A stretch of 64,000 nucleotides of DNA from contig NZ_JAPEPX010000001.1 of assembly GCF_026339935.1 (NCBI RefSeq), positions 3,548,001-3,612,000 of the forward strand. The letters run 5' to 3'. A program made the position numbers and the translations under genes. The DNA is from Streptomyces sp. NBC_01551. GTDB taxonomy: Bacteria > Actinomycetota > Actinomycetes > Streptomycetales > Streptomycetaceae. Below are positions 1 through 64,000 of this stretch, piece after piece; the first letter of the stretch is position 1; every line of letters begins with the position of its first letter. The notes under the pieces are model-generated. The model was given only the letters and a program-made list of their open reading frames with translations. It had not been told where the DNA came from and made no database searches.

Positions 1-2
1 TG

Positions 3-302
3 AATCCCGTCACGATCCCCACCGAGTGGGACGGCGACCGCTTCGCCTTCGACGTACCGCTCGACGCCATGGCCAAGGGCCGTGCCAAGGGCGTGTGGGA
101 CATTCAGATGCGGTCCGGGCGGAACCGGATCAAGATCGGCCGTCGTCTTAGCGACGTACGCCATCCCAAGAAGGTCTTCCGCACTCCTTTCCGGACGATC
201 GCCACCGAGGGCGGCGCGCTGCTCCGCGTGCACGCGCACCTCACGGCCGCCGGGAACCTCGCCGTAAGCAGCACTGTCATCTCCACCAAGGAAACCGTCT
301 GA
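3..302 (+). CDS. C-terminal end of an unidentified protein (cut by left edge)
   Basis: The reading frame is open from the left edge and stops at TGA 300-302. About 99 residues are visible, rich in basic residues and ending in alternating polar and hydrophobic stretches that suggest beta strands. I do not recognise the family. The stop codon overlaps the ATG of the next gene by one base (TGATG), so the two are probably translationally coupled. Since the neighbour is a GT4-Stealth protein for cell-surface polymers, this may belong to the same cell-envelope operon; that is inference from position only. Confidence 0.6.
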   Translation, partial: NPVTIPTEWDGDRFAFDVPLDAMAKGRAKGVWDIQMRSGRNRIKIGRRLSDVRHPKKVFRTPFRTIATEGGALLRVHAHLTAAGNLAVSSTVISTKETV

Positions 303-3136
303 TGAAGATCACCTTCCTGCTCACCTGGGGCGACGAGATGGGTGGCACCGAGATGGCCACCTACACCCAGGCGGCACACCTGGCCCCGCGCCACGAGGTC
401 GAGGTGATCAGTGTCTTCAAGACCAGGCCCGCGCCCTTCTTCTCCGCCGGCCACGCCATCCCGCGCCGCTACCTCGTCGACCGCACCGGCCCCTACGGGC
501 GCCCGGTGCGCGAGAGCGGTCTGAACGAACAGGCGTGCCGCACGCTGACCTCGCTGCCGAGCGAGATCATCCGCCCCGCCTGGGAAGCCACCTTCGACCG
601 GCTCTCCGACATCGAGATGACCAACGCGCTCGGTTCGCTCGACACCGACGTGCTGATCACCACCACGCCCGCGCTGATGGCCGCCGTCGCCGAGCTGGTG
701 CCCGCCCGCGTGATCACCGTGCACCAGGAGCACCGCGCGTCCCAGCTCCGCGGCGTCAGCGGCGAGCCGCTGCTGGTCTACGCGCCCCGGATCGACGCGC
801 TGGCCTCGCTCACCGAGCGCACCAACGACTGGTTCGCCGACTCGCTGGGCGCCACCGCCCCCGAGCTCGTCGCGATACCCAACGCCGTCCCCGACGGTTT
901 CCGGCCGCGCGCCGACCTGGACAGCAAGACCATCGTGCTGGCCGCCCGCATGACGCCCGAGAAGCAGCTCGACCACGCGATCGAGGCCTTCGCCTCCATC
1001 GCCGACGAGCACCCCGAGTGGACGATGCGGATCTTCGGCGACGGGCCGCAGGAGGTCCGGCTGCGCCGGATCATCGACGGCCTCGGGCTGCACGACCGCG
1101 TCATGCTGCTCGGCCGCTCCTCCGAGATGGAGCAGGAGTGGGCCAAGGCCGGCCTGGCCATGCTGCCCTCCCGCAACGAGGCGTTCCCCCTCGTGCTCCT
1201 GGAGGTGTTCGCCGCCGGCGTCCCGGTCATCGCCTACGACATCGTCACCGGCCCCGCCGAGATCATCCGGCACGGCGTCGACGGCCTGCTCGTCCCCGCG
1301 GGCGACAAGGACTCCCTGGCCGTCGCCATGTCCAAGCTGATGGGCGACGACGAGACCCGCCGCGCCTACGGCAAGGCCGCCCGCGAGGGCGTGCACCAGC
1401 GCTTCAGCGCCGAGCGGATCACCAAGCAGTGGGAGGAGCTCTTCGAGCGCCTCGTCGCCCGCCGCGACTCGCCCGCCCGCCTCGCCGAGCGCGCCGACCG
1501 CACCGCGCTGCGGATCGCCGCGGGCGGCACCCGCAGCTTCAACGTGGCCGCGCCGATCAGCGTGCTCGCCGGCTCGGCCGACGAGCAGAAGGCCCGCGAG
1601 GTCATGATCCAGGCCCAGGACCGCTCCGGCGCCCTGGTCCGTTCCGCCGGCCGGCTGGCCGAGGTGCGCGACGACATCCTGGCGCCCCGCATGGCCGAGT
1701 GGAACCTGGAACTCACCACGGCCGCGCTGAAGGCGCACGGCATCCCGTACATCCTGCTGCGCGACGGCGGCACCTCGTACCGCATCGCGGTCGAGGTCGA
1801 GCGCCGCGAGGCGGTACTCGCCGCGCTCGCCGCCGACCTGCACGGCAAGCCCGTCTACGCGGAACTCGTGACCCCGCGCGGCGCGGCCCCCGGCGCGGTC
1901 CTCGCCGAGCGGCTGAAGTCCGTCGGCGACGTCGCCGGCCTGCGCGTCTTCAAGCCCGTCGTCACCGAGAGCCGGACCCTGCGCTACGGCCCCGCGTTCG
2001 CCTGCGCCGTGGAGTTCTGGACCGAGGAGCCCGAGGGCTCCGAGCTGCCCGGCTGGCGCGCGGCCCCGCGCGGCTCCACGCTCGTCGGACCGCGCCTGCC
2101 CTCGCTGGAGGCCACCGCCACGCTGCGCGTCGCCGAGCGCGAGTACCCGACGGCGGCCGCCTTCACCGACCACCTCATGTGGGAGGTCGACTTCCCGATC
2201 GACGTCGTCTACACCTGGGTGGACGACAGCGACCCGAAGTGGCGCGAGCGCCGCGACGACGCCAAGCGCGCAGCGGGCATCGCCACCGACGGCGGCGCGG
2301 ACAGCGGTGACGTGCGCTTCCGCAACCGCGACGAACTGCGCTTCTCCCTGCGCTCGCTGGCCATGTACGCCCCCTGGGTGCGCAACGTCTACATCGTCAC
2401 CGACGACCAGACGCCGGACTGGCTGGACACCACCCAGCCGGGCATCAAGATCGTCAGCCACCGCGAGATCTTCGCCGACGAGAACTGGCTGCCGACCTTC
2501 AACTCGCACGCCATCGAGAGCCAGCTGCACCGCATCGAGGGCCTCTCCGAGCACTTCCTCTACCTCAACGACGACGTGTTCATGGGCCGCCCGCTCAGCC
2601 CGTCCTCGTTCTTCGGCAGCAACGGCATGGCGCACTTCTTCCGGTCGCCCACCGCCGTTCCGCCCGTCGAACTGGCCGAGGGCGACGAGGGCTACTTCGC
2701 CGCCGCCAAGAACAACCGCGCGCTGCTCCAGCGGAAGTTCGGCCGCACCGCCACCCACGGCTTCCTGCACGCACCGCACCCACTGCGCCGCAGCGTGCTC
2801 CAGGAGATCGCCGAGGAGTGCCCCGAGGAGATCGGGGCCACGGCGGCGAGCAAGTTCCGGGCGACGACGGACCTGTCCGTCACCTCCTCGCTGCACCACC
2901 ACTACGGCTACCTGACCGGCCGGTCGATGCCGTCGTCGATCTCCTGCTCGTTCATCAACGCGGGCAACTACGAGCACCACACGCGGCTCAGCCGCCTGCT
3001 GGCCACCCGCAGCCACAGCGTGTTCTGCATCGGCGAGTCGGCGGACGCGGCGGTGCCGGTCGACGAGCAGGACCGGGTGCTGCGCGCGTTCCTCAACGCG
3101 TACTTCCCGGTGCGCTCGCCGTTCGAGAAGCCGTAA
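302..3136 (+). CDS. GT4 glycosyltransferase fused to Stealth phosphotransferase
   Basis: This 944-residue protein has two halves. Residues about 1-400 look like a GT4 (GT-B) glycosyltransferase: an early GGTE motif and, near residue 300, the nucleotide-sugar loop EAFPLVLLEVFAAGVPVIAYD with the E-x7-E spacing. Residues about 640-940 carry the four Stealth blocks: IDVVYTWVDDSDP (CR1), a long CR2 with RNRDELRFSLRSL and YLNDDVFMGRPL, CR3 with the H-rich SSLHHHYGY segment, and a short C-terminal CR4. Stealth proteins transfer hexose-1-phosphate units onto capsule-like polymers. A middle segment (about 400-630) links them and is not recognised. The start ATG overlaps the previous stop. A strong hairpin follows at 3166-3200. 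It probably acts at the cytoplasmic membrane in surface polymer synthesis and lies outside the antibiotic cluster. Confidence 0.85.
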   Translation: MKITFLLTWGDEMGGTEMATYTQAAHLAPRHEVEVISVFKTRPAPFFSAGHAIPRRYLVDRTGPYGRPVRESGLNEQACRTLTSLPSEIIRPAWEATFDRLSDIEMTNALGSLDTDVLITTTPALMAAVAELVPARVITVHQEHRASQLRGVSGEPLLVYAPRIDALASLTERTNDWFADSLGATAPELVAIPNAVPDGFRPRADLDSKTIVLAARMTPEKQLDHAIEAFASIADEHPEWTMRIFGDGPQEVRLRRIIDGLGLHDRVMLLGRSSEMEQEWAKAGLAMLPSRNEAFPLVLLEVFAAGVPVIAYDIVTGPAEIIRHGVDGLLVPAGDKDSLAVAMSKLMGDDETRRAYGKAAREGVHQRFSAERITKQWEELFERLVARRDSPARLAERADRTALRIAAGGTRSFNVAAPISVLAGSADEQKAREVMIQAQDRSGALVRSAGRLAEVRDDILAPRMAEWNLELTTAALKAHGIPYILLRDGGTSYRIAVEVERREAVLAALAADLHGKPVYAELVTPRGAAPGAVLAERLKSVGDVAGLRVFKPVVTESRTLRYGPAFACAVEFWTEEPEGSELPGWRAAPRGSTLVGPRLPSLEATATLRVAEREYPTAAAFTDHLMWEVDFPIDVVYTWVDDSDPKWRERRDDAKRAAGIATDGGADSGDVRFRNRDELRFSLRSLAMYAPWVRNVYIVTDDQTPDWLDTTQPGIKIVSHREIFADENWLPTFNSHAIESQLHRIEGLSEHFLYLNDDVFMGRPLSPSSFFGSNGMAHFFRSPTAVPPVELAEGDEGYFAAAKNNRALLQRKFGRTATHGFLHAPHPLRRSVLQEIAEECPEEIGATAASKFRATTDLSVTSSLHHHYGYLTGRSMPSSISCSFINAGNYEHHTRLSRLLATRSHSVFCIGESADAAVPVDEQDRVLRAFLNAYFPVRSPFEKP

Positions 3137-3165
3137 GGACCCGCTCCGCCCGGGCGTGTTCCGGT

Positions 3166-3200
3166 GATCCCCGTTCCCCTCCGCGAGGGGAGCGGGGATC
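3166..3200 (+). terminator. Intrinsic-type hairpin after the Stealth gene
   Basis: GATCCCCGTTCCCCTC (3166-3181) pairs with GAGGGGAGCGGGGATC (3185-3200) across a CGC loop: 16 pairs with one G-T wobble. It lies between the Stealth stop and the leaderless promoter of the next gene, with no U-tract, as is common for actinomycete terminators. Confidence 0.7.
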
Positions 3201-3216
3201 TCGCGTTCCGGGGCCT

Positions 3217-3222
3217 TAGGGT
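3217..3222 (+). promoter_or_regulatory. -10 box (TAGGGT) of a leaderless transcript
   Basis: TAGGGT ends 7 nt before the ATG at 3230 and no Shine-Dalgarno sequence lies between. This spacing is the usual signature of leaderless mRNAs in Streptomyces, and it supports 3230 as the true start. Confidence 0.6.
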
Positions 3223-3229
3223 GCCCCGT

Positions 3230-4564
3230 ATGCGGATGATCGTCCGGGGCGCCCGGGTGTGGGGAACCGAAGGTCTCGCCGACTCTCTCGTCGACGTGGA
3301 GGTCGGCGAGGACGGCCGGATCGCGCGGGTGGTCCCGTACGACGACCAGAAGGAACCGCCCGCGACCGGGGTGCTGATCGAGGCGCACGGCGGGCTGCTG
3401 TCCGCCCCGTTCGTCGAGCCGCACATCCACCTGGACACCGCCCTGACCGCCGGGGAGCCGCGCCCGAACGCCTCCGGGACGCTGTGGGAGGGCATCGCCT
3501 GCTGGAGCGAGCGCAAGCGGACGCTGACCCGCGAGGACGTCATCGCGCGGGCCACCGAGGTGCTGCGCTGGCAGGCGGCGCAGGGCGTGCTGCACGTGCG
3601 CACCCACTGCGACACCACCGACCCGGGGCTGACCGCGCTCGACGCGCTGCTGGAGGTCCGCGACCGGGTGCGGGAGTTCATGACCCTGCAGATCGTCGCG
3701 TTCCCGCAGGAGGGCATCGTCTCCTTCCCCGACGGCGAGGCGCTGCTGCGCGAGGCCGTCCGGCGCGGGGCGGACGTCGTCGGGGCGATCCCGCACTTCG
3801 AGGACACCCGGGAGGACGGGGTCGCGTCGCTGGGGACCGCGTTCGCGCTGGCCGAGGAGCACGGGCTGCGCGTGGACGCCCACTGCGACGAGATCGACGA
3901 CGACCAGTCCCGCTTCGTGGAGGTGCTGGCCGCGCACGCGCTGCGCTCGGGGCTGCGCGAGCGGGCGACCGCCTCGCACACGACGGCGATGGGGTCCTAC
4001 GGCGGCGCGTACAGCTTCAAACTCCAGCGACTGCTGGCCCGTTCGGGGATCAACCTGGTCTCCAACCCGTTCGCCAACCTCAACCTGCAGGGCCGGTTCG
4101 ACGCCTACCCCAAGAGGCGCGGCCTCACCCAGGTCAAGGAGATGCTGGCGGCGGGCGTCAACGTGGCCTTCGGGCACGACGACGTGATGGACCCGTGGAA
4201 CGCCCTGGGCACCGCGAACCCGCTCCAGACCGCCCTCGTCGGGCTGTACGCGGCCCAGCTGACCGGGGCGGACGACATCCCGGTGGCCTTCTCGATGGTG
4301 ACGGACCGTGCGGCGCGCGTCCTCGGCCTCGACGCCTCGGAGTACGGCATCGCCGAGGGCGCCCCCGCCTCCTTCGTCCTGCTGCCGGCCGAGACCCCGG
4401 CCGAGGCGATCCGCCGCCAGGTCCGCCCCCGGTACGTCGTCTCGCGCGGCAGCGTCCTGGCCGAGACGCCACCGGCTCCGACGCGGCTGAACTGGCCGGG
4501 GGAGGCGGGGTCACGGGACGTCTGGGAGGTGGATTTCAGCCGCCGGGGCGGGGCCGTAGGGTGA
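3230..4564 (+). CDS. codA: Cytosine deaminase-type amidohydrolase
   Basis: This is a 444-residue metal-dependent hydrolase of the amidohydrolase superfamily, closest in pattern to cytosine deaminase/isoguanine deaminase. Visible metal and catalytic motifs in order are PHIHLDTAL (H-x-H), the VDAHCDE segment (His ligand and catalytic acid), ASHTTAM (His ligand) and GHDDVMDPW (Asp ligand). Family members deaminate cytosine or related ring amines in pyrimidine salvage. The start is set at ATG 3230 because a TAGGGT box sits just upstream; longer versions would run through the terminator hairpin. It is followed after 6 nt by the HD-domain gene, which has its own leaderless box. The exact substrate cannot be read from sequence. 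Confidence 0.8.
   Translation: MRMIVRGARVWGTEGLADSLVDVEVGEDGRIARVVPYDDQKEPPATGVLIEAHGGLLSAPFVEPHIHLDTALTAGEPRPNASGTLWEGIACWSERKRTLTREDVIARATEVLRWQAAQGVLHVRTHCDTTDPGLTALDALLEVRDRVREFMTLQIVAFPQEGIVSFPDGEALLREAVRRGADVVGAIPHFEDTREDGVASLGTAFALAEEHGLRVDAHCDEIDDDQSRFVEVLAAHALRSGLRERATASHTTAMGSYGGAYSFKLQRLLARSGINLVSNPFANLNLQGRFDAYPKRRGLTQVKEMLAAGVNVAFGHDDVMDPWNALGTANPLQTALVGLYAAQLTGADDIPVAFSMVTDRAARVLGLDASEYGIAEGAPASFVLLPAETPAEAIRRQVRPRYVVSRGSVLAETPPAPTRLNWPGEAGSRDVWEVDFSRRGGAVG
4557..4562 (+). promoter_or_regulatory. -10 box (TAGGGT) of a leaderless transcript
   Basis: TAGGGT lies 8 nt before the ATG at 4571 and overlaps the stop region of the deaminase gene. There is no ribosome binding site in the gap, so an independent leaderless transcript is likely. 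Confidence 0.55.
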
Positions 4565-4570
4565 CTGCGC

Positions 4571-5164
4571 ATGACGACATGGACATATGACACCCCCTCA
4601 GGGCGAGCTGCCCTGGAGATCGCCTCCGAGTACGCGGACGCGAGCCTGCTGGGCCACTCCGTGCGCTCCTACGCCTTCGCCGCCGAGTACGCCGCCACGC
4701 ACGGTCTCTCGTACGACGAGGAGCTGCTGTACGTCAGCGCGCTGCTGCACGACCTGGGGCTGACCGCCCCGTTCGACAGCCACACCCTTCCCTTCGAGGA
4801 GGCGGGCGGTCATGTCGCCCGCGTGCTGACGGCGGGCCTGGGCTGGTCGGCGGAGCGGCGGGCGCGTGCCGAGGAGGTGATCGTCCTGCACATGCGGGAC
4901 GACGTCGACGCGGCCGTGGACGTGGAGAGCCACCTCCTCCAGGTCGGCACCAGCGCGGACGTCTCCGGGCTCCGGGTGGCCGAATTCGACCCCGCCTTCC
5001 GGGCGGCGCTGCTGGCCGAATACCCCCGGCTGGGCTTCGGCGCGGCGTTCCTCTCGCTGGTCGAGGCCCAGGCGGCACGCAAGCCGGCCTGCGCGGCGGC
5101 GGCCTACGTCGCGGGCGGCGCGGCGGCACGCATCGCGGGGAACCCGCTGGACGCGGCGGAGTAG
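4571..5164 (+). CDS. HD-domain phosphohydrolase-like protein
   Basis: This 197-residue protein has the HD superfamily pattern: an early His (LLGHSVRSYAFAAEYA), then SALLHDLGL carrying the His-Asp doublet near residue 60, and a downstream VILHMRDDV segment. The layout matches the small cyanamide hydratase-like/HD family that sits beside nucleobase-metabolism genes. The neighbour upstream is a cytosine deaminase-type enzyme, so a role in small nitrogen-compound or nucleotide hydrolysis is plausible but not shown. The C-terminal 40 residues are Ala-rich. The gene ends immediately before the 76-bp repeat array. Confidence 0.75.
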   Translation: MTTWTYDTPSGRAALEIASEYADASLLGHSVRSYAFAAEYAATHGLSYDEELLYVSALLHDLGLTAPFDSHTLPFEEAGGHVARVLTAGLGWSAERRARAEEVIVLHMRDDVDAAVDVESHLLQVGTSADVSGLRVAEFDPAFRAALLAEYPRLGFGAAFLSLVEAQAARKPACAAAAYVAGGAAARIAGNPLDAAE

Positions 5165-5189
5165 GCCGACCGCCGCGCAGGTCGGCTTG

Positions 5190-5840
5190 CGGGCGAACGG
5201 TCGGGTTGGTGGGTGCCGGGGGGCAGGCGTGACCTGCGAGGAGAGGCTGGGGTCGGGGGCGCTCCGGTCCGACGCACCCAGCCGGCCGGTGGGGTGCTGA
5301 GGTGCAGACGTGACCTGCAAGGAGAGGGTCCCGGGGCGCTCGGGTGGGGTGTGACCTCCTGGCCGGTGAGGTGCTGGGGTTCAAGCGTGACCTGCAAGAA
5401 GAGGGCTCCGGGGCGCTCTGGTCCGACGTACCCAGCCGGCCGGTGGGTGCTGGGGTTCAGACGTGACCTGCAAGGAGAGGGTCCCGGGGCGCTCGGGTTC
5501 GACGTACCCAGCTGGCCGGTGGGTGCTGGGGCTCAGACGTGACCTGCAAGGAGAGGGTCCCGGGGCGCTCTGGTTCGACGTACCCAGTCGGCCGGTGGGT
5601 GCTGGGGTTCAGACGTGACCTGCAAGGAGAGGGTCCCGGGGCGCTCTGGTTCGACGTACCCAGTCGGCCGGTGGGTGCTGGGGTTCAGACGTGACCTGCA
5701 AGGAGAGGGTCCCGGGGCGCTCCGGTGGGATGTGACCGTCAGGTCGGTGGGGCGCTGGCGTTCAAACCTCACCTGCGAGGAGAGGGCCGGGGGCGCTCCG
5801 GTCCGACGTCAACCGTTGGCTGGGGGGCCTGGGGCCTGGG
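5190..5840. repeat. Tandem array of a 76-77 bp repeat, about 8 copies
   Basis: The core GTGACCTGC(A/G)AGGAGAG recurs at 5229, 5310, 5387, 5463, 5539, 5615 and 5691, with a diverged copy (CTCACCTGCGAG) at 5767. Spacing is 81, 77, then 76 bp repeatedly. Each unit also contains GGGCGCTC(C/T)GGT(C/T)CGACG, a palindromic CCGGCCGG-type block and GTGGGTGCTGGGGTTCAGAC. The central units are nearly identical. The same unit occurs in the opposite orientation at 6560-6930. No credible gene fits the array: the open frames here simply reflect the repeat. Function is unknown. Confidence 0.9.
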
Positions 5841-5929
5841 GCCTGGGGGCTGGGGTGGGGCGTTGGCTGCCGGGTTGGCCTCCGGGGTGGGTACCGCGTC
5901 GTCGGAAGGCCTCGGGGTGGGGGCGGGAG

Positions 5930-5935
5930 TAGCCT
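5930..5935 (+). promoter_or_regulatory. -10 box (TAGCCT) of a leaderless transcript
   Basis: TAGCCT lies 6 nt before the ATG at 5942 with no ribosome binding site between, as for the two genes upstream. Confidence 0.5.
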
Positions 5936-5941
5936 GCGGGC

Positions 5942-6490
5942 ATGTCGAGGGACTCGCGTGACGCCACGGGCTCGTGGGACGAGGACGGCACCCCGCACCC
6001 GCTCGCCCTGCGCCGGAGCGGCCGCAGTGAGCAGGAGCCGGACCGGCTGCCGGAGGTCCGGGAGCTGGAGGTACTCGGCTGGGAGCCCGCGCCCGAGGAG
6101 CTGGCCTGGGTGTTCCTGCCGTACGTCTGGCCCCCGGCCGACCGCACCTGGATCCCGGACCGCTCCACCCACTGGGCGGTGGAAACCCGCCTGGACGGCC
6201 ACGGCCACATCACCGGCGTGGAGGCCGCCCCGCTCGCGGAGCCCGACCTCCACGACCTCGACCGCGAGAGCGAGGAACTCCTCGCCGGCCTCGGCCTGCC
6301 CCACCGCCCCCCGGGGAGACTGTGGCTGCTGCGGCCCGTCGGCTCCTTCCCCACCGTCGAGGCGGTCCTGGACCACCTCCGCGCACGGTCGGAGGAACGC
6401 GGAGTCGAACTCCGCGCCTCCCCCGAACTCCTCGCCCTGACCTACACCGAACTCGCTGCCTTGGCCAACTCAGACGCCTCGGAGGCCTGA
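5942..6490 (+). CDS. Hypothetical acidic protein between two repeat arrays
   Basis: This is a 182-residue acidic protein with no membrane segment or signal peptide. It has a central Trp/Pro-rich part (VFLPYVWPPADRTWIPDRS) and a helical C-terminal part. It resembles small uncharacterised actinobacterial proteins (possibly DUF5956-like), but I cannot assign a function. The start is supported by the TAGCCT box just upstream. The gene is framed by a direct array of 76-bp repeats on the left and the inverted version on the right, which is unusual. Confidence 0.7.
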   Translation: MSRDSRDATGSWDEDGTPHPLALRRSGRSEQEPDRLPEVRELEVLGWEPAPEELAWVFLPYVWPPADRTWIPDRSTHWAVETRLDGHGHITGVEAAPLAEPDLHDLDRESEELLAGLGLPHRPPGRLWLLRPVGSFPTVEAVLDHLRARSEERGVELRASPELLALTYTELAALANSDASEA

Positions 6491-6559
6491 CAGCCCTTGC
6501 TCCACCCCCAAACCCGCAGTCAACGGCCCCCCTCCCCCCCCCAGGCCGCTCCACGACCG

Positions 6560-6930
6560 ACGTTTGACGTCGGACCGGAGCGCCCCCGGCCCTCTTCTTG
6601 CAGGTCACGTTTGAACCTGGGCGCCCCGCGGGCCTGGCGGTCGCGTCGGACCGGAGCGCCCCCGGCCCTCTTCTTGCAGGTCACGTTTGAACCTCGGCGC
6701 CCCACGGGCCTGGCGGTCGCGTCGGACCGGAGCGCCCCAGAGCCCCCGCCTCACAGGTCACGTCTGAACCCCAGCGCCCCGCCGGCCTGGCGGTCGCGTC
6801 GCACCGGAGCGCCCCAGGGCCCCCGCCTCGCAGGTCACGTCTGAACCCCAGCGCCCCGCCGGCCTGGCGGTCGCGTCGCACCGGAGCGCCCCAGGGCCCC
6901 CGCCTCGCAGGTCACGCTTGAACCCCAGCA
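6560..6930. repeat. Inverted-orientation array of the same 76-77 bp repeat, 5-6 copies
   Basis: The core CAGGTCACG occurs at 6601, 6677, 6754, 6831 and 6908 (spacing 76-77 bp). It is the reverse complement of the GTGACCTG core of the left array, and each unit contains CGTCGGACCGGAGCGCCCC or CGTCGCACCGGAGCGCCCC, again the reverse complement of the left-hand block. A partial unit precedes the first full copy. The two arrays form a long imperfect inverted repeat around the gene at 5942-6490. Between 6930 and 7051 I see no gene, only a short spacer and the ribosome binding site of the next gene. Confidence 0.9.
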
Positions 6931-7051
6931 CCCACCGGCCGGCGCCGGTTCGGAATGCCGACCAGGGGTCACCGTGCCACGCTGACTACGGGGGGTGGCG
7001 CCGGTCTCACCGAATCGGGGACCGGCGGTCCTGACACCCAAGGAGGCCGGC

Positions 7052-7483
7052 ATGGCCACTGACGCCGCCCGAACCCGCCCGCACCACGCGCCGGTATCCG
7101 GTACCACCACCTTCGCCGCAGCGCTGATGATCTTCGCCGGTGCGATGGGGATCCTGGAGGGGATCTCGGCCCTCGCCAAGGACGACCTGTTCGTCACGAC
7201 GCGGCACTACGTGTTCGAGTTCAGCCTGACGGGGTGGGGGTGGGTCCACGTGATCGTGGGCATCGTGCTCCTGTTCGCGGGCTGCGCCGTGCTCACGGGA
7301 GCCCTGTGGGCGCGCTACTTCGGCGTGTTCGTCGCCTCGCTGGGTGCGATCGCCAACTTCCTGTGGATCCCGTACTACCCGCTCTGGGCGACGATCCTGG
7401 TCGCCGTCAACATCTTCATCGTCTGGGCGCTGTGCCACGGCATGCACACGGAGGCCGATACCGCCCACGCCCGCCACACCTGA
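7052..7483 (+). CDS. Small four-helix membrane protein (DUF7144-like)
   Basis: The 143-residue product has a short polar N-terminus and four hydrophobic segments (about residues 20-45, 65-85, 92-110 and 112-132), with a short polar C-terminal tail. The pattern GWGWVHVIVGIVLLFAG in the second helix is typical of a small actinobacterial membrane family of unknown role (DUF7144). AAGGAGG lies 5-11 nt upstream of ATG 7052, which fixes the start. It is followed by a perfect 20-bp hairpin, so it forms its own transcript and marks the end of the flanking chromosome before the biosynthetic cluster. Confidence 0.75.
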   Translation: MATDAARTRPHHAPVSGTTTFAAALMIFAGAMGILEGISALAKDDLFVTTRHYVFEFSLTGWGWVHVIVGIVLLFAGCAVLTGALWARYFGVFVASLGAIANFLWIPYYPLWATILVAVNIFIVWALCHGMHTEADTAHARHT

Positions 7484-7490
7484 CGCAGAC

Positions 7491-7534
7491 CGTTCAGCAC
7501 CGGAGCGGCGCCGCCGCCGCTCCGGTGCTGAACG
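7491..7534 (+). terminator. 20-bp perfect hairpin after the membrane-protein gene
   Basis: CGTTCAGCACCGGAGCGGCG (7491-7510) pairs perfectly with 7515-7534 across a CCGC loop. It begins 7 nt after the stop codon. Confidence 0.8.
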
Positions 7535-7618
7535 CTGAACAGCGCGAGCGTTACTCGAGTTACGGCCGACGTTTCCCCGTCACACTGCTGCGTGGGTCCA
7601 CCACGTAGTGAGGTGCAT

Positions 7619-8479
7619 ATGGAAAACGCAGTAGAAAGGGCGATCGAGTGCATTCGGGAGCGCTACGGCAAGCCGCTCACCCTCACGGACATCGCCGAAA
7701 GCGCCCTGCTCAGCCGCTTCTATTTCACACGACTATTCAAAGAGGAGACCGGGCTCACTCCCGGAAGGTTCCTGGCCGCGGTCCGCATTTTCCATGCCAA
7801 GCGGCTGATCGAGACCACCGCGATGAGCATCACCGACATTTCCTACGCGGTCGGGTACAACAGCCTGGGTTCGTTCACGAACTCCTTCACGGCCAGCGTC
7901 GGCGTGTCTCCCAGCCGGTTCCGGCGGCTGGCGCGGGACGGCGGCGAGGGCCTGCCGGGGCCGGAGCCCAACGCGCGGGCCGAGTTCGGCACGGTCGCGG
8001 GGACGATCAGTCTGCCGGAGGGCCACGGGAACGCCCGGGTGTTCCTGGGAGCCTTCCGTACGCCCGTGGTCCAGCATCCGTCCGTCGCCGCGACCCTCGT
8101 CGACGTGCCGAGCGGCCGTCCGTCCTGCTACACCCTCAAGAACGTCCCCGAAGGGGACTGGCACCTGCTCGCGGTGGCGGTCGCCGACGGCATCGGCCCT
8201 GACGCGCGGGCCCGGCGGACCTCCCTCGTCGGGGGGCACGGCCTGGCGACCGTGAGCGTGAGCGCCGACGGCGTCACGAGCGCGGCGGTGCGGCTGCGCC
8301 CGCACGTGCCGACGGATCCGCCGGTCCTGCTCGCGCTGCCCGAGCTCGAACCGCCGGCCTCCGTCACGGCGCTCCCCGGGTGCGCCTCCGTCACCCCCGC
8401 TCCCGAGGGCGACGGACGCCGCCAGGCCGCGGGCCACCTGTGGGTGGCGTCCGCGGCGCCGGCGGTGTCACGGGCGTGA
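7619..8479 (+). CDS. AraC-family transcriptional regulator
   Basis: This 286-residue protein starts with the AraC/XylS double helix-turn-helix: TLTDIAESALLSRFYFTRLF (first HTH) and ISYAVGYNSLGSFTNSFTA (second HTH, with the usual GY-S-F pattern), all in the first 105 residues. About 180 residues follow that form an unrecognised sensing or dimerisation region, so the DNA-binding domain is N-terminal, the reverse of classic AraC. The start is ATG 7619, preceded by a weak AGGTG; a GTG 27 nt upstream is less likely. It is the first gene of the cluster and converges with the StrR-like regulator, so it is a plausible pathway regulator. The two stop codons are 10 bp apart and share a 6-bp hairpin (8476-8493). 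Confidence 0.88.
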   Translation: MENAVERAIECIRERYGKPLTLTDIAESALLSRFYFTRLFKEETGLTPGRFLAAVRIFHAKRLIETTAMSITDISYAVGYNSLGSFTNSFTASVGVSPSRFRRLARDGGEGLPGPEPNARAEFGTVAGTISLPEGHGNARVFLGAFRTPVVQHPSVAATLVDVPSGRPSCYTLKNVPEGDWHLLAVAVADGIGPDARARRTSLVGGHGLATVSVSADGVTSAAVRLRPHVPTDPPVLLALPELEPPASVTALPGCASVTPAPEGDGRRQAAGHLWVASAAPAVSRA

Positions 8480-8489
8480 TCGCGAGGGA

Positions 8490-9725
8490 TCACGGCACCA
8501 TTTCCTGCTTGGACTTGAGCTGCTCGGCGAGCAGGTTCCACTCGCGGCCGATGCGTTCCGCGATCGGGGCGATGACGCCGAGCCAGTGCGGCGGCACGGC
8601 ATCGACGAGTTCCCGGCGGTCTTCGTCGGGGTCGATGGCGTGCAGCTGCATCCAGCGCAGGAACTCCCTGCCGCCCGCGTTGTAGCGGATGGTGGGGTCG
8701 CCGGCCATCTTGGCGGCGACCGTCGCCCACGAGGGCGGCGCGTCGGTGTGGTTCCTGCGGGGCGCCGGCGCGGCGTCGATGCTCGGAGCCACGCGCAGCG
8801 GGACACGGGGCCCGCCGTCGCACATCGCGGCGGCGGGCCTCGTCGCCTCGTCGGCCTGCCGTACGGAGCGCATGGCCGGGACGGCCTGCACGGACTGTAC
8901 GGACTGCATCGGCCGGAAGGCCTGCACGGGCTGGACGGCCTGCACGGGCTGGACGGACGACTGCGCGGCGGCCGGCTGGCGGCCGTCCCGCTCGGGGCTG
9001 TCGCCGCGCCGCAGGCGCGCGCTCACGTCGTGGACGGTGCCGAGGGAGACGTCGGTCTCCTTGGCGACCTGACGGAGCGGGGCGTTGGGGTGGGCGGTGA
9101 TGTACTCGGCGGCCCGGCGCCGGCCCTCGCCCGCGTCCACCGGGCGCCGCTTGCCGTCCCGGCCGATCCGCTTGCCGTCGAGCGGCGCCCCGTCCGCCGA
9201 CCGGTCGCGCAGCGACGCGATCGTCTTCGCGCTCAGCCCGGTGATCCCGGCGATGGCGCGGTCGGACCAGTCGGGGTGGGAGCTGAGGACCCGCTGGGCT
9301 CCGGAGACGCGGTCGGCCTTCGACAGCGGCAGTCCGTGCGAGCCGTTCGCCTTCATGGCGATGACGAGCGCCTCGGAATTCGAGCAGTCGAGGAAGCGCG
9401 CCCTGATGCTGTCGTCACCGCGGAGCCGGGCGGCCTCCAGCCGGTGCAGCCCGTCGATGATGCGGTAGCCGTCCATCTGGACGAGAATGGGCGGCAACTC
9501 CGACGAGCCGGCCGCGTCGATGAGGAGCTGGATGTGAGAGGCGTCCGTACCGCCTTGGCGCAGGGACACTCCCGGCGACAGCGCGTTGACCGGGACATCG
9601 CGTGTCGGCAGTTTCTCGAAATTCTTGAGATCGAATTCACTGCGGGTCGATGATTCGGCGCTCTCCGTCCTGACGGGGCTGAATGCACTCGTAATCAAGA
9701 CGGCTTGCGCGTTGCTCTGAGCCAT
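8490..9725 (-). CDS. StrR-like ParB-domain pathway regulator
   Basis: This 411-residue protein has an N-terminal ParB/Sulfiredoxin-type domain (about residues 35-135) with LPPILVQMDGYRIIDGLHRL followed by the helix EALVIAMKANGSHGLPLSKADR. The next segment, WSDRAIAGITGLSAKTIASLR (about 150-175), is a helix-turn-helix. A second HTH-like stretch, LRQVAKETDVSLGTVHDVSARL, follows near 225, then a Gln/Val-rich linker and a C-terminal helical region. This is the layout of StrR-type activators of antibiotic clusters. Six sites of StrR-operator form occur in the window, which strongly suggests this protein is their ligand. GGGAG precedes ATG 9725. Confidence 0.85.
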   Translation of the reverse strand: MAQSNAQAVLITSAFSPVRTESAESSTRSEFDLKNFEKLPTRDVPVNALSPGVSLRQGGTDASHIQLLIDAAGSSELPPILVQMDGYRIIDGLHRLEAARLRGDDSIRARFLDCSNSEALVIAMKANGSHGLPLSKADRVSGAQRVLSSHPDWSDRAIAGITGLSAKTIASLRDRSADGAPLDGKRIGRDGKRRPVDAGEGRRRAAEYITAHPNAPLRQVAKETDVSLGTVHDVSARLRRGDSPERDGRQPAAAQSSVQPVQAVQPVQAFRPMQSVQSVQAVPAMRSVRQADEATRPAAAMCDGGPRVPLRVAPSIDAAPAPRRNHTDAPPSWATVAAKMAGDPTIRYNAGGREFLRWMQLHAIDPDEDRRELVDAVPPHWLGVIAPIAERIGREWNLLAEQLKSKQEMVP

Positions 9726-9819
9726 TCTGATACTCCCTCTCTGCTGCCGCTGTCCACGAGCGTCGCAGGAGGGTCTTTAGCTGTAGTCGAGGGCAGGTGG
9801 ACGCTCCCTGGAAGCACGA

Positions 9820-9858
9820 CACCGCGGGTGTCCGCCGGTTCGGCGGGCACCCGCGGTG
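9820..9858 (-). terminator. Hairpin after the drrAB-like operon
   Basis: CACCGCGGGTGTCCGCCG (9820-9837) pairs with 9841-9858 across GTT, with one wobble. It lies just downstream of the exporter permease gene on the minus strand and upstream of the StrR-like gene, so it separates the two transcripts. Confidence 0.7.
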
Positions 9859-9893
9859 GTCGCGGCGGCGGTCGCGCTGGTCGGTCGTGGGGC

Positions 9894-10733
9894 TCAGGCG
9901 TCCCTGCGGCGCAGCAGCACCGCCGCGATGACCAGCAGGACGGCCGTCCAGAGCGCGAGGACGCCGAGGCCCTGCCAGGGCCCGAGGACGTCGTCCACGC
10001 GGGAGTGCTGCTGGGTGATCAGGTAGCCGGCCTCGGTGGGGACGGCGGCGTGGATGTGCTTGCCCACGCTGCCGGGCAGCAGCCGGGTCATCGGGGCGAT
10101 GACCAGGACGAAGGCGACGACGCCGGTGATGCTCGCAGCGGTGTGCCGGATGATCGCGCCGATGGAGAGCGCGAACAGGCCGAGCAGGGCCAGGTAGAGG
10201 CCGGTGCCGACGACGGCCCGCAGGACGCCGGGGTCGCCGATCTCGACGGGAGCCTTCTCGTGCAGGATCGGCGCGCCGATGAAGAAGGAGGCGAACGCGG
10301 TGAGTTCGCCCACCGCCAGGACGACCAGCGCGAAGACGGTGCCCTTGGCGGCCAGTACGGGTACCCGCTTGGGCACGGCGAGCAGGCTGGCGCGGATCAT
10401 GCCGGTGGAGTACTCGGAGGCGATGACGAGCACACCCAGCACGCAGACGGCGAGCTGGCTGAGCAGGAGTCCGCTGCCCAGGATGGTGCCGGTGGGGTCG
10501 AGCCGCATGGCGGCCTGCTGGGAGGCGTCGCTCTTGTCCCAGTTGGCGACGCCCATCTGCATGAACAGCACGGTGAAGATGAGGCTGAGCACGACCAGGA
10601 TGGCCAGCGACCAGACCGTGGAGCGGACGGAACGGATCTTGGTCCACTCCGAGAGCATCAGTCGCCCGAAGCTCGGCTTGTGCGCCTCGACGGCGGGTAC
10701 GGACGTGCGGGCGGACGCGGTCGCGGTGGTCAC
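9894..10733 (-). CDS. ABC-2 type exporter permease (DrrB-like)
   Basis: The 279-residue product has a polar N-terminus of about 40 residues and six hydrophobic segments typical of ABC-2 permeases: near 45-65, 97-120, 145-165, 180-205, 212-232 and 253-272. The C-terminus ends in RRRDA. Its start overlaps the stop of the ATPase gene (GTGA-type overlap at 10730-10733), so the two are coupled. Together they form a DrrAB-type antibiotic exporter, a common self-resistance module. The pair is terminated by the hairpin at 9820-9858. Confidence 0.85.
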   Translation of the reverse strand: MTTATASARTSVPAVEAHKPSFGRLMLSEWTKIRSVRSTVWSLAILVVLSLIFTVLFMQMGVANWDKSDASQQAAMRLDPTGTILGSGLLLSQLAVCVLGVLVIASEYSTGMIRASLLAVPKRVPVLAAKGTVFALVVLAVGELTAFASFFIGAPILHEKAPVEIGDPGVLRAVVGTGLYLALLGLFALSIGAIIRHTAASITGVVAFVLVIAPMTRLLPGSVGKHIHAAVPTEAGYLITQQHSRVDDVLGPWQGLGVLALWTAVLLVIAAVLLRRRDA

Positions 10734-11656
10734 TTCACACCTCCGGCGGAGGGCACGGCGGCGTCGTATTCGACGGCGTCCTTGGTCAGTTCCATGAAGG
10801 CTTCCTCGAGCGAGCCGCGACGGGTCGAGAGCTCGTGGAGGACCAGGCCGCCGGCGGCGGCGAGCTCGGCGATGCGGGGCGCTTCGAGCCCGGTGACCTC
10901 CAGGTCGCCGTCCTCGGTGTCGGCGACGCCGGCGCCCTCGGCCTTCAGCAGTACGGCGAGCCGTTCCCGGTCGGGGGTGGTGACCAGGACGGACTGCTCG
11001 GTGCTGCGCTCGATGAACTCCTGCGTGGAGCAGTCCGCGACGAGCTTGCCGCGGCCGATGACGATGAGGTGGTCGGCGGTGACGGCCATCTCGTTCATCA
11101 GGTGGCTGGAGACGAAGACGGCGCGGCCCTCCGCCGCGAGCGACTTCATGAGGTTGCGGATCCAGAGGATGCCCTCGGGGTCGAGGCCGTTGACCGGCTC
11201 GTCGAGGATCAGTGCCGCCGGGTCACCGATCAGCGCGGCGGCGATGCCGAGGCGCTGCCCCATGCCGAGCGAGAAGCCGCCCGCCCGCTTGCGGGCCACC
11301 GAGGACAGGCCGACCTGCTCGATGACCTCCTCGACCCGCCGCTTGCCGAAGCCCTGGGTCTGCGCGAGGCAGAGCAGGTGGTCGTAGGCGCTGCGGCCGG
11401 TGTGGACGGCGCGCGCCTCCAGCAGGGCGCCGACCACCCGCATGGGCTGCGGGAGTTCGGGGTAGCTCACGCCGTTGATGGTGGCGGTGCCGCCGTCGGG
11501 CCGGTCGAGTCCCAGCAGCAGCCGCATCGTGGTGGACTTGCCCGCGCCGTTGGGGCCCAGGAAGCCGGTGACCCGGCCGGGCGCGACGGTGAACGACAGG
11601 TCGTTCACCGCGGTCTTGTCGCCGTAACGTTTCGTGAGGTTCTTGGCCTCGATCAT
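10730..11656 (-). CDS. ABC transporter ATPase (DrrA-like)
   Basis: This 308-residue ATPase has Walker A GPNGAGKST (near 38), the signature LGMGQRLGIAAA (near 140), Walker B ALILDEPVNGLDPEG (near 160) and the H-loop SSHLM. A C-terminal extension of about 90 residues is typical of DrrA-type drug exporters. The start is placed at ATG 11656 because AAGG sits at correct distance; a GTG 6 nt upstream would leave no room for a ribosome binding site. It pairs with the permease downstream. The promoter region (11657-11884) is shared with a divergent gene and carries a StrR-type operator. Confidence 0.9.
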   Translation of the reverse strand: MIEAKNLTKRYGDKTAVNDLSFTVAPGRVTGFLGPNGAGKSTTMRLLLGLDRPDGGTATINGVSYPELPQPMRVVGALLEARAVHTGRSAYDHLLCLAQTQGFGKRRVEEVIEQVGLSSVARKRAGGFSLGMGQRLGIAAALIGDPAALILDEPVNGLDPEGILWIRNLMKSLAAEGRAVFVSSHLMNEMAVTADHLIVIGRGKLVADCSTQEFIERSTEQSVLVTTPDRERLAVLLKAEGAGVADTEDGDLEVTGLEAPRIAELAAAGGLVLHELSTRRGSLEEAFMELTKDAVEYDAAVPSAGGVK

Positions 11657-11834
11657 GGTCACCTTCGTTGAATCGGCTGCGAGGGATTTCCGGGAGATAA
11701 AATTTTTCCCACCCGCCCTTGGTATCAGGAATGTGGCTCTGTTCAGTAGGGTCCGCCGGCCGGGATTTGAACGATGGCCTCCGCTTCACCCGCGGGGCTA
11801 TTTTGACGGCGATGGCCGTCCGCGGCGGCGGATG

Positions 11835-11863
11835 TTTCATCTGCTCATTTTCCTCAGTTGAAC
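11835..11863. promoter_or_regulatory. StrR-type operator 1 (drrA-like / gamma-glutamyl hydrolase-like)
   Basis: TTTCATCTG (11835-11843), 11 bp, CAGTTGAAC (11855-11863). The right arm is perfect against the window consensus and the left arm matches at 7 of 9. It lies between divergent genes and only 21 bp before ATG 11885. The rest of 11657-11834 has no gene; an isolated GATTTGAAC occurs at 11765. Confidence 0.65.
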
Positions 11864-11884
11864 ACGGACTCCGTGAGGGTGGTC

Positions 11885-12628
11885 ATGAATTCAGCCGTGA
11901 ACGATCCGGCGGGCGCCGGTCGGCCGGTGATCGGGATCTGCGCGCGGACCGCGCCGGTCACGCTCCAGGGCAGCGACATGGTCGTCAGCCTCGCGCTCCA
12001 GTCGCACGTGGCCTTCCTGGCCGAGGCGGGCTGCACGCCGGTGCTGCTCCCGCTGCTGCCCGGCGTGGAGCACCTGGTCGGCGCCCTGGACGGGCTGCTG
12101 GTCCCCGGCGGCCCCGATCTGGACCCGGCGCTCTACGGTCAGGCCGCCCACCCGGTGACCCGGGCGATGACCCCGGACGCCGACCGCGCCGAACTGGCGT
12201 TGGTGCGGGCGGCACTTGACGCGAAGGTGCCCGTTCTGGCCATCTGTCGCGGCATGCAGCTGCTCAACGTGCTCCACGGCGGCACGCTCCACCAGCACCT
12301 TCCGGAGGTCACGGGCGGCGACGGCCACCGGCCGAACACGCCGTCCTTCACCCTCGGGCACCACCGGCTGAAGCTCCGGCCGGACAGCCGGATCGCCGGC
12401 GTCCTCGACGAGGACGAGCCGGAGACGGCCTGCCACCACCACCAGGCCGTGGCCCGCCTCGGCGACGGCCTCACCGCCACCGGCTGGGCCGAGGACGGCA
12501 CCGTGGAGGCCGTCGAGGTAACGGACCACCCCTTTGCGATCGGCGTGCAATGGGAATCCGGGCAAACGGCCGACAAACGACTTCATCACGCACTCGCACA
12601 AGCCGCCGGTTGCCCGAAAAGCAGTTAG
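11885..12628 (+). CDS. Gamma-glutamyl hydrolase-like class I glutaminase fold with eroded triad
   Basis: This 247-residue protein belongs to the peptidase C26/PuuD group (gamma-glutamyl-GABA hydrolases). It has the early GICAR segment, the LDGLLVPGGPDLDP oxyanion region and the nucleophile elbow LAICRGMQLLN with Cys121. The family's C-terminal GVQWHPE motif, which supplies the catalytic His and Glu, reads GVQWESG here (residues 220-226), so two of three triad residues are replaced. Other His residues (CHHHQ near 180) remain. A family role in cutting gamma-glutamyl amides fits the glutamylhydrazine chemistry of this cluster, but catalysis cannot be assumed. The start is ATG 11885 after GAGGGTGG. 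It is followed by the CMD-like gene in one operon. Confidence 0.75.
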   Translation: MNSAVNDPAGAGRPVIGICARTAPVTLQGSDMVVSLALQSHVAFLAEAGCTPVLLPLLPGVEHLVGALDGLLVPGGPDLDPALYGQAAHPVTRAMTPDADRAELALVRAALDAKVPVLAICRGMQLLNVLHGGTLHQHLPEVTGGDGHRPNTPSFTLGHHRLKLRPDSRIAGVLDEDEPETACHHHQAVARLGDGLTATGWAEDGTVEAVEVTDHPFAIGVQWESGQTADKRLHHALAQAAGCPKSS

Positions 12629-12709
12629 CCGCTGAAATTCGAAATACTTGAGAAAAGGCGGCCCTGAGGGCACGCTGTTTCCTGATCCCAATCCGAAGGA
12701 GAATTGCAG

Positions 12710-13216
12710 ATGTCGCCGCGGATGCCTAACCCGTCGCTGGTCGTCCCCGATGTTCTTCCGCCCATGCGCGAGCTGGTGAAGGCCATCAACAATGTCGGTG
12801 TGCCGTTGCAGACGCTCGTGCTCATCCACCTGCGGGTGAGCCAGATCAACGGCCGGCCGGTCCAGATCCCCGTGAAGAAGAAGGAGTTCGAGGAGGCCGG
12901 CGAAGAGGACCACCGCCTCCCCGTCGTGGCGACCTGGCGGGAGCAGGACTGCTTCACCGACGCCGAGCGCTCGGTGCTGGCGCTGGCCGAGGCCGCCACC
13001 CGTATCAACGACAAGGAGGACCCGGTCCCGGACGAGGTCTGGGAGGAGGCCGCCAAGCACTGGAACGAGGTGGAGCTCGGCGCCGTGGTCCTGCACATCG
13101 GACTGGTCAACCTCTGGAACCGCGTCAACGTCGTCACCAAGCAGGAGCCGGTGGACTGGCGCATCAACCCCAAGAAGTGGACGCCGATGACCACGCGGCT
13201 CGCCGCGACCCGCTGA
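12710..13216 (+). CDS. CMD/AhpD-fold protein lacking redox cysteines (copy 1)
   Basis: The 168-residue protein resembles the carboxymuconolactone decarboxylase/AhpD family: an LVVPDVLPPM start, LVLIHLRVSQINGRP, then CFTDAERSVLALAEAAT and a C-terminal HIGLVNLWNRVNV helix. In peroxidase-type members the NGCxxC motif carries the active cysteines; here it reads NGRPVQ (Asn47 onward), so both are lost. A close paralogue lies at 45899-46336 with the same loss. Start ATG 12710 has AAGGAG upstream. The C-terminus extends about 20 residues beyond copy 2. Function is unknown; the fold may bind or orient a polyketide intermediate. It follows the hydrolase-like gene by 81 bp. Confidence 0.75.
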   Translation: MSPRMPNPSLVVPDVLPPMRELVKAINNVGVPLQTLVLIHLRVSQINGRPVQIPVKKKEFEEAGEEDHRLPVVATWREQDCFTDAERSVLALAEAATRINDKEDPVPDEVWEEAAKHWNEVELGAVVLHIGLVNLWNRVNVVTKQEPVDWRINPKKWTPMTTRLAATR

Positions 13217-13230
13217 CGCACCACGTTCTC

Positions 13231-13267
13231 AGGCCCTGTCCGGTGGAGGTTCCACCGAACAGGGCCT
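13231..13267. terminator. Bidirectional hairpin between convergent genes
   Basis: AGGCCCTGTCCGGTGGA (13231-13247) pairs with 13251-13267 across GGT, one mismatch. It sits between the CMD-like gene and the convergent 2,3-dehydratase gene. Confidence 0.75.
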
Positions 13268-13282
13268 AGTGCTGTTGCGGAC

Positions 13283-14671
13283 TCAGGCGGACAGCGGGGT
13301 GCGGCCGGCCGCACTGGTGTTGAGCATCGCGAGCAGGGTCCTGGCCTGGACGTTGACGTAACGGGTGTGTCCGGAGAGCCAGTTGAGCTGTCCGGGGGTG
13401 ACCCACTGGTATCCCGGGGGCGCCTGGTCGGGCGTCGTGGCCTCGTCGGTCTCGACGATCAGGTACCGGCTCTCGGCGTTCAGGAACCGGCCGCCCTCCT
13501 CGGAGTGGACCGCCGAGTAGCGGATCCGGTCGGGGGAGGCGTTCAGCATCAGGTCGAGGAACGGCGGCCGGTCCCGCGCCGCCAGACCGGCGTAGTTGGC
13601 CGGTGTGTACTGCACGGTCGGCGCGAGCTCGGCGGTGTCGAGGAAGCCGGCCTCGACGCGGGCGTGCGCGAGGACGTGCGGGACGCCGTCGAACACGCGG
13701 TACGCGAAGCCGACGACCCCGGGGCCCACCGGCTCGATGATCGGCTGGGTCCAGCCGGCGACCTCACGGCCCGCGCCCTCGACGGACACCGCCACCACCC
13801 GGAAGAACCGCTCGTCCTCGCGGTGGACGGAGTGTTCGTCACGCCGCCACCCGTCGATCTCCCGCAGCGGCACGCGGGTGGTGCGGATGTCGTGGCGGGC
13901 CCGCTCCCCGGTGAACCAGGCCAGCAGGTCGAAGTCCGAGGACAGCGCGCCGGGTTCGGGCGGCGCCGTCGGCGCGCTCGCGAGGACGGTGCGCGCGTCC
14001 ATGTTGACCACGTTGTCCAGCCGCAGCAGCGCCACGATCTGCCCGAGGGTGAGCCAGCGGAACGCGTCGTCGGCCGCCACGTCGCCCTCCACCTCGACGA
14101 TCATGTTGCGGTTGCGCTTGCGGTAGAACCAGGCGCCGTGCTCGGACTGCAGGACGTCGGTGAGCACCCGCTCCCGGTCCGGGTCGAGGAAGTGCTCCAG
14201 GTACTTCACCTCGGCCCCGCCGTGGGCCTTGGTGTAGTTGCTGCGGGTGGCCTGCACGGTGGGGGAGAGCTGCACCAGGTTGGGGTTGCCGGGCTCCATC
14301 TTGGCCTGCATGAGGAAGTGCAGGACCCCGTCGAACTCCTTGGCCAGGATGCCCAGGATGCCGATCTCGGGCTGCACGATGATCGGCTGCTGCCACTCGG
14401 CATCCGGCCGGACGGCGTGCAGGCCCTCGATGGTGAAGAACCGTCCGCTGCGGTGACCCAGGTTCCCGCTCTCCGGCGCGAACGACCAGTGGTCGAGTTC
14501 GGCGAAGGGGATCCGCCGGATCGCCGTCCCGCAGGAGAGCCGGTCGAAGTCCAGCCAGCCCGGGACGTCGGAGGTCGCCATGTGGACGCCCTCGGCCGTC
14601 GCGGCGGACAGGGCCAGCCGCTCGGCGGTCCCGGGGGCGGTGCGCGCGACGAGTCGCGCCGGCGCGCTCAC
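13283..14671 (-). CDS. NDP-hexose 2,3-dehydratase
   Basis: This 462-residue protein is the EvaA/TylX3/OleV type of enzyme that removes the C-2 hydroxyl of NDP-4-keto-6-deoxyglucose to start 2,6-dideoxysugar formation. It is built from two homologous halves, as the family requires: WQQPIIVQPEIGILGILAKEF with a later KYLEHFL in the first, and WTQPIIEPVGPGVVGFAYRVF with a matching PPFLDLML in the second. Each half has an ATRSNYTKAH-like or YTPANYAG-like segment. Length is normal. GTG 14671 overlaps the stop of the 4,6-dehydratase gene, so the two enzymes for consecutive steps are co-translated. Confidence 0.92.
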   Translation of the reverse strand: MSAPARLVARTAPGTAERLALSAATAEGVHMATSDVPGWLDFDRLSCGTAIRRIPFAELDHWSFAPESGNLGHRSGRFFTIEGLHAVRPDAEWQQPIIVQPEIGILGILAKEFDGVLHFLMQAKMEPGNPNLVQLSPTVQATRSNYTKAHGGAEVKYLEHFLDPDRERVLTDVLQSEHGAWFYRKRNRNMIVEVEGDVAADDAFRWLTLGQIVALLRLDNVVNMDARTVLASAPTAPPEPGALSSDFDLLAWFTGERARHDIRTTRVPLREIDGWRRDEHSVHREDERFFRVVAVSVEGAGREVAGWTQPIIEPVGPGVVGFAYRVFDGVPHVLAHARVEAGFLDTAELAPTVQYTPANYAGLAARDRPPFLDLMLNASPDRIRYSAVHSEEGGRFLNAESRYLIVETDEATTPDQAPPGYQWVTPGQLNWLSGHTRYVNVQARTLLAMLNTSAAGRTPLSA

Positions 14672-15648
14672 GGCCGATCACCGCTCTCCTTGACCGGCTT
14701 CCACCACTGAGGATTGTCCTGGTACCAGGCGACGGTCTGCGCGAGCCCCTTGTCGAAGGCGGTGAGCGGCCGGTGGCCGAGCTCCCGCTCGATCTTGCCC
14801 TGGTCCAGCGCGTAGCGGCGGTCGTGGCCCTTGCGGTCGCCGACGTGCCGGATCAGGCCCGGGTCGGCTCCGCACAGCTCGACGAGCCGGTGGGCCAGCG
14901 TCAGGTTCGCCGCGTGCGTGCCGGCGCCGATGTTGTAGGCCTCGCCGGCCCGGCCCCCGGTGAGCACCCGGTGCACGGCCCGGCAGTGGTCGTCGACGTG
15001 CAGCCACTCGCGGATCTGCTGCCCGTCGCCGTAGACGGGTATGGGGCGGCCTTCGAGCAGGTTGGTGACGGAGAGCGGGATGAACTTCTCGGGGTGCTGG
15101 AAGGGCCCGTAGTTGTTGGAGCAGCGGGTGACCGAGACGTTCAGCCGGTGCGTGCGGAAGAAGGCCAGGGCGATGAGGTCGGACGCGGCCTTGGAGGCGG
15201 CGTACGGGGAGTTGGGCAGGAGGGGGGACTCCTCCGTCCAGAACCCCTCGTCGATGGACCCGTACACCTCGTCCGTCGAGACGTGCACGACCCGCTCCAC
15301 GCCGACCGCGAGGCAGGCGTCGAGGACGGCCTGGGTGCCCTCCACGTTGGTGCGGACGAACGCGGTGCCGCTCTCGATCGAACGGTCGACGTGGCTCTCG
15401 GCCGCGAAGTGCACGACCGCGTCCTGGCCGTCGAGCACCGAGCGCAGCAGCTCGCGGTCGAGGATGTCGCCGCGCACGAAGGTGAGCCGCGGGTGGGAGG
15501 CCGGGAGGTTGTCACGGTTCCCGGCGTAGGTCAGCAGGTCCAGGACCGTGACGTGGGCGTCCTCGTATCCCGGATATCCCCCGTCGAGCATGGTCCGTAC
15601 ATAATGCGAGCCGATGAATCCGGCTCCACCGGTGACGAGGATTCTCAT
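14668..15648 (-). CDS. rmlB: dTDP-glucose 4,6-dehydratase
   Basis: This 326-residue extended SDR converts dTDP-glucose to dTDP-4-keto-6-deoxyglucose. It shows the NAD-binding GGAGFIGSHYVR, FAAESHVDRSI, the STDEVYGSI segment with catalytic Thr-Asp-Glu, and Tyr-x3-Lys in YAASKAASD, followed by RCSNNYGPFQHPEKFIP. These are the expected RmlB landmarks. ATG 15648 starts the conserved MRILVTGG; upstream in-frame starts lack a clear ribosome binding site too, so translation initiation is uncertain. With the downstream 2,3-dehydratase it forms the first part of the deoxysugar branch. Confidence 0.93.
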   Translation of the reverse strand: MRILVTGGAGFIGSHYVRTMLDGGYPGYEDAHVTVLDLLTYAGNRDNLPASHPRLTFVRGDILDRELLRSVLDGQDAVVHFAAESHVDRSIESGTAFVRTNVEGTQAVLDACLAVGVERVVHVSTDEVYGSIDEGFWTEESPLLPNSPYAASKAASDLIALAFFRTHRLNVSVTRCSNNYGPFQHPEKFIPLSVTNLLEGRPIPVYGDGQQIREWLHVDDHCRAVHRVLTGGRAGEAYNIGAGTHAANLTLAHRLVELCGADPGLIRHVGDRKGHDRRYALDQGKIERELGHRPLTAFDKGLAQTVAWYQDNPQWWKPVKESGDRP

Positions 15649-15774
15649 GAGACCACATCGCAGCCGGAATTCCACGGTCGAAGCATATGCCTTTACCCTT
15701 TTCAGCGAGGGGGATGAATGCCGTGCAATTCACGCTAGAGAATTGCTTGAAACCGGGCATCTTTCAGATTGCCG

Positions 15775-15783
15775 GTTCAACCG
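15775..15783. promoter_or_regulatory. Possible half operator GTTCAACCG
   Basis: GTTCAACCG is a perfect left arm of the StrR-type sites, upstream of the 4,6-dehydratase gene. The downstream partner CGGGTGAAA (15797-15805) is at a 13-bp rather than 11-bp spacing, so this may be a half site. The region 15649-15810 contains no gene. Confidence 0.3.
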
Positions 15784-15810
15784 CTGAAAAAAGTCACGGG
15801 TGAAAGGACC

Positions 15811-15845
15811 GGGGGTGGTGGCGGGTCGATCCCGCCACCACCCCC
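15811..15845 (-). terminator. 15-bp perfect hairpin after the UvrA-like gene
   Basis: GGGGGTGGTGGCGGG (15811-15825) pairs perfectly with 15831-15845 across TCGAT, 23 nt past the stop of the UvrA-like gene on the minus strand. Confidence 0.75.
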
Positions 15846-15868
15846 GATGCCCGGCTCACCGCCGGGAC

Positions 15869-18262
<2,394 letters not shown>

Positions 18263-18331
18263 CGTGTCTCCGTCTCTGAGGATGGGGACCCGTCCTCGCC
18301 CGGTTCCCCATCCGGCGAGATTACGACGCTG

Positions 18332-18395
18332 CCCTCGAGTCCCCCTCAAGGCGGGCTCGAGTGGGAGTCGAGGCAACTTGAGGGGGACTCGAGGG
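18332..18395. repeat. Long inverted repeat between VOC and UvrA-like genes
   Basis: CCCTCGAGTCCCCCTCAAG (18332-18350) and its exact complement (18377-18395) flank a 26-nt loop that contains further CTCGAG-like copies. It lies after the VOC stop and 70 bp before the UvrA-like start, both on the minus strand. It could terminate, attenuate, or serve as an operator for the resistance gene. Confidence 0.75.
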
Positions 18396-18415
18396 CCGGG
18401 GGGAACGCCCGGGTC

Positions 18416-18772
18416 TCAGCTGTCCTGGAGCAGGCCGAGTTCGTTGCCGTCGAGGTCGGTGACGGTGGCCACCAGACGGCCGCCGCCGACGTCGGCGGGG
18501 GCGTTCTTGACGGCGCCGCCCGCGGCGGTCACCTCGGCCAGCTTGGCCTCGATGTCGGCGACGTGCCAGTAGGCGACGGGGGAGGTCATGCCCTGCGTTC
18601 CCGCGCCCGGGACCAGGCCGATGTGCTGGCCGGCGATGTCGAAGCCGACATAGAAATCGGAGTCGGTCTGCGGTTCGATGCCGAGCAGGGCGGCGTAGAC
18701 CGTCTTGGCTTTTGCGAGGTCCGTGACGGGATGCAGCACGGTCTTGATTCCCTGGATGGCTTGCTCAGCCAT
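18416..18772 (-). CDS. VOC-fold (glyoxalase/bleomycin-resistance type) protein
   Basis: The 118-residue product has the single-module VOC pattern: a beta-alpha start IKTVLHPVTDLAKAKTVYAALLG, DFYVGFDIAGQHIGLVP in the middle, YWHVADIEAKLAEVTAAGG and the final VTDLDGNELGLLQ. VOC proteins in antibiotic clusters bind or modify aromatic products, or act as resistance proteins. GGAG precedes ATG 18772. It is divergent from the Alp1U-like hydrolase gene and upstream of the UvrA-like gene, so a protective role is reasonable but unproven. Confidence 0.85.
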   Translation of the reverse strand: MAEQAIQGIKTVLHPVTDLAKAKTVYAALLGIEPQTDSDFYVGFDIAGQHIGLVPGAGTQGMTSPVAYWHVADIEAKLAEVTAAGGAVKNAPADVGGGRLVATVTDLDGNELGLLQDS

Positions 18773-18861
18773 GATCACTCCATGGGGGTCGGGATCTCTT
18801 TCCTTCATGCTAGGAAAATTCCAAGACGGGGCGCTTCTCCGTTTGTGCTCACTCCAGTGGG

Positions 18862-18922
18862 GTTCCAGCCATCTTTGACCGGAATTAAAGAGACCCTTGT
18901 CAGGCTGCGAGCGCGTTGCATC
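18862..18922 (+). promoter_or_regulatory. Promoter block shared with the FAD monooxygenase gene at 22146
   Basis: The block starting TCCAGCC contains TTGACCGGA, then CAGGCTGCGA 20 bp on. It aligns without gaps to 22065-22122, sharing most positions. TTGACC resembles a -35 element. It probably directs transcription of the gene at 18938. Confidence 0.5.
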
Positions 18923-18937
18923 CAGAAGGGGAATCAC

Positions 18938-20479
18938 GTGAGAAAGCTCGCATGGGTCACAGCAGTGATCGTGACCGGTCTGGTGGGTCCGAACGTCGCC
19001 CCGGCGGCGGCCGCGAACGCGCCCGCACCGGCCGTCGGAAGTGTCGCCTGGGCGCCGTGTCCTGAGAACGACCCGGTCCTCGGCGCCTTGCTCAAGGGCC
19101 TGGAGTGCGGCTCGGTGCAGGTGCCGCTCGACTACGCCAAGCCCCAGGGCCAGAAGATCAGCCTGGCGCTGACCAGGGCCAAGCACACCGCCCCCGACGC
19201 CGAGTACAAGGGCGTCGTCATATTGAACCGCGGCCAGTGGCCGGGCGGCATAGGCCGCGACCTTCCCACCCGGTACGCCAAGGGGACCACCGGGCTGGCG
19301 AAGGACGTGGGCGCCGCCTACGACTGGATCGGCTTCGACCCGCGCGGTGTCGGGGCCAGTGAGCCCTCGGTCGTCTGCGACCCCTCGTACATCAACCCGG
19401 GCCAGGCCCAGCCCGACCCGGTGCCGACCTCGCCCGCCGCCGAGAAGGCGTGGGTGGACCGGGCCCGCGCGTACGCCAAGAGCTGCGGCGAGAAGTACGG
19501 TGACGTGCTCAACCACCTCACCACCAAGGACGCGGCGCGCGACCTGGACCAGATGCGCATCGCGCTCGGCCAGGAGAAGATCACCTACTTCGGCACCGAC
19601 TGGGGCAGCTACCTCGGCTCGGTCTACGCCTCGATGTTCCCGAACCGGTTGCAGCGGCTGCTGCTGGACAGTGTGGCCAGCCCGGCCGGCGTCGGCTTCC
19701 TGAACCAGCTCGGCAAGAACTTCACGACCGAGCAGAACGCGGACATCTTCTTCGCCTGGGTCGCCAAGTACGACTCGGTCTACCACCTCGGCACGACCGC
19801 CGCCCAGGTCAAGGCCAAGTACTACGAGGCCCAGGACCGGCTGCGCGACGCGCCGCTCGACGGCAAGATCGGCGCGGCCGAGTGGGCCGACGTGTTCGAG
19901 CCGGTCGTCTACCGCCACTGGATCTGGATCAGCCGGGCGCGGATCCTCTCCGACTTCGTCGTGAAGAACGACACGGCCTCGCTGAAGGCCAACTTCTCCG
20001 AGCCGGGGTTCCCGCACCAGAACCGGCACACGATGACCAACGCGGTCAACTGCACCGACGGGCCCTGGCCGCGGGACTGGAACACCTACAGCGCGGCCTA
20101 CTCCAGCCAGTACGCCCTCGGAACCAAGTTCCTGACCTGGAACAACGCCTGGTACACCGCGCCGTGCGCCTTCTGGCCGGCGGCCTCCCAGACGCCGCAG
20201 AAGGTCGGCAACAACTCGGTCGACGTCCTGCTGATCCAGCCGCAGTTCGACACCGCGCACGGACTCCTCGGCGCCTTCGAGACGCACCTGCTGTTCCCGA
20301 ACTCCCGGCTCATCCTGGAGCAGGGCGGTCACAGCGTGGGCGCCGCCCTGTCGGCGAACAACAACGCCTGCCTGAACGCCTACGTCAGCGACTACCTGCG
20401 GGACGGCACCCGTCCGTCCTCCAAGTGGGGCGTCGACGCGACCTGCCAGGCGGCCCCGGACCCGGTGCCGACGGCCTGA
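18938..20479 (+). CDS. Alp1U/Lom6-like alpha/beta hydrolase with Asp nucleophile (putative epoxide hydrolase)
   Basis: This 513-residue protein begins with a signal-like segment (RKLAWVTAVIVTG, then an Ala-rich stretch to about residue 30). Overall it resembles the secreted tripeptidyl aminopeptidase family. In those enzymes the nucleophile elbow is GxSxG; here it reads GTDWG with Asp221, the arrangement of epoxide hydrolases and dehalogenases. The likely base is His465 in QGGHSVG, and FDPRGVGAS is conserved. Alp1U (kinamycin) and Lom6 (lomaiviticin) are described as epoxide hydrolases derived from this fold, so this gene probably opens an epoxide on the aromatic core. GTG 18938 follows AGAAGGGG. 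A terminator hairpin follows. Confidence 0.8.
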   Translation: MRKLAWVTAVIVTGLVGPNVAPAAAANAPAPAVGSVAWAPCPENDPVLGALLKGLECGSVQVPLDYAKPQGQKISLALTRAKHTAPDAEYKGVVILNRGQWPGGIGRDLPTRYAKGTTGLAKDVGAAYDWIGFDPRGVGASEPSVVCDPSYINPGQAQPDPVPTSPAAEKAWVDRARAYAKSCGEKYGDVLNHLTTKDAARDLDQMRIALGQEKITYFGTDWGSYLGSVYASMFPNRLQRLLLDSVASPAGVGFLNQLGKNFTTEQNADIFFAWVAKYDSVYHLGTTAAQVKAKYYEAQDRLRDAPLDGKIGAAEWADVFEPVVYRHWIWISRARILSDFVVKNDTASLKANFSEPGFPHQNRHTMTNAVNCTDGPWPRDWNTYSAAYSSQYALGTKFLTWNNAWYTAPCAFWPAASQTPQKVGNNSVDVLLIQPQFDTAHGLLGAFETHLLFPNSRLILEQGGHSVGAALSANNNACLNAYVSDYLRDGTRPSSKWGVDATCQAAPDPVPTA

Positions 20480-20491
20480 ACCGCCGCCACC

Positions 20492-20542
20492 ACACGAGGA
20501 GCGGGCCCCGCATGGACAGCATGCGGGGCCCGCTCCTCGCGT
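20492..20542. terminator. Bidirectional 22-bp hairpin
   Basis: 20492-20513 (ACACGAGGAGCGGGCCCCGC...) pairs with 20521-20542 across a 7-nt loop, one wobble. It lies between the hydrolase gene and the convergent glycosyltransferase gene. Confidence 0.8.
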
Positions 20543-20548
20543 GGGGGG

Positions 20549-21859
20549 TCAGCGCTTGCCGGCCCGGTGGGCGAGGACCAGCACCTCCAGGGTGCGGGCC
20601 AGTTCGTTGGGTGCGGGCATGGCGAGCACGTCGTCGCGCAGCCGCCGGGCGTTCGCCCGGATGCCCTCGTCCTCCAGCAGCCGCACGATCGCGTCCCGCA
20701 CCCCGGGCCCGTCCACGTCGGCGGGCTTCATGGAGAGCCCGGCCCCCGTACGGTCGAGGCACTGGAGCTTCAGGGGGACGTCGAACGCCCGGCTGATCAG
20801 CAGCTGGGGTACGCCGTAGCGCAGGGCGCAGCCGAACGACCAGGTCCCGCCGTGGTGCACCATGGCCGCGCAGGTCGGCAGGATCTCGGAGAGCGGCACG
20901 GACTCCACGAGGCGGGTGTTGGCGGGTACGTCGCGCAGCTTGCGCTGGGACTCCTCCGGCAGGGTCAGGACCAGCTCCATGTCCAGGTCGCCCACGGAGT
21001 CGAGGATCTCCTGGATGCGCTCGACGGGCAGCAGGTGCTGGACGGGGCCGTCGTTGACGGAGTCGCCGAACGTCATCAGGACCCGGGGGGCCCGCGGTGG
21101 TTCGGTGAGCCAGCGCGGCACGACGGTGGGCCCGTTGTAGGGGACGAACTGCATGGGGAGCGTGGTCGGCCGGGGGTCGGGCCGGAACGCCTCCGGCAGC
21201 GGGTCGATCGTGAACTGCCCGTTGACCAGGTCCTCCGAGAACTCGCCGCCGAACTTCTCCACCCAGCCCGAGAGCCAGTCGCGCAGCGGGTCGACGCGGT
21301 CCTCCTCCGGCTGGAGGGCCTGGGCGTGCAGGAAGTCCTCGCGCATGCGGGTGTAGACGTCGACCGAGTACAGGATCCGGGCGTGCACCGCTCCGACCGC
21401 TTCGGCGGCGACCGCGCCGGCGAAGGCCTTCGCGCCCCAGAGCACCAGGTCGGGCCGCCATTCGAGGGCGAACGCGACCAGGTCCTCCATCATCGAGTCG
21501 TTGGAGCGCCGGGCCTGCGGCAGCACCAGGTTGTCGAAGACCTTGGTGACCTGCTCCCAGCTCAGCCGTTCGCGGTCCGGCCGTACGTCGAATAACGGGC
21601 CGAGGCCGCCTTGCAAGGGCCCGCCCCCGGCGGGCGTGGGTGCGGGAGTCGGCCGCCGTTGGTCCCGCGCCTTGCGTTCCTCGGCGGTTTCGCCGGGGCC
21701 GACGCCCATGCCGGTCAGGCCGGCCCCGGTGACGGCGTCGAGCAGGTCGGGCCAGCCGGCCACCCGTACCTCGTGTCCGGCGGTCTGGAGCGACCACGCC
21801 AGCGGGACCAGGTTGAAGAGGTGGGTCTTCCAGGGAAACGGCACAATGAGGACGCGCAT
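20549..21859 (-). CDS. Glycosyltransferase, DesVII/EryCIII-type GT1
   Basis: This 436-residue GT-B enzyme begins MRVLIVPFPWKTHLFNLVPLAWSL, typical of macrolide and anthracycline glycosyltransferases. It has the long variable N-domain with SWEQVTKVFDNLVLPQA, then LMTFGDSVNDG at the domain joint and the donor-binding MVHHGGTWSFGCALRYGVPQLL. Members of this subgroup often need a P450-like helper (DesVIII/EryCII type); none is seen in the window. It would attach a dideoxysugar to the polyketide. It shares a divergent promoter region, with a StrR-type operator, with the FAD monooxygenase gene at 22146. Confidence 0.9.
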   Translation of the reverse strand: MRVLIVPFPWKTHLFNLVPLAWSLQTAGHEVRVAGWPDLLDAVTGAGLTGMGVGPGETAEERKARDQRRPTPAPTPAGGGPLQGGLGPLFDVRPDRERLSWEQVTKVFDNLVLPQARRSNDSMMEDLVAFALEWRPDLVLWGAKAFAGAVAAEAVGAVHARILYSVDVYTRMREDFLHAQALQPEEDRVDPLRDWLSGWVEKFGGEFSEDLVNGQFTIDPLPEAFRPDPRPTTLPMQFVPYNGPTVVPRWLTEPPRAPRVLMTFGDSVNDGPVQHLLPVERIQEILDSVGDLDMELVLTLPEESQRKLRDVPANTRLVESVPLSEILPTCAAMVHHGGTWSFGCALRYGVPQLLISRAFDVPLKLQCLDRTGAGLSMKPADVDGPGVRDAIVRLLEDEGIRANARRLRDDVLAMPAPNELARTLEVLVLAHRAGKR

Positions 21860-21988
21860 TGCGGACTTCCTTAGAGTCAGGGGCCAGGGGAATTCACAGG
21901 CGAACGCCAGGTTTTCCGACCCCTGCCATCTTGATCACGCGTTGCGTACGGGTCTTCTCCAGGTTTGCCGGGTCGTTCCGCTCGCGCC

Positions 21989-22017
21989 GTTCGACCGCTG
22001 GCCGGCCGCAGTTGAAC
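21989..22017. promoter_or_regulatory. StrR-type operator 2 (glycosyltransferase / FAD monooxygenase)
   Basis: GTTCGACCG (21989-21997), 11 bp, CAGTTGAAC (22009-22017), between divergent genes. The left arm matches the recalled StrR arm GTTCGACTG at eight of nine positions. Confidence 0.75.
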
Positions 22018-22062
22018 GCACGGACTCCGCCCCCGCTTCCCGCCCCCCGCCCGCAGAGGCGG

Positions 22063-22123
22063 AGTCCAGCCGTTCTTGACCGGAGCTGAAGAGGGCTTTG
22101 CCAGGCTGCGAAGGCAAGGCATC
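22063..22123 (+). promoter_or_regulatory. Promoter block shared with 18862-18922
   Basis: TCCAGCC, TTGACCGGA and CCAGGCTGCGA occur at the same relative positions as in the block before the Alp1U-like gene. It lies about 25 bp upstream of the start region for the FAD monooxygenase gene at 22146. Confidence 0.5.
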
Positions 22124-22145
22124 TGTCAATTCTGGAAGGGCGAAC

Positions 22146-23897
22146 ATGCGAGCAATCGAGGTTCCGGTCCTGATCGTGGGCGGCGGCGGATGCGGTCTGT
22201 CCGCCTCTGTTTTCCTGTCCGACCAGGGCGTCGAGCATCTGCTGGTGGAACGGCATCCGGACACGTCGAGGATCCCGAAGGCGCACTATCTCAACCAGCG
22301 CACGATGGAGATCTTCCGCCAGCACGGCGTCGCCGAGGACGTGCTCGCCGAGGCGGCGCCGCTCGACAAGTTCGGCAAGGTGCGCTGGCAGACCACGCTC
22401 GCGGGCGACGGCCCGCTGGAGCGGCGTCTGATCCACGAGATGGACGCCTTCGGCGGCGGCGAGCTGCAGGAGACCTACGCGGCGGTCGGGCCGGTGCTGC
22501 CCGCCAAGCTGCCGCAGATGTGGCTGGAGCCGATCCTGCGCCGCCACGCGGAGCAGCGCAATCCGGGCCGGATCCTCTTCCACCACGAGCTGACCGGTTT
22601 CTCGGACGAGGGCGACCACGTCATCGCCGAGGTGCGCGACGTCGAGACCGGCGAGACCATCTCGGTCAAGGCGCAGTACCTCCTCGGCGCCGACGGCGGC
22701 AAGACGGTCGGCCGCGCGGTCGGCATCGAGATGCAGGGCCCTCCCGGGCTGGTCAACACCACCACCGCCTACTTCTCCGCCGATCTCTCCGAGTGGTGGG
22801 AGGAGGGCACGCTCATCACGCACTTCCTCAGCCCGGAGGACCCCGACCTCTCCAGCAACCTCATCGAGATGGGACCGAGCTGGGGCAAGGACTGCGAGCA
22901 GTGGGGCCTGCACTTCGCCCCCGGCCCGCCCGGACGCTGGGACGCGGAAACGGTCATCCCCCGGATCCGCGAGCTGCTGCGCCTGCCCGACCTGGAGATC
23001 ACCGTCCACAAGGTGACGGACTGGATCGTGGACGCCCACCTCGCCGACCGCTACCGGGTCGGCAGGGTGCTGATCGCCGGCGACGCCGCGCACCGCCAGC
23101 CGCCCGCCGTCGGCCTCGGACTCAACACCGGCATCCAGGACGCGCACAACCTCGCCTGGAAGCTGGCCGCGGTGACCAGCGGCCGCGCGCCCGACAGCCT
23201 GATCGACACGTACGAGGCCGAGCGCCGGCCCGTGGGCCGCGAGAACGTCGACTGGGCGGTGTCCGCCGCGCAGCACCACCAGGTGGTCATCGACGCCATC
23301 GGCGCCGGCCACAACATCCCGGCGGGCCGCCGCCGGCAGCGGCTGGAGGCGTACTTCGACCCGTCCCCGCTCGGCGACACCGTACGGGCGCGCGCCCTGG
23401 AGATCTTCCACACGCACCGGGGCGGATGCCAGTCGCTCGACATGGAGGTCGGCTTCGCCTACGAGGCTGGCGCGATCCTGTCCGACGGCAGCGAGCGGCC
23501 GGTCCCCGTCCCCATGCGCAACGAGCACCGGCCGACCTCCCGCCCCGGACACCGGGTGCCGCACGCGTGGATCAGCCGCGACGGTCACCGGCTGTCCACG
23601 ATCGACCTCACCGGCACGACCGGCTTCGCGCTGATCACCGGCCCGGAGGGGACCCCGTGGGTCGAGGCGGCCGCGCGGGTGGCGGAGAAGTTCTCCGTCC
23701 CGATCGTCACGGCCCGGATCGGTGAGGGCGCCGAGTTCACCGACGTCGACGGCGGCTGGGCGGCCGTCCGGCAGATCGGCGACGCCGGCGCGATCCTGGT
23801 GCGCCCCGACTCGCACGTGGCCTGGCGCAGCACGGACGGCAGCGCGGACGCCGAGCAGGTGCTGGCGGACGTGTTCGCCACCCTCCTGGACCGCTGA
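22146..23897 (+). CDS. FAD-dependent aromatic monooxygenase 1 (PheA/TfdB type)
   Basis: The 583-residue enzyme has the FAD dinucleotide fold VLIVGGGGCGLSASVFLSDQG at the N-terminus, the GADGGKT segment near 185, and the flavin-binding RVLIAGDAAHRQPPAVGLGLNTG near 310. It is longer than the other five FAD enzymes here and diverges from them (for example QGVEHLLVERHPDTSRIPKAHYLNQRTMEIFR), so it belongs to the TfdB/phenol hydroxylase-like branch. A C-terminal thioredoxin-like domain is present, ending in a strand with ILVRPDSHVAWR. It likely hydroxylates the aromatic core, and an AlpK-type role is possible. ATG 22146 follows GGAAGGGC; the downstream hairpin is shared with the convergent gene. 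Confidence 0.88.
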   Translation: MRAIEVPVLIVGGGGCGLSASVFLSDQGVEHLLVERHPDTSRIPKAHYLNQRTMEIFRQHGVAEDVLAEAAPLDKFGKVRWQTTLAGDGPLERRLIHEMDAFGGGELQETYAAVGPVLPAKLPQMWLEPILRRHAEQRNPGRILFHHELTGFSDEGDHVIAEVRDVETGETISVKAQYLLGADGGKTVGRAVGIEMQGPPGLVNTTTAYFSADLSEWWEEGTLITHFLSPEDPDLSSNLIEMGPSWGKDCEQWGLHFAPGPPGRWDAETVIPRIRELLRLPDLEITVHKVTDWIVDAHLADRYRVGRVLIAGDAAHRQPPAVGLGLNTGIQDAHNLAWKLAAVTSGRAPDSLIDTYEAERRPVGRENVDWAVSAAQHHQVVIDAIGAGHNIPAGRRRQRLEAYFDPSPLGDTVRARALEIFHTHRGGCQSLDMEVGFAYEAGAILSDGSERPVPVPMRNEHRPTSRPGHRVPHAWISRDGHRLSTIDLTGTTGFALITGPEGTPWVEAAARVAEKFSVPIVTARIGEGAEFTDVDGGWAAVRQIGDAGAILVRPDSHVAWRSTDGSADAEQVLADVFATLLDR

Positions 23898-23913
23898 TCC
23901 CGGGAGGGACGAC

Positions 23914-23954
23914 GAGAAGTGGCCGTACCCGACGATCGGGCACGGCCACTTCTC
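23914..23954. terminator. Bidirectional 19-bp hairpin
   Basis: GAGAAGTGGCCGTACCCGA (23914-23932) pairs with 23936-23954 across CGA, one mismatch, between convergent genes. Confidence 0.8.
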
Positions 23955-23993
23955 TGTTTCCCGCAAGCACCGAGGCGCTCGGACCGGGTCCGT

Positions 23994-25472
23994 TCAGACC
24001 GCGCCGGCGACGCTGCGCGCGGCCGCGTCCTTCTTCAGCCAGGCGAGCACCTGGTCGGCGGCCTTGCGCGCGGTGGCCATGCAGACACCGACGCCCACGC
24101 CGTCGTACAGCGCGCCGCACACCGCGAGGCCGGGCTGGGCCGCCACCGCCTCGCGGATCCGCTCCACCCGGGCCAGGTGGCCGACGGTGTACTGCGGCAG
24201 GGCGTCCTGCCAGCGGCTCACCCGGGACGCCACGGGAACGCCGGTCACACCGGTCGCCTCGGCCAGCTCGGCCGCCGCCACCGCCACGAGGTCGGCGTCG
24301 TCGCGGCCCAGCAGGTGGTCCTCGCCGAACCGCCCGAGCGAGCAGCGGACGATCTCCACCTCGCCCGCCAGGTGCGGCCACTTCACGGTCGTGAAGGTGA
24401 CCTCCTTGACGACCTTCCCCTCCACCGCGGGCACCCGGTACGCGGAGTAGCCCCGGCCGGAGAGCCCGCCGGGGAACGCCTCGCGCGGGTAGGCGAGCGT
24501 CACCATCGCCACGCTGGAGTACGGGACTTCGGCGAGCGCCGAGACCGCCTGGCCCGCGCCGGTGACCCCGGCGAGCAGGCCGCTCGCGGGGCCGGCCGGA
24601 ACGGCGACGATGACCGCGTCCGCGTCGATGTACTCCGGGTCGCCGGCCGTACCGACGGTCACCCGCCAGCCGTTCGCGCTCCGCGCGAGCTCCCGCACGG
24701 GGGCGTCGGTGCGCAGGGACGCGTCCGGCGCGGCGGCCAGCACCTCCCGTACGAGCGCGGGCGGCAGCGAACCGAACCCGCCGTCGAGGGTGGCGACGCT
24801 CACCGGCGGCGGCTTCTCCCCCTCGGCGAGCTGCGGCACCAGCGAGCCGGCCGCGTCCGCGAGCGAGGTGTGCTTGCGGGACGCCATGGCCAGCGGGCCC
24901 AGCGTGGCCTCGAAGGAAAGGTCCTCGGCCCGGCCGGAGAACACGCCGGCGAGGAACGGCTCGACGAGGCGGTCCACGACCTCCCGGCCGAGCCGCCCGC
25001 CGACGAAGTCCGCGACCGAGACGTCGCCGTCCCGGTCGAACGCGGGCAGCGCCAGGTCCTGGCGCGCCCGGTCGAGCCCGGCGGCGGACAGCACGCCGGA
25101 CCGGGCCAGGTCGTCCATGTCGCAAGGGACGCCCATGAACTGACGGTCCGGCTGGTTCCGGACCTCGTTCCCGGTCCGGATCGCCGACGCGGTGACGCCC
25201 GCCGACATGATCCGGTCGCCGAGCCCGGCCTCCTTGATCAGGCCGGTGGTCTTGCGGCGGTTCAGGTAGAGCGACTCGGCGCCCTCGTCGACCGCGACGC
25301 CCGCCACCTCGGAGACCGACAGCTTCCCGCCGATCCGCGAGGATCCCTCCAGGAGCGTCACCCGGACCGGCTCGCCCCGCAGACAGAAGGCCGCCGACAG
25401 TCCCGCGATACCGCCCCCGATGATGACCACATGGGGCTTTCCGCTCGCCTGATCCCGTTCGCTCCCAGCCAT
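23994..25472 (-). CDS. hemY: Protoporphyrinogen/coproporphyrinogen oxidase-like flavoprotein
   Basis: This 492-residue protein has the amine-oxidase/HemY layout: VVIIGGGIAGLSAAFCL (FAD), GGKLSV with AGVAVDEGAESLYLNR, a central VATLDGGFGSLPPAL, and the C-terminal FAD segment CGALYDGVGVGVCMATARKAAD. Length and motifs fit HemY-type oxidases that aromatise porphyrinogens. Its place in a polyketide operon, directly after two FAD monooxygenases on the same strand (130 bp gap), is unusual. It may be a duplicated housekeeping enzyme that protects heme synthesis, or it may have been recruited to oxidise a polyketide. GGAG precedes ATG 25472. Confidence 0.8.
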   Translation of the reverse strand: MAGSERDQASGKPHVVIIGGGIAGLSAAFCLRGEPVRVTLLEGSSRIGGKLSVSEVAGVAVDEGAESLYLNRRKTTGLIKEAGLGDRIMSAGVTASAIRTGNEVRNQPDRQFMGVPCDMDDLARSGVLSAAGLDRARQDLALPAFDRDGDVSVADFVGGRLGREVVDRLVEPFLAGVFSGRAEDLSFEATLGPLAMASRKHTSLADAAGSLVPQLAEGEKPPPVSVATLDGGFGSLPPALVREVLAAAPDASLRTDAPVRELARSANGWRVTVGTAGDPEYIDADAVIVAVPAGPASGLLAGVTGAGQAVSALAEVPYSSVAMVTLAYPREAFPGGLSGRGYSAYRVPAVEGKVVKEVTFTTVKWPHLAGEVEIVRCSLGRFGEDHLLGRDDADLVAVAAAELAEATGVTGVPVASRVSRWQDALPQYTVGHLARVERIREAVAAQPGLAVCGALYDGVGVGVCMATARKAADQVLAWLKKDAAARSVAGAV

Positions 25473-25602
25473 TCCACCAGCTCCTTCATGGTTACGGTGT
25501 CGTAGAGCCCGTCGTGGCGCCCACGGTCGGCGCCGACACGGGTGGTGGAAGTCTGGCCGGGAGCCCCGCAGCCCCGGTCGAGGGCGGCTGGACCCCGCGG
25601 CG

Positions 25603-27066
25603 CTAAGGCTTGCGGGTGGTGGCGAACCAGCGGTCGAGGGCTTCGGTGAGGTCGTCGGTGTTGCCGGGGGCGGCCCAGGCGACGTAGCCGTCGGGGCGGA
25701 CGAGGACGGAATCGGTCGTGGGGGCGGCGTCGGTGGTCCAGGTGCCGGTGACGACGTCGACGCGGCCCGCGAGCCCGTCGGCGAGTTCGGCGGCCAGGGC
25801 GGGGTCGGTGGTGATGAGGACGCCGTGTCCGGTGTGCAGGAGTTCGGCGACGCGGGTGCGGGTGCCGTCGGGGAGGGTGAGTTCGCGCTCGGGCGGCATG
25901 CGCAGGCCGAGCAGCGGGTGGTCTCCCTTGCCGAGGTCGTAGCGGATGCCGAGACCGCTCAGCATTCCGGCCAGGTGCGCCGCGGCGTCCGGGTGCGAGA
26001 CCAGCTCGGCCATGACACCGCGGACCGGGTCCATGTCCTCTCCGGTCAGCCGCAGTTCGATCGCCGCGCGGGCATTGCGGGCCAGCTGCTCCCCGACCGG
26101 GTGGCGTTCGGCGTGGTAGGTGTCGAGCAGGTCCTCGGGGGCCCAGCCGTTGACCGTCGCGGCCAGCTTCCAGCCGAGGTTCACCGCGTCCTGGACGCCC
26201 ACGCTCAGACCCTGCGCCATGGCCGGGGGCTGTACGTGCGCGGCGTCGCCGGCCAGGAAGACCCGGCCGCGCCGGTATTCGGCGGCGGCCCGGGAGGCGT
26301 CGGTGAAGCAGCTGATCCAGCGGCACGCGCCGGCGTGGATGGACTCGCCGGTGAGCCGCTGCCAGGCGTCGGCGAGGTCGGTGTAGGTGAGCGAGTCGCG
26401 ATCGCGCGGCGGGGTCCCGGCCTCGTGGACGACGACGCGGGTGACGCCGTTCTCCAGGTCCATCGCCATGATCATGCTGCCGCCCGGCAGGTCCTCGCCG
26501 ATGCGCCGCTTGCGGGTCTCGATCCCGGTGACGTCGGCGGTGAGGAAGCCGCGCCGGCCGTCGGATCCGGGGAAGCCGATCCCGGCCAGCTTGCGGATCG
26601 AGCTCCGCCCGCCGTCGCAGCCGACGAGGTAGCCGGCGCTCTCCTCGACGGGGCCGTCGGGGCCGGTGACGGTCACCACGACGCCGTCGGCGCTCTCGCG
26701 GAATCCGGTGACCTCGTAGCCGCGCAGGATCGGCACGCCGAGCTCGCTCACCCAGCCCTCCAGCATCCGCTCGGTGCGGAACTGGGAGATGCCGCGGTGC
26801 CCGTAGTGGTCCTCCGCGAGCGTGCCGAGGTCGATCGGGACCCCGCCGAAGTGGCTGTCGGCGGGTTCGGTCGCGCCGAGCCGGCCGAGCAGGCCGCGCT
26901 GGTCGAAGCACTCGGCGGTGCGCTTGGTGAAGCTCGCCCCGCGCGACTCGCGCGGCGGGGTGGGCAGCTTCTCGTAGACGACGACGTCCACGCCGCGGAG
27001 CCTGAGTTCGCCCGCCGTCATCAGACCGACGGGGCCCGCGCCGACGACGATTACATCCCTGGCCAT
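25603..27066 (-). CDS. FAD-dependent aromatic monooxygenase 2
   Basis: This 487-residue enzyme is of the angucycline hydroxylase group (PgaE/UrdE/JadH-like). It has VIVVGAGPVGLMTAGELRL at the N-terminus, VGCDGGRSSIRKLAG near 155, GRVFLAGDAAHVQPPAMAQG near 280 and the C-terminal thioredoxin-like domain ending with VRPDGYVAWAAPGNT. Its last 114 codons are almost identical at DNA level to the next gene (344 bp, 3 differences), evidence of recent gene conversion or duplication. It sits between monooxygenase 3 and the HemY-like gene in one operon. It probably hydroxylates or oxidatively rearranges the angucycline; the exact step is not readable. Confidence 0.9.
   Translation of the reverse strand: MARDVIVVGAGPVGLMTAGELRLRGVDVVVYEKLPTPPRESRGASFTKRTAECFDQRGLLGRLGATEPADSHFGGVPIDLGTLAEDHYGHRGISQFRTERMLEGWVSELGVPILRGYEVTGFRESADGVVVTVTGPDGPVEESAGYLVGCDGGRSSIRKLAGIGFPGSDGRRGFLTADVTGIETRKRRIGEDLPGGSMIMAMDLENGVTRVVVHEAGTPPRDRDSLTYTDLADAWQRLTGESIHAGACRWISCFTDASRAAAEYRRGRVFLAGDAAHVQPPAMAQGLSVGVQDAVNLGWKLAATVNGWAPEDLLDTYHAERHPVGEQLARNARAAIELRLTGEDMDPVRGVMAELVSHPDAAAHLAGMLSGLGIRYDLGKGDHPLLGLRMPPERELTLPDGTRTRVAELLHTGHGVLITTDPALAAELADGLAGRVDVVTGTWTTDAAPTTDSVLVRPDGYVAWAAPGNTDDLTEALDRWFATTRKP
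25616..25959. repeat. 344-bp near-identical tract, copy A
   Basis: Matches 27118-27461 at 341 of 344 positions by eye (two C/T differences and one T/G). It covers the 3' part of FAD monooxygenase 2, while the rest of the two genes has clearly diverged. Confidence 0.9.
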
Positions 27067-27098
27067 GTGTAACGCTCCTGTGTGATCGTGGCCGCCGG

Positions 27099-28577
27099 TC
27101 ACCGGCCGGCGGGCTGAGTGGTGGCGAACCAGCGGTCGAGGGCTTCGGTGAGGTCGTCGGTGTTGCCGGGGGCGGCCCAGGCGACGTAGCCGTCGGGGCG
27201 GATGAGGACGGAATCGGTCGTGGGGGCGGCGTCGGTGGTCCAGGTGCCGGTGACGACGTCGACGCGGCCCGCGAGCCCGTCGGTGAGTTCGGCGGCCAGG
27301 GCGGGGTCGGTGGTGATGAGGACGCCGTGTCCGGTGTGCAGGAGTTCGGCGACGCGGGTGCGGGTGCCGTCGGGGAGGGTGAGTTCGCGCTCGGGCGGCA
27401 TGCGCAGGCCGAGCAGCGGGTGGTCGCCCTTGCCGAGGTCGTAGCGGATGCCGAGACCGCTGACGATCCCGGCGACCTGCTCCGCGGCCCCCTTGTGGGC
27501 CAGCAGCTCGCCCATGACCTCGCGGACCGGGTCCATCGGCGCCTCGCCGAGGTAGATCTTCGAGGCCGCCCGGGCGTTGCGGATCAACTCCCGTCCGACT
27601 GGTTGGCGTTCGGCGTGGTACGTGTCGAGCAGGCCCTCGGGGGCCCGGCCCTTGACCGTCGCCGCCAGCTTCCAGCCGAGGTTCGCGGCGTCCTGGAGTC
27701 CGGCGCTGAGCCCCCAGGCGGCCAGCGGCGGGATCTCGTGCGCGGCGTCGCCCGCCAGCAGGACCCGGCCGCGCCGGTACTCGTCGGCCAGCGCGGCGGA
27801 GTTGCCGCAGGCCCACAGCCACTGGGGCTCGGCGTCGTCGATCGACTCACCCGTCAGCCGCCGCCAGGCGTCGGCGACTTCGGCGAAGGTCAGCGCACCC
27901 GGGTCCGGGCGGGCCGGCAGCGAGAGGTCGTGGATGACGATGCGCAGGCGCCCGCCGCCCAGCGGGGTGCACACCACCATGCTGCCGCCGGGCAGTCGCT
28001 CCCCGATGGGCCGCGGGCGCAGCGCGACGCCGGTGATCTCCGCGGTGTACATGCCGCGGGTGGGCTCCCAGCCGGGAGCCGGGATCCCGGCCAGCGTGCG
28101 GACGGTGCTTCCCGCGCCGTCGCAGCCGACCACGTACGCCGCGTTCTCCTCGCCGGGGCCGTCGGGGCCCGCGTAGGAGACCACGACGCCCTCGGGGGTC
28201 TCGCGCAGTCCCGTCACCTCGCGGCTGCGGCGCACCGGGACGCCGAGCTCGGCCAGCCAGCCGCCGAGCGCCTCCTCGGTGCGGGCCTGGGAGAGGCCGA
28301 GCACTCCGCTGTGGTCCTCGTCGAGCATGCCGAGGTCGAAGCGGACCCCGCCGAAGTGCCCCATCGGGCCCCACCGGAACTCGCCCAGCCGGGGGAGCAG
28401 CCCGCGCTGTCCCAGCGACTCGGCGGCCCGCCGGTTGAAGCCGAGGGCGCGCGATTCGCCGCTCGGCGCGGGCAGCTTGTCGTAGACGACCACGTCCACT
28501 CCGCCCAGGCGGAGTTCTCCGGCCAGCATCAGGCCGACCGGCCCGGCACCCACCACGATGACGTCAGTAGTTTTCAT
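27099..28577 (-). CDS. FAD-dependent aromatic monooxygenase 3
   Basis: The 492-residue enzyme is a paralogue of monooxygenase 2: VIVVGAGPVGLMLAGELRL, VGCDGAGSTVRTLAG and GRVLLAGDAAHEIPPLAAWG. The last motif is altered compared with its neighbours (HVQPPAMAQG, HIHLPAGGQG), so the active-site lid may differ. The C-terminal domain is shared with monooxygenase 2 through the 344-bp tract. It is the first gene of a minus-strand operon whose promoter region, shared with the SDR gene, holds a StrR-type operator. The function is probably a tailoring oxidation. Confidence 0.9.
   Translation of the reverse strand: MKTTDVIVVGAGPVGLMLAGELRLGGVDVVVYDKLPAPSGESRALGFNRRAAESLGQRGLLPRLGEFRWGPMGHFGGVRFDLGMLDEDHSGVLGLSQARTEEALGGWLAELGVPVRRSREVTGLRETPEGVVVSYAGPDGPGEENAAYVVGCDGAGSTVRTLAGIPAPGWEPTRGMYTAEITGVALRPRPIGERLPGGSMVVCTPLGGGRLRIVIHDLSLPARPDPGALTFAEVADAWRRLTGESIDDAEPQWLWACGNSAALADEYRRGRVLLAGDAAHEIPPLAAWGLSAGLQDAANLGWKLAATVKGRAPEGLLDTYHAERQPVGRELIRNARAASKIYLGEAPMDPVREVMGELLAHKGAAEQVAGIVSGLGIRYDLGKGDHPLLGLRMPPERELTLPDGTRTRVAELLHTGHGVLITTDPALAAELTDGLAGRVDVVTGTWTTDAAPTTDSVLIRPDGYVAWAAPGNTDDLTEALDRWFATTQPAGR
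27118..27461. repeat. 344-bp near-identical tract, copy B
   Basis: Second copy of the 25616-25959 tract, offset 1502 bp, in the same orientation, at the 3' end of FAD monooxygenase 3. Recombination between copies would fuse the two genes in frame. Confidence 0.9.
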
Positions 28578-28633
28578 AATTCAGGCCTTCTGCGCTCAGG
28601 CAATGGTTGGCCAGGGTGAAGCTACCCATTGGC

Positions 28634-28662
28634 GTTCGACCGAGGAATCACCGTGCTTGAAC
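28634..28662. promoter_or_regulatory. StrR-type operator 3 (FAD monooxygenase 3 / SDR)
   Basis: GTTCGACCG (28634-28642), 11 bp, TGCTTGAAC (28654-28662). Two further TTGAAC half arms follow at 28670-28683. Confidence 0.7.
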
Positions 28663-28745
28663 ACCGATATTGAACGGTTGAACACGGAACCCGAATGGCA
28701 ATGTCGGAGGTGCTCCCGGGTTTTGACCCTTACTACGGTGCAGGC

Positions 28746-29477
28746 ATGAGGAATTCCGAAAAGGTGGCGCTCATTACGGGCGCCAACAAGGGCATCGGCC
28801 TTGCCATCGCGCGGCAGCTCGGTGAGCAGGGCGTCGTCGTCCTCGTCGGCGCGAGGGACGAGGTGCTCGGCAAGCAGGCCGCCGACACGCTGTCCGGCGA
28901 CGGCATCAACGCGGTGCCGCTGCGGCTCGACGTGACGGACCCGGCCTCCGCGGCCGAGGCCGCCGGCGAGATCGAACGGCGCTACGGACGCCTGGACATC
29001 CTCGTGAACAACGCCGGTGTCGCGGGCCGCTTCACCGGGACCGCCGACGAGGCGACCGCCGCCGACCTGCGGGAGGTCTACGAGACCAACGTCTTCGGCG
29101 TGGTCACCGTGACCCACGCGATGCTGCCGCTGCTGCGCCGCGCCGCGGCCGGCCGGGTCGTCAACCTGTCCAGCCACGTGGGGTCGCTGGCCCTGAACTC
29201 GGATCCGCGTTCCCCGCTGGCGGGCGTCAGCATGATCGCCTACCAGTCCTCGAAGACCGCCCTGAACGCGGTCACGGTGGCGTACGCGAAAGAGCTCCGA
29301 GGGACCCCGATCAAGGTCAACGCCGCCCTCCCCGGAGTGGTGGCGACGGACATCAACCACCACCGCGGTCACCGGACACCCGCCGAAGGAGCGGTGATCG
29401 CGGTCCGGCTCGCCCTGCTGGACGAGGCCGGCCCGTCAGGCGAGTGCCTGGCGGACGACGGACCCGTTCCGTGGTAG
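28746..29477 (+). CDS. Short-chain dehydrogenase/reductase
   Basis: This 243-residue classical SDR has ALITGANKGIGLAIARQL, the NNAG motif (LVNNAGVAG), the catalytic Ser in NLSSHVG and Tyr-x3-Lys in YQSSKTALN. The pattern GANKGIG and the long loop before YQSSK resemble carbonyl-reductase-like SDRs rather than the polyketide C-9 ketoreductase, which is encoded at 31434-32216. A tailoring ketone reduction on the polyketide or sugar is likely. ATG 28746 has only a weak ribosome binding site. It leads a plus-strand operon with the ACP and NmrA-like genes. Confidence 0.85.
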   Translation: MRNSEKVALITGANKGIGLAIARQLGEQGVVVLVGARDEVLGKQAADTLSGDGINAVPLRLDVTDPASAAEAAGEIERRYGRLDILVNNAGVAGRFTGTADEATAADLREVYETNVFGVVTVTHAMLPLLRRAAAGRVVNLSSHVGSLALNSDPRSPLAGVSMIAYQSSKTALNAVTVAYAKELRGTPIKVNAALPGVVATDINHHRGHRTPAEGAVIAVRLALLDEAGPSGECLADDGPVPW

Positions 29478-29511
29478 CGCGGAACGCGCCAACAGAGAAA
29501 GAGGGACGGTC

Positions 29512-29781
29512 TTGTACCAGATCACGATCAGCGACCTCCAGACCATCATGCGCCAGTGCGCGGGCGAGGACGAGGACGCGCTGTCGCTCGAACAGGCGCC
29601 CGACCGTCCCTTCGAGGAGCTGGGGTACGACTCCCTCGCGCTGCTCGAAACGCTCAGCAGGATCGAGCGGGACTACGGCGTCGAGCTCTGTGAGGACAAG
29701 GTCGGCGGGATAGACACCGCCGCGGAACTCGTCGACTTCGTCAACTCGCTGTTGCAGCTGAAGGTGATGTCGGCGGTCTGA
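29512..29781 (+). CDS. Type II PKS acyl carrier protein
   Basis: The 89-residue acidic protein has the phosphopantetheine site LGYDSLALLETLSRIE, with Ser near residue 44, and the usual four-helix ACP spacing. The start is TTG 29512, preceded by GAGGG. It is the only ACP seen and lies about 30 kb from KS-alpha/KS-beta, whereas the three minimal PKS genes are normally adjacent. It sits between an SDR and an NmrA-like gene. It would carry the growing decaketide and interact with the KS pair. Confidence 0.93.
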   Translation: MYQITISDLQTIMRQCAGEDEDALSLEQAPDRPFEELGYDSLALLETLSRIERDYGVELCEDKVGGIDTAAELVDFVNSLLQLKVMSAV

Positions 29782-29895
29782 TCCACCGAGGGGTCGCGCG
29801 TGGGAACGCGCGGGGCAACGCGGCCGTTCGCGGCCTTCACATCTGATCGTCATGCCGGGCGGGGACCCGGCCGGCAAGAGACATGGAGACAGACA

Positions 29896-30774
29896 GTGGC
29901 GGTTGAAGGATCGATTCTGGTGCTGGGCGGTACCGGCCGGCAGGGCGGGGCGGTGGCCCGCGAACTGCTGCGGCGCGGGCGTACCGTGCACGCCCTGGTC
30001 CGCGACCCGGGCAAGGCGCAGGCGCGGGCCCTTCAGGAGGCGGGCGCGGTCCTCGTCCGCGGTGACCTGGACGACGAGGCGTCGCTGCTCGCGGCGATGG
30101 AGGGCGTCCACGGGGTGTTCAGCGTCCAGACGTTCCGGGGCCCCGGCGGGTGCGAGGCGGAGGAGCGGCAGGGCAGGGCGGTCGCCGACGCGGCCGTGCG
30201 GGCCGGCGTCGGGCACTTCGTCTACAGCTCGGTCGGCGGCGCGGACCGCGACACCCGGGTCCCGCACTTCGAGAGCAAGCTGAGGATCGAGGAGTACCTG
30301 CGGACGCTCGACCTGCCGACCACGGTGCTGCGGCCGGTCATGTTCCACGACATCCTCCTCGACATCGCCCCGCGTCCGGTGGAGGGCGAGCTCGTGCTCT
30401 CCCTGTGGCTGGACCCCGGGACCTCGGTGCAGCTCATCGCGACCAGCGACATCGGCGCGTTCGCCGCGGACGCCTTCGAGAACCCGGACGCCTGGCTGGG
30501 CCGGGTGGTCGAGATCGCCGGCGACGACCTGACCGGGCCGCAGATGGCCGCGGCCTTCGAGGCCGTGTCCGGGGTCCCGACGCGGTTCCAGCAGCTGCCC
30601 ATCGAGCCGCTGCGCGCGAACCGCGAGGACCTGGCGAACATGTTCGACTGGTTCGAGCGCGACGGTTACCACGCCGACCTGCCGGAACTGCGCCGGAGCA
30701 GGCCGGACCTCGTCTCGCTGGAGGCATGGCTGAGCGACAACTGGACCTCGCCCCTGGTCACGTCCGGAACCTGA
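29896..30774 (+). CDS. NmrA-like NAD(P)-binding protein
   Basis: This 292-residue protein is an atypical SDR of the NmrA/HSCARG group: ILVLGGTGRQGGAVARELLRRG (nucleotide binding), FSVQTFRGPGGCEAEERQG, a VYSSVGGAD segment and a conserved RPVMFHDIL. NmrA-like proteins in type II clusters act as reductases or accessory oxidoreductases for angucycline and anthracycline steps; some only sense NADP. GTG 29896 follows GGAGACA. It ends 8 bp before the convergent DsbA-like gene, with a short shared hairpin. Confidence 0.85.
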   Translation: MAVEGSILVLGGTGRQGGAVARELLRRGRTVHALVRDPGKAQARALQEAGAVLVRGDLDDEASLLAAMEGVHGVFSVQTFRGPGGCEAEERQGRAVADAAVRAGVGHFVYSSVGGADRDTRVPHFESKLRIEEYLRTLDLPTTVLRPVMFHDILLDIAPRPVEGELVLSLWLDPGTSVQLIATSDIGAFAADAFENPDAWLGRVVEIAGDDLTGPQMAAAFEAVSGVPTRFQQLPIEPLRANREDLANMFDWFERDGYHADLPELRRSRPDLVSLEAWLSDNWTSPLVTSGT

Positions 30775-30788
30775 CCCGGATCTCAGGT
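30769..30788. terminator. Weak shared hairpin at convergent gene ends
   Basis: ACCTGA and TCAGGT (30769-30788) form a 6-bp stem across the two stop codons. It is weak, and read-through is possible. Confidence 0.3.
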
Positions 30789-31400
30789 GAAGATCGGATC
30801 GCGGGTGCGGGTGCGCTTGAGTTCGAAGAACCCGTCGGTGGCGGCCATGGCGAGGAAGCCGTCCCACAGCCGCAGCGCGGCGTCGCCGCGCGGGGTCGGC
30901 GTCACCACGGGACCGAAGAACGCCACGTCCCCCACCGCGATGACAGGGGTGCCCACCTCGGTGCCGACGCGGCCGATGCCGTCGTTGTGCGAAGCGCGCA
31001 CCGCGGCGTCGAACGCGTCGGACCCGGCCGCCTCGGCCAGCGCCGGGTCCAGGCCCGCGGCGGCGAGGGCGGCCGCGTAGGTGGCCCGCTCCTTGGGCGC
31101 CTTGTGCGGGTGGAACCGGGTGCCGAGTTCGGTGTAGAGCCGGCCCAGCACCTCGGACCCGTACCGCTCCTCGGCGGCGGCGCAGACCCGCACCGGCTCC
31201 ATGCGCAGGGCCAGGTTGCGGTGCCAGCGCTCGGGCAGGTCGGGGCGCCCCTCGTTGAGCACGCTCAGGCTCATGATGTGCCAGCGGACTTCAAGGGGCC
31301 GTTGCCGGGCGACCTCCAGGATCCAGCGGGAGGTCAGCCACGCCCAGGGACAGGTGGGGTCGAACCAGAAATCCACCGGTATCGGGGTGTCGTCCCGCAC
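30783..31400 (-). CDS. DsbA-family protein, mycothiol-dependent reductase type
   Basis: This 205-residue thioredoxin-fold protein has the active-site stretch FWFDPTCPWAWLTSRW near residue 15, the pattern of the actinobacterial Rv2466c/Mrx2 group (mycothiol-dependent nitroreductases), and GTPVIAV before the cis-Pro region near 150. Only one Cys is in the motif. Such enzymes use mycothiol to reduce electrophiles. In a cluster for a reactive diazo quinone it may serve detoxification or an actual reductive step. GTG 31400 has a perfect AAGGAGG. It follows the ketoreductase gene by 33 bp. Confidence 0.8.
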   Translation of the reverse strand: MRDDTPIPVDFWFDPTCPWAWLTSRWILEVARQRPLEVRWHIMSLSVLNEGRPDLPERWHRNLALRMEPVRVCAAAEERYGSEVLGRLYTELGTRFHPHKAPKERATYAAALAAAGLDPALAEAAGSDAFDAAVRASHNDGIGRVGTEVGTPVIAVGDVAFFGPVVTPTPRGDAALRLWDGFLAMAATDGFFELKRTRTRDPIFT

Positions 31401-31433
31401 GGCGGCCTCCTTGAAGTGTCGGTGGGATCGGGA

Positions 31434-32216
31434 TCAGTAGTTTCCGAGGCCGCCGCAGACGTTGATCGCCTGGGCTGTCACGGGCGCCGCCGCGTCGGAG
31501 ACCAGGTAGGCGACGAGGCCGGCCACCTCCTCGGCGGTGGAGTAGCGGCCGAGCGGGATCTTCGCCTCGAAGCGCTCCAGGATCTCCGCCTCGGTCGTCT
31601 CGAAGTGCGCGGCGTAGCCCTGGCGCACGCGCTGCGCCATCGGGGTCTCGACGTAGCCGGGGCAGACGGCGTTGACCGTGACGCCGGTCTTCGCCAGCTC
31701 CAGCCCGAGGGCCTTGGTGAAGCCGATGACGCCGTGCTTGGATGCCGAGTAGGGGGCGCCGAGCACGACGCCCTGCTTGCCGCCGGTCGAGGCGATGTTG
31801 ATGATCCGGCCCCAGCCGCGCTGCACCAGCCCCGCGTTCAGCACCGCGCGGGTCATCAGGAAGACGCTGTTCAGGTTGGTGTCGATCACGTCGTACCAGA
31901 GCTCGTCCGCGATCTCCGCGGTCGCGCCGCCGCCGCTGCGCCCGGCGTTGTTGACCAGGATGTCGACCCGCCCGTAGCGCTCGACGACCGTCTCGACGAG
32001 GCGCGCGACGTCGTCCGGCTTGCGGACGTCCGCGGCCAGGCCGTCGACGTCGTGGCCGTCCGCCCGGAGCTTGTCGACGGTCTCCCGGACGGTCTCGGCG
32101 CTGCGCGCGCAGAGGAAGACGCGGAGCCCCTGGCTCGCGAGGTTCTCGGCGATCGCCAGGCCGATTCCGCTCGTCCCGCCGGTGATGAGCGCTACCTGCT
32201 GTCCGTTCTCGGCCAT
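31434..32216 (-). CDS. Polyketide ketoreductase (ActIII/C-9 type)
   Basis: The 260-residue SDR matches aromatic polyketide C-9 ketoreductases: ALITGGTSGIGLAIAENL, LVNNAGRSGGG, NIASTGGKQG, YSASKHGVIGFTK, VNAVCPGYVETPMA and the terminal NVCGGLGNY that is a hallmark of the group. It reduces the C-9 ketone of the nascent poly-beta-ketone. AAGGAG precedes ATG 32216. It is divergent from the methyltransferase-like gene and shares with it the most perfect StrR-type operator in the window. Confidence 0.95.
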   Translation of the reverse strand: MAENGQQVALITGGTSGIGLAIAENLASQGLRVFLCARSAETVRETVDKLRADGHDVDGLAADVRKPDDVARLVETVVERYGRVDILVNNAGRSGGGATAEIADELWYDVIDTNLNSVFLMTRAVLNAGLVQRGWGRIINIASTGGKQGVVLGAPYSASKHGVIGFTKALGLELAKTGVTVNAVCPGYVETPMAQRVRQGYAAHFETTEAEILERFEAKIPLGRYSTAEEVAGLVAYLVSDAAAPVTAQAINVCGGLGNY

Positions 32217-32308
32217 TCCGCCTGCTCCTTCTGGGGGTGTATGGGGGGCGCGGCACAATCTGACAAGGGGGGCCGGATTCCCGGTCGAGCGCCGGTAGAG
32301 GTGGGGCT

Positions 32309-32337
32309 GTTCAACCGCCCGGATTCTTCGGTTGAAC
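32309..32337. promoter_or_regulatory. StrR-type operator 4, perfect palindromic arms (ketoreductase / methyltransferase-like)
   Basis: GTTCAACCG (32309-32317), 11 bp, CGGTTGAAC (32329-32337): the arms are exact reverse complements. It lies centrally in the 220-bp divergent region. Confidence 0.85.
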
Positions 32338-32436
32338 GTTCAGGCAAAAATTCCGCATAGAGCCGGAGTTGCGGGTCGCAGAAGCGTCGACCTATCGTCC
32401 TGGAATCCACGAAAAAGGCGCTCTGAAAGGAAAGTC

Positions 32437-33465
32437 ATGTCCGCAATTCCCGAAGTCCGTGACCAGTCGGACTCGTATGCGCTGCTCGATCTCATTCAGG
32501 GTGCCGTGATCACCCAGGCGCTTTCCGTCGCGGCCAAGCTCGGCATCGCGGACGTCCTCGCCGACGGGCCGCTGTCCGCCGCCGACATCGCCGCGCGGGT
32601 CGGTTCCGACGCCACGGCGACCCACCGGATCCTGCGTGCCCTCGCCGGCCACGGCGTGTTCGCGATCCGCCCCGACGGCCTGATCGAGCAGTCGCCGCTG
32701 TCCGACAAGCTCCGTGACGACGCGCCGGACTCGATGCGCGGCTTCGCCCTGCTGATGAACCACCCGCTGCTGTGGGAGGAGTGGGGCCAGCTGTTCACGA
32801 CCGTGGAGACCGGCGAGCCCAACCTGCCGAAGCTGCGCGGCATGGGCGCGCTGGACTTCTTCCACGCGACCCCGGAGTACGCGGCCGTCTTCTTCCACGC
32901 GTTCGGCAAGCTCTCGGAGTCGGAGACCGACCCGATCCTGGCCGCCTACGACTTCTCCCAGTTCAACACCGTCGTCGACGTCATCGCGGGACGCGGCAAC
33001 CTGCTGGCGGGCATCCTCAAGCAGTCGCCGAACGTCAAGGGCGTGCTGTACGACTCCGAGGTCGCGACCGTCGACTCGCCCTCGCTCTTCGAGGCGGCCG
33101 GTGTCGCGGACCGGCTCACGATCGAGCACGGCGGTTACCTGGACAAGCTGCCGACGGGCGGCGACGCCTACCTCTTCAAGCACATCATCCACGACTTCTC
33201 CGAGGCCGACGCCATCACGGCGCTGCGCAACGCCCGTGAGGCGATCGGCCCCGACGGCAAGCTCCTCGTCATCGAGTACGTGCTCCCGGAGAACGGCGAG
33301 CACCACCTCGGCAACACCATCGACCTCTGGCTGATGCTGATGCTCGGCGCCCAGGACCGCACGCTCGCGCAGTACACCGAGCTGTTCGCGAAGGCCGGCT
33401 TCAAGGTCACCCGGGCCGTTCCCACCAGCGCGCCGATCTCCGTCATCGAGGCGATCCCGGCCTGA
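32437..33465 (+). CDS. O-methyltransferase-like protein, AlpH type (probably SAM-independent)
   Basis: This 342-residue protein has the fold signature of class I O-methyltransferases of aromatic polyketide clusters: a winged-helix dimerisation part (residues 1-100), LDFFHATPEYAAVFFHAFG, the GHGVF segment, and the catalytic-type FKHIIHDFSEADAI. The SAM-binding motif, normally DVGGGxG, reads DVIAGRGN (residues 181-188). AlpH of kinamycin biosynthesis is described as a methyltransferase-like protein that couples glutamylhydrazine to the polyketide without SAM. The cluster's glutamylhydrazine genes make the same role likely here. ATG 32437 follows GAAAGGAAAG. It leads the operon running to 39434. 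Confidence 0.8.
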   Translation: MSAIPEVRDQSDSYALLDLIQGAVITQALSVAAKLGIADVLADGPLSAADIAARVGSDATATHRILRALAGHGVFAIRPDGLIEQSPLSDKLRDDAPDSMRGFALLMNHPLLWEEWGQLFTTVETGEPNLPKLRGMGALDFFHATPEYAAVFFHAFGKLSESETDPILAAYDFSQFNTVVDVIAGRGNLLAGILKQSPNVKGVLYDSEVATVDSPSLFEAAGVADRLTIEHGGYLDKLPTGGDAYLFKHIIHDFSEADAITALRNAREAIGPDGKLLVIEYVLPENGEHHLGNTIDLWLMLMLGAQDRTLAQYTELFAKAGFKVTRAVPTSAPISVIEAIPA

Positions 33466-33521
33466 TCCCGGCGGGCTAACCCGGTCCCCCATCACAGGAC
33501 TCGAGGGTCAGGACAGGAAAA

Positions 33522-35039
33522 ATGGATACCGATGTCATAGTGATCGGCGCAGGTCCCGCGGGCCTGACGCTCGCGGCCGAGCTCCGCCTCGGCGGCGCCG
33601 ACGTCATCGTCTTCGAGCAGCGGGCCGAGCGGAGCTGGGAGTCGCGTGGCATCGGCTTCACCGCGCGCGCCACCGAGATGTTCCACCAGCGCGGGATCCT
33701 CGAACGCCTGGAGAACATCGAGATCACCCGCCAGGGCCACTTCGGCGGCATTCCGATCGACTACGGGGTGCTGGAGGGTTCGCACTTCGGAGTGCGCGGC
33801 GCGCCCCAGTACAAGATCGAGGAGATGCTGGAGACCCGGGCGCTGGAGCTGGGCGTGATCCTGCGCCGCAGCTACGAGTTCCACGGCGTGAGCGAGAGCG
33901 CGGACGGCGTCACCGCGAGCGTGCGCGGGCCGGCCGGGCCCGAGGAGTACACCGCCCGCTACCTGGTGGGCTGCGACGGCGGGCGGAGCACCGTACGGCA
34001 CCTGACGGGCTTCGAGTTCGCCGGCTCCGACGCCACCCGCGAGATGTACCTGGCGGACGTCAGCGGCGCCGACATCAAGCCGCGGATGATCGGTGAGCTG
34101 CTGCCGAACGGCATGATCATGGCAGCGCCGCTGGAGAAGGACTACACCCGCATCATCGTGTGCGAGAACGGCACGCCGCCGGACCGGGGCCGCGAGGTGA
34201 CCTTCACCCAGGTCGCCGACGCCTGGCAGCGGCTGACCGGCGACTCGATCCACCACGGCCACGCGCGCTGGGTGAGCAGCTTCACCGACGCGACCCGCCA
34301 GGCCACCGAGTACCGGCGCGGCCGGGTGCTGCTCGCCGGGGACGCCGCGCACATCCACCTCCCCGCCGGCGGGCAGGGACTGAGCGTCGGTGTGCAGGAC
34401 GCGTACAACCTCGGCTGGAAGCTGGCGGCGACGCTGGGGGGCTGGGCCCCCGAGGGCCTCCTCGACACCTACCACACCGAGCGCCACCCGGTGGGGGAGC
34501 GGGTCCTGCGCAACACGCTCGCCCAGGGGACGCTCAACCTGACCGGCAGGTCGGTCGAGCCGCTGCGGGCGATCATGGCGGAGATCATCGCGATCCGGCC
34601 GGTCGCGCGGCACCTGTCCGGCATGGTCAGCGGTTTCGACATCCGCTACGCGATGGACGGACCCGGCGCCGGCCGGCCCGCGCACCCGCTGCTCGGCACC
34701 CGGATGGCCGACCGCGAGCTGGAGCTCGCCGGCGGCGGCCACGACCGAACCGCCCGGCTGCTGCACCCGGCCCGCGGTGTCCTGATCACCGCCGACGCCT
34801 CGGGCGAGACGAGCCGGGCGGCCGCCGGCTGGGCCGACCGCGTGGACGTGGTCCGGGTGGCGGGCTTCCCCGCCGGACCGGAGGAGAACGGCGCCGCGAC
34901 CGAGTCGGTGCTCGTCCGCCCCGACGGCTACATCGCCTGGACCGCGCCCGACGGGGGCGACCTCGAAGCCGCGCTGCGGCGCTGGTTCGGCGAGGCCGGC
35001 CACAAGCTCCGCAACCCAGAGGAGAAGAAGGAAACGTGA
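33522..35039 (+). CDS. FAD-dependent aromatic monooxygenase 4
   Basis: The 505-residue enzyme of the angucycline hydroxylase group has VIVIGAGPAGLTLAAELRL, VGCDGGRSTVRHLTG, GRVLLAGDAAHIHLPAGGQG and a full C-terminal thioredoxin-like domain with VRPDGYIAWTAP. It resembles the JadH/PgaE/UrdE-type oxygenases that act on prejadomycin-like intermediates (hydroxylation at C-12 and dehydration). GGAAAA lies before ATG 33522. The stop overlaps the GTG of the aromatase gene (GTGA at 35036-35039), consistent with an early-acting enzyme made together with the cyclase. Confidence 0.9.
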   Translation: MDTDVIVIGAGPAGLTLAAELRLGGADVIVFEQRAERSWESRGIGFTARATEMFHQRGILERLENIEITRQGHFGGIPIDYGVLEGSHFGVRGAPQYKIEEMLETRALELGVILRRSYEFHGVSESADGVTASVRGPAGPEEYTARYLVGCDGGRSTVRHLTGFEFAGSDATREMYLADVSGADIKPRMIGELLPNGMIMAAPLEKDYTRIIVCENGTPPDRGREVTFTQVADAWQRLTGDSIHHGHARWVSSFTDATRQATEYRRGRVLLAGDAAHIHLPAGGQGLSVGVQDAYNLGWKLAATLGGWAPEGLLDTYHTERHPVGERVLRNTLAQGTLNLTGRSVEPLRAIMAEIIAIRPVARHLSGMVSGFDIRYAMDGPGAGRPAHPLLGTRMADRELELAGGGHDRTARLLHPARGVLITADASGETSRAAAGWADRVDVVRVAGFPAGPEENGAATESVLVRPDGYIAWTAPDGGDLEAALRRWFGEAGHKLRNPEEKKET

Positions 35040-35995
35040 CCGAGAACGCGGTACGTGAAACGGAACACGAGATCAACGTCTGCGCCCCCGCGGACCTGGT
35101 GTACGCGCTGGTCGCGGACGTCACCCGGTGGCCGGAGGCCTTCCCCCCGACCGTGCACGCCGAGGTCGTCGAGCGGGAGGGCGACGCGGAGCTGATCCGG
35201 CTCTGGGCGACCGCCAACGGCACCGCCAAGACCTGGACCTCCCGGCGCGAACACGACGCGGCCGCCCGGACCGTGACGTTCCGTCAGGAGCGTTCGCAGC
35301 ACCCGGTCGGCGGCATGGGCGGCGCGTGGGTGGTGGAGCCCGTCTCCGCGACCTCGTGCCGGGTGCGCCTGCTGCACGACTTCCACGCGGCGACCGACGA
35401 CCCCGCCGACCTCGACTGGATCAGCCAGGCGGTCGACCGCAACAGCGCCTCCGAGCTCCAGGCCCTGAAGGCGAGCGCCGAGGCGGCCGGCCCCGACGAC
35501 CTGATCACCTTCGACGACACCGTCACGGTCGACGGGAGCGGCAAGGACGTCTACGAGTTCCTCAACGAGGCGCAGCTCTGGCAGGAGCGGCTGCCGCACG
35601 TCGCCCGGGTGTCGCTGGAGGAGGACGAGCCGGGTCTGCAGATCCTGGAGATGGACACCCGCACGAAGGACGGCAGCACCCACACCACGCGCTCCGTGCG
35701 AGTCTGCAAGCCGGCGACGACGATCGTGTACAAGCAGATCGTCCTGCCCGCGCTGATGACGCTGCACACCGGGCGCTGGCTCATCGAGGAGCGCGAGGGC
35801 GGCGGGGTGTCGGTGACCTCCCGCCACACGGTGCGGATCAACACCGAGAACATCGCCAAGGTGCTCGGCGAGGACGCGACCGTGCGCACCGCCCAGGAGT
35901 TCGTCCGCACCGCCCTGAGCGGCAACAGCCTGGCCACCCTCGGCCTCGCCAAGGCCTACGCCGAAGGCGTAGGCGGCGGGCGCACCCGGTCGTGA
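35036..35995 (+). CDS. Didomain aromatase/cyclase (SRPBCC)
   Basis: This 319-residue protein holds two START/Bet v 1-like halves: the first begins HEINVCAPADLVYALVADVTRWPE, the second FDDTVTVDGSGKDVYEFLNEAQLWQERLPHV. This is the standard arrangement for first-ring aromatases of reduced decaketides such as JadD and LanL. The conserved WPEAFP and LPHVARV positions are present. It acts on ACP-bound polyketide after the C-9 reduction. GTG 35036 and the stop at 35995 overlap its neighbours on both sides (GTGA each), so it is tightly coupled to monooxygenases 4 and 5. Confidence 0.93.
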   Translation: MTENAVRETEHEINVCAPADLVYALVADVTRWPEAFPPTVHAEVVEREGDAELIRLWATANGTAKTWTSRREHDAAARTVTFRQERSQHPVGGMGGAWVVEPVSATSCRVRLLHDFHAATDDPADLDWISQAVDRNSASELQALKASAEAAGPDDLITFDDTVTVDGSGKDVYEFLNEAQLWQERLPHVARVSLEEDEPGLQILEMDTRTKDGSTHTTRSVRVCKPATTIVYKQIVLPALMTLHTGRWLIEEREGGGVSVTSRHTVRINTENIAKVLGEDATVRTAQEFVRTALSGNSLATLGLAKAYAEGVGGGRTRS

Positions 35996-37191
35996 ACCCG
36001 TCCCGGGAGGCCGCGCCGGTCGTGATCGTCGGCGCGGGCCCCGTCGGGCTCCTGCTGGCCTGCGAACTGCGGCGCGGCCGGGTCCCGGTGGTGGTCGTGG
36101 AGCGGCTGGCCGCTCCCATGACCGAGTCCCGGGCCAGCCAGCTCACCACGCGCACCGCCGAGCTGCTCCACGAGCGTGGGTTCGAGGAGCTGCTGGCCGG
36201 GGCGGCGCACGAGCCGCGCACCCACTTCGGCGGGCTGGGCTTCGCCCTGTCGGCCGTGGACAGCGCGTACGGGGGCAACTGGAAGGTGCCCCAGTACCGC
36301 ACCGAGGCCGCCCTGGGCGAGCGCGCGGCGCGGCTGGGCGCGACCCTGCTGCGCGGGCACGAACTGACCGGGATCAGCGAGCGGTCGGACCACGTCGCCT
36401 GCGCGATCGAGGGCCCCGACGGGCGCCTGCTGCTCCGGGCGGAGTACGTGGTCGGCTGCGACGGGGCCCACAGCACGGTGCGCCGGCTGGCCGGGATCCC
36501 CGTGACCGCCACCGCGGCGACGAAGGAACTGCTGCGGGCCGACCTCACGGGACTGAGCGTCCGCGACCGCCGCTTCGAACGGCTCGCGGGCGGGTTCGCC
36601 GTGGCGGCGACCCGCGACGGCGTCACCCGCGTGATGGTCCACGCGTTCGGCGCGGACCTGCCCGAGCGCTCCGGACCGCCCGCCTTCGAGGAGGTCGTCG
36701 ACGCCTGGCGGCGGGTCACCGGGGAGGACGTCTCCGGCGGCACCCCCCTGTGGCTGGACGCCTTCGACAACGCCAAGGGCCAGGCCGACGCCTACCGGCG
36801 CGGCCGGGTCCTGCTGGCCGGCGACGCCGCGCACTGGCATCCGCCGGTCGGCGGCCAGGCGCTCAACACCGGTCTCCAGGACGCCGTCGACCTCGGCCGC
36901 AAACTCGCCGAGACCCTGCACGGCCGGGCCGCGCCCGGACTCCTCGACACCTACCACGACGAGCGGCACGCCGTCGCGGCCCTGGTGCTGCGGCACGTCG
37001 CGGCCCAGGAACAGCTCATGCTCGGCGGCCCCGAGAGCGAGCCGCTGCGCGCGGTCCTCTCCGAGCTGATCGGCCTCGACCAGGTCCGCACCCATCTGAC
37101 GGCGGTGGCGAGCAACCTCGACCACCGGTTTCGAAGAACGGATACGCATGGAAGGCAGGAGAGACAGTGCAGGACTTTGACACAGACGTGA
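35992..37191 (+). CDS. FAD-dependent monooxygenase 5, shortened
   Basis: At 399 residues this is about 95 shorter than its paralogues. The FAD and substrate domains are intact: VVIVGAGPVGLLLACELRR, VGCDGAHSTVRRLAG, GRVLLAGDAAHWHPPVGGQALNTG and FLDTYH-type LLDTYHDERHAV. The protein stops soon after VASNLDHRF, where the others continue with IRYD and the C-terminal thioredoxin-like domain. Its last 25 bases overlap the start of monooxygenase 6. GTG 35992 overlaps the cyclase stop. The missing domain is not part of the active site in the family, so activity is possible. A truncated accessory or inactive partner is the alternative. Confidence 0.85.
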   Translation: MNPSREAAPVVIVGAGPVGLLLACELRRGRVPVVVVERLAAPMTESRASQLTTRTAELLHERGFEELLAGAAHEPRTHFGGLGFALSAVDSAYGGNWKVPQYRTEAALGERAARLGATLLRGHELTGISERSDHVACAIEGPDGRLLLRAEYVVGCDGAHSTVRRLAGIPVTATAATKELLRADLTGLSVRDRRFERLAGGFAVAATRDGVTRVMVHAFGADLPERSGPPAFEEVVDAWRRVTGEDVSGGTPLWLDAFDNAKGQADAYRRGRVLLAGDAAHWHPPVGGQALNTGLQDAVDLGRKLAETLHGRAAPGLLDTYHDERHAVAALVLRHVAAQEQLMLGGPESEPLRAVLSELIGLDQVRTHLTAVASNLDHRFRRTDTHGRQERQCRTLTQT

Positions 37192-38654
37192 TCATCGTGG
37201 GGGCGGGCCCCACGGGGCTCATGCTCGCGGGCGAACTTCGCCTGGCGGGCGTCGAGGCCGTCGTCCTGGAACGGCTGACCGAGCCGATGCGCCAGTCGCG
37301 CGCCCTCGGCTTCTCGGCCCGGACCATGGAGGAGTTCGGCCAGCGCGGGCTGCTGGAGCAGTTCGGCGACATGGGCGTGATCCCGTTCGGCCACTTCGGC
37401 GGCATGCCCCTCGACTACACCATCGTGCCGGGCGGCAACTTCGGCGTGCGCGGGGTACCGCAGGCCTTCACCGAGGCGATCTTGAACAAGTGGGCCACCG
37501 GTCTCGGCGCCGAGATCCGCCGCGGCTGGGAGCTCACCGGGCTGACCGCCGGGGACGACGGCGTCGAGGTGCGGGCGGACACCCCGCAGGGCCCGCGCAC
37601 CCTGCGCGGCCGCTACGTGGTGGGCGCCGACGGCGCGCGCAGTGCCGTCCGCAGCCTGGCCGGCATCGACTTCCCCGGCTACGAGGCCACCCTCGAAATG
37701 CTGATGGCCGACGTGACCGACGTACAGGTGCGGCTGCGGCCCACCGGCGAGCTCGGCGACGCGGGCATGGTCGTCGTACTGCCCGTCGGCCCGAACACCA
37801 CCCGCGTCGTCGTCTTCGAGCGGGGCGCCGGCGTCCGGCCGACGTCCGAGCCGCCCGCCTTCCAAGAGGTGGCCGAGGCCTTCAAGCGCGTGACCGGCGA
37901 CGACATCAGCACCGGCACCCCGGTGTGGCTCAGCTACTTCACCGACTCCAGCCGCCAGGCCGCCGAGTACCGCAAGGGCCGGGTCTTCCTCGCGGGCGAC
38001 GCGGCGCACATCCACATGCCGATCGGCGCGCAGGGCATCAGCGCGGGCCTGGGCGACGCCGTCAACCTGGGCTGGAAGCTGGCCGCGGAGATCCACGGCC
38101 ACGCCCCGGACGGGCTGCTCGACACCTACCACAGCGAGCGGCACCCCGTCGGGGCCCGCATCCTGGCCAACACGCTCTCCCAGCGCAGCCTGTACCTCGG
38201 CGGCCCCGAGATGGAGCCGATGCGGGCGGTCTTCGCCGAGCTGATGGCCTACGAGGACGTCCAGAAGCTGCTGGTCGGCATGGTCACGGGCCTCGACATC
38301 GGCTACGACGCCGGATCCGACGACCACCCGCTGCTCGGCCGGCGCCTGCCGGACTTCGGGCTCAGCGCCGCCCCGGACGACGGGGCGACCGCCTACGGGC
38401 TGCTGCACGGCGGCCGCGGCTTCGTCCTCGACCTGCGCGGCGACGACGCCGTGAGCGCCGCGGCCCGGCCGTGGGCCGACCGGGTCGACGTGGTCACCGC
38501 CGCGTCCCGCCCGCAGGGCGCGCTCGCGGACGTCGAGGCGGTGCTGGTCCGCCCGGACGGCTACACCGCCTGGATCGGCTCCGGCGGATCCGGGACGGCC
38601 GGCCTGACGGACGCCCTCGGCCGCTGGTTTGGCGCTCCCCGCGACAGCCACTAG
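37167..38654 (+). CDS. FAD-dependent aromatic monooxygenase 6
   Basis: This 495-residue angucycline-type hydroxylase has VIIVGAGPTGLMLAGELRL, VGADGARSAVRSLAG, GRVFLAGDAAHIHMPIGAQG and a complete C-terminal domain with VRPDGYTAWIGSG. The start is GTG 37167, with GCAGGAGAG upstream, inside the end of monooxygenase 5. The gene directly precedes the AlpJ/JadG-like ring-opening oxygenase, so it may prepare dehydrorabelomycin or a related hydroxylated intermediate. Specificity cannot be read from sequence. Confidence 0.9.
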   Translation: MQDFDTDVIIVGAGPTGLMLAGELRLAGVEAVVLERLTEPMRQSRALGFSARTMEEFGQRGLLEQFGDMGVIPFGHFGGMPLDYTIVPGGNFGVRGVPQAFTEAILNKWATGLGAEIRRGWELTGLTAGDDGVEVRADTPQGPRTLRGRYVVGADGARSAVRSLAGIDFPGYEATLEMLMADVTDVQVRLRPTGELGDAGMVVVLPVGPNTTRVVVFERGAGVRPTSEPPAFQEVAEAFKRVTGDDISTGTPVWLSYFTDSSRQAAEYRKGRVFLAGDAAHIHMPIGAQGISAGLGDAVNLGWKLAAEIHGHAPDGLLDTYHSERHPVGARILANTLSQRSLYLGGPEMEPMRAVFAELMAYEDVQKLLVGMVTGLDIGYDAGSDDHPLLGRRLPDFGLSAAPDDGATAYGLLHGGRGFVLDLRGDDAVSAAARPWADRVDVVTAASRPQGALADVEAVLVRPDGYTAWIGSGGSGTAGLTDALGRWFGAPRDSH

Positions 38655-38693
38655 ACGAGCACGACCGCCCCGATCTTTGACCAAGGAGAAACC

Positions 38694-39434
38694 ATGCCGT
38701 TCATCAACCCCGAGGCCGGGCACCTGACCGTCCTCAACCTGTTCAAGACCGACACCGTCGCGCGCGTGGACACGCTCGTCACGGAGATGAAGAAGATCGT
38801 CGACACCGCGGCGTACCCCGGCTGGATCTCCAGCACGGTGCACCGCGGCGAGCAGACGCCGGGCACCTTGAACTTCATCCAGTGGCGCGGCATGCAGGAC
38901 CTGGAGTCGCGTTACAACGACAGCGAGTTCAAGCACCACACCGTGCCGGTCTTCCGGGAGATCACCTCCTACGTCCGCCTGATGCAGACAGAGGTGGAGC
39001 TGAGCCAGCGCCACCCCGGCGTCGACGTCACCGAGGTCTCGCCCGACCGCGACGACTACACGGTCGTCGAGATCCTCGGCGTGACCCCCGGCGACCAGGC
39101 CGGCCTGGTCGCCGCGCAGGGCACCGCCCACTCCTGGCTGCTGGACGTCCCCGGCTACCGCTCGCAGAGCGTGATGCGCGGCATCCGCTCCCGCAACCTG
39201 GAGGGCGGCGCGGGCACCCTGGCGACCGTCGGCACGGACAACGACTTCGTCGTCGTCTACTCCCAGTGGGACGGCAAGGAGTCCTACGACGCGTACCGCA
39301 CCCTGGCCGAGTCCGAGTGGTCCTCCGCCCGGCGCGCCTTCCAGGCCAAGCGGGACGGGCTGACGACGAGCGTCGACTGGAACAGCTACCGGGCCGTTCA
39401 CACCCGGTCCGCGACGCAGCCCGTGGCGGCCTGA
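38694..39434 (+). CDS. AlpJ/JadG/GilOII-type ring-opening oxygenase (tandem ABM domains)
   Basis: The 246-residue protein has two antibiotic-biosynthesis-monooxygenase-like halves: the first around TVLNLFKTDTVARVDTLVTEM and WISSTVHRG, the second around YTVVEILGVTPGDQAGLVAAQ and FVVVYSQWDGKESYDAYR. This size and tandem design match AlpJ, JadG and GilOII, which cleave ring B of dehydrorabelomycin and lead to benzofluorenes or other contracted skeletons. It is the key marker for a kinamycin/fluostatin/lomaiviticin-type pathway. AAGGAGA precedes ATG 38694. It ends the operon at a perfect terminator. Confidence 0.85.
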   Translation: MPFINPEAGHLTVLNLFKTDTVARVDTLVTEMKKIVDTAAYPGWISSTVHRGEQTPGTLNFIQWRGMQDLESRYNDSEFKHHTVPVFREITSYVRLMQTEVELSQRHPGVDVTEVSPDRDDYTVVEILGVTPGDQAGLVAAQGTAHSWLLDVPGYRSQSVMRGIRSRNLEGGAGTLATVGTDNDFVVVYSQWDGKESYDAYRTLAESEWSSARRAFQAKRDGLTTSVDWNSYRAVHTRSATQPVAA

Positions 39435-39450
39435 TCCCCCGGACGCCGCA

Positions 39451-39493
39451 AGCACGTGGGGCCCCTGGCTGACAGCCAGGGGCCCCACGTGCT
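39451..39493. terminator. Perfect 20-bp hairpin between convergent operons
   Basis: 39451-39470 (AGCACGTGGGGCCCCTGGCT) is followed by the loop GAC and its exact complement at 39474-39493. It ends both the angucycline operon and the nitrogen operon. Confidence 0.92.
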
Positions 39494-39510
39494 TCCCGGT
39501 CTCCCGGGCG

Positions 39511-41397
39511 TCACTCGCCGATCTTGTCCCAGTGCCACGGGGAGTCGAACGAGGTGACCTCGACGTCCGTGCCGCCGGCGACCAGCGTGGCGGCCAGGCT
39601 CGTCGCCCCCGCGATGAACCCCGAGGTCCGGTGCGCCGCCAGCAGGTCCTGCTCGTCGAACGGCAGCCCCTCGCAGCGCAGCAGCCGCAGGTCCATGAAC
39701 CCGTTGAACTTCCGGCCCAGCACCTCGACCGCCTGCGGGCTGCGGACGGTGAAGCGCACGCGGGCCGCGACGTGGCCGTTGTGGTGCTGGTCCGAGTAGT
39801 ACGCGATGTCCGGGATCACCGGCGGTACGAAGTGGTCCCGCGCCGCGATCTCGGGGACCTTCGGGAGGTTCCCGACGAGGAAGTGCCACGAGTTGTACTG
39901 CATCCGCGAGGAGATGGCCCACGAGGTGTCGGCCAGGTGCGCGGCGGAGCCGCCGAAGAGCCGGCGCGCCTCGGGCGACGGTACGACGCAGCAGAAGAAG
40001 TGCGGGATCTCCCAGCCGGCGATCTCGGAGAACGACTCCGAGCGCAGCGCCGCGACCAGCGCGGGCAGCGAGCGCATCCCGCGGCTCATCGCGAAGTCGG
40101 CGTCGAAGACCTCCGCCGCCGCGCGCACCGTCTCGTAGACGAGGGACTCCAGGCCCGTGCCGAACTCGCCGTGCGGGACGGCCAGCCAGCCGGGCGCCGC
40201 CTCCAGGCCGGCGGTCTGCCCGGCGAGGGTGTCGCCGGTGACCGGGAGCCGCTCGCGCAGGCGTGCGCAGAGCTCCGCCTCCAGGCGCAGCGCGTCGTCC
40301 TTGACGGGGCCGGCGACCCGCTCGATCTTGTGCATGAGCGGGCCGTAGATCTCACGGTAGAGCTGTACGCCGCTCCCCATGAGCTCTCCGCGCCGTCCGG
40401 CCAGCGCACGGGCGAGCTCGCCGAGCGCGGCCACCCCGTGCGAGGCCGGGGCCGGCACCGGGGGCAGCGCGCCGGAGGCCGCGTTGTAGGCCGTGCGCGT
40501 GCGTTCGAGGAGGAGGGCCACGTGGTCCAGCGTGAGCTGGGTCCCGTTGGCCTCCTCGATCCGGCCGTACCCGGCCGACCGCACCAGCAGCGTGAGGCAG
40601 ACCACCAGCAGCACGTCGCTGTCCGACCAGAGTTCGAGCGGCACCGTCGCGAGGCTGCTCAGCACGCAGTCGGGGTGACCCGGCCGCAGTGTCTTGCCCG
40701 TCAGGTTGTTCTGGTCGCGGAAGTTGGTGTACCGGCGGCCGCCGGCGTAGAGGATGAACGGCGCCGTCCTGAGCGCCGCCTCCGTCAGGACGTCCAGCAG
40801 TGCGCGGCGGCCGTCGGCGTCGGCCGCCATCAGCCACTGGCGGCAGTCGGAGACCGAGGCGTACCAGCGGTCCTTGGCCAGGGCCAGTTCGACCTGGTAG
40901 TCCGCGAGGTCCTCGGCGGACCACGGCACCCGCAGCACGCCGTCGACCAGGTCGGCCTCGCTGCCCAGCGGCCCCTTGGAGGGGACCCGGACGACGAGCC
41001 GGCCGCTCTTGTCCAGCCCGATCTCGCCGAGGAACGCCGTCGCGGCGTCCTCGGCCCGGTCGACCGGCCGGCCGTCGTCCCGCCAGGACCTGCCGACCAG
41101 GACCTTCAGCGCGGTCTCGTCCTCCAGCGGGAGCGCCCGCAGCTGGATGTCCGCCGGGACGTGCCCGGCGAGCGTGAGGAGCGTGTCCACGGCCGTGGCC
41201 AGGTCCGGCGCGGCGGTCGCCCGCTGCCAGGTCTGCTTGAGCAGCGCCGGGAACCCGGCGTCGCTCTCCGTCATGTAGTCGGGCTCGCCCGCGGCGCCGG
41301 CGGGCCGGCCGAGGCGGCTGGGCCGCCGGCTCTGCCGTGCCTTCGCCAGGGCGGCCCGGCGGGGGAGCGCGCGGTCGCGTTCGGTGGGGAAGGTCAT
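39511..41397 (-). CDS. 628-residue orphan protein of the nitrogen operon
   Basis: I do not recognise this family. There is no signal peptide, membrane segment or nucleotide-binding motif. The first 60 residues are basic and Arg-rich. The middle has a helical, Leu-rich stretch (DHVALLLERTRTAYNAA). The C-terminal third has aromatic and His-rich parts (EIPHFFCCVVPSPEARRLFGG, RMQYNSWHFLVGN, AYYSDQHHNGHVAARVRF) that could bind metal or substrate. ATG 41397 overlaps the ferredoxin stop (ATGA), so it is probably the partner that receives electrons from that ferredoxin. It ends the operon of amidase, ligase and diiron-like protein, so a role in N-N bond or diazo chemistry is a fair guess. Confidence 0.75.
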   Translation of the reverse strand: MTFPTERDRALPRRAALAKARQSRRPSRLGRPAGAAGEPDYMTESDAGFPALLKQTWQRATAAPDLATAVDTLLTLAGHVPADIQLRALPLEDETALKVLVGRSWRDDGRPVDRAEDAATAFLGEIGLDKSGRLVVRVPSKGPLGSEADLVDGVLRVPWSAEDLADYQVELALAKDRWYASVSDCRQWLMAADADGRRALLDVLTEAALRTAPFILYAGGRRYTNFRDQNNLTGKTLRPGHPDCVLSSLATVPLELWSDSDVLLVVCLTLLVRSAGYGRIEEANGTQLTLDHVALLLERTRTAYNAASGALPPVPAPASHGVAALGELARALAGRRGELMGSGVQLYREIYGPLMHKIERVAGPVKDDALRLEAELCARLRERLPVTGDTLAGQTAGLEAAPGWLAVPHGEFGTGLESLVYETVRAAAEVFDADFAMSRGMRSLPALVAALRSESFSEIAGWEIPHFFCCVVPSPEARRLFGGSAAHLADTSWAISSRMQYNSWHFLVGNLPKVPEIAARDHFVPPVIPDIAYYSDQHHNGHVAARVRFTVRSPQAVEVLGRKFNGFMDLRLLRCEGLPFDEQDLLAAHRTSGFIAGATSLAATLVAGGTDVEVTSFDSPWHWDKIGE

Positions 41398-41738
41398 GCC
41401 GTTCCCCTGGAGGTCAGGTCGATGTGGTCCCACATCCGGGCCTCGGTCTCGGTCCAGTCCTCGTCGACGTAGATGCAGTCGACGGGGCAGACCATCACGC
41501 ACACCGGGCAGCCGGAGCAGAGCTCGGGGACGATCACGACGTTGAGCCCGTCGTCGAAGATCGCCCCGAACTCGGACGGGCAGGCCCGCAGGCACGTGTC
41601 ACATGTGATGCATTCCGACGTCTCGATGCGACGCGGTGGCTTCTTCCAGTTCTCGTCGCGGGACTGCCGCGCGATCCGCTCGCTGCGGCCGCCGCGTCCG
41701 GTGGTGGCTACGGAAGGAGTGTCTTTTACCCACGGCAT
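41394..41738 (-). CDS. 2[4Fe-4S] ferredoxin
   Basis: This 114-residue protein has two cluster motifs: C43-x2-C46-x2-C49-x3-C53 and C74-x2-C77-x2-C80-x3-C84, each followed by Pro, as in bacterial dicluster ferredoxins. A basic N-terminal extension of about 40 residues and a short C-terminal tail frame the core. It is coupled by ATGA overlap to the 628-residue orphan and follows the diiron-like gene by 30 bp. It would feed electrons to an oxidase or reductase in the nitrogen branch. Confidence 0.93.
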   Translation of the reverse strand: MPWVKDTPSVATTGRGGRSERIARQSRDENWKKPPRRIETSECITCDTCLRACPSEFGAIFDDGLNVVIVPELCSGCPVCVMVCPVDCIYVDEDWTETEARMWDHIDLTSRGTA

Positions 41739-41768
41739 GGTCTGTTCACCCTCACAAGAGATGGCCCG

Positions 41769-42563
41769 TCAGCGGGACTGCGCGGTGACGGCGTTCGAGA
41801 TGCCGTCCCACAGCCTGGTCCGGGCGTCGAGCGCGCGGTCGATGGTCTCCTTGCACTCGGACCACTTGACCTCGTCGTCGCCGCACAGGTCGGCGAGCAT
41901 CTGCATCGCCATCGGCGTGTGCTCCTCGGCGTCCACCTGGATGTGGCGCCGCAGGTAGTCGACGAAGGTGGACAGCGAGCCGAGGCCTGCGTTGAGCGCG
42001 GCGACCTGGTCGAACATGTCGGGGATCAGGTCCTCGCGACCGAAGGCGAACGCCGCGGCCTGGCAGTGGACGGGGGAGTGCTCGATGAACTCCCAGGTGG
42101 TCCCCACGAATTCGGCGACCGGGTGCGGCACCCCGGCCTCCTCCAGCGCGGCCGGGACGGGACGCCCCTCGCGCAGCAGGCCGACGAACGCGTCGATGCG
42201 CGTGGTGTCTGCACCCGACTGGCGCATGCCGTCGAGGTATAGCTCGAAGTGGCTGGTGAAACCCTCGCCGAGCTCGTCGCTCTCCTCGACGAGGACGATG
42301 TCGTTGATGAGCCGGCGGCTGCCGGTGGCGGCGGACGGCACCCACGGCACCTCGACGCAGGTCAGCTGCCGCTGGAGGGACTTGAGCAGCGACATGAAGT
42401 CCCACACCGCGAACACGTGGTGCTCCATGAACGTGACGACCGCGTCCACGGTGTTCAGCTGGTGGTAGAGCGGGTGGCTCAGGACCTTCTGACGGGCCGG
42501 CTCGATGGCGTCCTTGAGCGTCTCGATCGCCGGATCGGTGCCGTTCCATTCGTAGCGGGACAT
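41769..42563 (-). CDS. Heme-oxygenase-like diiron oxidase candidate (DUF3050 type)
   Basis: The 264-residue all-helical protein begins with [15 protein letters not shown] and has the putative ligand sets [37 protein letters not shown] and, near the end, [19 protein letters not shown]. The last is the H-x3-D-x3-H pattern of heme-oxygenase-like diiron oxidases (HDOs) such as SznF. DUF3050 proteins belong to this fold. HDOs oxidise amines, for example forming N-oxygenated and N-N bonded groups. In this operon, with a ligase, an amidase and a ferredoxin, N-oxidation or N-N formation is plausible but unproven. No heme motif is seen. Confidence 0.75.
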
Positions 42564-42611
42564 GTCTGTCTTCTCCTTGTGGTGAGGGGCGTGCGTGAGC
42601 TGGTGGATCGC

Positions 42612-44117
42612 TCAGAAGGCACCGAAGTACTCGCGGTGCTCCCACTCGGTGACGTCGCCCGGGGCGCCCGGGGCGGCCTCGGCCGCGCTCCAGGCGTCGA
42701 ACCGGTCGGCCTCGCTCTCCTTGAGCTTCGCCAGGCAGGACTTGAGGGGCGCGCCGAGCAGCCGCTCCGCGCGCTCGCTCGCGCGGAACGCCTCCAGCGC
42801 CTCGCGCAGGGTCCTCGGCAGGGGCGGCTGCGGCGCGCGGTCGGCGGGGACGCCGGAGAGCAGCCCGTCGAGGCCCGCGTGCAGCTGGGACGCGATGGCG
42901 AGGTACGGGTTGGCGCACGGTTCGCCGACGCGGTTCTCTACGTGTGTCGAGCTGCCCCCGCTGAGGACGCGGACCATGGCGCTGCGGTCCTCGAACCGCC
43001 AGTCGACGGAGGTCGGGGCGAGCGTGAACTCCGGGGACATCCGCCGGTATCCGTTCACGGTCGGGACGGACAGCAGGCTGAACTCCCGCGCGTGGGAGAG
43101 CAGGCCCCCGATGTACGCCTGGCCCGCCTCGGAGATGGCGTCCTGGAGGCCGTCGCCCTCGGCGAACAGGTTGAGGTTCGTCTTCGTGCTGGTGACGGAC
43201 TGGTGCAGGTGCCAGCCGCTGGGGTCGAAGCCCGCGAGGCGCGGCAGGGTCATGAAGGAGGCGTGGTGGCCGAGGCGCCGGCACTCCTGCTTGAGCTGGG
43301 TGCGGAACAGCAGCATCGCGTCGGCGGCGTCCAGCGCCAGCATCGGGTTGAACGTCGTCTCGAGCTGACCGGGACCCGACTCGTGCTCGAACGAGCGTAG
43401 GGGCAGGCCGAGTTGCATGAGCAGGGCGGCCAGCGGGTCGGCGATGTGGGACACCGAGTCGTAGGCGCTGTCGAGGTTGAACTGGTAGCCCGGGTTCACC
43501 GCCTCGACCTCGGGGGCGGCGCCCTGGAGGCCGAATCCGTTGCCCTCGTTGCCCACGGGGCCGCCGCCGGTCAGCCGGGTGAGGTACCACTCGACCTCCA
43601 GGCCGACGACCGGGGACAGGTCGTGCCGCGCGTACTCGGCGCAGACCCGGCGCAGGACGTTGCGCGCGGAGAGCGGGTGCGGCGTGCCGTCGCGCAGGTA
43701 CTCGGTCCCGAGCACCCAGGCCGTCCTCGCCCCGGCCCGGGGCAGTACCTGGAACGTGCGCGGATCGGGGACGAGGACGAAGTCGCCCGCGCCGCGCAGT
43801 TCGCCGACGCCCACGCCGGCGTCCTCCAGGAAGTCGACGGCGACGGCGTGGCCGGTGTCGAAGAGGAACGGCCCGGCGCTGAAGTCCATGCCGTTGCGCA
43901 GCACCGAGCGGAACACGTCCGCGGGCACGGTCTTGGACCGGGCGAGGCCGTGCGGGTCGCAGAACACGACCCGGACGAGGTCGACCTCGTCCAGCTGGAG
44001 TTCGACCTGCTCGGCCGCGGCGGCCTGCCGCTCGTCCCAGAGGCCGAACTCGGCGACGAAGGAGGGCCGTCCGACGCTGCTGTCACCGCCGTGCAGGGAC
44101 CAGGATCGGGAAACCAT
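42612..44117 (-). CDS. Glutamine synthetase-like ligase (KinL/FzmN type)
   Basis: This 501-residue protein has glutamine synthetase landmarks: VRVVFCDPHGLARSK (beta-grasp), GLEVEWYLTRL (metal Glu pair), ASFMTLPRLAGFDPSGWHLHQS (metal His, ATP region) and NPYLAIASQLHAGLDGL. The normal KP..GSG pattern is changed to LPRLAGFDPSG, as in amide ligases derived from GS. In fosfazinomycin and kinamycin pathways FzmN/KinL joins N-acetylhydrazine to the gamma-carboxyl of glutamate. The nearby amidase, lyase and acetyltransferase make the same reaction likely. Start is ATG 44117, six bases after GGAAG; an ATG 6 nt upstream is too close to it. Confidence 0.88.
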   Translation of the reverse strand: MVSRSWSLHGGDSSVGRPSFVAEFGLWDERQAAAAEQVELQLDEVDLVRVVFCDPHGLARSKTVPADVFRSVLRNGMDFSAGPFLFDTGHAVAVDFLEDAGVGVGELRGAGDFVLVPDPRTFQVLPRAGARTAWVLGTEYLRDGTPHPLSARNVLRRVCAEYARHDLSPVVGLEVEWYLTRLTGGGPVGNEGNGFGLQGAAPEVEAVNPGYQFNLDSAYDSVSHIADPLAALLMQLGLPLRSFEHESGPGQLETTFNPMLALDAADAMLLFRTQLKQECRRLGHHASFMTLPRLAGFDPSGWHLHQSVTSTKTNLNLFAEGDGLQDAISEAGQAYIGGLLSHAREFSLLSVPTVNGYRRMSPEFTLAPTSVDWRFEDRSAMVRVLSGGSSTHVENRVGEPCANPYLAIASQLHAGLDGLLSGVPADRAPQPPLPRTLREALEAFRASERAERLLGAPLKSCLAKLKESEADRFDAWSAAEAAPGAPGDVTEWEHREYFGAF

Positions 44118-44119
44118 GC

Positions 44120-44314
44120 TCATCTTCCTTTCGTTGTGAGGGCGGAGCGCGTCAGGGTGAGGCCGAGCACCACCTCCAGGAGTTCGGCCGCCGAGAGCAC
44201 GAGGTCGTCGTCTTCGCCTTCGACCCGGCCCGCGGGCTCGGCGGAGTACGAAGGGCGCACGGCGCCGCCCTCGTCGTCAGGCAGGGGCCACCACGATCTG
44301 AAGTCCATGATCAT
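44120..44314 (-). CDS. 64-residue protein resembling the amidase C-terminus
   Basis: The start ATG at 44314 overlaps the amidase stop (ATGA) and is preceded by AAGGA; the stop lies 2 bp before the ligase start. Residues about 30-64 (GRVEGEDDDLVLSAAELLEVVLGLTL) closely copy the amidase end (GRVGEDDLVLSAAGLLETALGLTL). The first 30 residues (DFRSWWPLPDDEGG) do not match it. It thus looks like a tail duplication that gained its own start, or a remnant kept in frame. No function is known; translational coupling between amidase and ligase is one possibility. Confidence 0.6.
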   Translation of the reverse strand: MIMDFRSWWPLPDDEGGAVRPSYSAEPAGRVEGEDDDLVLSAAELLEVVLGLTLTRSALTTKGR

Positions 44315-45729
44315 TTTCCTTCCGCTGTGATGCCGGGGGCTGACAGGGTGAGGCCGAGCGCCGTCTCCAGGAGGCCGGCGGCCGAGAGCACGAGGTCGTC
44401 TTCGCCGACCCGGCCCACGAGTTGGAGCCCGACCGGCAGCCCGGCCGGCGTGAGGCCGACGGGCAGCGACAGGGCGGGCTGGCCGGTGAGGTTGAAGGGG
44501 TAGGCCGCGGGGGCCCAGGCGAGCCATCGCAGGTCCCGCGGGTCGGCGGCCCACGGCGGGGCGATCGCCTCGGCCGCGAAGGCCTCGACCGGGACGGTCG
44601 CCATGACCAGCAGGTCGTAGGACTCCATCACCGAGGCGAGCCGCGCCCGCAGGGCGAGCCGGGCCGCCTCGGCGCGGGCCACCGAGGCGCCGCTCAGGGA
44701 GCGCCCGTAGCGCACGACCGCCAGCCGGCCCTCGTCGCACCACGCCTCGTCGCCGGGCGCGGTGCCGTGCGCGTCGGCGGCGGCGAGGATGTCCACCAGG
44801 GCGCCGTACGGGTCGGGGAACGGGGCCTCGATGCGGTCGACGCGGTGTCCCAGCGCGGCCAGCACCGGCAGGACGCCCTCGGTGACGTCGCGGACCGCGG
44901 CGGAGGTCCCCCGGAACTCGACCCAGCCGACGCGCAGCGGGGCGAGCGCCGCCCCGGACACGGACGGGGTCGTCGCCGAGTCGGGGTCCCGGTGGTCGGG
45001 GCCGCCCAGCACCGCCATGAGCTCGGCGACGTCCGCCACGCTCCGCGCGAGCGGCCCGACGTGGGACAACCGCTCGGCGCAGGGCGGCACGTAGGGGATC
45101 CGCCCGTAGGAGGGCTTGAACCCGACCACGCCGCAGAACGCCGCGGGAATGCGGACCGACCCGGCCCCGTCGGTGCCGAGCGAGGCGGTGCACAGGCCCG
45201 CCGCCACGGCGGCCGCGGAGCCGCCGCTGGAGCCGCCGGCGGTCCGGTCGAGCGCCCAGGGATTGCGGGTGGGGGCGGACACGCGGCTGACGGTGCTCGC
45301 GCTCCATCCGTACTCCGACGTGGTCGTCTTCCCCACGACGATGGCGCCCGCGGCCCGCAGCCGGGCCACGGAGGGCGCGTCGGCCGCGGGCCGCGGGTTC
45401 GGCAGCAACGACCCCCGCCTGGTAGGGATGTCCTGTGTCTGGATGAGGTCCTTCACCGACACCGTGACGCCGAGCAGCGGCCGGCCGCGGAAGGCGGCCT
45501 CGCCGAGACCGGCGATGAGGCGGTCGGCCGCCTCGGCCTCCCGCAGCGCGCGGGCCTCCGCGACCTCGACGTACGCGCCGAGCGCCGGGTCCGTCGCACG
45601 GATGGCGGTGAGCACGTCGACGACGTGCCCGGCGACCGTGGAATGCCCATCGAGAAGAAATTGCCGTGTTTCGTGAATGCCACGGCGGATCGGCTGTCTA
45701 CTCTTCGTTGTTGTCGTGGAGTCTGACAC
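44311..45729 (-). CDS. Amidase-signature hydrolase (KinK/FzmO type)
   Basis: The 472-residue protein has the amidase signature triad: Lys in VTVSVKDLIQ, the cis-Ser in TAGGSSGGSAAAVAAG and the nucleophile Ser in GTDGAGSVRIPAAFCG, then GFKPSYGR. Length is normal. FzmO/KinK-type amidases remove the acetyl group from N-acetyl-glutamylhydrazide, giving glutamylhydrazine; the same job is expected here. The start is uncertain: no in-frame ATG fits, and GTG 45729 gives the N-terminal helix expected for the family. The gene opens the nitrogen operon and is divergent from the second CMD-like gene, with a StrR-type operator between. Confidence 0.88.
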   Translation of the reverse strand: MSDSTTTTKSRQPIRRGIHETRQFLLDGHSTVAGHVVDVLTAIRATDPALGAYVEVAEARALREAEAADRLIAGLGEAAFRGRPLLGVTVSVKDLIQTQDIPTRRGSLLPNPRPAADAPSVARLRAAGAIVVGKTTTSEYGWSASTVSRVSAPTRNPWALDRTAGGSSGGSAAAVAAGLCTASLGTDGAGSVRIPAAFCGVVGFKPSYGRIPYVPPCAERLSHVGPLARSVADVAELMAVLGGPDHRDPDSATTPSVSGAALAPLRVGWVEFRGTSAAVRDVTEGVLPVLAALGHRVDRIEAPFPDPYGALVDILAAADAHGTAPGDEAWCDEGRLAVVRYGRSLSGASVARAEAARLALRARLASVMESYDLLVMATVPVEAFAAEAIAPPWAADPRDLRWLAWAPAAYPFNLTGQPALSLPVGLTPAGLPVGLQLVGRVGEDDLVLSAAGLLETALGLTLSAPGITAEGK

Positions 45730-45785
45730 GAGACCACTACAAGTCACCGGCTGAATTCCGTGCAACTTGCGGATTGCGGAGGGTG

Positions 45786-45814
45786 TTACATCTGCGCGCA
45801 TTCCGCAGTTGAAC
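45786..45814. promoter_or_regulatory. StrR-type operator 5 (amidase operon / CMD-like copy 2)
   Basis: TTACATCTG (45786-45794), 11 bp, CAGTTGAAC (45806-45814). The left arm is the same variant type as in operator 1 (TTTCATCTG). Confidence 0.65.
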
Positions 45815-45898
45815 GGGATTTCTTGCGAATGGGGCGAGCGGCGAGCAGCATGTTTCGGAGCTAATTCACACTCACTTATCGCACAGGAGAAGAACCCG

Positions 45899-46336
45899 AT
45901 GACTCCACGGATGGACAACCCTTCCCTGGTCGTTCCCGGCGCCCTGCAGCCCCTGCTCGACCTGACCGAGGTCATCGGCAAGGTCGGCGTGCCGCAGACG
46001 ACCCTCGACCTCGTCCGGCTCCGCGTCAGCGAGATCAACGGCCGCGTCTACACGCTCGCGCAGGACGCCGAGCAGGCGGACGAGCGGCTGCCGCTGGTGA
46101 AGAGCTGGCGGACCGAGTCCTGCTTCGCCGACGCCGAGCGCTCCGCGCTGGCGATGGCCGAGGCCGTCACCCTCATGACCGACCCGCAGGACATGGCGTC
46201 GGACGAGATCTGGGAGGACTCCTCCCAGTACTACAACGACGAGCAGCTCGGCGCGCTGGTCATGCACATCGGCCTGGTCAACTTCTGGAACCGCGTGAAC
46301 GTCGCCACCCAGCAGGAACCCGCGGCCTGGCGCTGA
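45899..46336 (+). CDS. CMD/AhpD-fold protein lacking redox cysteines (copy 2)
   Basis: This 145-residue protein is a paralogue of the one at 12710: PSLVVPGALQPLLDLTEVIGKVGVP, LVRLRVSEINGRVYTL, CFADAERSALAMAEA and HIGLVNFWNRVNVATQQEP. The NGCxxC motif is replaced by NGRVYT at Asn47, at exactly the same position as in copy 1. It ends about 20 residues earlier than copy 1. Start ATG 45899 follows AGGAGAAG. It leads an operon with a sulfotransferase-like gene and a sugar epimerase gene. The retained fold with lost cysteines suggests a non-redox role, perhaps binding a quinone intermediate. Confidence 0.75.
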   Translation: MTPRMDNPSLVVPGALQPLLDLTEVIGKVGVPQTTLDLVRLRVSEINGRVYTLAQDAEQADERLPLVKSWRTESCFADAERSALAMAEAVTLMTDPQDMASDEIWEDSSQYYNDEQLGALVMHIGLVNFWNRVNVATQQEPAAWR

Positions 46337-46354
46337 GGAAGGGGACGCATCACC

Positions 46355-47017
46355 GTGCTGAAGCTCATCAACGCCGGCCTGGGCCGGACCGGTACGACGT
46401 CACTGCAGGTGGCCCTGGACCAGCTCGGTCTCGGTCCCTGTTTTCACATGTTCGACATCGTCGGCGACGAGGGGCGCCTCGCGCAGTGGGAGAAGATCGT
46501 CTGCGACGGGGAGAGCCCCGACTGGGAGGCCGTGTTCGACGGGTACACCTCCGCGGTCGACGGCCCGTGCGCGGTCTTCTACAAGCAGATCAGCGAGGCG
46601 TTTCCCGAGGCCAAGGTGATCCTCACGGTGCGCGACGCGGAGGGCTGGTACCGCAGCACCTACGACACGCTCTACCAGTTCGCGCTGCGGACCGCGGAGC
46701 ACCCGCCGGAGCCGGGTTCGCGGCAGGACCGGCTGTTCCGGATCGTCTCCACCATGGTCTGGGACGGCCTCTTCGAGGGCCGGTTCGGCGACAAGGACCA
46801 CGCCATCGAGGCCTACCACCGGCACAACGCGGAGGTCGTGCGCGCCCTCGGCGCGGACAAGGTCCTCGTCTTCGACGTGAAGCAGGGGTGGGAGCCGCTG
46901 TGCGCGTTCCTCGGGGTCGAGGTGCCCGAGGGGGAGTTCCCGCGTGCCAACGACAGCGATTCCATGCGCCGGCGGATCGCCGAGGCGGCCGGGGCCGGTC
47001 CGGTCCCGGCCGGCTGA
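46355..47017 (+). CDS. Sulfotransferase-family protein
   Basis: The 220-residue product has an N-terminal phosphosulfate-type loop NAGLGRTGTTSLQVALDQLG, then FPEAKVILTVRDAEGWYRS, the strand-turn region for the 3'-phosphate, and a terminal VKQGWEPLCAFLGVEVP. This matches the Sulfotransfer_4-like family seen in many actinomycete clusters. It could sulfate the product or a sugar, or serve a non-sulfation role; no PAPS-supply gene is nearby. GTG 46355 lies 18 bp after the CMD-like gene. The epimerase follows after 18 bp. Confidence 0.8.
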   Translation: MLKLINAGLGRTGTTSLQVALDQLGLGPCFHMFDIVGDEGRLAQWEKIVCDGESPDWEAVFDGYTSAVDGPCAVFYKQISEAFPEAKVILTVRDAEGWYRSTYDTLYQFALRTAEHPPEPGSRQDRLFRIVSTMVWDGLFEGRFGDKDHAIEAYHRHNAEVVRALGADKVLVFDVKQGWEPLCAFLGVEVPEGEFPRANDSDSMRRRIAEAAGAGPVPAG

Positions 47018-47035
47018 GGCAGCGAGGAGCACGAG

Positions 47036-47629
47036 GTGTTGATCTCGGAAATGACGGTGCCCGGCGCGTTCCGCGTCGAGCCCGAGCCCCTGAGCGACCG
47101 GCGCGGCCACTTCTTCGAGTCGGTGAAGGCCAGCGACCTGCTGGCCGCCTCCGGCTGGGAGTTCTCGGTCCGCCAGGTCAACTACTCGGTGTCCAGGCGG
47201 AACACCCTGCGGGGCATCCACGGCACCAAGGTCCCGCCCGGCCAGGCGAAGTTCGTCACCTGCGTGCGCGGGAGCGCGCTGGACATCGCCGTCGACCTGC
47301 GCGTGGGTTCGCCGACCTTCGGGCACTACGACGTCACGTACCAGAGCCCGGAGTCGGGGACGGCCGTGTACCTGCCGGACGGGGTCGGCCACGCCTTCCT
47401 CGCGCTCACCGACGACACGTGCATGAGCTACCTCTGCTCGCAGGAGTACGTGCCGGGAACCATGATCGACGTGGACGCGCTCGATCCGGCCCTGGCGCTG
47501 CCCTGGGACCTGAAGGAACCGCCGATCCGCTCGGACAAGGACGCCGCGGCCCCCACCCTGGCCGAGGCGGCGGCGGCGGGTCTCCTGCCGACGTGGGAAC
47601 AGTGCCCGCCGCGGCTGGTCACCTTCTGA
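47036..47629 (+). CDS. dTDP-4-keto-6-deoxyhexose epimerase (RmlC-like)
   Basis: This 197-residue cupin protein has DRRGHFFESVKASDL, VNYSVSRRNTLRGIHG, the VRGSALDIAVDLRVGSPTFG strand and YLPDGVGHAFLALTDD. These are hallmarks of 3,5- or 5-epimerases, with the catalytic His in RGIHG. The reaction would turn the D-configured 4-keto sugar to the L series, so L-2,6-dideoxysugars are expected. The start is GTG 47036 after GAGGAGCACGAG. It converges with the 3-ketoreductase gene and ends at a perfect 16-bp hairpin. Confidence 0.9.
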   Translation: MLISEMTVPGAFRVEPEPLSDRRGHFFESVKASDLLAASGWEFSVRQVNYSVSRRNTLRGIHGTKVPPGQAKFVTCVRGSALDIAVDLRVGSPTFGHYDVTYQSPESGTAVYLPDGVGHAFLALTDDTCMSYLCSQEYVPGTMIDVDALDPALALPWDLKEPPIRSDKDAAAPTLAEAAAAGLLPTWEQCPPRLVTF

Positions 47630-47668
47630 TCGGCTCCAAAAGAAACGCGGAAAGAAAAGCGTGAAAAG

Positions 47669-47703
47669 AACGGCAGCCGGCGTCACAGACGCCGGCTGCC
47701 GTT
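47669..47703. terminator. Perfect 16-bp hairpin between convergent sugar genes
   Basis: AACGGCAGCCGGCGTC (47669-47684), loop ACA, exact complement 47688-47703, flanked by A-rich and T-rich ends, so it can act in both directions. Confidence 0.9.
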
Positions 47704-47722
47704 TTCCGCTTTCGCGGGGTCC

Positions 47723-48739
47723 TCACCCGTTCTCGTTCGCCGAATCGGCCCGCGCGCGGATCCGGGCCATCAACGTGGCTTGCCGCACCAATTGCCGGTG
47801 GTGCACCCGGCGCGCCGCCGGATCGCGAATGGCGTCGTGGAACGCGCTGAACACGCCGAAGAACTGGTCCGACGCCGGGGCGAGGATCGTGGTCTCGCGG
47901 TCCTTCTGCTGGAGCCGCAGGAGCGGGCGGGCGTCCCGGGAGGGGGTGAACGCCCATTCCAGGATCAGCCGGCCCTCGCTGCCCCACAGGTCGTAGGTCG
48001 AGCGGTAGCTGTGGGACAGCCCGAAGGAACAGTTCGCGGTGACGCCGGCGCCGTCGCGCAGCAGCGCCGCCCCGGAGACGTCCACGCCCAGTTCCGCGTC
48101 GAACTCCAGGCCGGCCCCGAGGACCCTCGTCGCCGCCCCGAGGTACTCCTGGGCCGCGCGCACCGGGTAGCAGCCGACCTCCCACAGCGCCCCGCCGCCG
48201 AGGTCCGCCTGGTACTTGATGCCCTGCGGGTCGGTCGGCGGGATGCCGAACGAGCCGTTGAAGGCGCGCAGTTCCCCGATGGCCCCGTCGGCCAGCAGGG
48301 ACCGCGCCAGGTCGTGCTGGGGGTGCCGCAGGAACGCGAAGTTCTCCATGATGAGCAGTCCGCGCTCCTCGGCGAGCGCGACCAGGGCCCGGGCGGTTTC
48401 CTCGCTGGGCACGGCCGGCTTCTCGATCAGCACGTGCTTGCCCGCGCTCAGCGCCCGGTTCGCCCACTCGGCGTGCTCGCTGTTCGGCAGCGGGATGTAG
48501 ACCGCGTCGACGTCAGGCATGTCGAGGAGGCGGTCGTACCCCGCGACGGCCTCGCAGTCGAACGCGGCCGCGACGCCCTTGGCCTTCTCCTGGGACCGGC
48601 TCGCGACCGCCACCAGGTCGAACGCCGACTCCCGGATCGCCGGGAGCGCTCGCCGTACGGCGATGTCGGCGCACCCGATGACACCTATGCGGGTCCTCCG
48701 CTCGGATTCATGGACGGGTGCCAGATCTTCGTTTTTCAC
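47723..48739 (-). CDS. NDP-hexose 3-ketoreductase (Gfo/Idh/MocA family)
   Basis: The 338-residue protein has RIGVIGCADIAVRRALPAI, PLPNSEHAEWANRALSAGKHVLIEKP (the EKP motif) and GGGALWEVGCYPVRAAQ. It matches the 3-ketoreductases that follow 2,3-dehydratase (TylC1/OleW type). It reduces the 3-keto group of the unstable 3,4-diketo sugar, completing 2-deoxygenation. GTG 48739, preceded by AGGTGG, gives a short leader before the Rossmann domain. It is divergent from the thymidylyltransferase gene; no StrR-type site was found in the 196-bp gap. Confidence 0.88.
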   Translation of the reverse strand: MKNEDLAPVHESERRTRIGVIGCADIAVRRALPAIRESAFDLVAVASRSQEKAKGVAAAFDCEAVAGYDRLLDMPDVDAVYIPLPNSEHAEWANRALSAGKHVLIEKPAVPSEETARALVALAEERGLLIMENFAFLRHPQHDLARSLLADGAIGELRAFNGSFGIPPTDPQGIKYQADLGGGALWEVGCYPVRAAQEYLGAATRVLGAGLEFDAELGVDVSGAALLRDGAGVTANCSFGLSHSYRSTYDLWGSEGRLILEWAFTPSRDARPLLRLQQKDRETTILAPASDQFFGVFSAFHDAIRDPAARRVHHRQLVRQATLMARIRARADSANENG

Positions 48740-48935
48740 AGGTCCACCTAAACGACATAGGAATTCGTGTGCCTGAACGGGGATGACGCCAGCGTGGGCG
48801 GGCGGCGCTTTGTTCGTCAACACCCTTCGACTTACACGGCTCGTGGCATCGGAGGTGACTATCGGGCGCGCGTTCTCCCGATATAAAGTGCGGGCGTCCG
48901 CCTAATTGGCGCGAATAGACTGAGGAGGCGTCACG

Positions 48936-49805
48936 GTGAAGGGAATCATCCTGGCCGGCGGCAATGGTACGAGGCTCCACCCGATCACGCTCGGTGTATC
49001 AAAGCAAATGCTCCCGGTTTACGACAAGCCGATGATTTACTACCCGCTGTCGGCCCTGATGCTGGCGGGGATCACCGAGATCGAGATCATCACCACCCCT
49101 GAGGACCAGGAGATGTTCCGCCGGCTGCTGGGCGACGGCTCCTGGCTCGGAATCTCCCTGACCTACGCGGAGCAGGACAAGCCCCGCGGGGTCGCCGACG
49201 CGTTCCTGGTCTCCGCCGAGCACATCGGCGACGACTCCGTCGCCCTGGTGCTGGGCGACAACATCTTCCACGGCTACGAGTTCGGGCCCATGCTCCAGCG
49301 GGCCGCCCAGGACATCGAGGGCTGCGTCCTGTTCGGCTACCCGGTGCGCGACCCCGAGCGGTACGGCGTCGGCACGGTCGACGAGCGGGGCCGGCTCGTC
49401 TCGCTGGAGGAGAAGCCCGCCAACCCGCAGACCAACATGGCGGTCACCGGCCTGTACCTCTACGACAACCAGGTCGTGGACATCGCCCGGGAACTGCGGC
49501 CCTCCGACCGCGGCGAGCTGGAAATCACCGACCTCAACCGCGTCTACATGGAGCGGGGCGAGGCCACCCTGATTCCGCTCGGCCGCGGTTTCGTCTGGCT
49601 GGACACCGGAACGCACGACGCGCTGATGGAGGCGGGGGACTACGTACAGGTCCTGGAACACCGTCAGGGCGTGCGCATCGCCTGTCTCGAAGAGATCGCC
49701 TGGCGCATGGGATACATCGACCGGGAGGCCTGTTACCGGCTCGGAAGCCGCCTCGCGAAATCGGCGTACGGCCAATACATCATGGAAATGGCCCAGGCGG
49801 GCTGA
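48936..49805 (+). CDS. rmlA: Glucose-1-phosphate thymidylyltransferase
   Basis: This 289-residue enzyme makes dTDP-glucose from glucose-1-phosphate and dTTP. It has the nucleotidyl transferase motif LAGGNGTRLHPITLGVSKQ, KPMIYYPLS, LVLGDNIFHG and LEEKPANPQT. The C-terminal part ends with YRLGSRLAKSAYGQYI as in RmlA/StrD enzymes. The start in this region is GTG 48936, with AGGAGG upstream. It is followed by a glycosyltransferase gene 57 bp downstream. It starts the deoxysugar branch. Confidence 0.94.
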   Translation: MKGIILAGGNGTRLHPITLGVSKQMLPVYDKPMIYYPLSALMLAGITEIEIITTPEDQEMFRRLLGDGSWLGISLTYAEQDKPRGVADAFLVSAEHIGDDSVALVLGDNIFHGYEFGPMLQRAAQDIEGCVLFGYPVRDPERYGVGTVDERGRLVSLEEKPANPQTNMAVTGLYLYDNQVVDIARELRPSDRGELEITDLNRVYMERGEATLIPLGRGFVWLDTGTHDALMEAGDYVQVLEHRQGVRIACLEEIAWRMGYIDREACYRLGSRLAKSAYGQYIMEMAQAG

Positions 49806-49862
49806 GCGCGGACGGCGCACCGAGGAACGCATCCACCCTCTCACCGAAAGAAGTCCCCTCGC

Positions 49863-50939
49863 ATGAAAATCCTCTTCACCGTCGGTGGCAGCCAGGCGGC
49901 CGTCTTCGGCGTCTCCCCGCTCGCCGCGGCCGCGCGCAACGCGGGCCACGAGATCCTGGTGGCCGCCGACGAGCCGCTGATGGCCGCCGCGGCGTCCGTG
50001 GGGCTCCCGGCCGTCTGCATCACCCCCGAACGCATGCGGTACGGCCAGGAGTCCATGACGGCCGCCGTCCGGCTCGACGCGCTGCTGGAGCTCACGCGGG
50101 CGTGGACACCGGATCTGGTCGTCGGCGGCCTCTCCCACGTCCCGCGGGTGCTCGCCGCCCGTCTCAAGGTCCCCTACGTCCGCCACATCTGGCACATCGC
50201 CCCGATGGCCCGCCGCGACCGCAAGGCGGTGGAGGAACTCCAGCCGGAGCTGCGGCGCCTGGGCCTGTCCGAACTGCCGGAGCCCGACCTCTTCATCGAC
50301 CTGTGCCCGCCCTCGCTGCGCCCGCCGGGCGCCCCGGCCGCGCGGTCCATGCGCTGGGTCCCCCGGGTGAGCCAGAGCCGGCTGGAGCCCTGGATGTACA
50401 CCCGTCCCGAGGGCCGCCACCGGGTGCTGATCACCGCGGGCACCCGCAACCTCATGCTCGACACCCCCGGCAATTCGCTGCGGGGGCTGGTGGACGGCCT
50501 GACCGGCGCGGGCGCCGAGGTGCTGATCGCGGCGCTCCCCGAGGCCGCCGAGCGGTTCGGCCCGGAGCTGGGCGACGTCCGGATCGGCTGGATACCCCTG
50601 GACGTGGTCGCCCCCACCTGTGACCTGGCGGTCCACCACGGCGGCGCGACCACCGCCATGACGCTGATCAACGCGGGCGTGCCCCAGCTGGTCATCCCCG
50701 ACAACGGCTACGGCAAGGCCGTCGCCGAGGCCGTCAGCGGCTTCGGCGCCGCCCTGATGGTGGACCGGCACCGGCCGGAGGCCGGCCAGGACCCCGACGA
50801 GGTGATCGCGGCCGGCTGCCGGGAGATCCTCTCGGACCCCGGCTACGCCGAGCGGACCCGGACCCTGGCCCGGGAGAGCGCGTCGCTGCCGACCCCCGGC
50901 GAGGTGCTGCGCGAGCTGGAAGCCCTCGTCGCACCCTGA
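49863..50939 (+). CDS. Glycosyltransferase GT1 (paralogue A)
   Basis: The 358-residue GT-B enzyme has MKILFTVGGSQAAVFGVSPLA, the WMYTRPEGRHRVLITAGT joint and DLAVHHGGATTAMTLINAGVPQLVIP (donor-binding HHGG). It is a close paralogue of the one at 51143-52324 but about 35 residues shorter. No helper-protein type motif is seen. It should transfer a deoxysugar to the polyketide or extend a sugar chain. It lies in an operon with the thymidylyltransferase and ends at a double hairpin shared with its paralogue. Confidence 0.9.
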   Translation: MKILFTVGGSQAAVFGVSPLAAAARNAGHEILVAADEPLMAAAASVGLPAVCITPERMRYGQESMTAAVRLDALLELTRAWTPDLVVGGLSHVPRVLAARLKVPYVRHIWHIAPMARRDRKAVEELQPELRRLGLSELPEPDLFIDLCPPSLRPPGAPAARSMRWVPRVSQSRLEPWMYTRPEGRHRVLITAGTRNLMLDTPGNSLRGLVDGLTGAGAEVLIAALPEAAERFGPELGDVRIGWIPLDVVAPTCDLAVHHGGATTAMTLINAGVPQLVIPDNGYGKAVAEAVSGFGAALMVDRHRPEAGQDPDEVIAAGCREILSDPGYAERTRTLARESASLPTPGEVLRELEALVAP

Positions 50940-50983
50940 CCGACGGCGTCGCACCCCGACCGACAGCGCACCCCGACCGACAG

Positions 50984-51020
50984 CGTGGCGGCCGGTGCCC
51001 GACGGGCACCGGCCGCCACG
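50984..51020. terminator. Hairpin between convergent glycosyltransferase genes (first)
   Basis: CGTGGCGGCCGGTGCC (50984-50999) pairs with 51005-51020 across CGACG. Confidence 0.7.
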
Positions 51021-51044
51021 CATGCGCATCGCCCGGGGCCACAC

Positions 51045-51098
51045 GCGAATCGCCCTGAGACCGACGGAGCGGGGCTCCGTGGTCTCAGGGCGATTCGC
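51045..51098. terminator. Long two-tier hairpin (second)
   Basis: GCGAATCGCCCTGAGACC (51045-51062) pairs exactly with 51081-51098; the enclosed segment folds again as ACGGAGC/GCTCCGT. Together with the hairpin at 50984 it isolates the two convergent genes. Confidence 0.75.
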
Positions 51099-51142
51099 TG
51101 TGCGGGGGGTGACCGGCGGGCGGTCCGCCGGGTACGGGGTGC

Positions 51143-52324
51143 TTAGCGCGAAGCCAGGGCCTCCAGCTTGGGCACGATCTCGGCGGGCGTGGGCAGCGTC
51201 GAGATCTCCTTGGCGAGGAACTGCGTCCGCTCGGTGTAGCTCGGCTCCTCCAGCAGCTCCTTGCAGGCGGCGGCGATGACCTCGCCGGGAGCCTTGTCGG
51301 GCTCCTGCGCCTGCGGCCACAGCGTCTTGCCGGCGCCGAAGCCGCTGATGGCCTTGGCGATGGCCTCCCGGTGGTAGTTCGGCGGGAACTCCGGCGGGTT
51401 CTCCGGGATGATCAGCTGCGGCACGCCGTTGGCCATCAGGGTCGTGGCCGTGGTCGCACCGCCGTGGTGGACCGCCAGGTCACAGGTGGCGGCGGCGACG
51501 TCCATCGGGATCCAGCCGACGCGGGCGTCGCCCAGCTCCGAGCCGAACCGCTCGGCCGCACCCGGGGACGCCGCGATCAGCACCTCGGCGTTCAGCTTGC
51601 CCAGCTCGCTCACCAGCAGCGGCATGGACCAGCCCGGGTCGCGGAACATCAGGCTGCGGAAGCCCGAGGTGACCAGGACGCGGCGGCGCCCCTCGGGGCG
51701 GGTGTACATCCAACGCTCCAGCCGGCGCTGCGGGTTGCTGGGGATCCAGCGCAGCGGCTGAGCGGTGGGGTCGTGGGACGGCCGCAGAGACGGCGGGGTC
51801 GAGTCGAGGAGCAGGTCGGGCTTGAGCAGCCCGTCCAGGCCCAGGCGCTCCAGCTCGGGCCGGAGCTCCTCCTCGGCGCCCGGGTCGATGCCGGTGAGCG
51901 GGATCCCCAGGTACTCGACCTGGCGCACGTACGGGACGCGCAGGTGGGCGGCGAGCAGCATCGCCGCGTAGCTCTGCGAGCTGCCGACGACCACGTCGGG
52001 CGTCCAGTCCTTCGTCAGCTCCAGCAGGGACTCCAGCCCCGCCAGACCCATCCGCGCGAAGCCGCGACCCTGGCCGAACATCTCCTCGTCGCCCAGTTCG
52101 CGGGGGAAGCGCAGGCCCCGGCCCGGGTTGGTGATCCGCATGAAGTGCCGGATCGGGTCGACCGTGTAGCAGAACGTGGGAAGTCCGATGGCTTCCGCGG
52201 TTTCCACCCACGGTTCGTGGCCGGCCAATATGACCTGATGGCCCGCGTTCCGCGCGGCCGTCGCCAGGGGGGCGGCGGCGTAGAAGGTGGCCTGGCTGCC
52301 CGTGGTGATGAACAGGATTTTCAT
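51143..52324 (-). CDS. Glycosyltransferase GT1 (paralogue B)
   Basis: This 393-residue enzyme starts MKILFITTGSQATFYAAAPLA and has RWMYTRPEGRRRVLVTSGF and DLAVHHGGATTATTLMANGVPQLIIP, all near-copies of the segments in paralogue A. It has an extra stretch around MFGQGRGFARMGLAGLESL and a longer linker after the donor motif. Two close enzymes plus the DesVII-type one suggest two or three different glycosylations. It is divergent from the hydrazine-forming operon and shares with it a StrR-type operator. Its start has no strong ribosome binding site apart from GGAGTGCC just upstream. Confidence 0.9.
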   Translation of the reverse strand: MKILFITTGSQATFYAAAPLATAARNAGHQVILAGHEPWVETAEAIGLPTFCYTVDPIRHFMRITNPGRGLRFPRELGDEEMFGQGRGFARMGLAGLESLLELTKDWTPDVVVGSSQSYAAMLLAAHLRVPYVRQVEYLGIPLTGIDPGAEEELRPELERLGLDGLLKPDLLLDSTPPSLRPSHDPTAQPLRWIPSNPQRRLERWMYTRPEGRRRVLVTSGFRSLMFRDPGWSMPLLVSELGKLNAEVLIAASPGAAERFGSELGDARVGWIPMDVAAATCDLAVHHGGATTATTLMANGVPQLIIPENPPEFPPNYHREAIAKAISGFGAGKTLWPQAQEPDKAPGEVIAAACKELLEEPSYTERTQFLAKEISTLPTPAEIVPKLEALASR

Positions 52325-52430
52325 GGCACTCCGGATGCTTTTCGTGAGACGCGGCCCAACGGATTTGTGAACGCCACCGATGTTCCCCAGCGCGCTGTTT
52401 TTCTGTCAATCGCCCTTAAAAGGCGACCCC

Positions 52431-52459
52431 GTTCGAATGCGGATTTCGCGCAGTTGAAC
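52431..52459. promoter_or_regulatory. StrR-type operator 6 (glycosyltransferase B / lyase operon)
   Basis: GTTCGAATG (52431-52439), 11 bp, CAGTTGAAC (52451-52459), between divergent genes. Confidence 0.72.
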
Positions 52460-52580
52460 AGGGCGACTCCATGGCGACTCCATGGCAATGTCGGAGATGC
52501 CGCGACGTCCGGCGGCCGGTCACCATGAGATCAGGACGGGAAACCCTCAAGAACGCGGATATCGAAAGTCGGTGGCACTC

Positions 52581-52844
52581 ATGAACAACCTGATCTACAA
52601 CGCCCGAATGGCTCTGCGGGACATCATGGAAGTCAACATCTTCACGCAGGGGAACGACAAGGTCTATCTGACCGTTTTCCCGGACCTGGTCTGGGAGGGC
52701 ACCGAGGACACGCACACGGAAAAGGTCATCCACTCCGTGATCGGCCGTCTCCACGACATGGACCTGGACGTCGTCGGCGGCGACGCGGCCGTCACCACCC
52801 TCCTGGAGGCCGGCTCCGTGGAGATCGTGCGGAAGGTCGCCTGA
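52581..52844 (+). CDS. 87-residue orphan in the hydrazine operon
   Basis: This small acidic protein is not recognised. It begins MNNLIYNARMALRDIMEVNI and ends GSVEIVRKVA, with alternating beta strands (VYLTVFPDLVW) and an Asp/Gly-rich turn, so a small ferredoxin-like or alpha/beta fold is conceivable. It has no Cys cluster and no signal peptide. It leads the operon containing the lyase and acetyltransferase genes, which begins after StrR-type operator 6. A candidate for a missing subunit or accessory factor of the N-N pathway. Confidence 0.65.
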   Translation: MNNLIYNARMALRDIMEVNIFTQGNDKVYLTVFPDLVWEGTEDTHTEKVIHSVIGRLHDMDLDVVGGDAAVTTLLEAGSVEIVRKVA

Positions 52845-52909
52845 GAGCCGGTGCGCCGCGCTTTCGCGTCCCGCGGGCCGGTGGTCATTCCTGAGGAGGT
52901 TCGACGGTA

Positions 52910-54199
52910 GTGATATCGCGTTATTCATTGCCCGAGATGGCGGAGCTCTGGTCCGATCAGGCCCGCTATGACACCTGGGCCGAGGTGGAGGTCCTCGCCT
53001 CCGAGGCGCAGGTGCTGCTGGGCCGGGTTCCCGAGGCGGCGCTGGCGGACATCCGGCGGGCCCGGGTGCCTTCGGCGGCGCGCGTCGCGGAACTCGAACG
53101 CGAGCGGGACCACGAGATCCTCTCCTTCCTCGCCGCGTTCTGCGAGGACATGCCGGACGACTCCGCCCGCTGGGTGCACCTCGGCATGACGAGCTACGAC
53201 CTCGTGGACACCGCCCTCGGGTACACCCTGGCCCGCGCCTGCGACGTCCTCACCGGCGCGGTGGTGCGGCTGCGCGCGGTCCTGGTGGAGAAGGCGGTCG
53301 AGCACTGGGACACGGCGTGCATCGGGCGCACCCACGGGATGCACGCCGAGCCCACGACGTTCGGCCACAAGCTCGCCGGCTTCGCCTTCGCCATCGACCG
53401 CTCGGTCCGCCGGCTCGCGGACGCCCGCGAGCAGGTCGCGGTGGGCACGATCTCCGGCTCCGTCGGGACGTACGCGCTCATCGACCCGTTCGTCGAGCAG
53501 CACGTGTGCGGGGCGCTCGGCCTCGGCGTGGAGCCGGCGCCGAGCCAGGTCGTGGCCCGCGACCGGCACGCCCAGCTCGTCCAGGCGATCGCCACGCTCG
53601 GCGCCTGCGTGGAGCAGATCGCCACCGAGGTCCGGCACCTGTCCCGCAGCGAGGTACGGGAGGTGGAGGAGCCCCGTACGGCCGCCTACCAGGGGTCGAG
53701 CGCCATGCCGCACAAGCGCAACCCGACGACCAGCGAGCGCCTGACCGGGCTGGCCCGGCTGCTGCGCGGGTACGCCGGGATGGTGTTGGAGGACGTGGCG
53801 CTGTGGCACGAGCGGGACCTGTCCCACTCGTCCGTCGAGCGGGTCGCGCTGCCGGACGCGCTGATCGTCGCGCACTACCAGGCGACCGCGGCGGCGGATC
53901 TCGTGCGGGGGCTCCAGGTGTTCCCCGACCGGATGCGCGACGCGATCGACCAGACCAACGGGCTGGCCTACAGCTCGGCGGTGCTCGCCGACCTGCTGGA
54001 GGGCGGCAGCGAGCGCGAGCGGACGTACCGGATGATCCAGGACGCCGCGAACGGGGAGGACTTCTTCACCCTGCTCAGTGCCGAGGGCGTCGAGGCCGAG
54101 CTGCTGGGGCCCGAGCGCTTCCTGGTACACCATGACGTCATTCACAAGCGATTGGAGCACCTTCGTGAGCCGGAGCATTCAGCGGGAGAACGGCCCTGA
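52910..54199 (+). CDS. Adenylosuccinate lyase homologue (KinM/FzmR type)
   Basis: The 429-residue protein belongs to the fumarase/aspartase superfamily: [19 protein letters not shown] (catalytic His), the signature [18 protein letters not shown] with the mobile catalytic Ser loop, and an N-terminal [13 protein letters not shown]. In fosfazinomycin and kinamycin pathways this type of lyase releases fumarate from N-acetyl-hydrazinosuccinate to give acetylhydrazine. It is not a duplicate of purine synthesis by context: it sits beside the acetyltransferase of the same pathway. GTG 52910 follows GAGGAGG. Its last 35 bases overlap the acetyltransferase gene. Confidence 0.88.
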
Positions 54200-54566
54200 C
54201 CTCGATCTCGGGGAGGTTCTGCGGGTCTACCGGGAGTCGGGCCTGGGAGAGCGGCGCCCGATCGACGAGACCGACCGCATGGCCGCGATGGTGCGGGGCG
54301 CCAACCTGGTCGTCACCTGCCGCGTCGACGGCGAGCTCGTCGGCATCGCGCGCAGCGTCTCGGACTTCGCGTACGTGACCTACCTCTCCGACATCGCCGT
54401 CGTCCGCGCCCACCAGCGCTCGGGCATCGGGAAGGAACTCATCGACGCCACCCGCAAGGAGGCGCCGCAGGCCAAGATCGTCCTGCTGTCGGCGCCCGCC
54501 GCCGCGGAGTACTACCCGCACATCGGCTTCACCGCGCACCAGTCCGCCTGGGTCCTGAACCCCTGA
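54165..54566 (+). CDS. GNAT N-acetyltransferase (KinN/FzmQ type)
   Basis: This 133-residue GNAT protein has GELVGIARSVSDFAYVTYLSDIAV, the acetyl-CoA-binding loop VRAHQRSGIGKELIDAT (Q/RxxGxG/A) and AAEYYPHIGFTAH near the end. The start is GTG 54165, inside the end of the lyase gene, with TTGGAGC upstream. The family role in the pathway is acetylation of hydrazinosuccinate before the lyase step. The overlap with the lyase gene supports their joint action. It converges with the multicopper oxidase gene at a perfect hairpin. Confidence 0.87.
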   Translation: MSRSIQRENGPDLDLGEVLRVYRESGLGERRPIDETDRMAAMVRGANLVVTCRVDGELVGIARSVSDFAYVTYLSDIAVVRAHQRSGIGKELIDATRKEAPQAKIVLLSAPAAAEYYPHIGFTAHQSAWVLNP

Positions 54567-54580
54567 GCGGATGATCCCCC

Positions 54581-54614
54581 CGAGTGCCCGCGCCGTCATC
54601 GGCGCGGGCACTCG
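54581..54614. terminator. Perfect 15-bp hairpin between convergent genes
   Basis: CGAGTGCCCGCGCCG (54581-54595), loop TCAT, exact complement 54600-54614. Confidence 0.88.
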
Positions 54615-54623
54615 GCGTTCGCG

Positions 54624-56561
54624 TCAGTGGTGCCCGCCGGCGTGCAGGTGCGCGGCCGGGCTCACCACGAGGGGCCGCACCATGTGCTGCTCGTGCTCCA
54701 GCATGTGGCAGTGGTGGACGCCCCGGCCGACGACGGGGAACCGGACCACCACGGTGACCAGCTCGCCCGGCGTGCCGTTCGGCCCGGGGGTGATCTGGCC
54801 GGCCGTCCCCACCCGGATGACGTCCTTCTCGCCGAGCTCGTGCGCCTCCAGCACCGAGGCCGCCTTGAACGCGACCGGCCTGGTCGAGCCGCGGGCGACC
54901 CGGTCGAAGCCGGTGACGTCGTAGTTCTCGCGGGACAGCACCTGGAAGTGGGCCAGGTGGATGTGCATGGGGTGCGGGGCGGCGGCGAGGTTGAGGTACT
55001 TCCAGACCTCCACGCCGTGCTGCGAGGCGGTGAGCGCGTTGCCGTCGTCGTAGGCCATCGCCGTCCTGCGCAGCGTCTTGACGGCGCCCTGCGCGTCTTG
55101 GACCTGGACGATCCCGGCGGACGGGAACGTCAGCCCCGCCGCGTCGACCTCCTCCATCTCCCACAGCTCGGGCAGGTTCCCCGAGCCGGGGCCGGCCACC
55201 ACGATCCAGCGGGTGGGGTGGCCTTGGGGGAGGTCCGCGTCGGTGACCCGCTTGAAGGTCGGGGAGAGCGCCGCGGGCAGCGTGAACTTGGTGTTCGGCT
55301 TGCGGTCGACGACGCGGAACTGCATCACGTCCGGTTCCAGCAGGTCGTTGCGCTTGTCGGAGGCCCCGGGCGTGACGCCCTGGAGGGTGTTGACCAGCTT
55401 CAGGGCCTGCCCGCGGAACGCGCTGAAGTCGACCAGCACCTCGGCGCGCTCGCCGGGGGAGAGGTTGAGCGCCCCGTCGACCGGCACCGGCTTGTCGAGC
55501 AGGCCCTGGTCACCGCCGATCACCTGGAACGCGCCCGCGACGGGCCGGCCGTCCGCCAGCAGCATCAGCCGGTACATGCGGGAGTTCGCGGTGTTGACGA
55601 TCCGGAAGCGGTACCAGCGCGGCTCGACCTTGAGGTAGGGCCACACCACCCCGTTGACCAGGGTGTACGGGCCCGCGTGCGCGCGCATCAGCCGCTGCGC
55701 GCCGACCATCTCGACCTTGTGGAGGAGCCGGCCGGTGAGCGCGCCCGACGCGTCCGCGGCGAAGTTGCGGTCGGCGAGGATCAGCGGCACGTCCTGGTCG
55801 CCCTTGGGCAGGTTCAGCGCCCGTTCCTCCGCGTTGCGGGAGACGAACATGCCGGCGAGCCCCGCGAACACGCTGAAGCGGCTCACGTGGTGGGTGTGGT
55901 CGTGGTACCAGAGCGTCGTCGCGGCCTGCTTGTTCGGGTACGCCGACAGCTGCACCTCGCCGGGGGCGATGAGGTTCTCCATCCAGCCGTCGTTGCCGCC
56001 CCCGGTCAGCATGCCGTGCAGGTGCACGGCGGCCCACGGTGCCAGGGCGGACACCCCGGCGACCTCCTGGCAGCCCTCCGTGCCGGGGTAGTTGGACAGC
56101 GGGTCGGGCAAGGGGCCCTTGGCCTGGCCGAAGTCGACGGCGGTGACCGGGATGCTGCCGGTCAGCTGGTTCTCCCAGGCGACCCGCAGCGGGCGGCCGC
56201 TGACCGTCTCGATCGTCGGGCCCGGATAGGCGCCCTCGTACGTCCACATCGTCACCGGCGGGAGTTCCGAGTGCACGGTGACGTCGGCGGTGCGCAGGCG
56301 CACGGTCAGCTCGTCGTGGCCGCCGTGCTCGCGGGGGCGCAGCACCGGGGGTATGCGCAGGGGGTCCTTGAACTTCGTCAGCTTCAGTTCGGGCGCCGAC
56401 GGCTCGGGCCCGCCGGGAGCCGCGGCGGCCGCGGCCGGCGACTTGGCGAAGAGCGGGACGGAGGTCACGAGGGCGCCCAGGCCGACGATGGTGCCGGCGC
56501 GGATCAGGTCTCGACGGTTCAGCCCGGTCCCGTCGTTTTCTTCGGCGTGTGTGGGTTCCAT
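54624..56561 (-). CDS. Tat-exported multicopper oxidase
   Basis: The 645-residue protein starts with a Tat signal (NRRDLIRAGTIVGLGALVTSV, cleavage near the AAAAAAP stretch). It has all copper motifs: AAVHLHGML, LWYHDHTHHVS, HPMHIHLAHFQ and HHCHMLEHEQHMV, so type 1 and the trinuclear sites look intact. This resembles CueO/bilirubin-oxidase and phenoxazinone-synthase type enzymes that oxidise phenols with O2. Outside the membrane it might couple or oxidise an exported hydroquinone, or handle copper. It lies after the ABC exporter in the same direction (124 bp gap). Confidence 0.88.
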   Translation of the reverse strand: MEPTHAEENDGTGLNRRDLIRAGTIVGLGALVTSVPLFAKSPAAAAAAPGGPEPSAPELKLTKFKDPLRIPPVLRPREHGGHDELTVRLRTADVTVHSELPPVTMWTYEGAYPGPTIETVSGRPLRVAWENQLTGSIPVTAVDFGQAKGPLPDPLSNYPGTEGCQEVAGVSALAPWAAVHLHGMLTGGGNDGWMENLIAPGEVQLSAYPNKQAATTLWYHDHTHHVSRFSVFAGLAGMFVSRNAEERALNLPKGDQDVPLILADRNFAADASGALTGRLLHKVEMVGAQRLMRAHAGPYTLVNGVVWPYLKVEPRWYRFRIVNTANSRMYRLMLLADGRPVAGAFQVIGGDQGLLDKPVPVDGALNLSPGERAEVLVDFSAFRGQALKLVNTLQGVTPGASDKRNDLLEPDVMQFRVVDRKPNTKFTLPAALSPTFKRVTDADLPQGHPTRWIVVAGPGSGNLPELWEMEEVDAAGLTFPSAGIVQVQDAQGAVKTLRRTAMAYDDGNALTASQHGVEVWKYLNLAAAPHPMHIHLAHFQVLSRENYDVTGFDRVARGSTRPVAFKAASVLEAHELGEKDVIRVGTAGQITPGPNGTPGELVTVVVRFPVVGRGVHHCHMLEHEQHMVRPLVVSPAAHLHAGGHH

Positions 56562-56684
56562 GTCGCGCGACGCTAGGGACCGCCGCTCTCGCCGGGCTCG
56601 AGTGCGGCTACGGCGCGGCGCGGCCGCACGCGCGCGACCGCGTGACGGCCGGCGCGGCGACCGACGCGACCGCCTGCGCGCGAC

Positions 56685-58466
56685 CTACGCGACGACGACC
56701 ATCTCGGTGTCCCGGTTGACGAGCGTCGCGTAGTGGCCGCCGAGGCCGAGCAACTCGTCGTGGGTGCCGCGCTCGGCGACCTTCCCCCGCTCCAGGACGA
56801 TGATCTCGTCGGCGTCGCGGATGGTCGACAGCCGGTGCGCGACCGTGATGGTGGTCCGGCCCGCGCTCGCCGCGTCGATGGCTGCCTGGACCGCCTGCTC
56901 GGTCTGGGTGTCCAGGGCGCTGGTGGCCTCGTCGAGCACCAGGATGGGCGGGTCGCGCAGGATGGCACGGGCGATCGCGAGCCGCTGCTTCTCCCCGCCG
57001 GAGAACCGGTACCCGCGCTCGCCGACCACCGTGTCGTAGCCCTCGGGCAGCGACATCAGGTAGTCGTGGATGTGCGCGATCCGCGCCGCCGCGACGAGTT
57101 CCTCGTCGGTCGCGTCGGGCTTGGCGAAGCGGAGGTTGTCGGCGACCGAGGCGTGGAAGAGGTACGTCTCCTGGGAGACGACGCCGACCGCCGCGGCGAG
57201 CGTCGCGAAGGACAGGTCGCGCACGTCGACGCCGTCGATCGTGACGGCCCCGGCCGTCGGGTCGTACAGGCGCGGGATGAGATAGCTCAGCGTGGTCTTG
57301 CCCGAGCCGGTCTCGCCGACGATCGCCAGGCTGTGCCCGGCGGGCACGGTCACGTCGACGCCGTCCAGCGTCGGCCGCTCCGCCCCCGCGTACGAGAACC
57401 CGACCCCGCGCAGGCTCACCTCGCCCCGCAGCTCCTTCGGCGCGACGGGCCGCTCCGGCTCGGCGACGTCGACGGGCAGGTCGAGGTACTCGAAGATGCG
57501 GGCGAACAGTTCGAGCGAGCTCTGGATGTCCAGCCCGATGGTCAGCAGCCGCTGCGCCGGCCGGAACAGGGTCTGCTGGAGGGTGGTGAAGGCGACCAGG
57601 GAGCCGATGGAGATGGCCATGTGGCCGCCGCTGCCGGTCAGGCCCGCCACCCAGTAGATCACCGCGGGCATGGAGGCCATGACGATCCAGATCGTGGACT
57701 GGTACCACAGGCCCGCCGTGCTCGCCCGCACCTCGATGTCGGTGAGCTTGCGCGACTGCTCGGCGAAGGTGTCCGTCAGCGAGCGGGAACGGCCCATGGT
57801 GTGGCCGAGCATGATCCCGCTGACGGACAGCGACTCCTGCACGTTCGAGGAGAGTTCGGCGAACTGGCGCTGGCGCTCACGGGTGATGACGCGGCGTTCG
57901 TCCCCGACGTGCCGGCTCACCCAGACGAAGGCCGGGAGGATCAGCAGGGACGCGATCGTGAGCCGCCAGTCGAGCAGCGCCATGGCGGTGGTCGTGGCGA
58001 TGACGATCGTCAGGTCCGCCACCAGCGCCGTGGCGGTGGTGGTCACGGTGACCTGCATCCCGCCGATGTCGTTGGCGATGCGCGACTGCACCTCGCCGGT
58101 GCGGGTCCGGGTGAAGAAGGCCAGCGACATGCGCTGGAGGTGCGAGTACACGGCGGTGCGCAGGTCGTGCATGACCAGCTGGCCGACCTTCGCGGAGACG
58201 TGGGTCTGGAAGACGTTGAACGAGCTCGTGGCGACCGACACGACGATCATGCCGAGCGCGAGCAGCGACAGCAGCCCCGTCCTGCCCTGCGGCAGCGCCA
58301 CGTCCATGATCTCGCGGATCAGGAACGGGTTGACGAGGGCGACCAGGGAGGAACCCCCGACCAGGCACGCGACGAACAGCAGCCTCCTGCGGTACGGACG
58401 GAACAGGCGGAGGATGCGTCGTTTCTGTACGGGGAGATGGGCGGTGGCCGACCCGGTGGTTCTCAC
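56685..58466 (-). CDS. Half-size ABC exporter (membrane domain plus ATPase)
   Basis: This 593-residue protein has six transmembrane helices in residues 20-300 and an ATPase domain with Walker A GETGSGKTT, signature FSGGEKQRLAIARA, Walker B ILVLDEATSALD and the H-loop VAHRLST. It is of the MsbA/LmrA multidrug type and should act as a homodimer. It is the second exporter of the cluster beside the DrrAB type. GTG 58466 has GGAG upstream, and the gene follows KS-beta by 23 bp, so it belongs to the same transcript. Confidence 0.92.
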   Translation of the reverse strand: MRTTGSATAHLPVQKRRILRLFRPYRRRLLFVACLVGGSSLVALVNPFLIREIMDVALPQGRTGLLSLLALGMIVVSVATSSFNVFQTHVSAKVGQLVMHDLRTAVYSHLQRMSLAFFTRTRTGEVQSRIANDIGGMQVTVTTTATALVADLTIVIATTTAMALLDWRLTIASLLILPAFVWVSRHVGDERRVITRERQRQFAELSSNVQESLSVSGIMLGHTMGRSRSLTDTFAEQSRKLTDIEVRASTAGLWYQSTIWIVMASMPAVIYWVAGLTGSGGHMAISIGSLVAFTTLQQTLFRPAQRLLTIGLDIQSSLELFARIFEYLDLPVDVAEPERPVAPKELRGEVSLRGVGFSYAGAERPTLDGVDVTVPAGHSLAIVGETGSGKTTLSYLIPRLYDPTAGAVTIDGVDVRDLSFATLAAAVGVVSQETYLFHASVADNLRFAKPDATDEELVAAARIAHIHDYLMSLPEGYDTVVGERGYRFSGGEKQRLAIARAILRDPPILVLDEATSALDTQTEQAVQAAIDAASAGRTTITVAHRLSTIRDADEIIVLERGKVAERGTHDELLGLGGHYATLVNRDTEMVVVA

Positions 58467-58489
58467 CCTGGTCTCTCCTTCTCTTTCGG

Positions 58490-59710
58490 TCAGTTCCAGT
58501 CGACGGAACGCAGGACGACGGCGGAGTTGAAGCCGCCGCGGCCCCGCGCCAGGACGAGGGCCGTGGTCACGGGGGTGTGCCGCGGCGCGGTGACCAGGTC
58601 GAGGTCGTAGTCGGGGGAGAGGGTGACGTTCGCCGTGGGCGGGATCACCCCGTCCCGCATGGCCAGCAGGGCGGTGGCGACGTCCAGGGGGGCGGCCCCC
58701 GAGCCGAGCCGGCCCGTCATGGTCTTGGGCGCCGTGACGGGGACCGCGCGGGGGCCGAAGACCCCGGTGATCGTCGTCGCCTCGATCCGGTCGAGCTCCG
58801 CGGTGCCGGCCGCGTCGGCGAAGACGACGTCGATCGCGTCCGGGGTCAGGCCCGCCTCGTCCAGGGCGATCTCGATCGCCTTGCGCAGCGTCGGCTCGCG
58901 CCCGCTGTCCGGATGCGGGTCGAAGGTGGACCCGTAGCCGCAGATCTCCCCGTAGACCTGGCTCGCACCCCGCCGGCGCGCGGCCTCGGCGTCCTCCAGG
59001 ATCAGCAGGGCGCCGCCCTCGCCGGGCACGTAGCCCGAGGCGTCGGCGTCGAAGGGGAGGTAGGCCCGGTCGGGCCGCTCGTCGGTGCTCAGCTCCCCGG
59101 TGGTGAGCTGGGCGACCCATCCCCACGGGCAGATGGCCGCGTCGACGCCGCCGGACAGGATCAGGTCGCTGCCCTTGCGGATCAGGCGGCGCGCGTGCGC
59201 GAGGGCGTCGAGGCCGCCCGCCTGGTCGCTGACCACGACGCCGCTGGGGCCGCGCATGCCGTGCCGGATCGAGATCTGGCCGGTGTTGACCGCGTAGAAC
59301 CAGGCGAAGGACTGGTAGGCGCTGACGTACTGGCTGCCCTGGCTCCACAGGTTTTGGAGCTGGCCCTGGCCGAACTCGAAGCCGCCGGAGCTGCTGGCGG
59401 TCATCACGCCCATGCCGAACTCGTCCGCCTCGGCCGTGCTCACGCCGGCGTCGGCCAGGGCGTGATCGGCGCCGACGAGGGCGAGCTGGGTCATGCGGTC
59501 GGTCTGCGGGATGAGTCGGCTCGGCAGGTGCTCCTCGACGGTGAACCCGTCGACCTCACCGGCGAGCTTCGACGGGTAGCGCTCCGGATCGAAGCGCGTG
59601 ATCCGGCCGATGCCGCTCCTGGACGCGCGGGTGGCGTCCCAGTAGGCGTCCACGCCGAATCCGTTGGGGGAGACGATGCCGATGCCGGTCACCACGACCT
59701 GGGTGCTCAT
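58490..59710 (-). CDS. KS-beta (chain length factor)
   Basis: This 406-residue ketosynthase partner has [15 protein letters not shown], and the usual active-site Cys is replaced by Gln in [14 protein letters not shown], the hallmark of chain length factors. The [20 protein letters not shown] and TVIG-like [15 protein letters not shown] segments are present. With KS-alpha it sets the chain length, expected to be a decaketide by context. Its ATG 59710 overlaps the KS-alpha stop (ATGA). The ACP gene, normally next, is absent here. Confidence 0.95.
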
Positions 59711-60981
59711 GCCGTCGTTTTCCTGTCGGGTCGGGCGAGAACCATCGCGCTCTGGAAACCGCCGAACCCGCTGCCGACCGTCAGCACCGTGTCGGTGCGC
59801 CAGTCGCGCGCGGTCAGCGGCACGTAGTCGAGGTCGCATTCGGGGTCGGGCTTGTGCAGGTTCGCTGTAGGGGGCACCACGTTGTTCTCCATGGCCAGGA
59901 CGGAGGCGGCGATCTCGATCGAGCCGATCGCGCCGAGCGAGTGGCCGACCATCGACTTGATCGAGCTCACGGGCGTACGGCGGGCGTGGTCGCCGAGGCT
60001 GCGCTTGAAGGCGCTGGTCTCGTGCCGGTCGTTCTGCTTGGTGCCCGAGCCGTGCGCGTTGATGTAGTCGACCGCGGCGGGGTCGATCCGCGCCTCGTCC
60101 AGCGCCGAGCGGATGGCCTCGGCCATCTCCCGGCCGTCGGGGCGCAGTCCGGTCATGTGGAAGGCGTTGCACCGGCTGGCGTACCCGGCGATCTCGGCGT
60201 AGATGTGGGCGCCGCGCCGGCGCGCCGACTCCAGCTCCTCCAGGACGAACATCGCGGCGCCCTCGCCCAGCACGAAGCCGTTGCGCGTGAGGTCGAAGGG
60301 CCGGGAGGCGTGCTCGGGGTCGTCGTTGCGCGGTGTGGTCGCCTTGATCGCGTCGAAGCACGCCACGGTGATCGGCGAGATCGGCGCGTCCGAGGCACCG
60401 GTGATCATCACGTCGGCCGAGCCGTCGCGGATCAGTTCGGCCGCGTAGCCGACCGAGTCGATGCCGGAGGTGCAGCCGGTGGAGACCACGGTCGAGGGCC
60501 CCTCGGCGCCGACCGCCCAGGCGACCTCGGCGGCGAAGGAACTCGGTACGAAGTAGTTGTAGAGGTGGGGGACGGCGTACTCGTGGTCCACGAGGTCGAG
60601 CCGGCCGCCGTCGCTGACGACCCGGTACTCCTCGTCGAGGCCCATGGTCGCGCCCACGGCGCTGCCGACCGCCACGCCCACCCGGTGGGGCGCGAAGCCC
60701 TGCAGGTCAAGGCCGCTGTCCGCCATCGCCTCACGTGCCGTGACGAGGGCGAACTGCGCGGCCCGGTCGGTGCGCCGGATCTCCTGCGCGCCGAGCCCGT
60801 GCTCGTACGGGTCGAAGTCGATCTCGGCCGCGACCCGGGAACGGAACGGCGCCGGATCGAAGAAGGTGATCCCCCGGGTCGCCGTCCGTCCCTCGCTGAG
60901 CAGGCTCCAGAAGTTCTTGGTCCCGATGCCGCCCGGAGCCGCGACGCCCACTCCGGTGACGACCACGCGCCGGCCGGTCAC
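59707..60981 (-). CDS. KS-alpha ketosynthase
   Basis: The 424-residue enzyme catalyses Claisen condensation of malonyl units. It has [15 protein letters not shown], the active-site Cys in [16 protein letters not shown], His in [15 protein letters not shown], and Lys/His in [18 protein letters not shown] 60981 overlaps the cyclase stop (GTGA). It forms a heterodimer with KS-beta. Full length and intact motifs suggest an active enzyme. Confidence 0.97.
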
Positions 60982-61304
60982 TGCGACTCCCAGGTGTAGA
61001 ACCGCTGCGCCATGGCGTCCGCGGGGGAGCGCCAGGTCGCCGGGTCGTAGGCCTCGATGAACGGCTTGAGGTCCTGGCTGATCCGGACGAAGCGCTCGTC
61101 GGACTTCGCCTGCTCGATGAGCTCTCCGCCGTTGTCGACGTCGAAGTCCTGAAGATGGAAGTACAGACCGTTGAACATGAAGAGCTGACGTCGTCGCGTC
61201 CCCATGAGATGTGGCATCTCGGTCTCGTCGAAAGCGCTGAAGAGCCTAGCCACGTCAGCACTCGAACGAGAATCCATTCTGGCCACTATTAGATTGCTGT
61301 GCAT
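60978..61304 (-). CDS. TcmI-family polyketide cyclase (JadI-like)
   Basis: This 108-residue dimeric alpha/beta-barrel-type cyclase has the family pattern: an N-terminal [42 protein letters not shown], and [19 protein letters not shown] at the end. In angucycline clusters such proteins close the last rings. AGGAGG precedes ATG 61304. It overlaps KS-alpha and follows the 68-residue gene by 29 bp. Confidence 0.93.
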
Positions 61305-61333
61305 TCGACCGCCTCCTCGAGGGTTTGCCCCGC

Positions 61334-61540
61334 CTATCGCAGATGCTTGACCAGTGCCGCCCATGTGGCGAGCTCCTCTTCCGACAGTGGTGGCAGGCAG
61401 GGCTGGTCGGTAGGCGGGACTCTGATGTCCCTCCATTCGTAGGGGGGATAGAGTCCGTTCCATGCGAATCCCATCCACATCAGGCCCTCGCCGAAGTCCT
61501 TCCATATGGATCGCATGGCGGACCTGAGCCTCGCGCCCAT
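61334..61540 (-). CDS. Small Trp-rich protein (DUF6059-like)
   Basis: The 68-residue product (MGARLRSAMRSIWKDFGEGL... ) has a Trp-rich amphipathic N-terminus, WNGLYPPYEWRDIRVP and an acidic C-terminus. It looks like the small DUF6059 group of actinobacteria. The start is ATG 61540, since GGAG lies at correct distance; an ATG 12 nt upstream lacks a site. It leads the KS operon. Function is unknown. Confidence 0.6.
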   Translation of the reverse strand: MGARLRSAMRSIWKDFGEGLMWMGFAWNGLYPPYEWRDIRVPPTDQPCLPPLSEEELATWAALVKHLR

Positions 61541-61645
61541 GTCAATCTCCATTCGCCCGGAAACCACCCATCGCCACCTTGCGTGGCGGCCCTCAAGGAA
61601 GGGTCGGGAATGCGTCAAATTCCGCTGGAGGCGTGTGGGGCGCAA

Positions 61646-61678
61646 GAAAGGGCGGTTCCGGGAAGGAACCGCCCTTTC
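61646..61678 (-). terminator. 14-bp hairpin after the right-edge gene
   Basis: GAAAGGGCGGTTCC (61646-61659) pairs exactly with 61665-61678. It isolates the right-edge gene from the KS operon, whose promoter should lie between 61553 and 61645. Confidence 0.75.
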
Positions 61679-61733
61679 GGCTGGTCGGGGCGGCGGGGGT
61701 GCCGCGCCGCGCGGCGGCTCGGGCCGCCGGCGG

Positions 61734-64000
61734 TCACCGCAGGGCGGCCTCCAGCGGCTGACTCGCGCCACCGACCGTGGCCAGCCGCCGGCGGTCGAGC
61801 GGCGAGGCGCGGCGCTCCAGGCGGGCCGACAGCAGGCGGGCCGCCCGGTCGTGGTCGTCACCCGAGATCAGGGCGTGCAGCAGGGTCTCCTCGACGACCT
61901 CGTGCTGCGCCTTGCTGCCGCCCACCCGGGCGATCAGCGGCAGCAGCGGCCCGAGCCGCAGCGCCGCCTCCTGCCAGCGCTGCCCGACCACGGCCGTCAG
62001 CGCCTCGCACAACGGGGCGATGACCAGCCGGAAGGCCTCTTGGCGGTTCGTCAGGGCGTGCAGCCGCAGCCGCCCCAGCCCGTCGAGGTCGCCGGCCGCG
62101 GCGAAGGCCAGCGCGCCGTGCAGCGCGGCGAAGGCCGTCTCGGGCGCGTCGAGCCACTGATCGGGAGCCGCCTCCAGCAGCTCGCCGAGCGGTAGTTCGC
62201 CGCTCCAGCTCCCCGTCATGCGGGCGCGCCACAGCAGCGAGGCCGAATCCACCAGCAGCCGGCCCCCGCTCACCCGGGAGGCCACCAGCTCGCAGCGGTA
62301 GCGCCGCAGCACCGCGGCCCGGTCGTCGAGCGTCAGCTCGTGCAGCGCGGCGTGCCAGGAGAGGTGGGAGCGGTGGCCGGCCCCGGCCCCGTGCCGGCGC
62401 ATCCACTCGTCCAGCCAGGCCAGACCGGCCCGGTGCTCGCCGGTCTCGTAGAAGACGTGGGCCCAGGCATGGACGGCGTGCCCGGCCGCGGGGTGCGCGG
62501 CCAGCGCCCGTGCGGACAGGGACTCGGCCTCCTGCCAGCGCTCCTGCTCCTGCCGGACGAAGGCGAGCTGGCCCAGGTACCACCAGTCGTCGCCGTAGGT
62601 CGGGGACAGCCCCTCGACCAGGGCCCAGGACTCCTCGGCGCGGGTGACCCCGTTGAAGGAGACGGTCGGCACGGCGGCGCTCACCACCAGCGCGTCCCGG
62701 GGATGCCCGGCGATGTGGCCCAGCAGGGCCGCCTTGCCCGCCTCCTCGGTGCCCGTCAGGCGCGCCCGCACCGCGCCGACCAGGCTGCGTTCGCGCTCGT
62801 CCGCGCCACGGGACGCGGCCCGCCCGGCGGCCGCGAGCGCGGCGGCCGTGTTCGCGCCGACCCCCGACTCGTGGCACAGCAGCGCCAGCGCCGCGTGCCC
62901 GACGGCGAAGTCCGGGTCGACGCCGACCGCTTCGGCCAGCAGCGCCTCGGCGCCGAGCCGGCCCGCCAGGATCCGCTCCAGCGCCCGGTCGTACAGCTCG
63001 GCCGCCTCGGGGGTCGTGGTCAGGCGCAGGCCGTAGCGGTCGGTGGGCCTGGACGCGTGGCGGTCGGCGAGGGCGCCCAGCACGCTGCTCGCGACCTCTG
63101 CGGCCTGCGTGCGGATCTCCGGGATAGCGGTGCTCTCCAGCAGGTTCCCGCGCCGCGCGACCCCGATCGTCCACAGCCGCAGGGCCGGGGCGCCGGGCGC
63201 GGGCACCAGGCGCCCGCCGCTCCACGTGTCGAAACCCAGGTCGGCGGGGCCGGTCCGGGCGTAGCCCCGGTCGAGCAGGCAGCGCACCAGGGGGTCGGCG
63301 GTGCGGCGCAGGTCCGCCTGGGCCCCCGTGCAGTTGACCACCGCGGCGACCCGCAGCTCCCGCCCGTCGCTCAGCCGCACCGCCACCGCGCCTTCGTCCG
63401 GCACGGCGCGGACCACCTCGGCGGCGCCGATCCGCAGCCGGCCCGAGGTCCGCAGCGCGCCGATCCTGGCGGCCGTGACGGGCGCGATGCGGTGGCGGTG
63501 CACCTCCCAGGCCCGCAGGTCCTCCTGGAGGAAGCGGATCCGGTCGGCCGGCGACAGCTGCTGCCACAGCGTGGCCGTCACCGGGCGCAGCCCGTCCATG
63601 CCGGCGCGCCAGTCGCCGCAGGCACGGCGGCTCGCGGCGAGGTGGCGCCGGACGTCCCGGCGCAGCGCGTCGAGGCCGCGCGTGCCGTCGAGGCTCGGCG
63701 GCTCGGCCGACGGCAGCGGGTCCTCCAGGTGCTCCCGGGGCACGTACCCGTGCCGGGACACCGCGTGCAGCACCCGGTCCGGGCGCGCCAGGGTGACGGC
63801 CAGGTCCGCCATGGTCAAGCCGGTGCCGACGAGCAGGACGTCACCCTCCTCGGGCAGCGCCTCCAGCGCGCCGGGCGCCCACGGGTCGGCGACGAAGCGT
63901 CCGGATTCCCGCAGTTCGGGGCCGGCCCAGTCCTGGCCGGGGGCGAAGTTGCCCAGCGCGAGCACGGCCGCGTCCACCCGGAGCTCGCCGCCGCCGGTGA
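61734..64000 (-). CDS. FAD/NAD(P)-binding protein fused to a helical-repeat domain (cut by right edge)
   Basis: The frame is open to the right edge, so the N-terminus is missing; 755 residues are visible. The first 270 have GDVLLVGTGLTMADLAVTLA and VAAVVNCTGAQADLRRT, typical of YdhS-like FAD/NAD(P)-binding oxidoreductases. From about 300 on, the sequence becomes Ala/Leu-rich helical repeats with TPR-like pairs (LAFVRQEQERWQEAESLSARALAAHPAAGHAVHAWAHVFYETG), resembling the TPR-38 type. The fusion is unusual. It could be a cluster enzyme, for example for N- or C-oxidation, or ordinary flanking chromosome. Confidence 0.8.
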   Translation of the reverse strand, partial: TGGGELRVDAAVLALGNFAPGQDWAGPELRESGRFVADPWAPGALEALPEEGDVLLVGTGLTMADLAVTLARPDRVLHAVSRHGYVPREHLEDPLPSAEPPSLDGTRGLDALRRDVRRHLAASRRACGDWRAGMDGLRPVTATLWQQLSPADRIRFLQEDLRAWEVHRHRIAPVTAARIGALRTSGRLRIGAAEVVRAVPDEGAVAVRLSDGRELRVAAVVNCTGAQADLRRTADPLVRCLLDRGYARTGPADLGFDTWSGGRLVPAPGAPALRLWTIGVARRGNLLESTAIPEIRTQAAEVASSVLGALADRHASRPTDRYGLRLTTTPEAAELYDRALERILAGRLGAEALLAEAVGVDPDFAVGHAALALLCHESGVGANTAAALAAAGRAASRGADERERSLVGAVRARLTGTEEAGKAALLGHIAGHPRDALVVSAAVPTVSFNGVTRAEESWALVEGLSPTYGDDWWYLGQLAFVRQEQERWQEAESLSARALAAHPAAGHAVHAWAHVFYETGEHRAGLAWLDEWMRRHGAGAGHRSHLSWHAALHELTLDDRAAVLRRYRCELVASRVSGGRLLVDSASLLWRARMTGSWSGELPLGELLEAAPDQWLDAPETAFAALHGALAFAAAGDLDGLGRLRLHALTNRQEAFRLVIAPLCEALTAVVGQRWQEAALRLGPLLPLIARVGGSKAQHEVVEETLLHALISGDDHDRAARLLSARLERRASPLDRRRLATVGGASQPLEAALR

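Follow-up and report, generated by a model that had tools for sequence, protein, structure and literature searches.

Introduction

The N-N bond of kinamycin is labelled by nitrite (PMC6133997), which the pathway needs from CreE and CreD homologues. According to PMC12154649, CreDE is missing from most KinJ clusters, and the same source places the KinJ active site at C468, R497, M498, N501, H504, H541, R551 and R570. AlpH is reported to be conserved in the nenestatin (nes) and fluostatin (fls) clusters (PMC10477347), and fluostatin clusters are described as containing the hydrazine cassette, with dominant products that lack a diazo group (PMC6470958). The ham cluster of fragin and valdiazen, as described in PMC5878181 and PMC11659414, encodes an NRPS and an AurF-like N-oxygenase, yields a diazeniumdiolate and does not include KinJ; in the 2018 fragin report, HamC is held to donate NO2 and HamA to hydroxylate valine (PMC5878181).

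Gene content of the locus

The DNA that we analysed (the window, 64,000 nucleotides from Streptomyces sp. NBC_01551) holds a gene cluster that, judged by synteny, spans roughly 65 kb, from ~8.5 kb in the window to ~10 kb beyond the window end. Synteny with related clusters extends over tens of kilobases in many genera, ruling out chance assembly, and nearly the same cluster is present in S. wedmorensis NRRL 3426. Profile searches of the window genes recovered the genes named in a first-pass annotation where it had placed them, including its type II PKS set (KS-alpha, CLF, TcmI-type cyclase, ACP, didomain cyclase and SDR). The names KinJ, KinI, AlpJ and Alp1W are based on family, residues and context, while AlpH is based on PDB entry 8h3t. 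The core and tailoring genes are as follows.

9894..11656, minus strand: ABC exporter pair
11927..12628, plus: glutamine amidotransferase (PF07722), Alp1W-like by class
18965..20479: hydrolase, TAP-like by family, the Alp1U-like candidate of the first-pass annotation
22098..28577: FAD oxygenases at 22098 (plus), 25603 (minus) and 27099 (minus); amine-oxidase-type flavoprotein at 23994 (minus)
28695..31400: tailoring genes, SDR at 28695 (plus), NmrA at 29800 (plus), Rv2466c/DSBA-like at 30783 (minus)
29512..29781, plus: acyl carrier protein (PF00550)
31434..32258, minus: SDR, candidate polyketide ketoreductase, conserved in related clusters
32332..33465, plus: AlpH-like protein, predicted hydrazine coupling; start possibly 32437, as in 342-aa homologues
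33522..38654, plus: three FAD_binding_3 oxygenases and a didomain polyketide cyclase (35036-35995)
38694..39434, plus: putative AlpJ-type ring-contracting oxygenase (ABM domain, 24.2 bits; cut-off 23.1)
54624..58466, minus: PhsA-like multicopper oxidase and ABC transporter
58490..61505, minus: CLF, KS-alpha and TcmI-type cyclase (domain at residues 69-173 of the frame opening at 61505)
61734..64349, minus: FAD-NAD(P)-binding protein (PF13454); the window ends at 64000

An NDP-deoxysugar pathway and three glycosyltransferases are present, as for a glycosylated angucycline, and every sugar gene listed earlier (RmlA, RmlB, 2,3-dehydratase, 3-ketoreductase, epimerase and the three glycosyltransferases) was found; no 4-ketoreductase was identified among the window sugar genes. 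The UvrA paralogue likely gives self-resistance to DNA damage.

13283..15675, minus: NDP-hexose 2,3-dehydratase and dTDP-glucose 4,6-dehydratase (RmlB)
15869..18262, minus: UvrA paralogue (667.1 bits to UvrA, below the cut-off of 729.8)
20549..21859, minus: EryCIII-like glycosyltransferase
46355..47017, plus: sulfotransferase (PF17784)
47036..49805: RmlC-like epimerase (plus), Gfo/Idh/MocA ketoreductase (minus), RmlA (plus)
49863..50939, plus: EryCIII-like glycosyltransferase
51143..52324, minus: EryCIII-like glycosyltransferase
64432-67279 (window-equivalent, just outside the window): CysN, CysD-type and CysC genes, sulfate activation

The first-pass annotation does not mention the UvrA paralogue, the sulfotransferase, the absence of CreD/CreE or that the cluster runs on beyond 64000.

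The hydrazine cassette

The first-pass annotation had recognised four genes for N-N chemistry, which stand, and had overlooked KinJ, KinI and DUF3050 (39511-42563).

39511..41397, minus: KinJ/FzmP/Lom29-type haem enzyme, putative N-N bond former (residues and homology)
41394..41738, minus: KinI-type 2[4Fe-4S] ferredoxin (Fer4 families; two CxxCxxCxxxCP motifs)
41769..42563, minus: DUF3050/HamA-type haem-oxygenase-like enzyme, proposed NOx supply (family profile and fold)
42612..44123, minus: KinL/FzmN-type ligase, GS-like, predicted to place acetylhydrazine onto glutamate (PF00120, 205.9 bits)
44311..45711, minus: KinK/FzmO-type amidase, predicted glutamylhydrazine release (PF01425, 320.6 bits)
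52910..54199, plus: KinM/FzmR-type lyase (PF00206; purB, 395.1 bits)
54165..54566, plus: KinN/FzmQ-type N-acetyltransferase (GNAT); start at 54078 or 54165

No Pfam or NCBIfam domain was found in the KinJ-type protein, which is 58-63% identical to kin-type and 67-74% identical to lom-type homologues. Its residues C469, R498, M499, N502, H505, H542, R552 and R571 match the published active-site positions; the eight positions occur with fixed spacing in it and in 11 of 12 other homologues, and are invariant in a 13-row alignment. Its gene start overlaps the KinI-type ferredoxin gene by ATGA. These conserved positions and the partner ferredoxin point to membership of the KinJ haem hydrazine-forming enzymes.

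Identity to kinamycin-type copies is 62-75% for the amidase, ligase, lyase and GNAT, and identity to lomaiviticin-type copies is 67-85%; the ligase scores below cut-off in all five NCBIfam models that it matches. In trees with kin-type loci named by context and an inner order that is partly unresolved, KinK (92/97, a branch not starred), KinL (100/99) and the lyase (100/99) group with kin-/lom-type orthologues, apart from paralogues, in agreement with their earlier assignment as KinK, KinL and KinM. For the GNAT, a candidate KinN as assigned earlier, the placement is by identity (67-75% to kin-type, 77-85% to lom-type).

Relationship to lomaiviticin- and kinamycin-type clusters

Salinispora loci that we infer to be lom clusters share with the window, at 63-81% identity, the order of the SDR/AlpH/oxygenase/AlpJ block, of KinJ-KinI-DUF3050-KinL-KinK and of lyase-GNAT, which suggests that the core and the hydrazine cassette are lomaiviticin-type. 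Both the window cluster and lomaiviticin are of the glycosylated type. In contrast, an LnmK-type enzyme (presumably the starter enzyme that marks lomaiviticin clusters), an acyltransferase and a DegT sugar aminotransferase occur in the Salinispora cluster and not among the scanned window genes (all but 3230-8479), whereas the window cluster has a predicted 2,6-dideoxysugar set, a sulfotransferase and CysN/D/C, and two glycosyltransferases are just 49 and 57% alike between the two. Thus the cluster differs gene-wise from lomaiviticin, as described earlier, in its tailoring and starter genes but not in its core and cassette.

The kinamycin (kin/alp) cluster has in common with the window KinI-N, AlpH and AlpJ homologues and an Alp1W-class amidotransferase, with 48-53% identity for AlpJ and 48-52% for AlpH in kin-type comparisons; unlike it, the window carries sugar genes and three glycosyltransferases.

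In two mapped composite clusters from streptomycetes, the tailoring set stands at 70-93% identity beside a kin-type core at 41-84%, with 27 of 28 listed genes kept in S. coelicoflavus and 24 of 28 in S. jeddahensis. This arrangement supports a diazobenzofluorene product that is glycosylated and may be sulfated. The 100 kb fetched yielded neither KS-alpha nor CLF, DUF3050 was not found, and FAD31 has no counterpart in these clusters; the UvrA paralogue is absent in composite genome G007, and the laccase and CysN/D/C are absent from the examined stretch of G008. The assignment of two further genomes (G035 and G036) as composites is based on loci L042, L043 and L046 and on the places of KinJ and CreD. 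The sugar, glycosyltransferase, sulfotransferase and sulfate-activation genes form a separate tailoring set, apart from the lom-type core and cassette.

AlpH-like and AlpJ-like proteins

The AlpH-like protein has AlpH (8h3t) as its best PDB match (370.6 bits; next, 226.6) and falls in one clade with AlpH, separate from SAM-dependent O-methyltransferases (100/99), bearing out its earlier identification. It has a blocked SAM motif (DVIAGRG versus DFCGGQG in AlpH), which together with the tree led us to reject an ordinary methyltransferase, and it keeps the K266/H267/H270/D271 set (KHIIHD versus KHIVHD), which is also found in MmcR. F170, W317 and L318 of the pocket are retained in its subclade, whereas F157, M174, M177 and L252 are replaced by L, F, L and Y; moreover, composite clusters contain true AlpH and the window-type protein side by side. 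Because of this altered pocket and this coexistence, hydrazine coupling to the polyketide is assigned by homology, and the window-type protein may have some other role. The AlpJ-like oxygenase noted earlier is present; its PDB matches are labelled anthrone oxidase-like or anthrone monooxygenase, which we take to be AlpJ relatives.

The same pocket changes, together with the amine-oxidase-type flavoprotein, the PhsA-like oxidase and the fluostatin precedent (PMC6470958), favour an active N-N machinery with an end product other than a diazo compound, such as a hydrazide, hydrazone, azo or amine (stealthin-like) glycoside. We regard such an outcome as rather unlikely, as the complete cassette, AlpH-clade protein and UvrA paralogue would fit a DNA-damaging diazo compound.

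Nitrite supply and the DUF3050 gene

In the genome that carries the window (98.56% complete), CreE has no match, CreD has none over cut-off (the best match is the cassette lyase), and the best narG match, at 23.5 bits, is under cut-off. A molybdoenzyme of the genome (L148:4563-6761) was rejected as NasC (154.1 bits versus a cut-off of 1100). The CreE query matches PDB 8cp2, labelled only FAD-binding protein, which we take to be the aspartate N-hydroxylase of PMC10404684. Gene 61734-64349 shares the broad PF13454 family but was rejected as a hidden CreE: its best BLAST match to CreE is 28.5 bits over 44 residues, it has no meaningful PDB match, and a homologue is kept in G008, which has CreDE. 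There is a residual chance that it is another N-hydroxylase.

The absence of CreE/CreD leads us to propose the DUF3050 protein, a predicted iron enzyme of another kind, as the NOx maker. Its gene lies between the KinI ferredoxin and the KinL ligase in the hydrazine operon, and its modelled fold is haem-oxygenase-like, nearest to HamA, then UndA and the N-oxygenase HrmI. HamA has the same fold and 40% identity, and the ham and window pathways both need a supply of oxidised nitrogen. No earlier link of DUF3050/HamA to lom or kin was found in the open-licence literature searched, which excludes the lom cluster papers (lom31 annotation).

We compared 37 genomes: our own and 36 others found by scanning for an AlpH pattern (42 loci, of which L023 and L046 come from genomes already represented and L044, L045, L047 and L048 were set aside as distant). 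KinJ is matched in 35, all but G001 and G016. In 16 of the 37, a DUF3050 gene is found no more than 5 kb from KinJ; all 11 genomes with CreD over cut-off lack this arrangement (Fisher p 6e-4, or 2e-4 for the 35 with KinJ; the rows are not independent). Among kin-type and composite genomes, CreD is over cut-off in 11 of 14 and in-cluster DUF3050 occurs in 1 of 14. Two Salinispora among the 16 have a CreD/CreE-like pair elsewhere in the genome, and nine others have a gene resembling CreE (33-58%). Of the 23 lom-type genomes, eight lack both DUF3050 and a CreD match over cut-off (narG in six, absent in two), so the NOx role of DUF3050 is unproven. As a substitute supply narG was rejected, being present in 8 of 10 genomes with neither gene versus 16 of 27 others (p 0.44). 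No substitute gene occupies the DUF3050 place, KinL and KinI being adjacent in the G013 and G018 maps. Elsewhere in these two genomes, a 247-248-aa gene matches one from Salinispora that has a bare DUF218 match.

Across the class, by comparison, DUF3050 occurs anywhere in 14 of 393 genomes. The Micromonospora echinospora copy is 79% identical to that of the window; a Dactylosporangium copy, separately placed on the tree, is also KinJ-linked, in a kinamycin-type cluster. On this tree, which counts P0284 as KinJ-linked with its neighbourhood not seen and contains L139 as a 120-aa piece, KinJ linkage requires at least two changes, which could be a single recruitment and a single departure.

Supply of nitrite or other NOx to KinIJ by DUF3050 has, in our judgement, a nearly even chance of being correct. 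Oxidation of a polyketide or tailoring intermediate, with no nitrogen role, would suit the G160 copy, which adjoins homologues of a cyclase, an SDR and an FAD oxygenase in a genome that lacks KinJ and whose KinL-like matches do not exceed 36%, and further copies in loci without the cassette, including other polyketide-type loci; these loci rule out an N-N role for every DUF3050. For the window gene, such a role is somewhat improbable: DUF3050 is found in none of the four composite genomes (two of them mapped) despite the retained tailoring set, it sits within the hydrazine operon, and the separately placed Dactylosporangium copy is KinJ-linked too. Still less probable is that a diazobenzofluorene glycoside is made with DUF3050 acting late, turning a hydrazide or hydrazone adduct into the diazo compound, with nitrite drawn from general metabolism. 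The FDO-family diiron enzyme Dob3 is reported to turn hydrazones into diazo compounds (PMC13061610), and KinJ to accept nitrate weakly as well (PMC12154649); but the kinamycin adduct is described as becoming prekinamycin gradually without such an enzyme (PMC10477347), and the gene lies between KinL and KinI and is lost with the lom-type core in composites. An ordinary lomaiviticin cluster is highly improbable, for although core and cassette follow the Salinispora order, the LnmK-type enzyme, acyltransferase and DegT aminotransferase are not among the scanned genes (3230-8479 outside the scan), and the divergent glycosyltransferases, sulfotransferase and CysN/D/C point elsewhere.

Proposed pathway and significance

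We consider it probable that the cluster makes a glycosylated, perhaps sulfated, N-N-bearing benzofluorene by the following route, whose steps from KinIJ to the diazo group are shown in relatives and assigned here by homology. KinIJ would convert aspartate and nitrite to hydrazinosuccinate, from which the GNAT and lyase would form acetylhydrazine; the GS-like ligase would place this on glutamate, and the amidase would free glutamylhydrazine. After AlpJ-type ring contraction, the AlpH-like protein would couple glutamylhydrazine to the polyketide, and the adduct would oxidise to the diazo compound. A 2,6-dideoxysugar with up to three glycosylations, sulfation fed by a dedicated PAPS supply, and UvrA-type self-protection would complete the route. 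In the least certain step, the HamA-type DUF3050 would, in the absence of CreE/CreD, provide KinIJ with nitrite or some other NOx equivalent. The cassette, AlpH clade and sugar genes support the glycosylated diazobenzofluorene proposed in the first-pass annotation, a product predicted from the genes.

More tentatively, DUF3050/HamA enzymes might be dedicated, O2-using providers of the nitrite or NOx that goes into N-N bonds, replacing CreE/CreD in lom-type diazo clusters and the Dactylosporangium kin-type cluster and doing the same job in fragin/valdiazen-type clusters, such that two unrelated N-N pathways would share a missing first step. The locus offers a single candidate NOx gene in the operon, in a genome without the tested alternatives (CreE, CreD and narG). 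If the proposal is true, HamA, of unproven role in diazeniumdiolates, would gain a testable function. The composite clusters indicate that cores and tailoring halves swap as modules, which is useful for engineering, and the product that we predict would be a new diazo compound, glycosylated and perhaps sulfated, related to the DNA-damaging antibiotics kinamycin and lomaiviticin.

Organization of the gene cluster

Gene calling by codon-position GC, combined with profile searches, shows that both strands are densely coded across the cluster. The amidase, GS-like ligase, lyase and GNAT of the first-pass annotation are all present as genes, and are named here after the scheme of PMC6133997 (KinK, amidase; KinL, ligase; KinM, lyase; KinN, acetyltransferase). 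The features considered are as follows:

39511–41397, − strand, KinJ-type protein (from residue spacing; absent from the first-pass annotation)
41394–41738, − strand, KinI-type ferredoxin (two CxxCxxCxxxCP motifs; stop overlapping the KinJ start)
41769–42563, − strand, DUF3050 protein, between the KinI-type ferredoxin and KinL
42612–44123, − strand, GS-like ligase, KinL (gene calling and profile searches)
44311–45711, − strand, amidase, KinK (gene calling and profile searches)
46355–47017, sulfotransferase, inside the window
52910–54199, + strand, lyase, KinM (gene calling and profile searches)
54165–54566, + strand, GNAT, KinN (gene calling and profile searches)
window-equivalent 64432–67279 (locus L129, 7432–10279), CysN, a PAPS-reductase-domain protein (CysD-like placement) and APS kinase, just past the window end
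in the cluster, UvrA paralogue

The sulfotransferase, together with the CysN, CysD-like and APS kinase genes, suggests sulfation of the product. The APS kinase is one of two copies in the genome, and we suspect that the sulfate-activation genes provide a dedicated sulfation supply. The UvrA paralogue is compatible with self-protection.

Several other genes were recorded. A multicopper oxidase (54624–56561) is related to the o-aminophenol oxidase PhsA, at 643 bits, under the cut-off of 950. Two small proteins (12710–13216 and 45911–46336), one a CMD-family match, have similar N-termini, and both are retained with the tailoring set. The proteins at 8490–9725 and 52581–52844 are conserved in the cluster and have no Pfam match, and a Stealth-domain/GT4 protein (302–3136) lies beyond the cluster limits.

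The hydrazine operon contains a HamA-type gene

The protein at 39511–41397 has no Pfam or NCBIfam family match in profile searches. KinJ, a protein without an assigned role where it is named in PMC6133997, has reported residues C468, R497, M498, N501, H504, H541, R551 and R570 (PMC12154649); the window protein has equivalents at C469, R498, M499, N502, H505, H542, R552 and R571, with identical spacing. Besides the window protein, 11 of 12 further homologues show this spacing, and the 13-row alignment lists every one of the eight positions as invariant; the sequence fits KinJ. The adjacent ferredoxin, with its overlapping stop, is what KinI predicts. The most interesting element of the cluster is the HamA-type (DUF3050) gene inside this operon, on which the first-pass annotation was silent.

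The window proteins are 58–63% (KinJ), 62–66% (KinK), 63–65% (KinL), 66–74% (KinM) and 67–75% (KinN) identical to those of five kinamycin-like (kin-type) clusters, whereas identities to seven lomaiviticin-like (lom-type) clusters are 67–74%, 67–82%, 74–82%, 77–84% and, for KinN in six clusters, 77–85%, respectively. In trees with paralogues or CreD as outgroup, KinK (92/97), KinL (100/99) and the lyase (100/99) each form a single cassette group, in line with placement in the cassette clades, and the window KinL joins the lom-type sequences at 100/99.

A conserved variant of the kinamycin/lomaiviticin kind

A scan with the AlpH alignment yielded 42 loci, in one set with AlpH-like proteins proper (64–99%) and in the other with window-like proteins (52–56% to AlpH). 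Judged by record titles, the window-like set has members in Streptomyces, Salinispora, Actinomadura, Actinoallomurus, Thermomonospora, Kibdelosporangium, Rhodococcus and Kineosporia, and most of it repeats the block SDR27-AlpH-oxygenases-AlpJ-KinJ-KinI-(DUF3050)-KinL. The S. pacifica CNR114 cluster, with the gene order KinJ, KinI, DUF3050, KinL, KinK, lyase, GNAT, carries an LnmK-type enzyme, an acyltransferase and a DegT aminotransferase, from which we infer that it is lomaiviticin-type. The conserved set as listed in PMC6470958 comprises Lom29, 30, 32, 33, 34 and 35; the skipped Lom31 slot is the DUF3050 position in the clusters compared here.

The AlpH-like protein and AlpH form a group (100/99) separate from methyltransferases such as MmcR, LaPhzM and CalO6, and the window side of the tree (17 rows) is supported at 100/100. 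Most members of the AlpH clade have Cys in place of the SAM-motif glycine, and most of the window clade (window protein, 32332–33465) have Ile, Val or Asn, while L018 and L037 retain the glycine; closure of the SAM site may have been two separate events.

A very similar cluster (identity mostly 75–94%) occurs in S. wedmorensis NRRL 3426 and Streptomyces sp. NBC_00568, with 11 additional genes between the first glycosyltransferase and the FAD oxygenase FAD19 (L137–L138, L142–L143). Ten of these, scanned in one genome, include MFS, ATP-grasp, PhyH, FGE-sulfatase-like, metallo-beta-lactamase-fold, esterase, asparagine synthase, beta-eliminating-lyase and PNPOx-like genes, one of the ten having no match. 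The same place in the window (21859–22146) holds 286 bp, so the window cluster either has been reduced or shows the ancestral arrangement.

The clusters of S. coelicoflavus and S. jeddahensis are composite (loci L096–L100 and L101–L105). The tailoring set (27 and 24 of 28 genes, respectively) is 70–93% identical to that of the window, and the core is kin-type, at 41–84% and above 80% only for the TcmI-type cyclase. Both composites carry a true AlpH and a window-type AlpH-like gene. The main inference of the first-pass annotation, a glycosylated diazobenzofluorene as the predicted product, holds up; the best evidence for such a scaffold is this same tailoring set adjoining a kin-type core with true AlpH, evidence that carries less than full weight because the 100 kb fetched from each composite yielded neither KS-alpha nor CLF. 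The window cluster is a real, well conserved and new variant of the kinamycin/lomaiviticin kind.

DUF3050 and CreD are distributed differently among hydrazine clusters

The kinamycin N-N bond is fed by nitrite, for which CreE/CreD homologues are required (PMC6133997; PMC12181624). We propose DUF3050 as a candidate supplier of nitrite or another NOx to KinIJ. We compared 37 genomes, the window's own and 36 reached through AlpH loci, with KinJ present in 35. CreD exceeds the cut-off in 11. Of the 18 genomes with DUF3050, 16 carry it within 5 kb of KinJ, and none of these 16 has CreD over the cut-off. Both genes occur in G004 and G006, where DUF3050 lies on a different contig. In the window's own genome the best CreD match (124.7 bits) is the cassette lyase itself, the best narG match reaches 23.5 bits, and no CreE match was found. 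Among the 23 lom-type genomes, 15 have DUF3050, none has CreD and eight have neither; among the 14 kin-type and composite genomes, 11 have CreD, one (Dactylosporangium) has an in-cluster DUF3050 and two have neither, one of these being the fragmented S. rochei, with CreE at 78%. Co-occurrence p values overstate the case, because the genome rows share descent.

The eight lom-type genomes with neither gene count against DUF3050 as the NOx source; in one of them (G016) KinJ is unmatched and the AlpH contig stops short of its place. Furthermore, where DUF3050 lies in the cluster, 11 of the 16 genomes hold a CreE-like gene (33–58%) elsewhere; in three of them a stop interrupts the matched frame, and in two a CreD-like gene lies nearby.

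The DUF3050 of Dactylosporangium does not belong to the well supported clade of lom-type copies (100/99). Given the starred branches of the DUF3050 tree, the KinJ-linked label must have changed at least twice, through either two recruitments or one recruitment and one departure.

DUF3050 outside hydrazine clusters

DUF3050 occurs in 14 of 393 genomes of the class sample, the window's own included. A second DUF3050 lies with KS genes in a conserved locus of Salinispora and others (L121, L110, L111, L122), where some N-termini resemble, by eye, HPPD and E1 subunits. DUF3050 is also found in loci without the hydrazine cassette, and in G160 (L113/L136) it adjoins angucycline-type genes (SDR27, cyclase and FAD homologues), with no KinJ match and no KinL-like match above 36% in that genome; the family is therefore not tied to hydrazines. 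In L109, L115, L116 and L123, DUF3050 is close to an AMP-ligase homologue and to a synthase that by eye is PabAB-like, a setting that might point to arylamine N-oxygenation.
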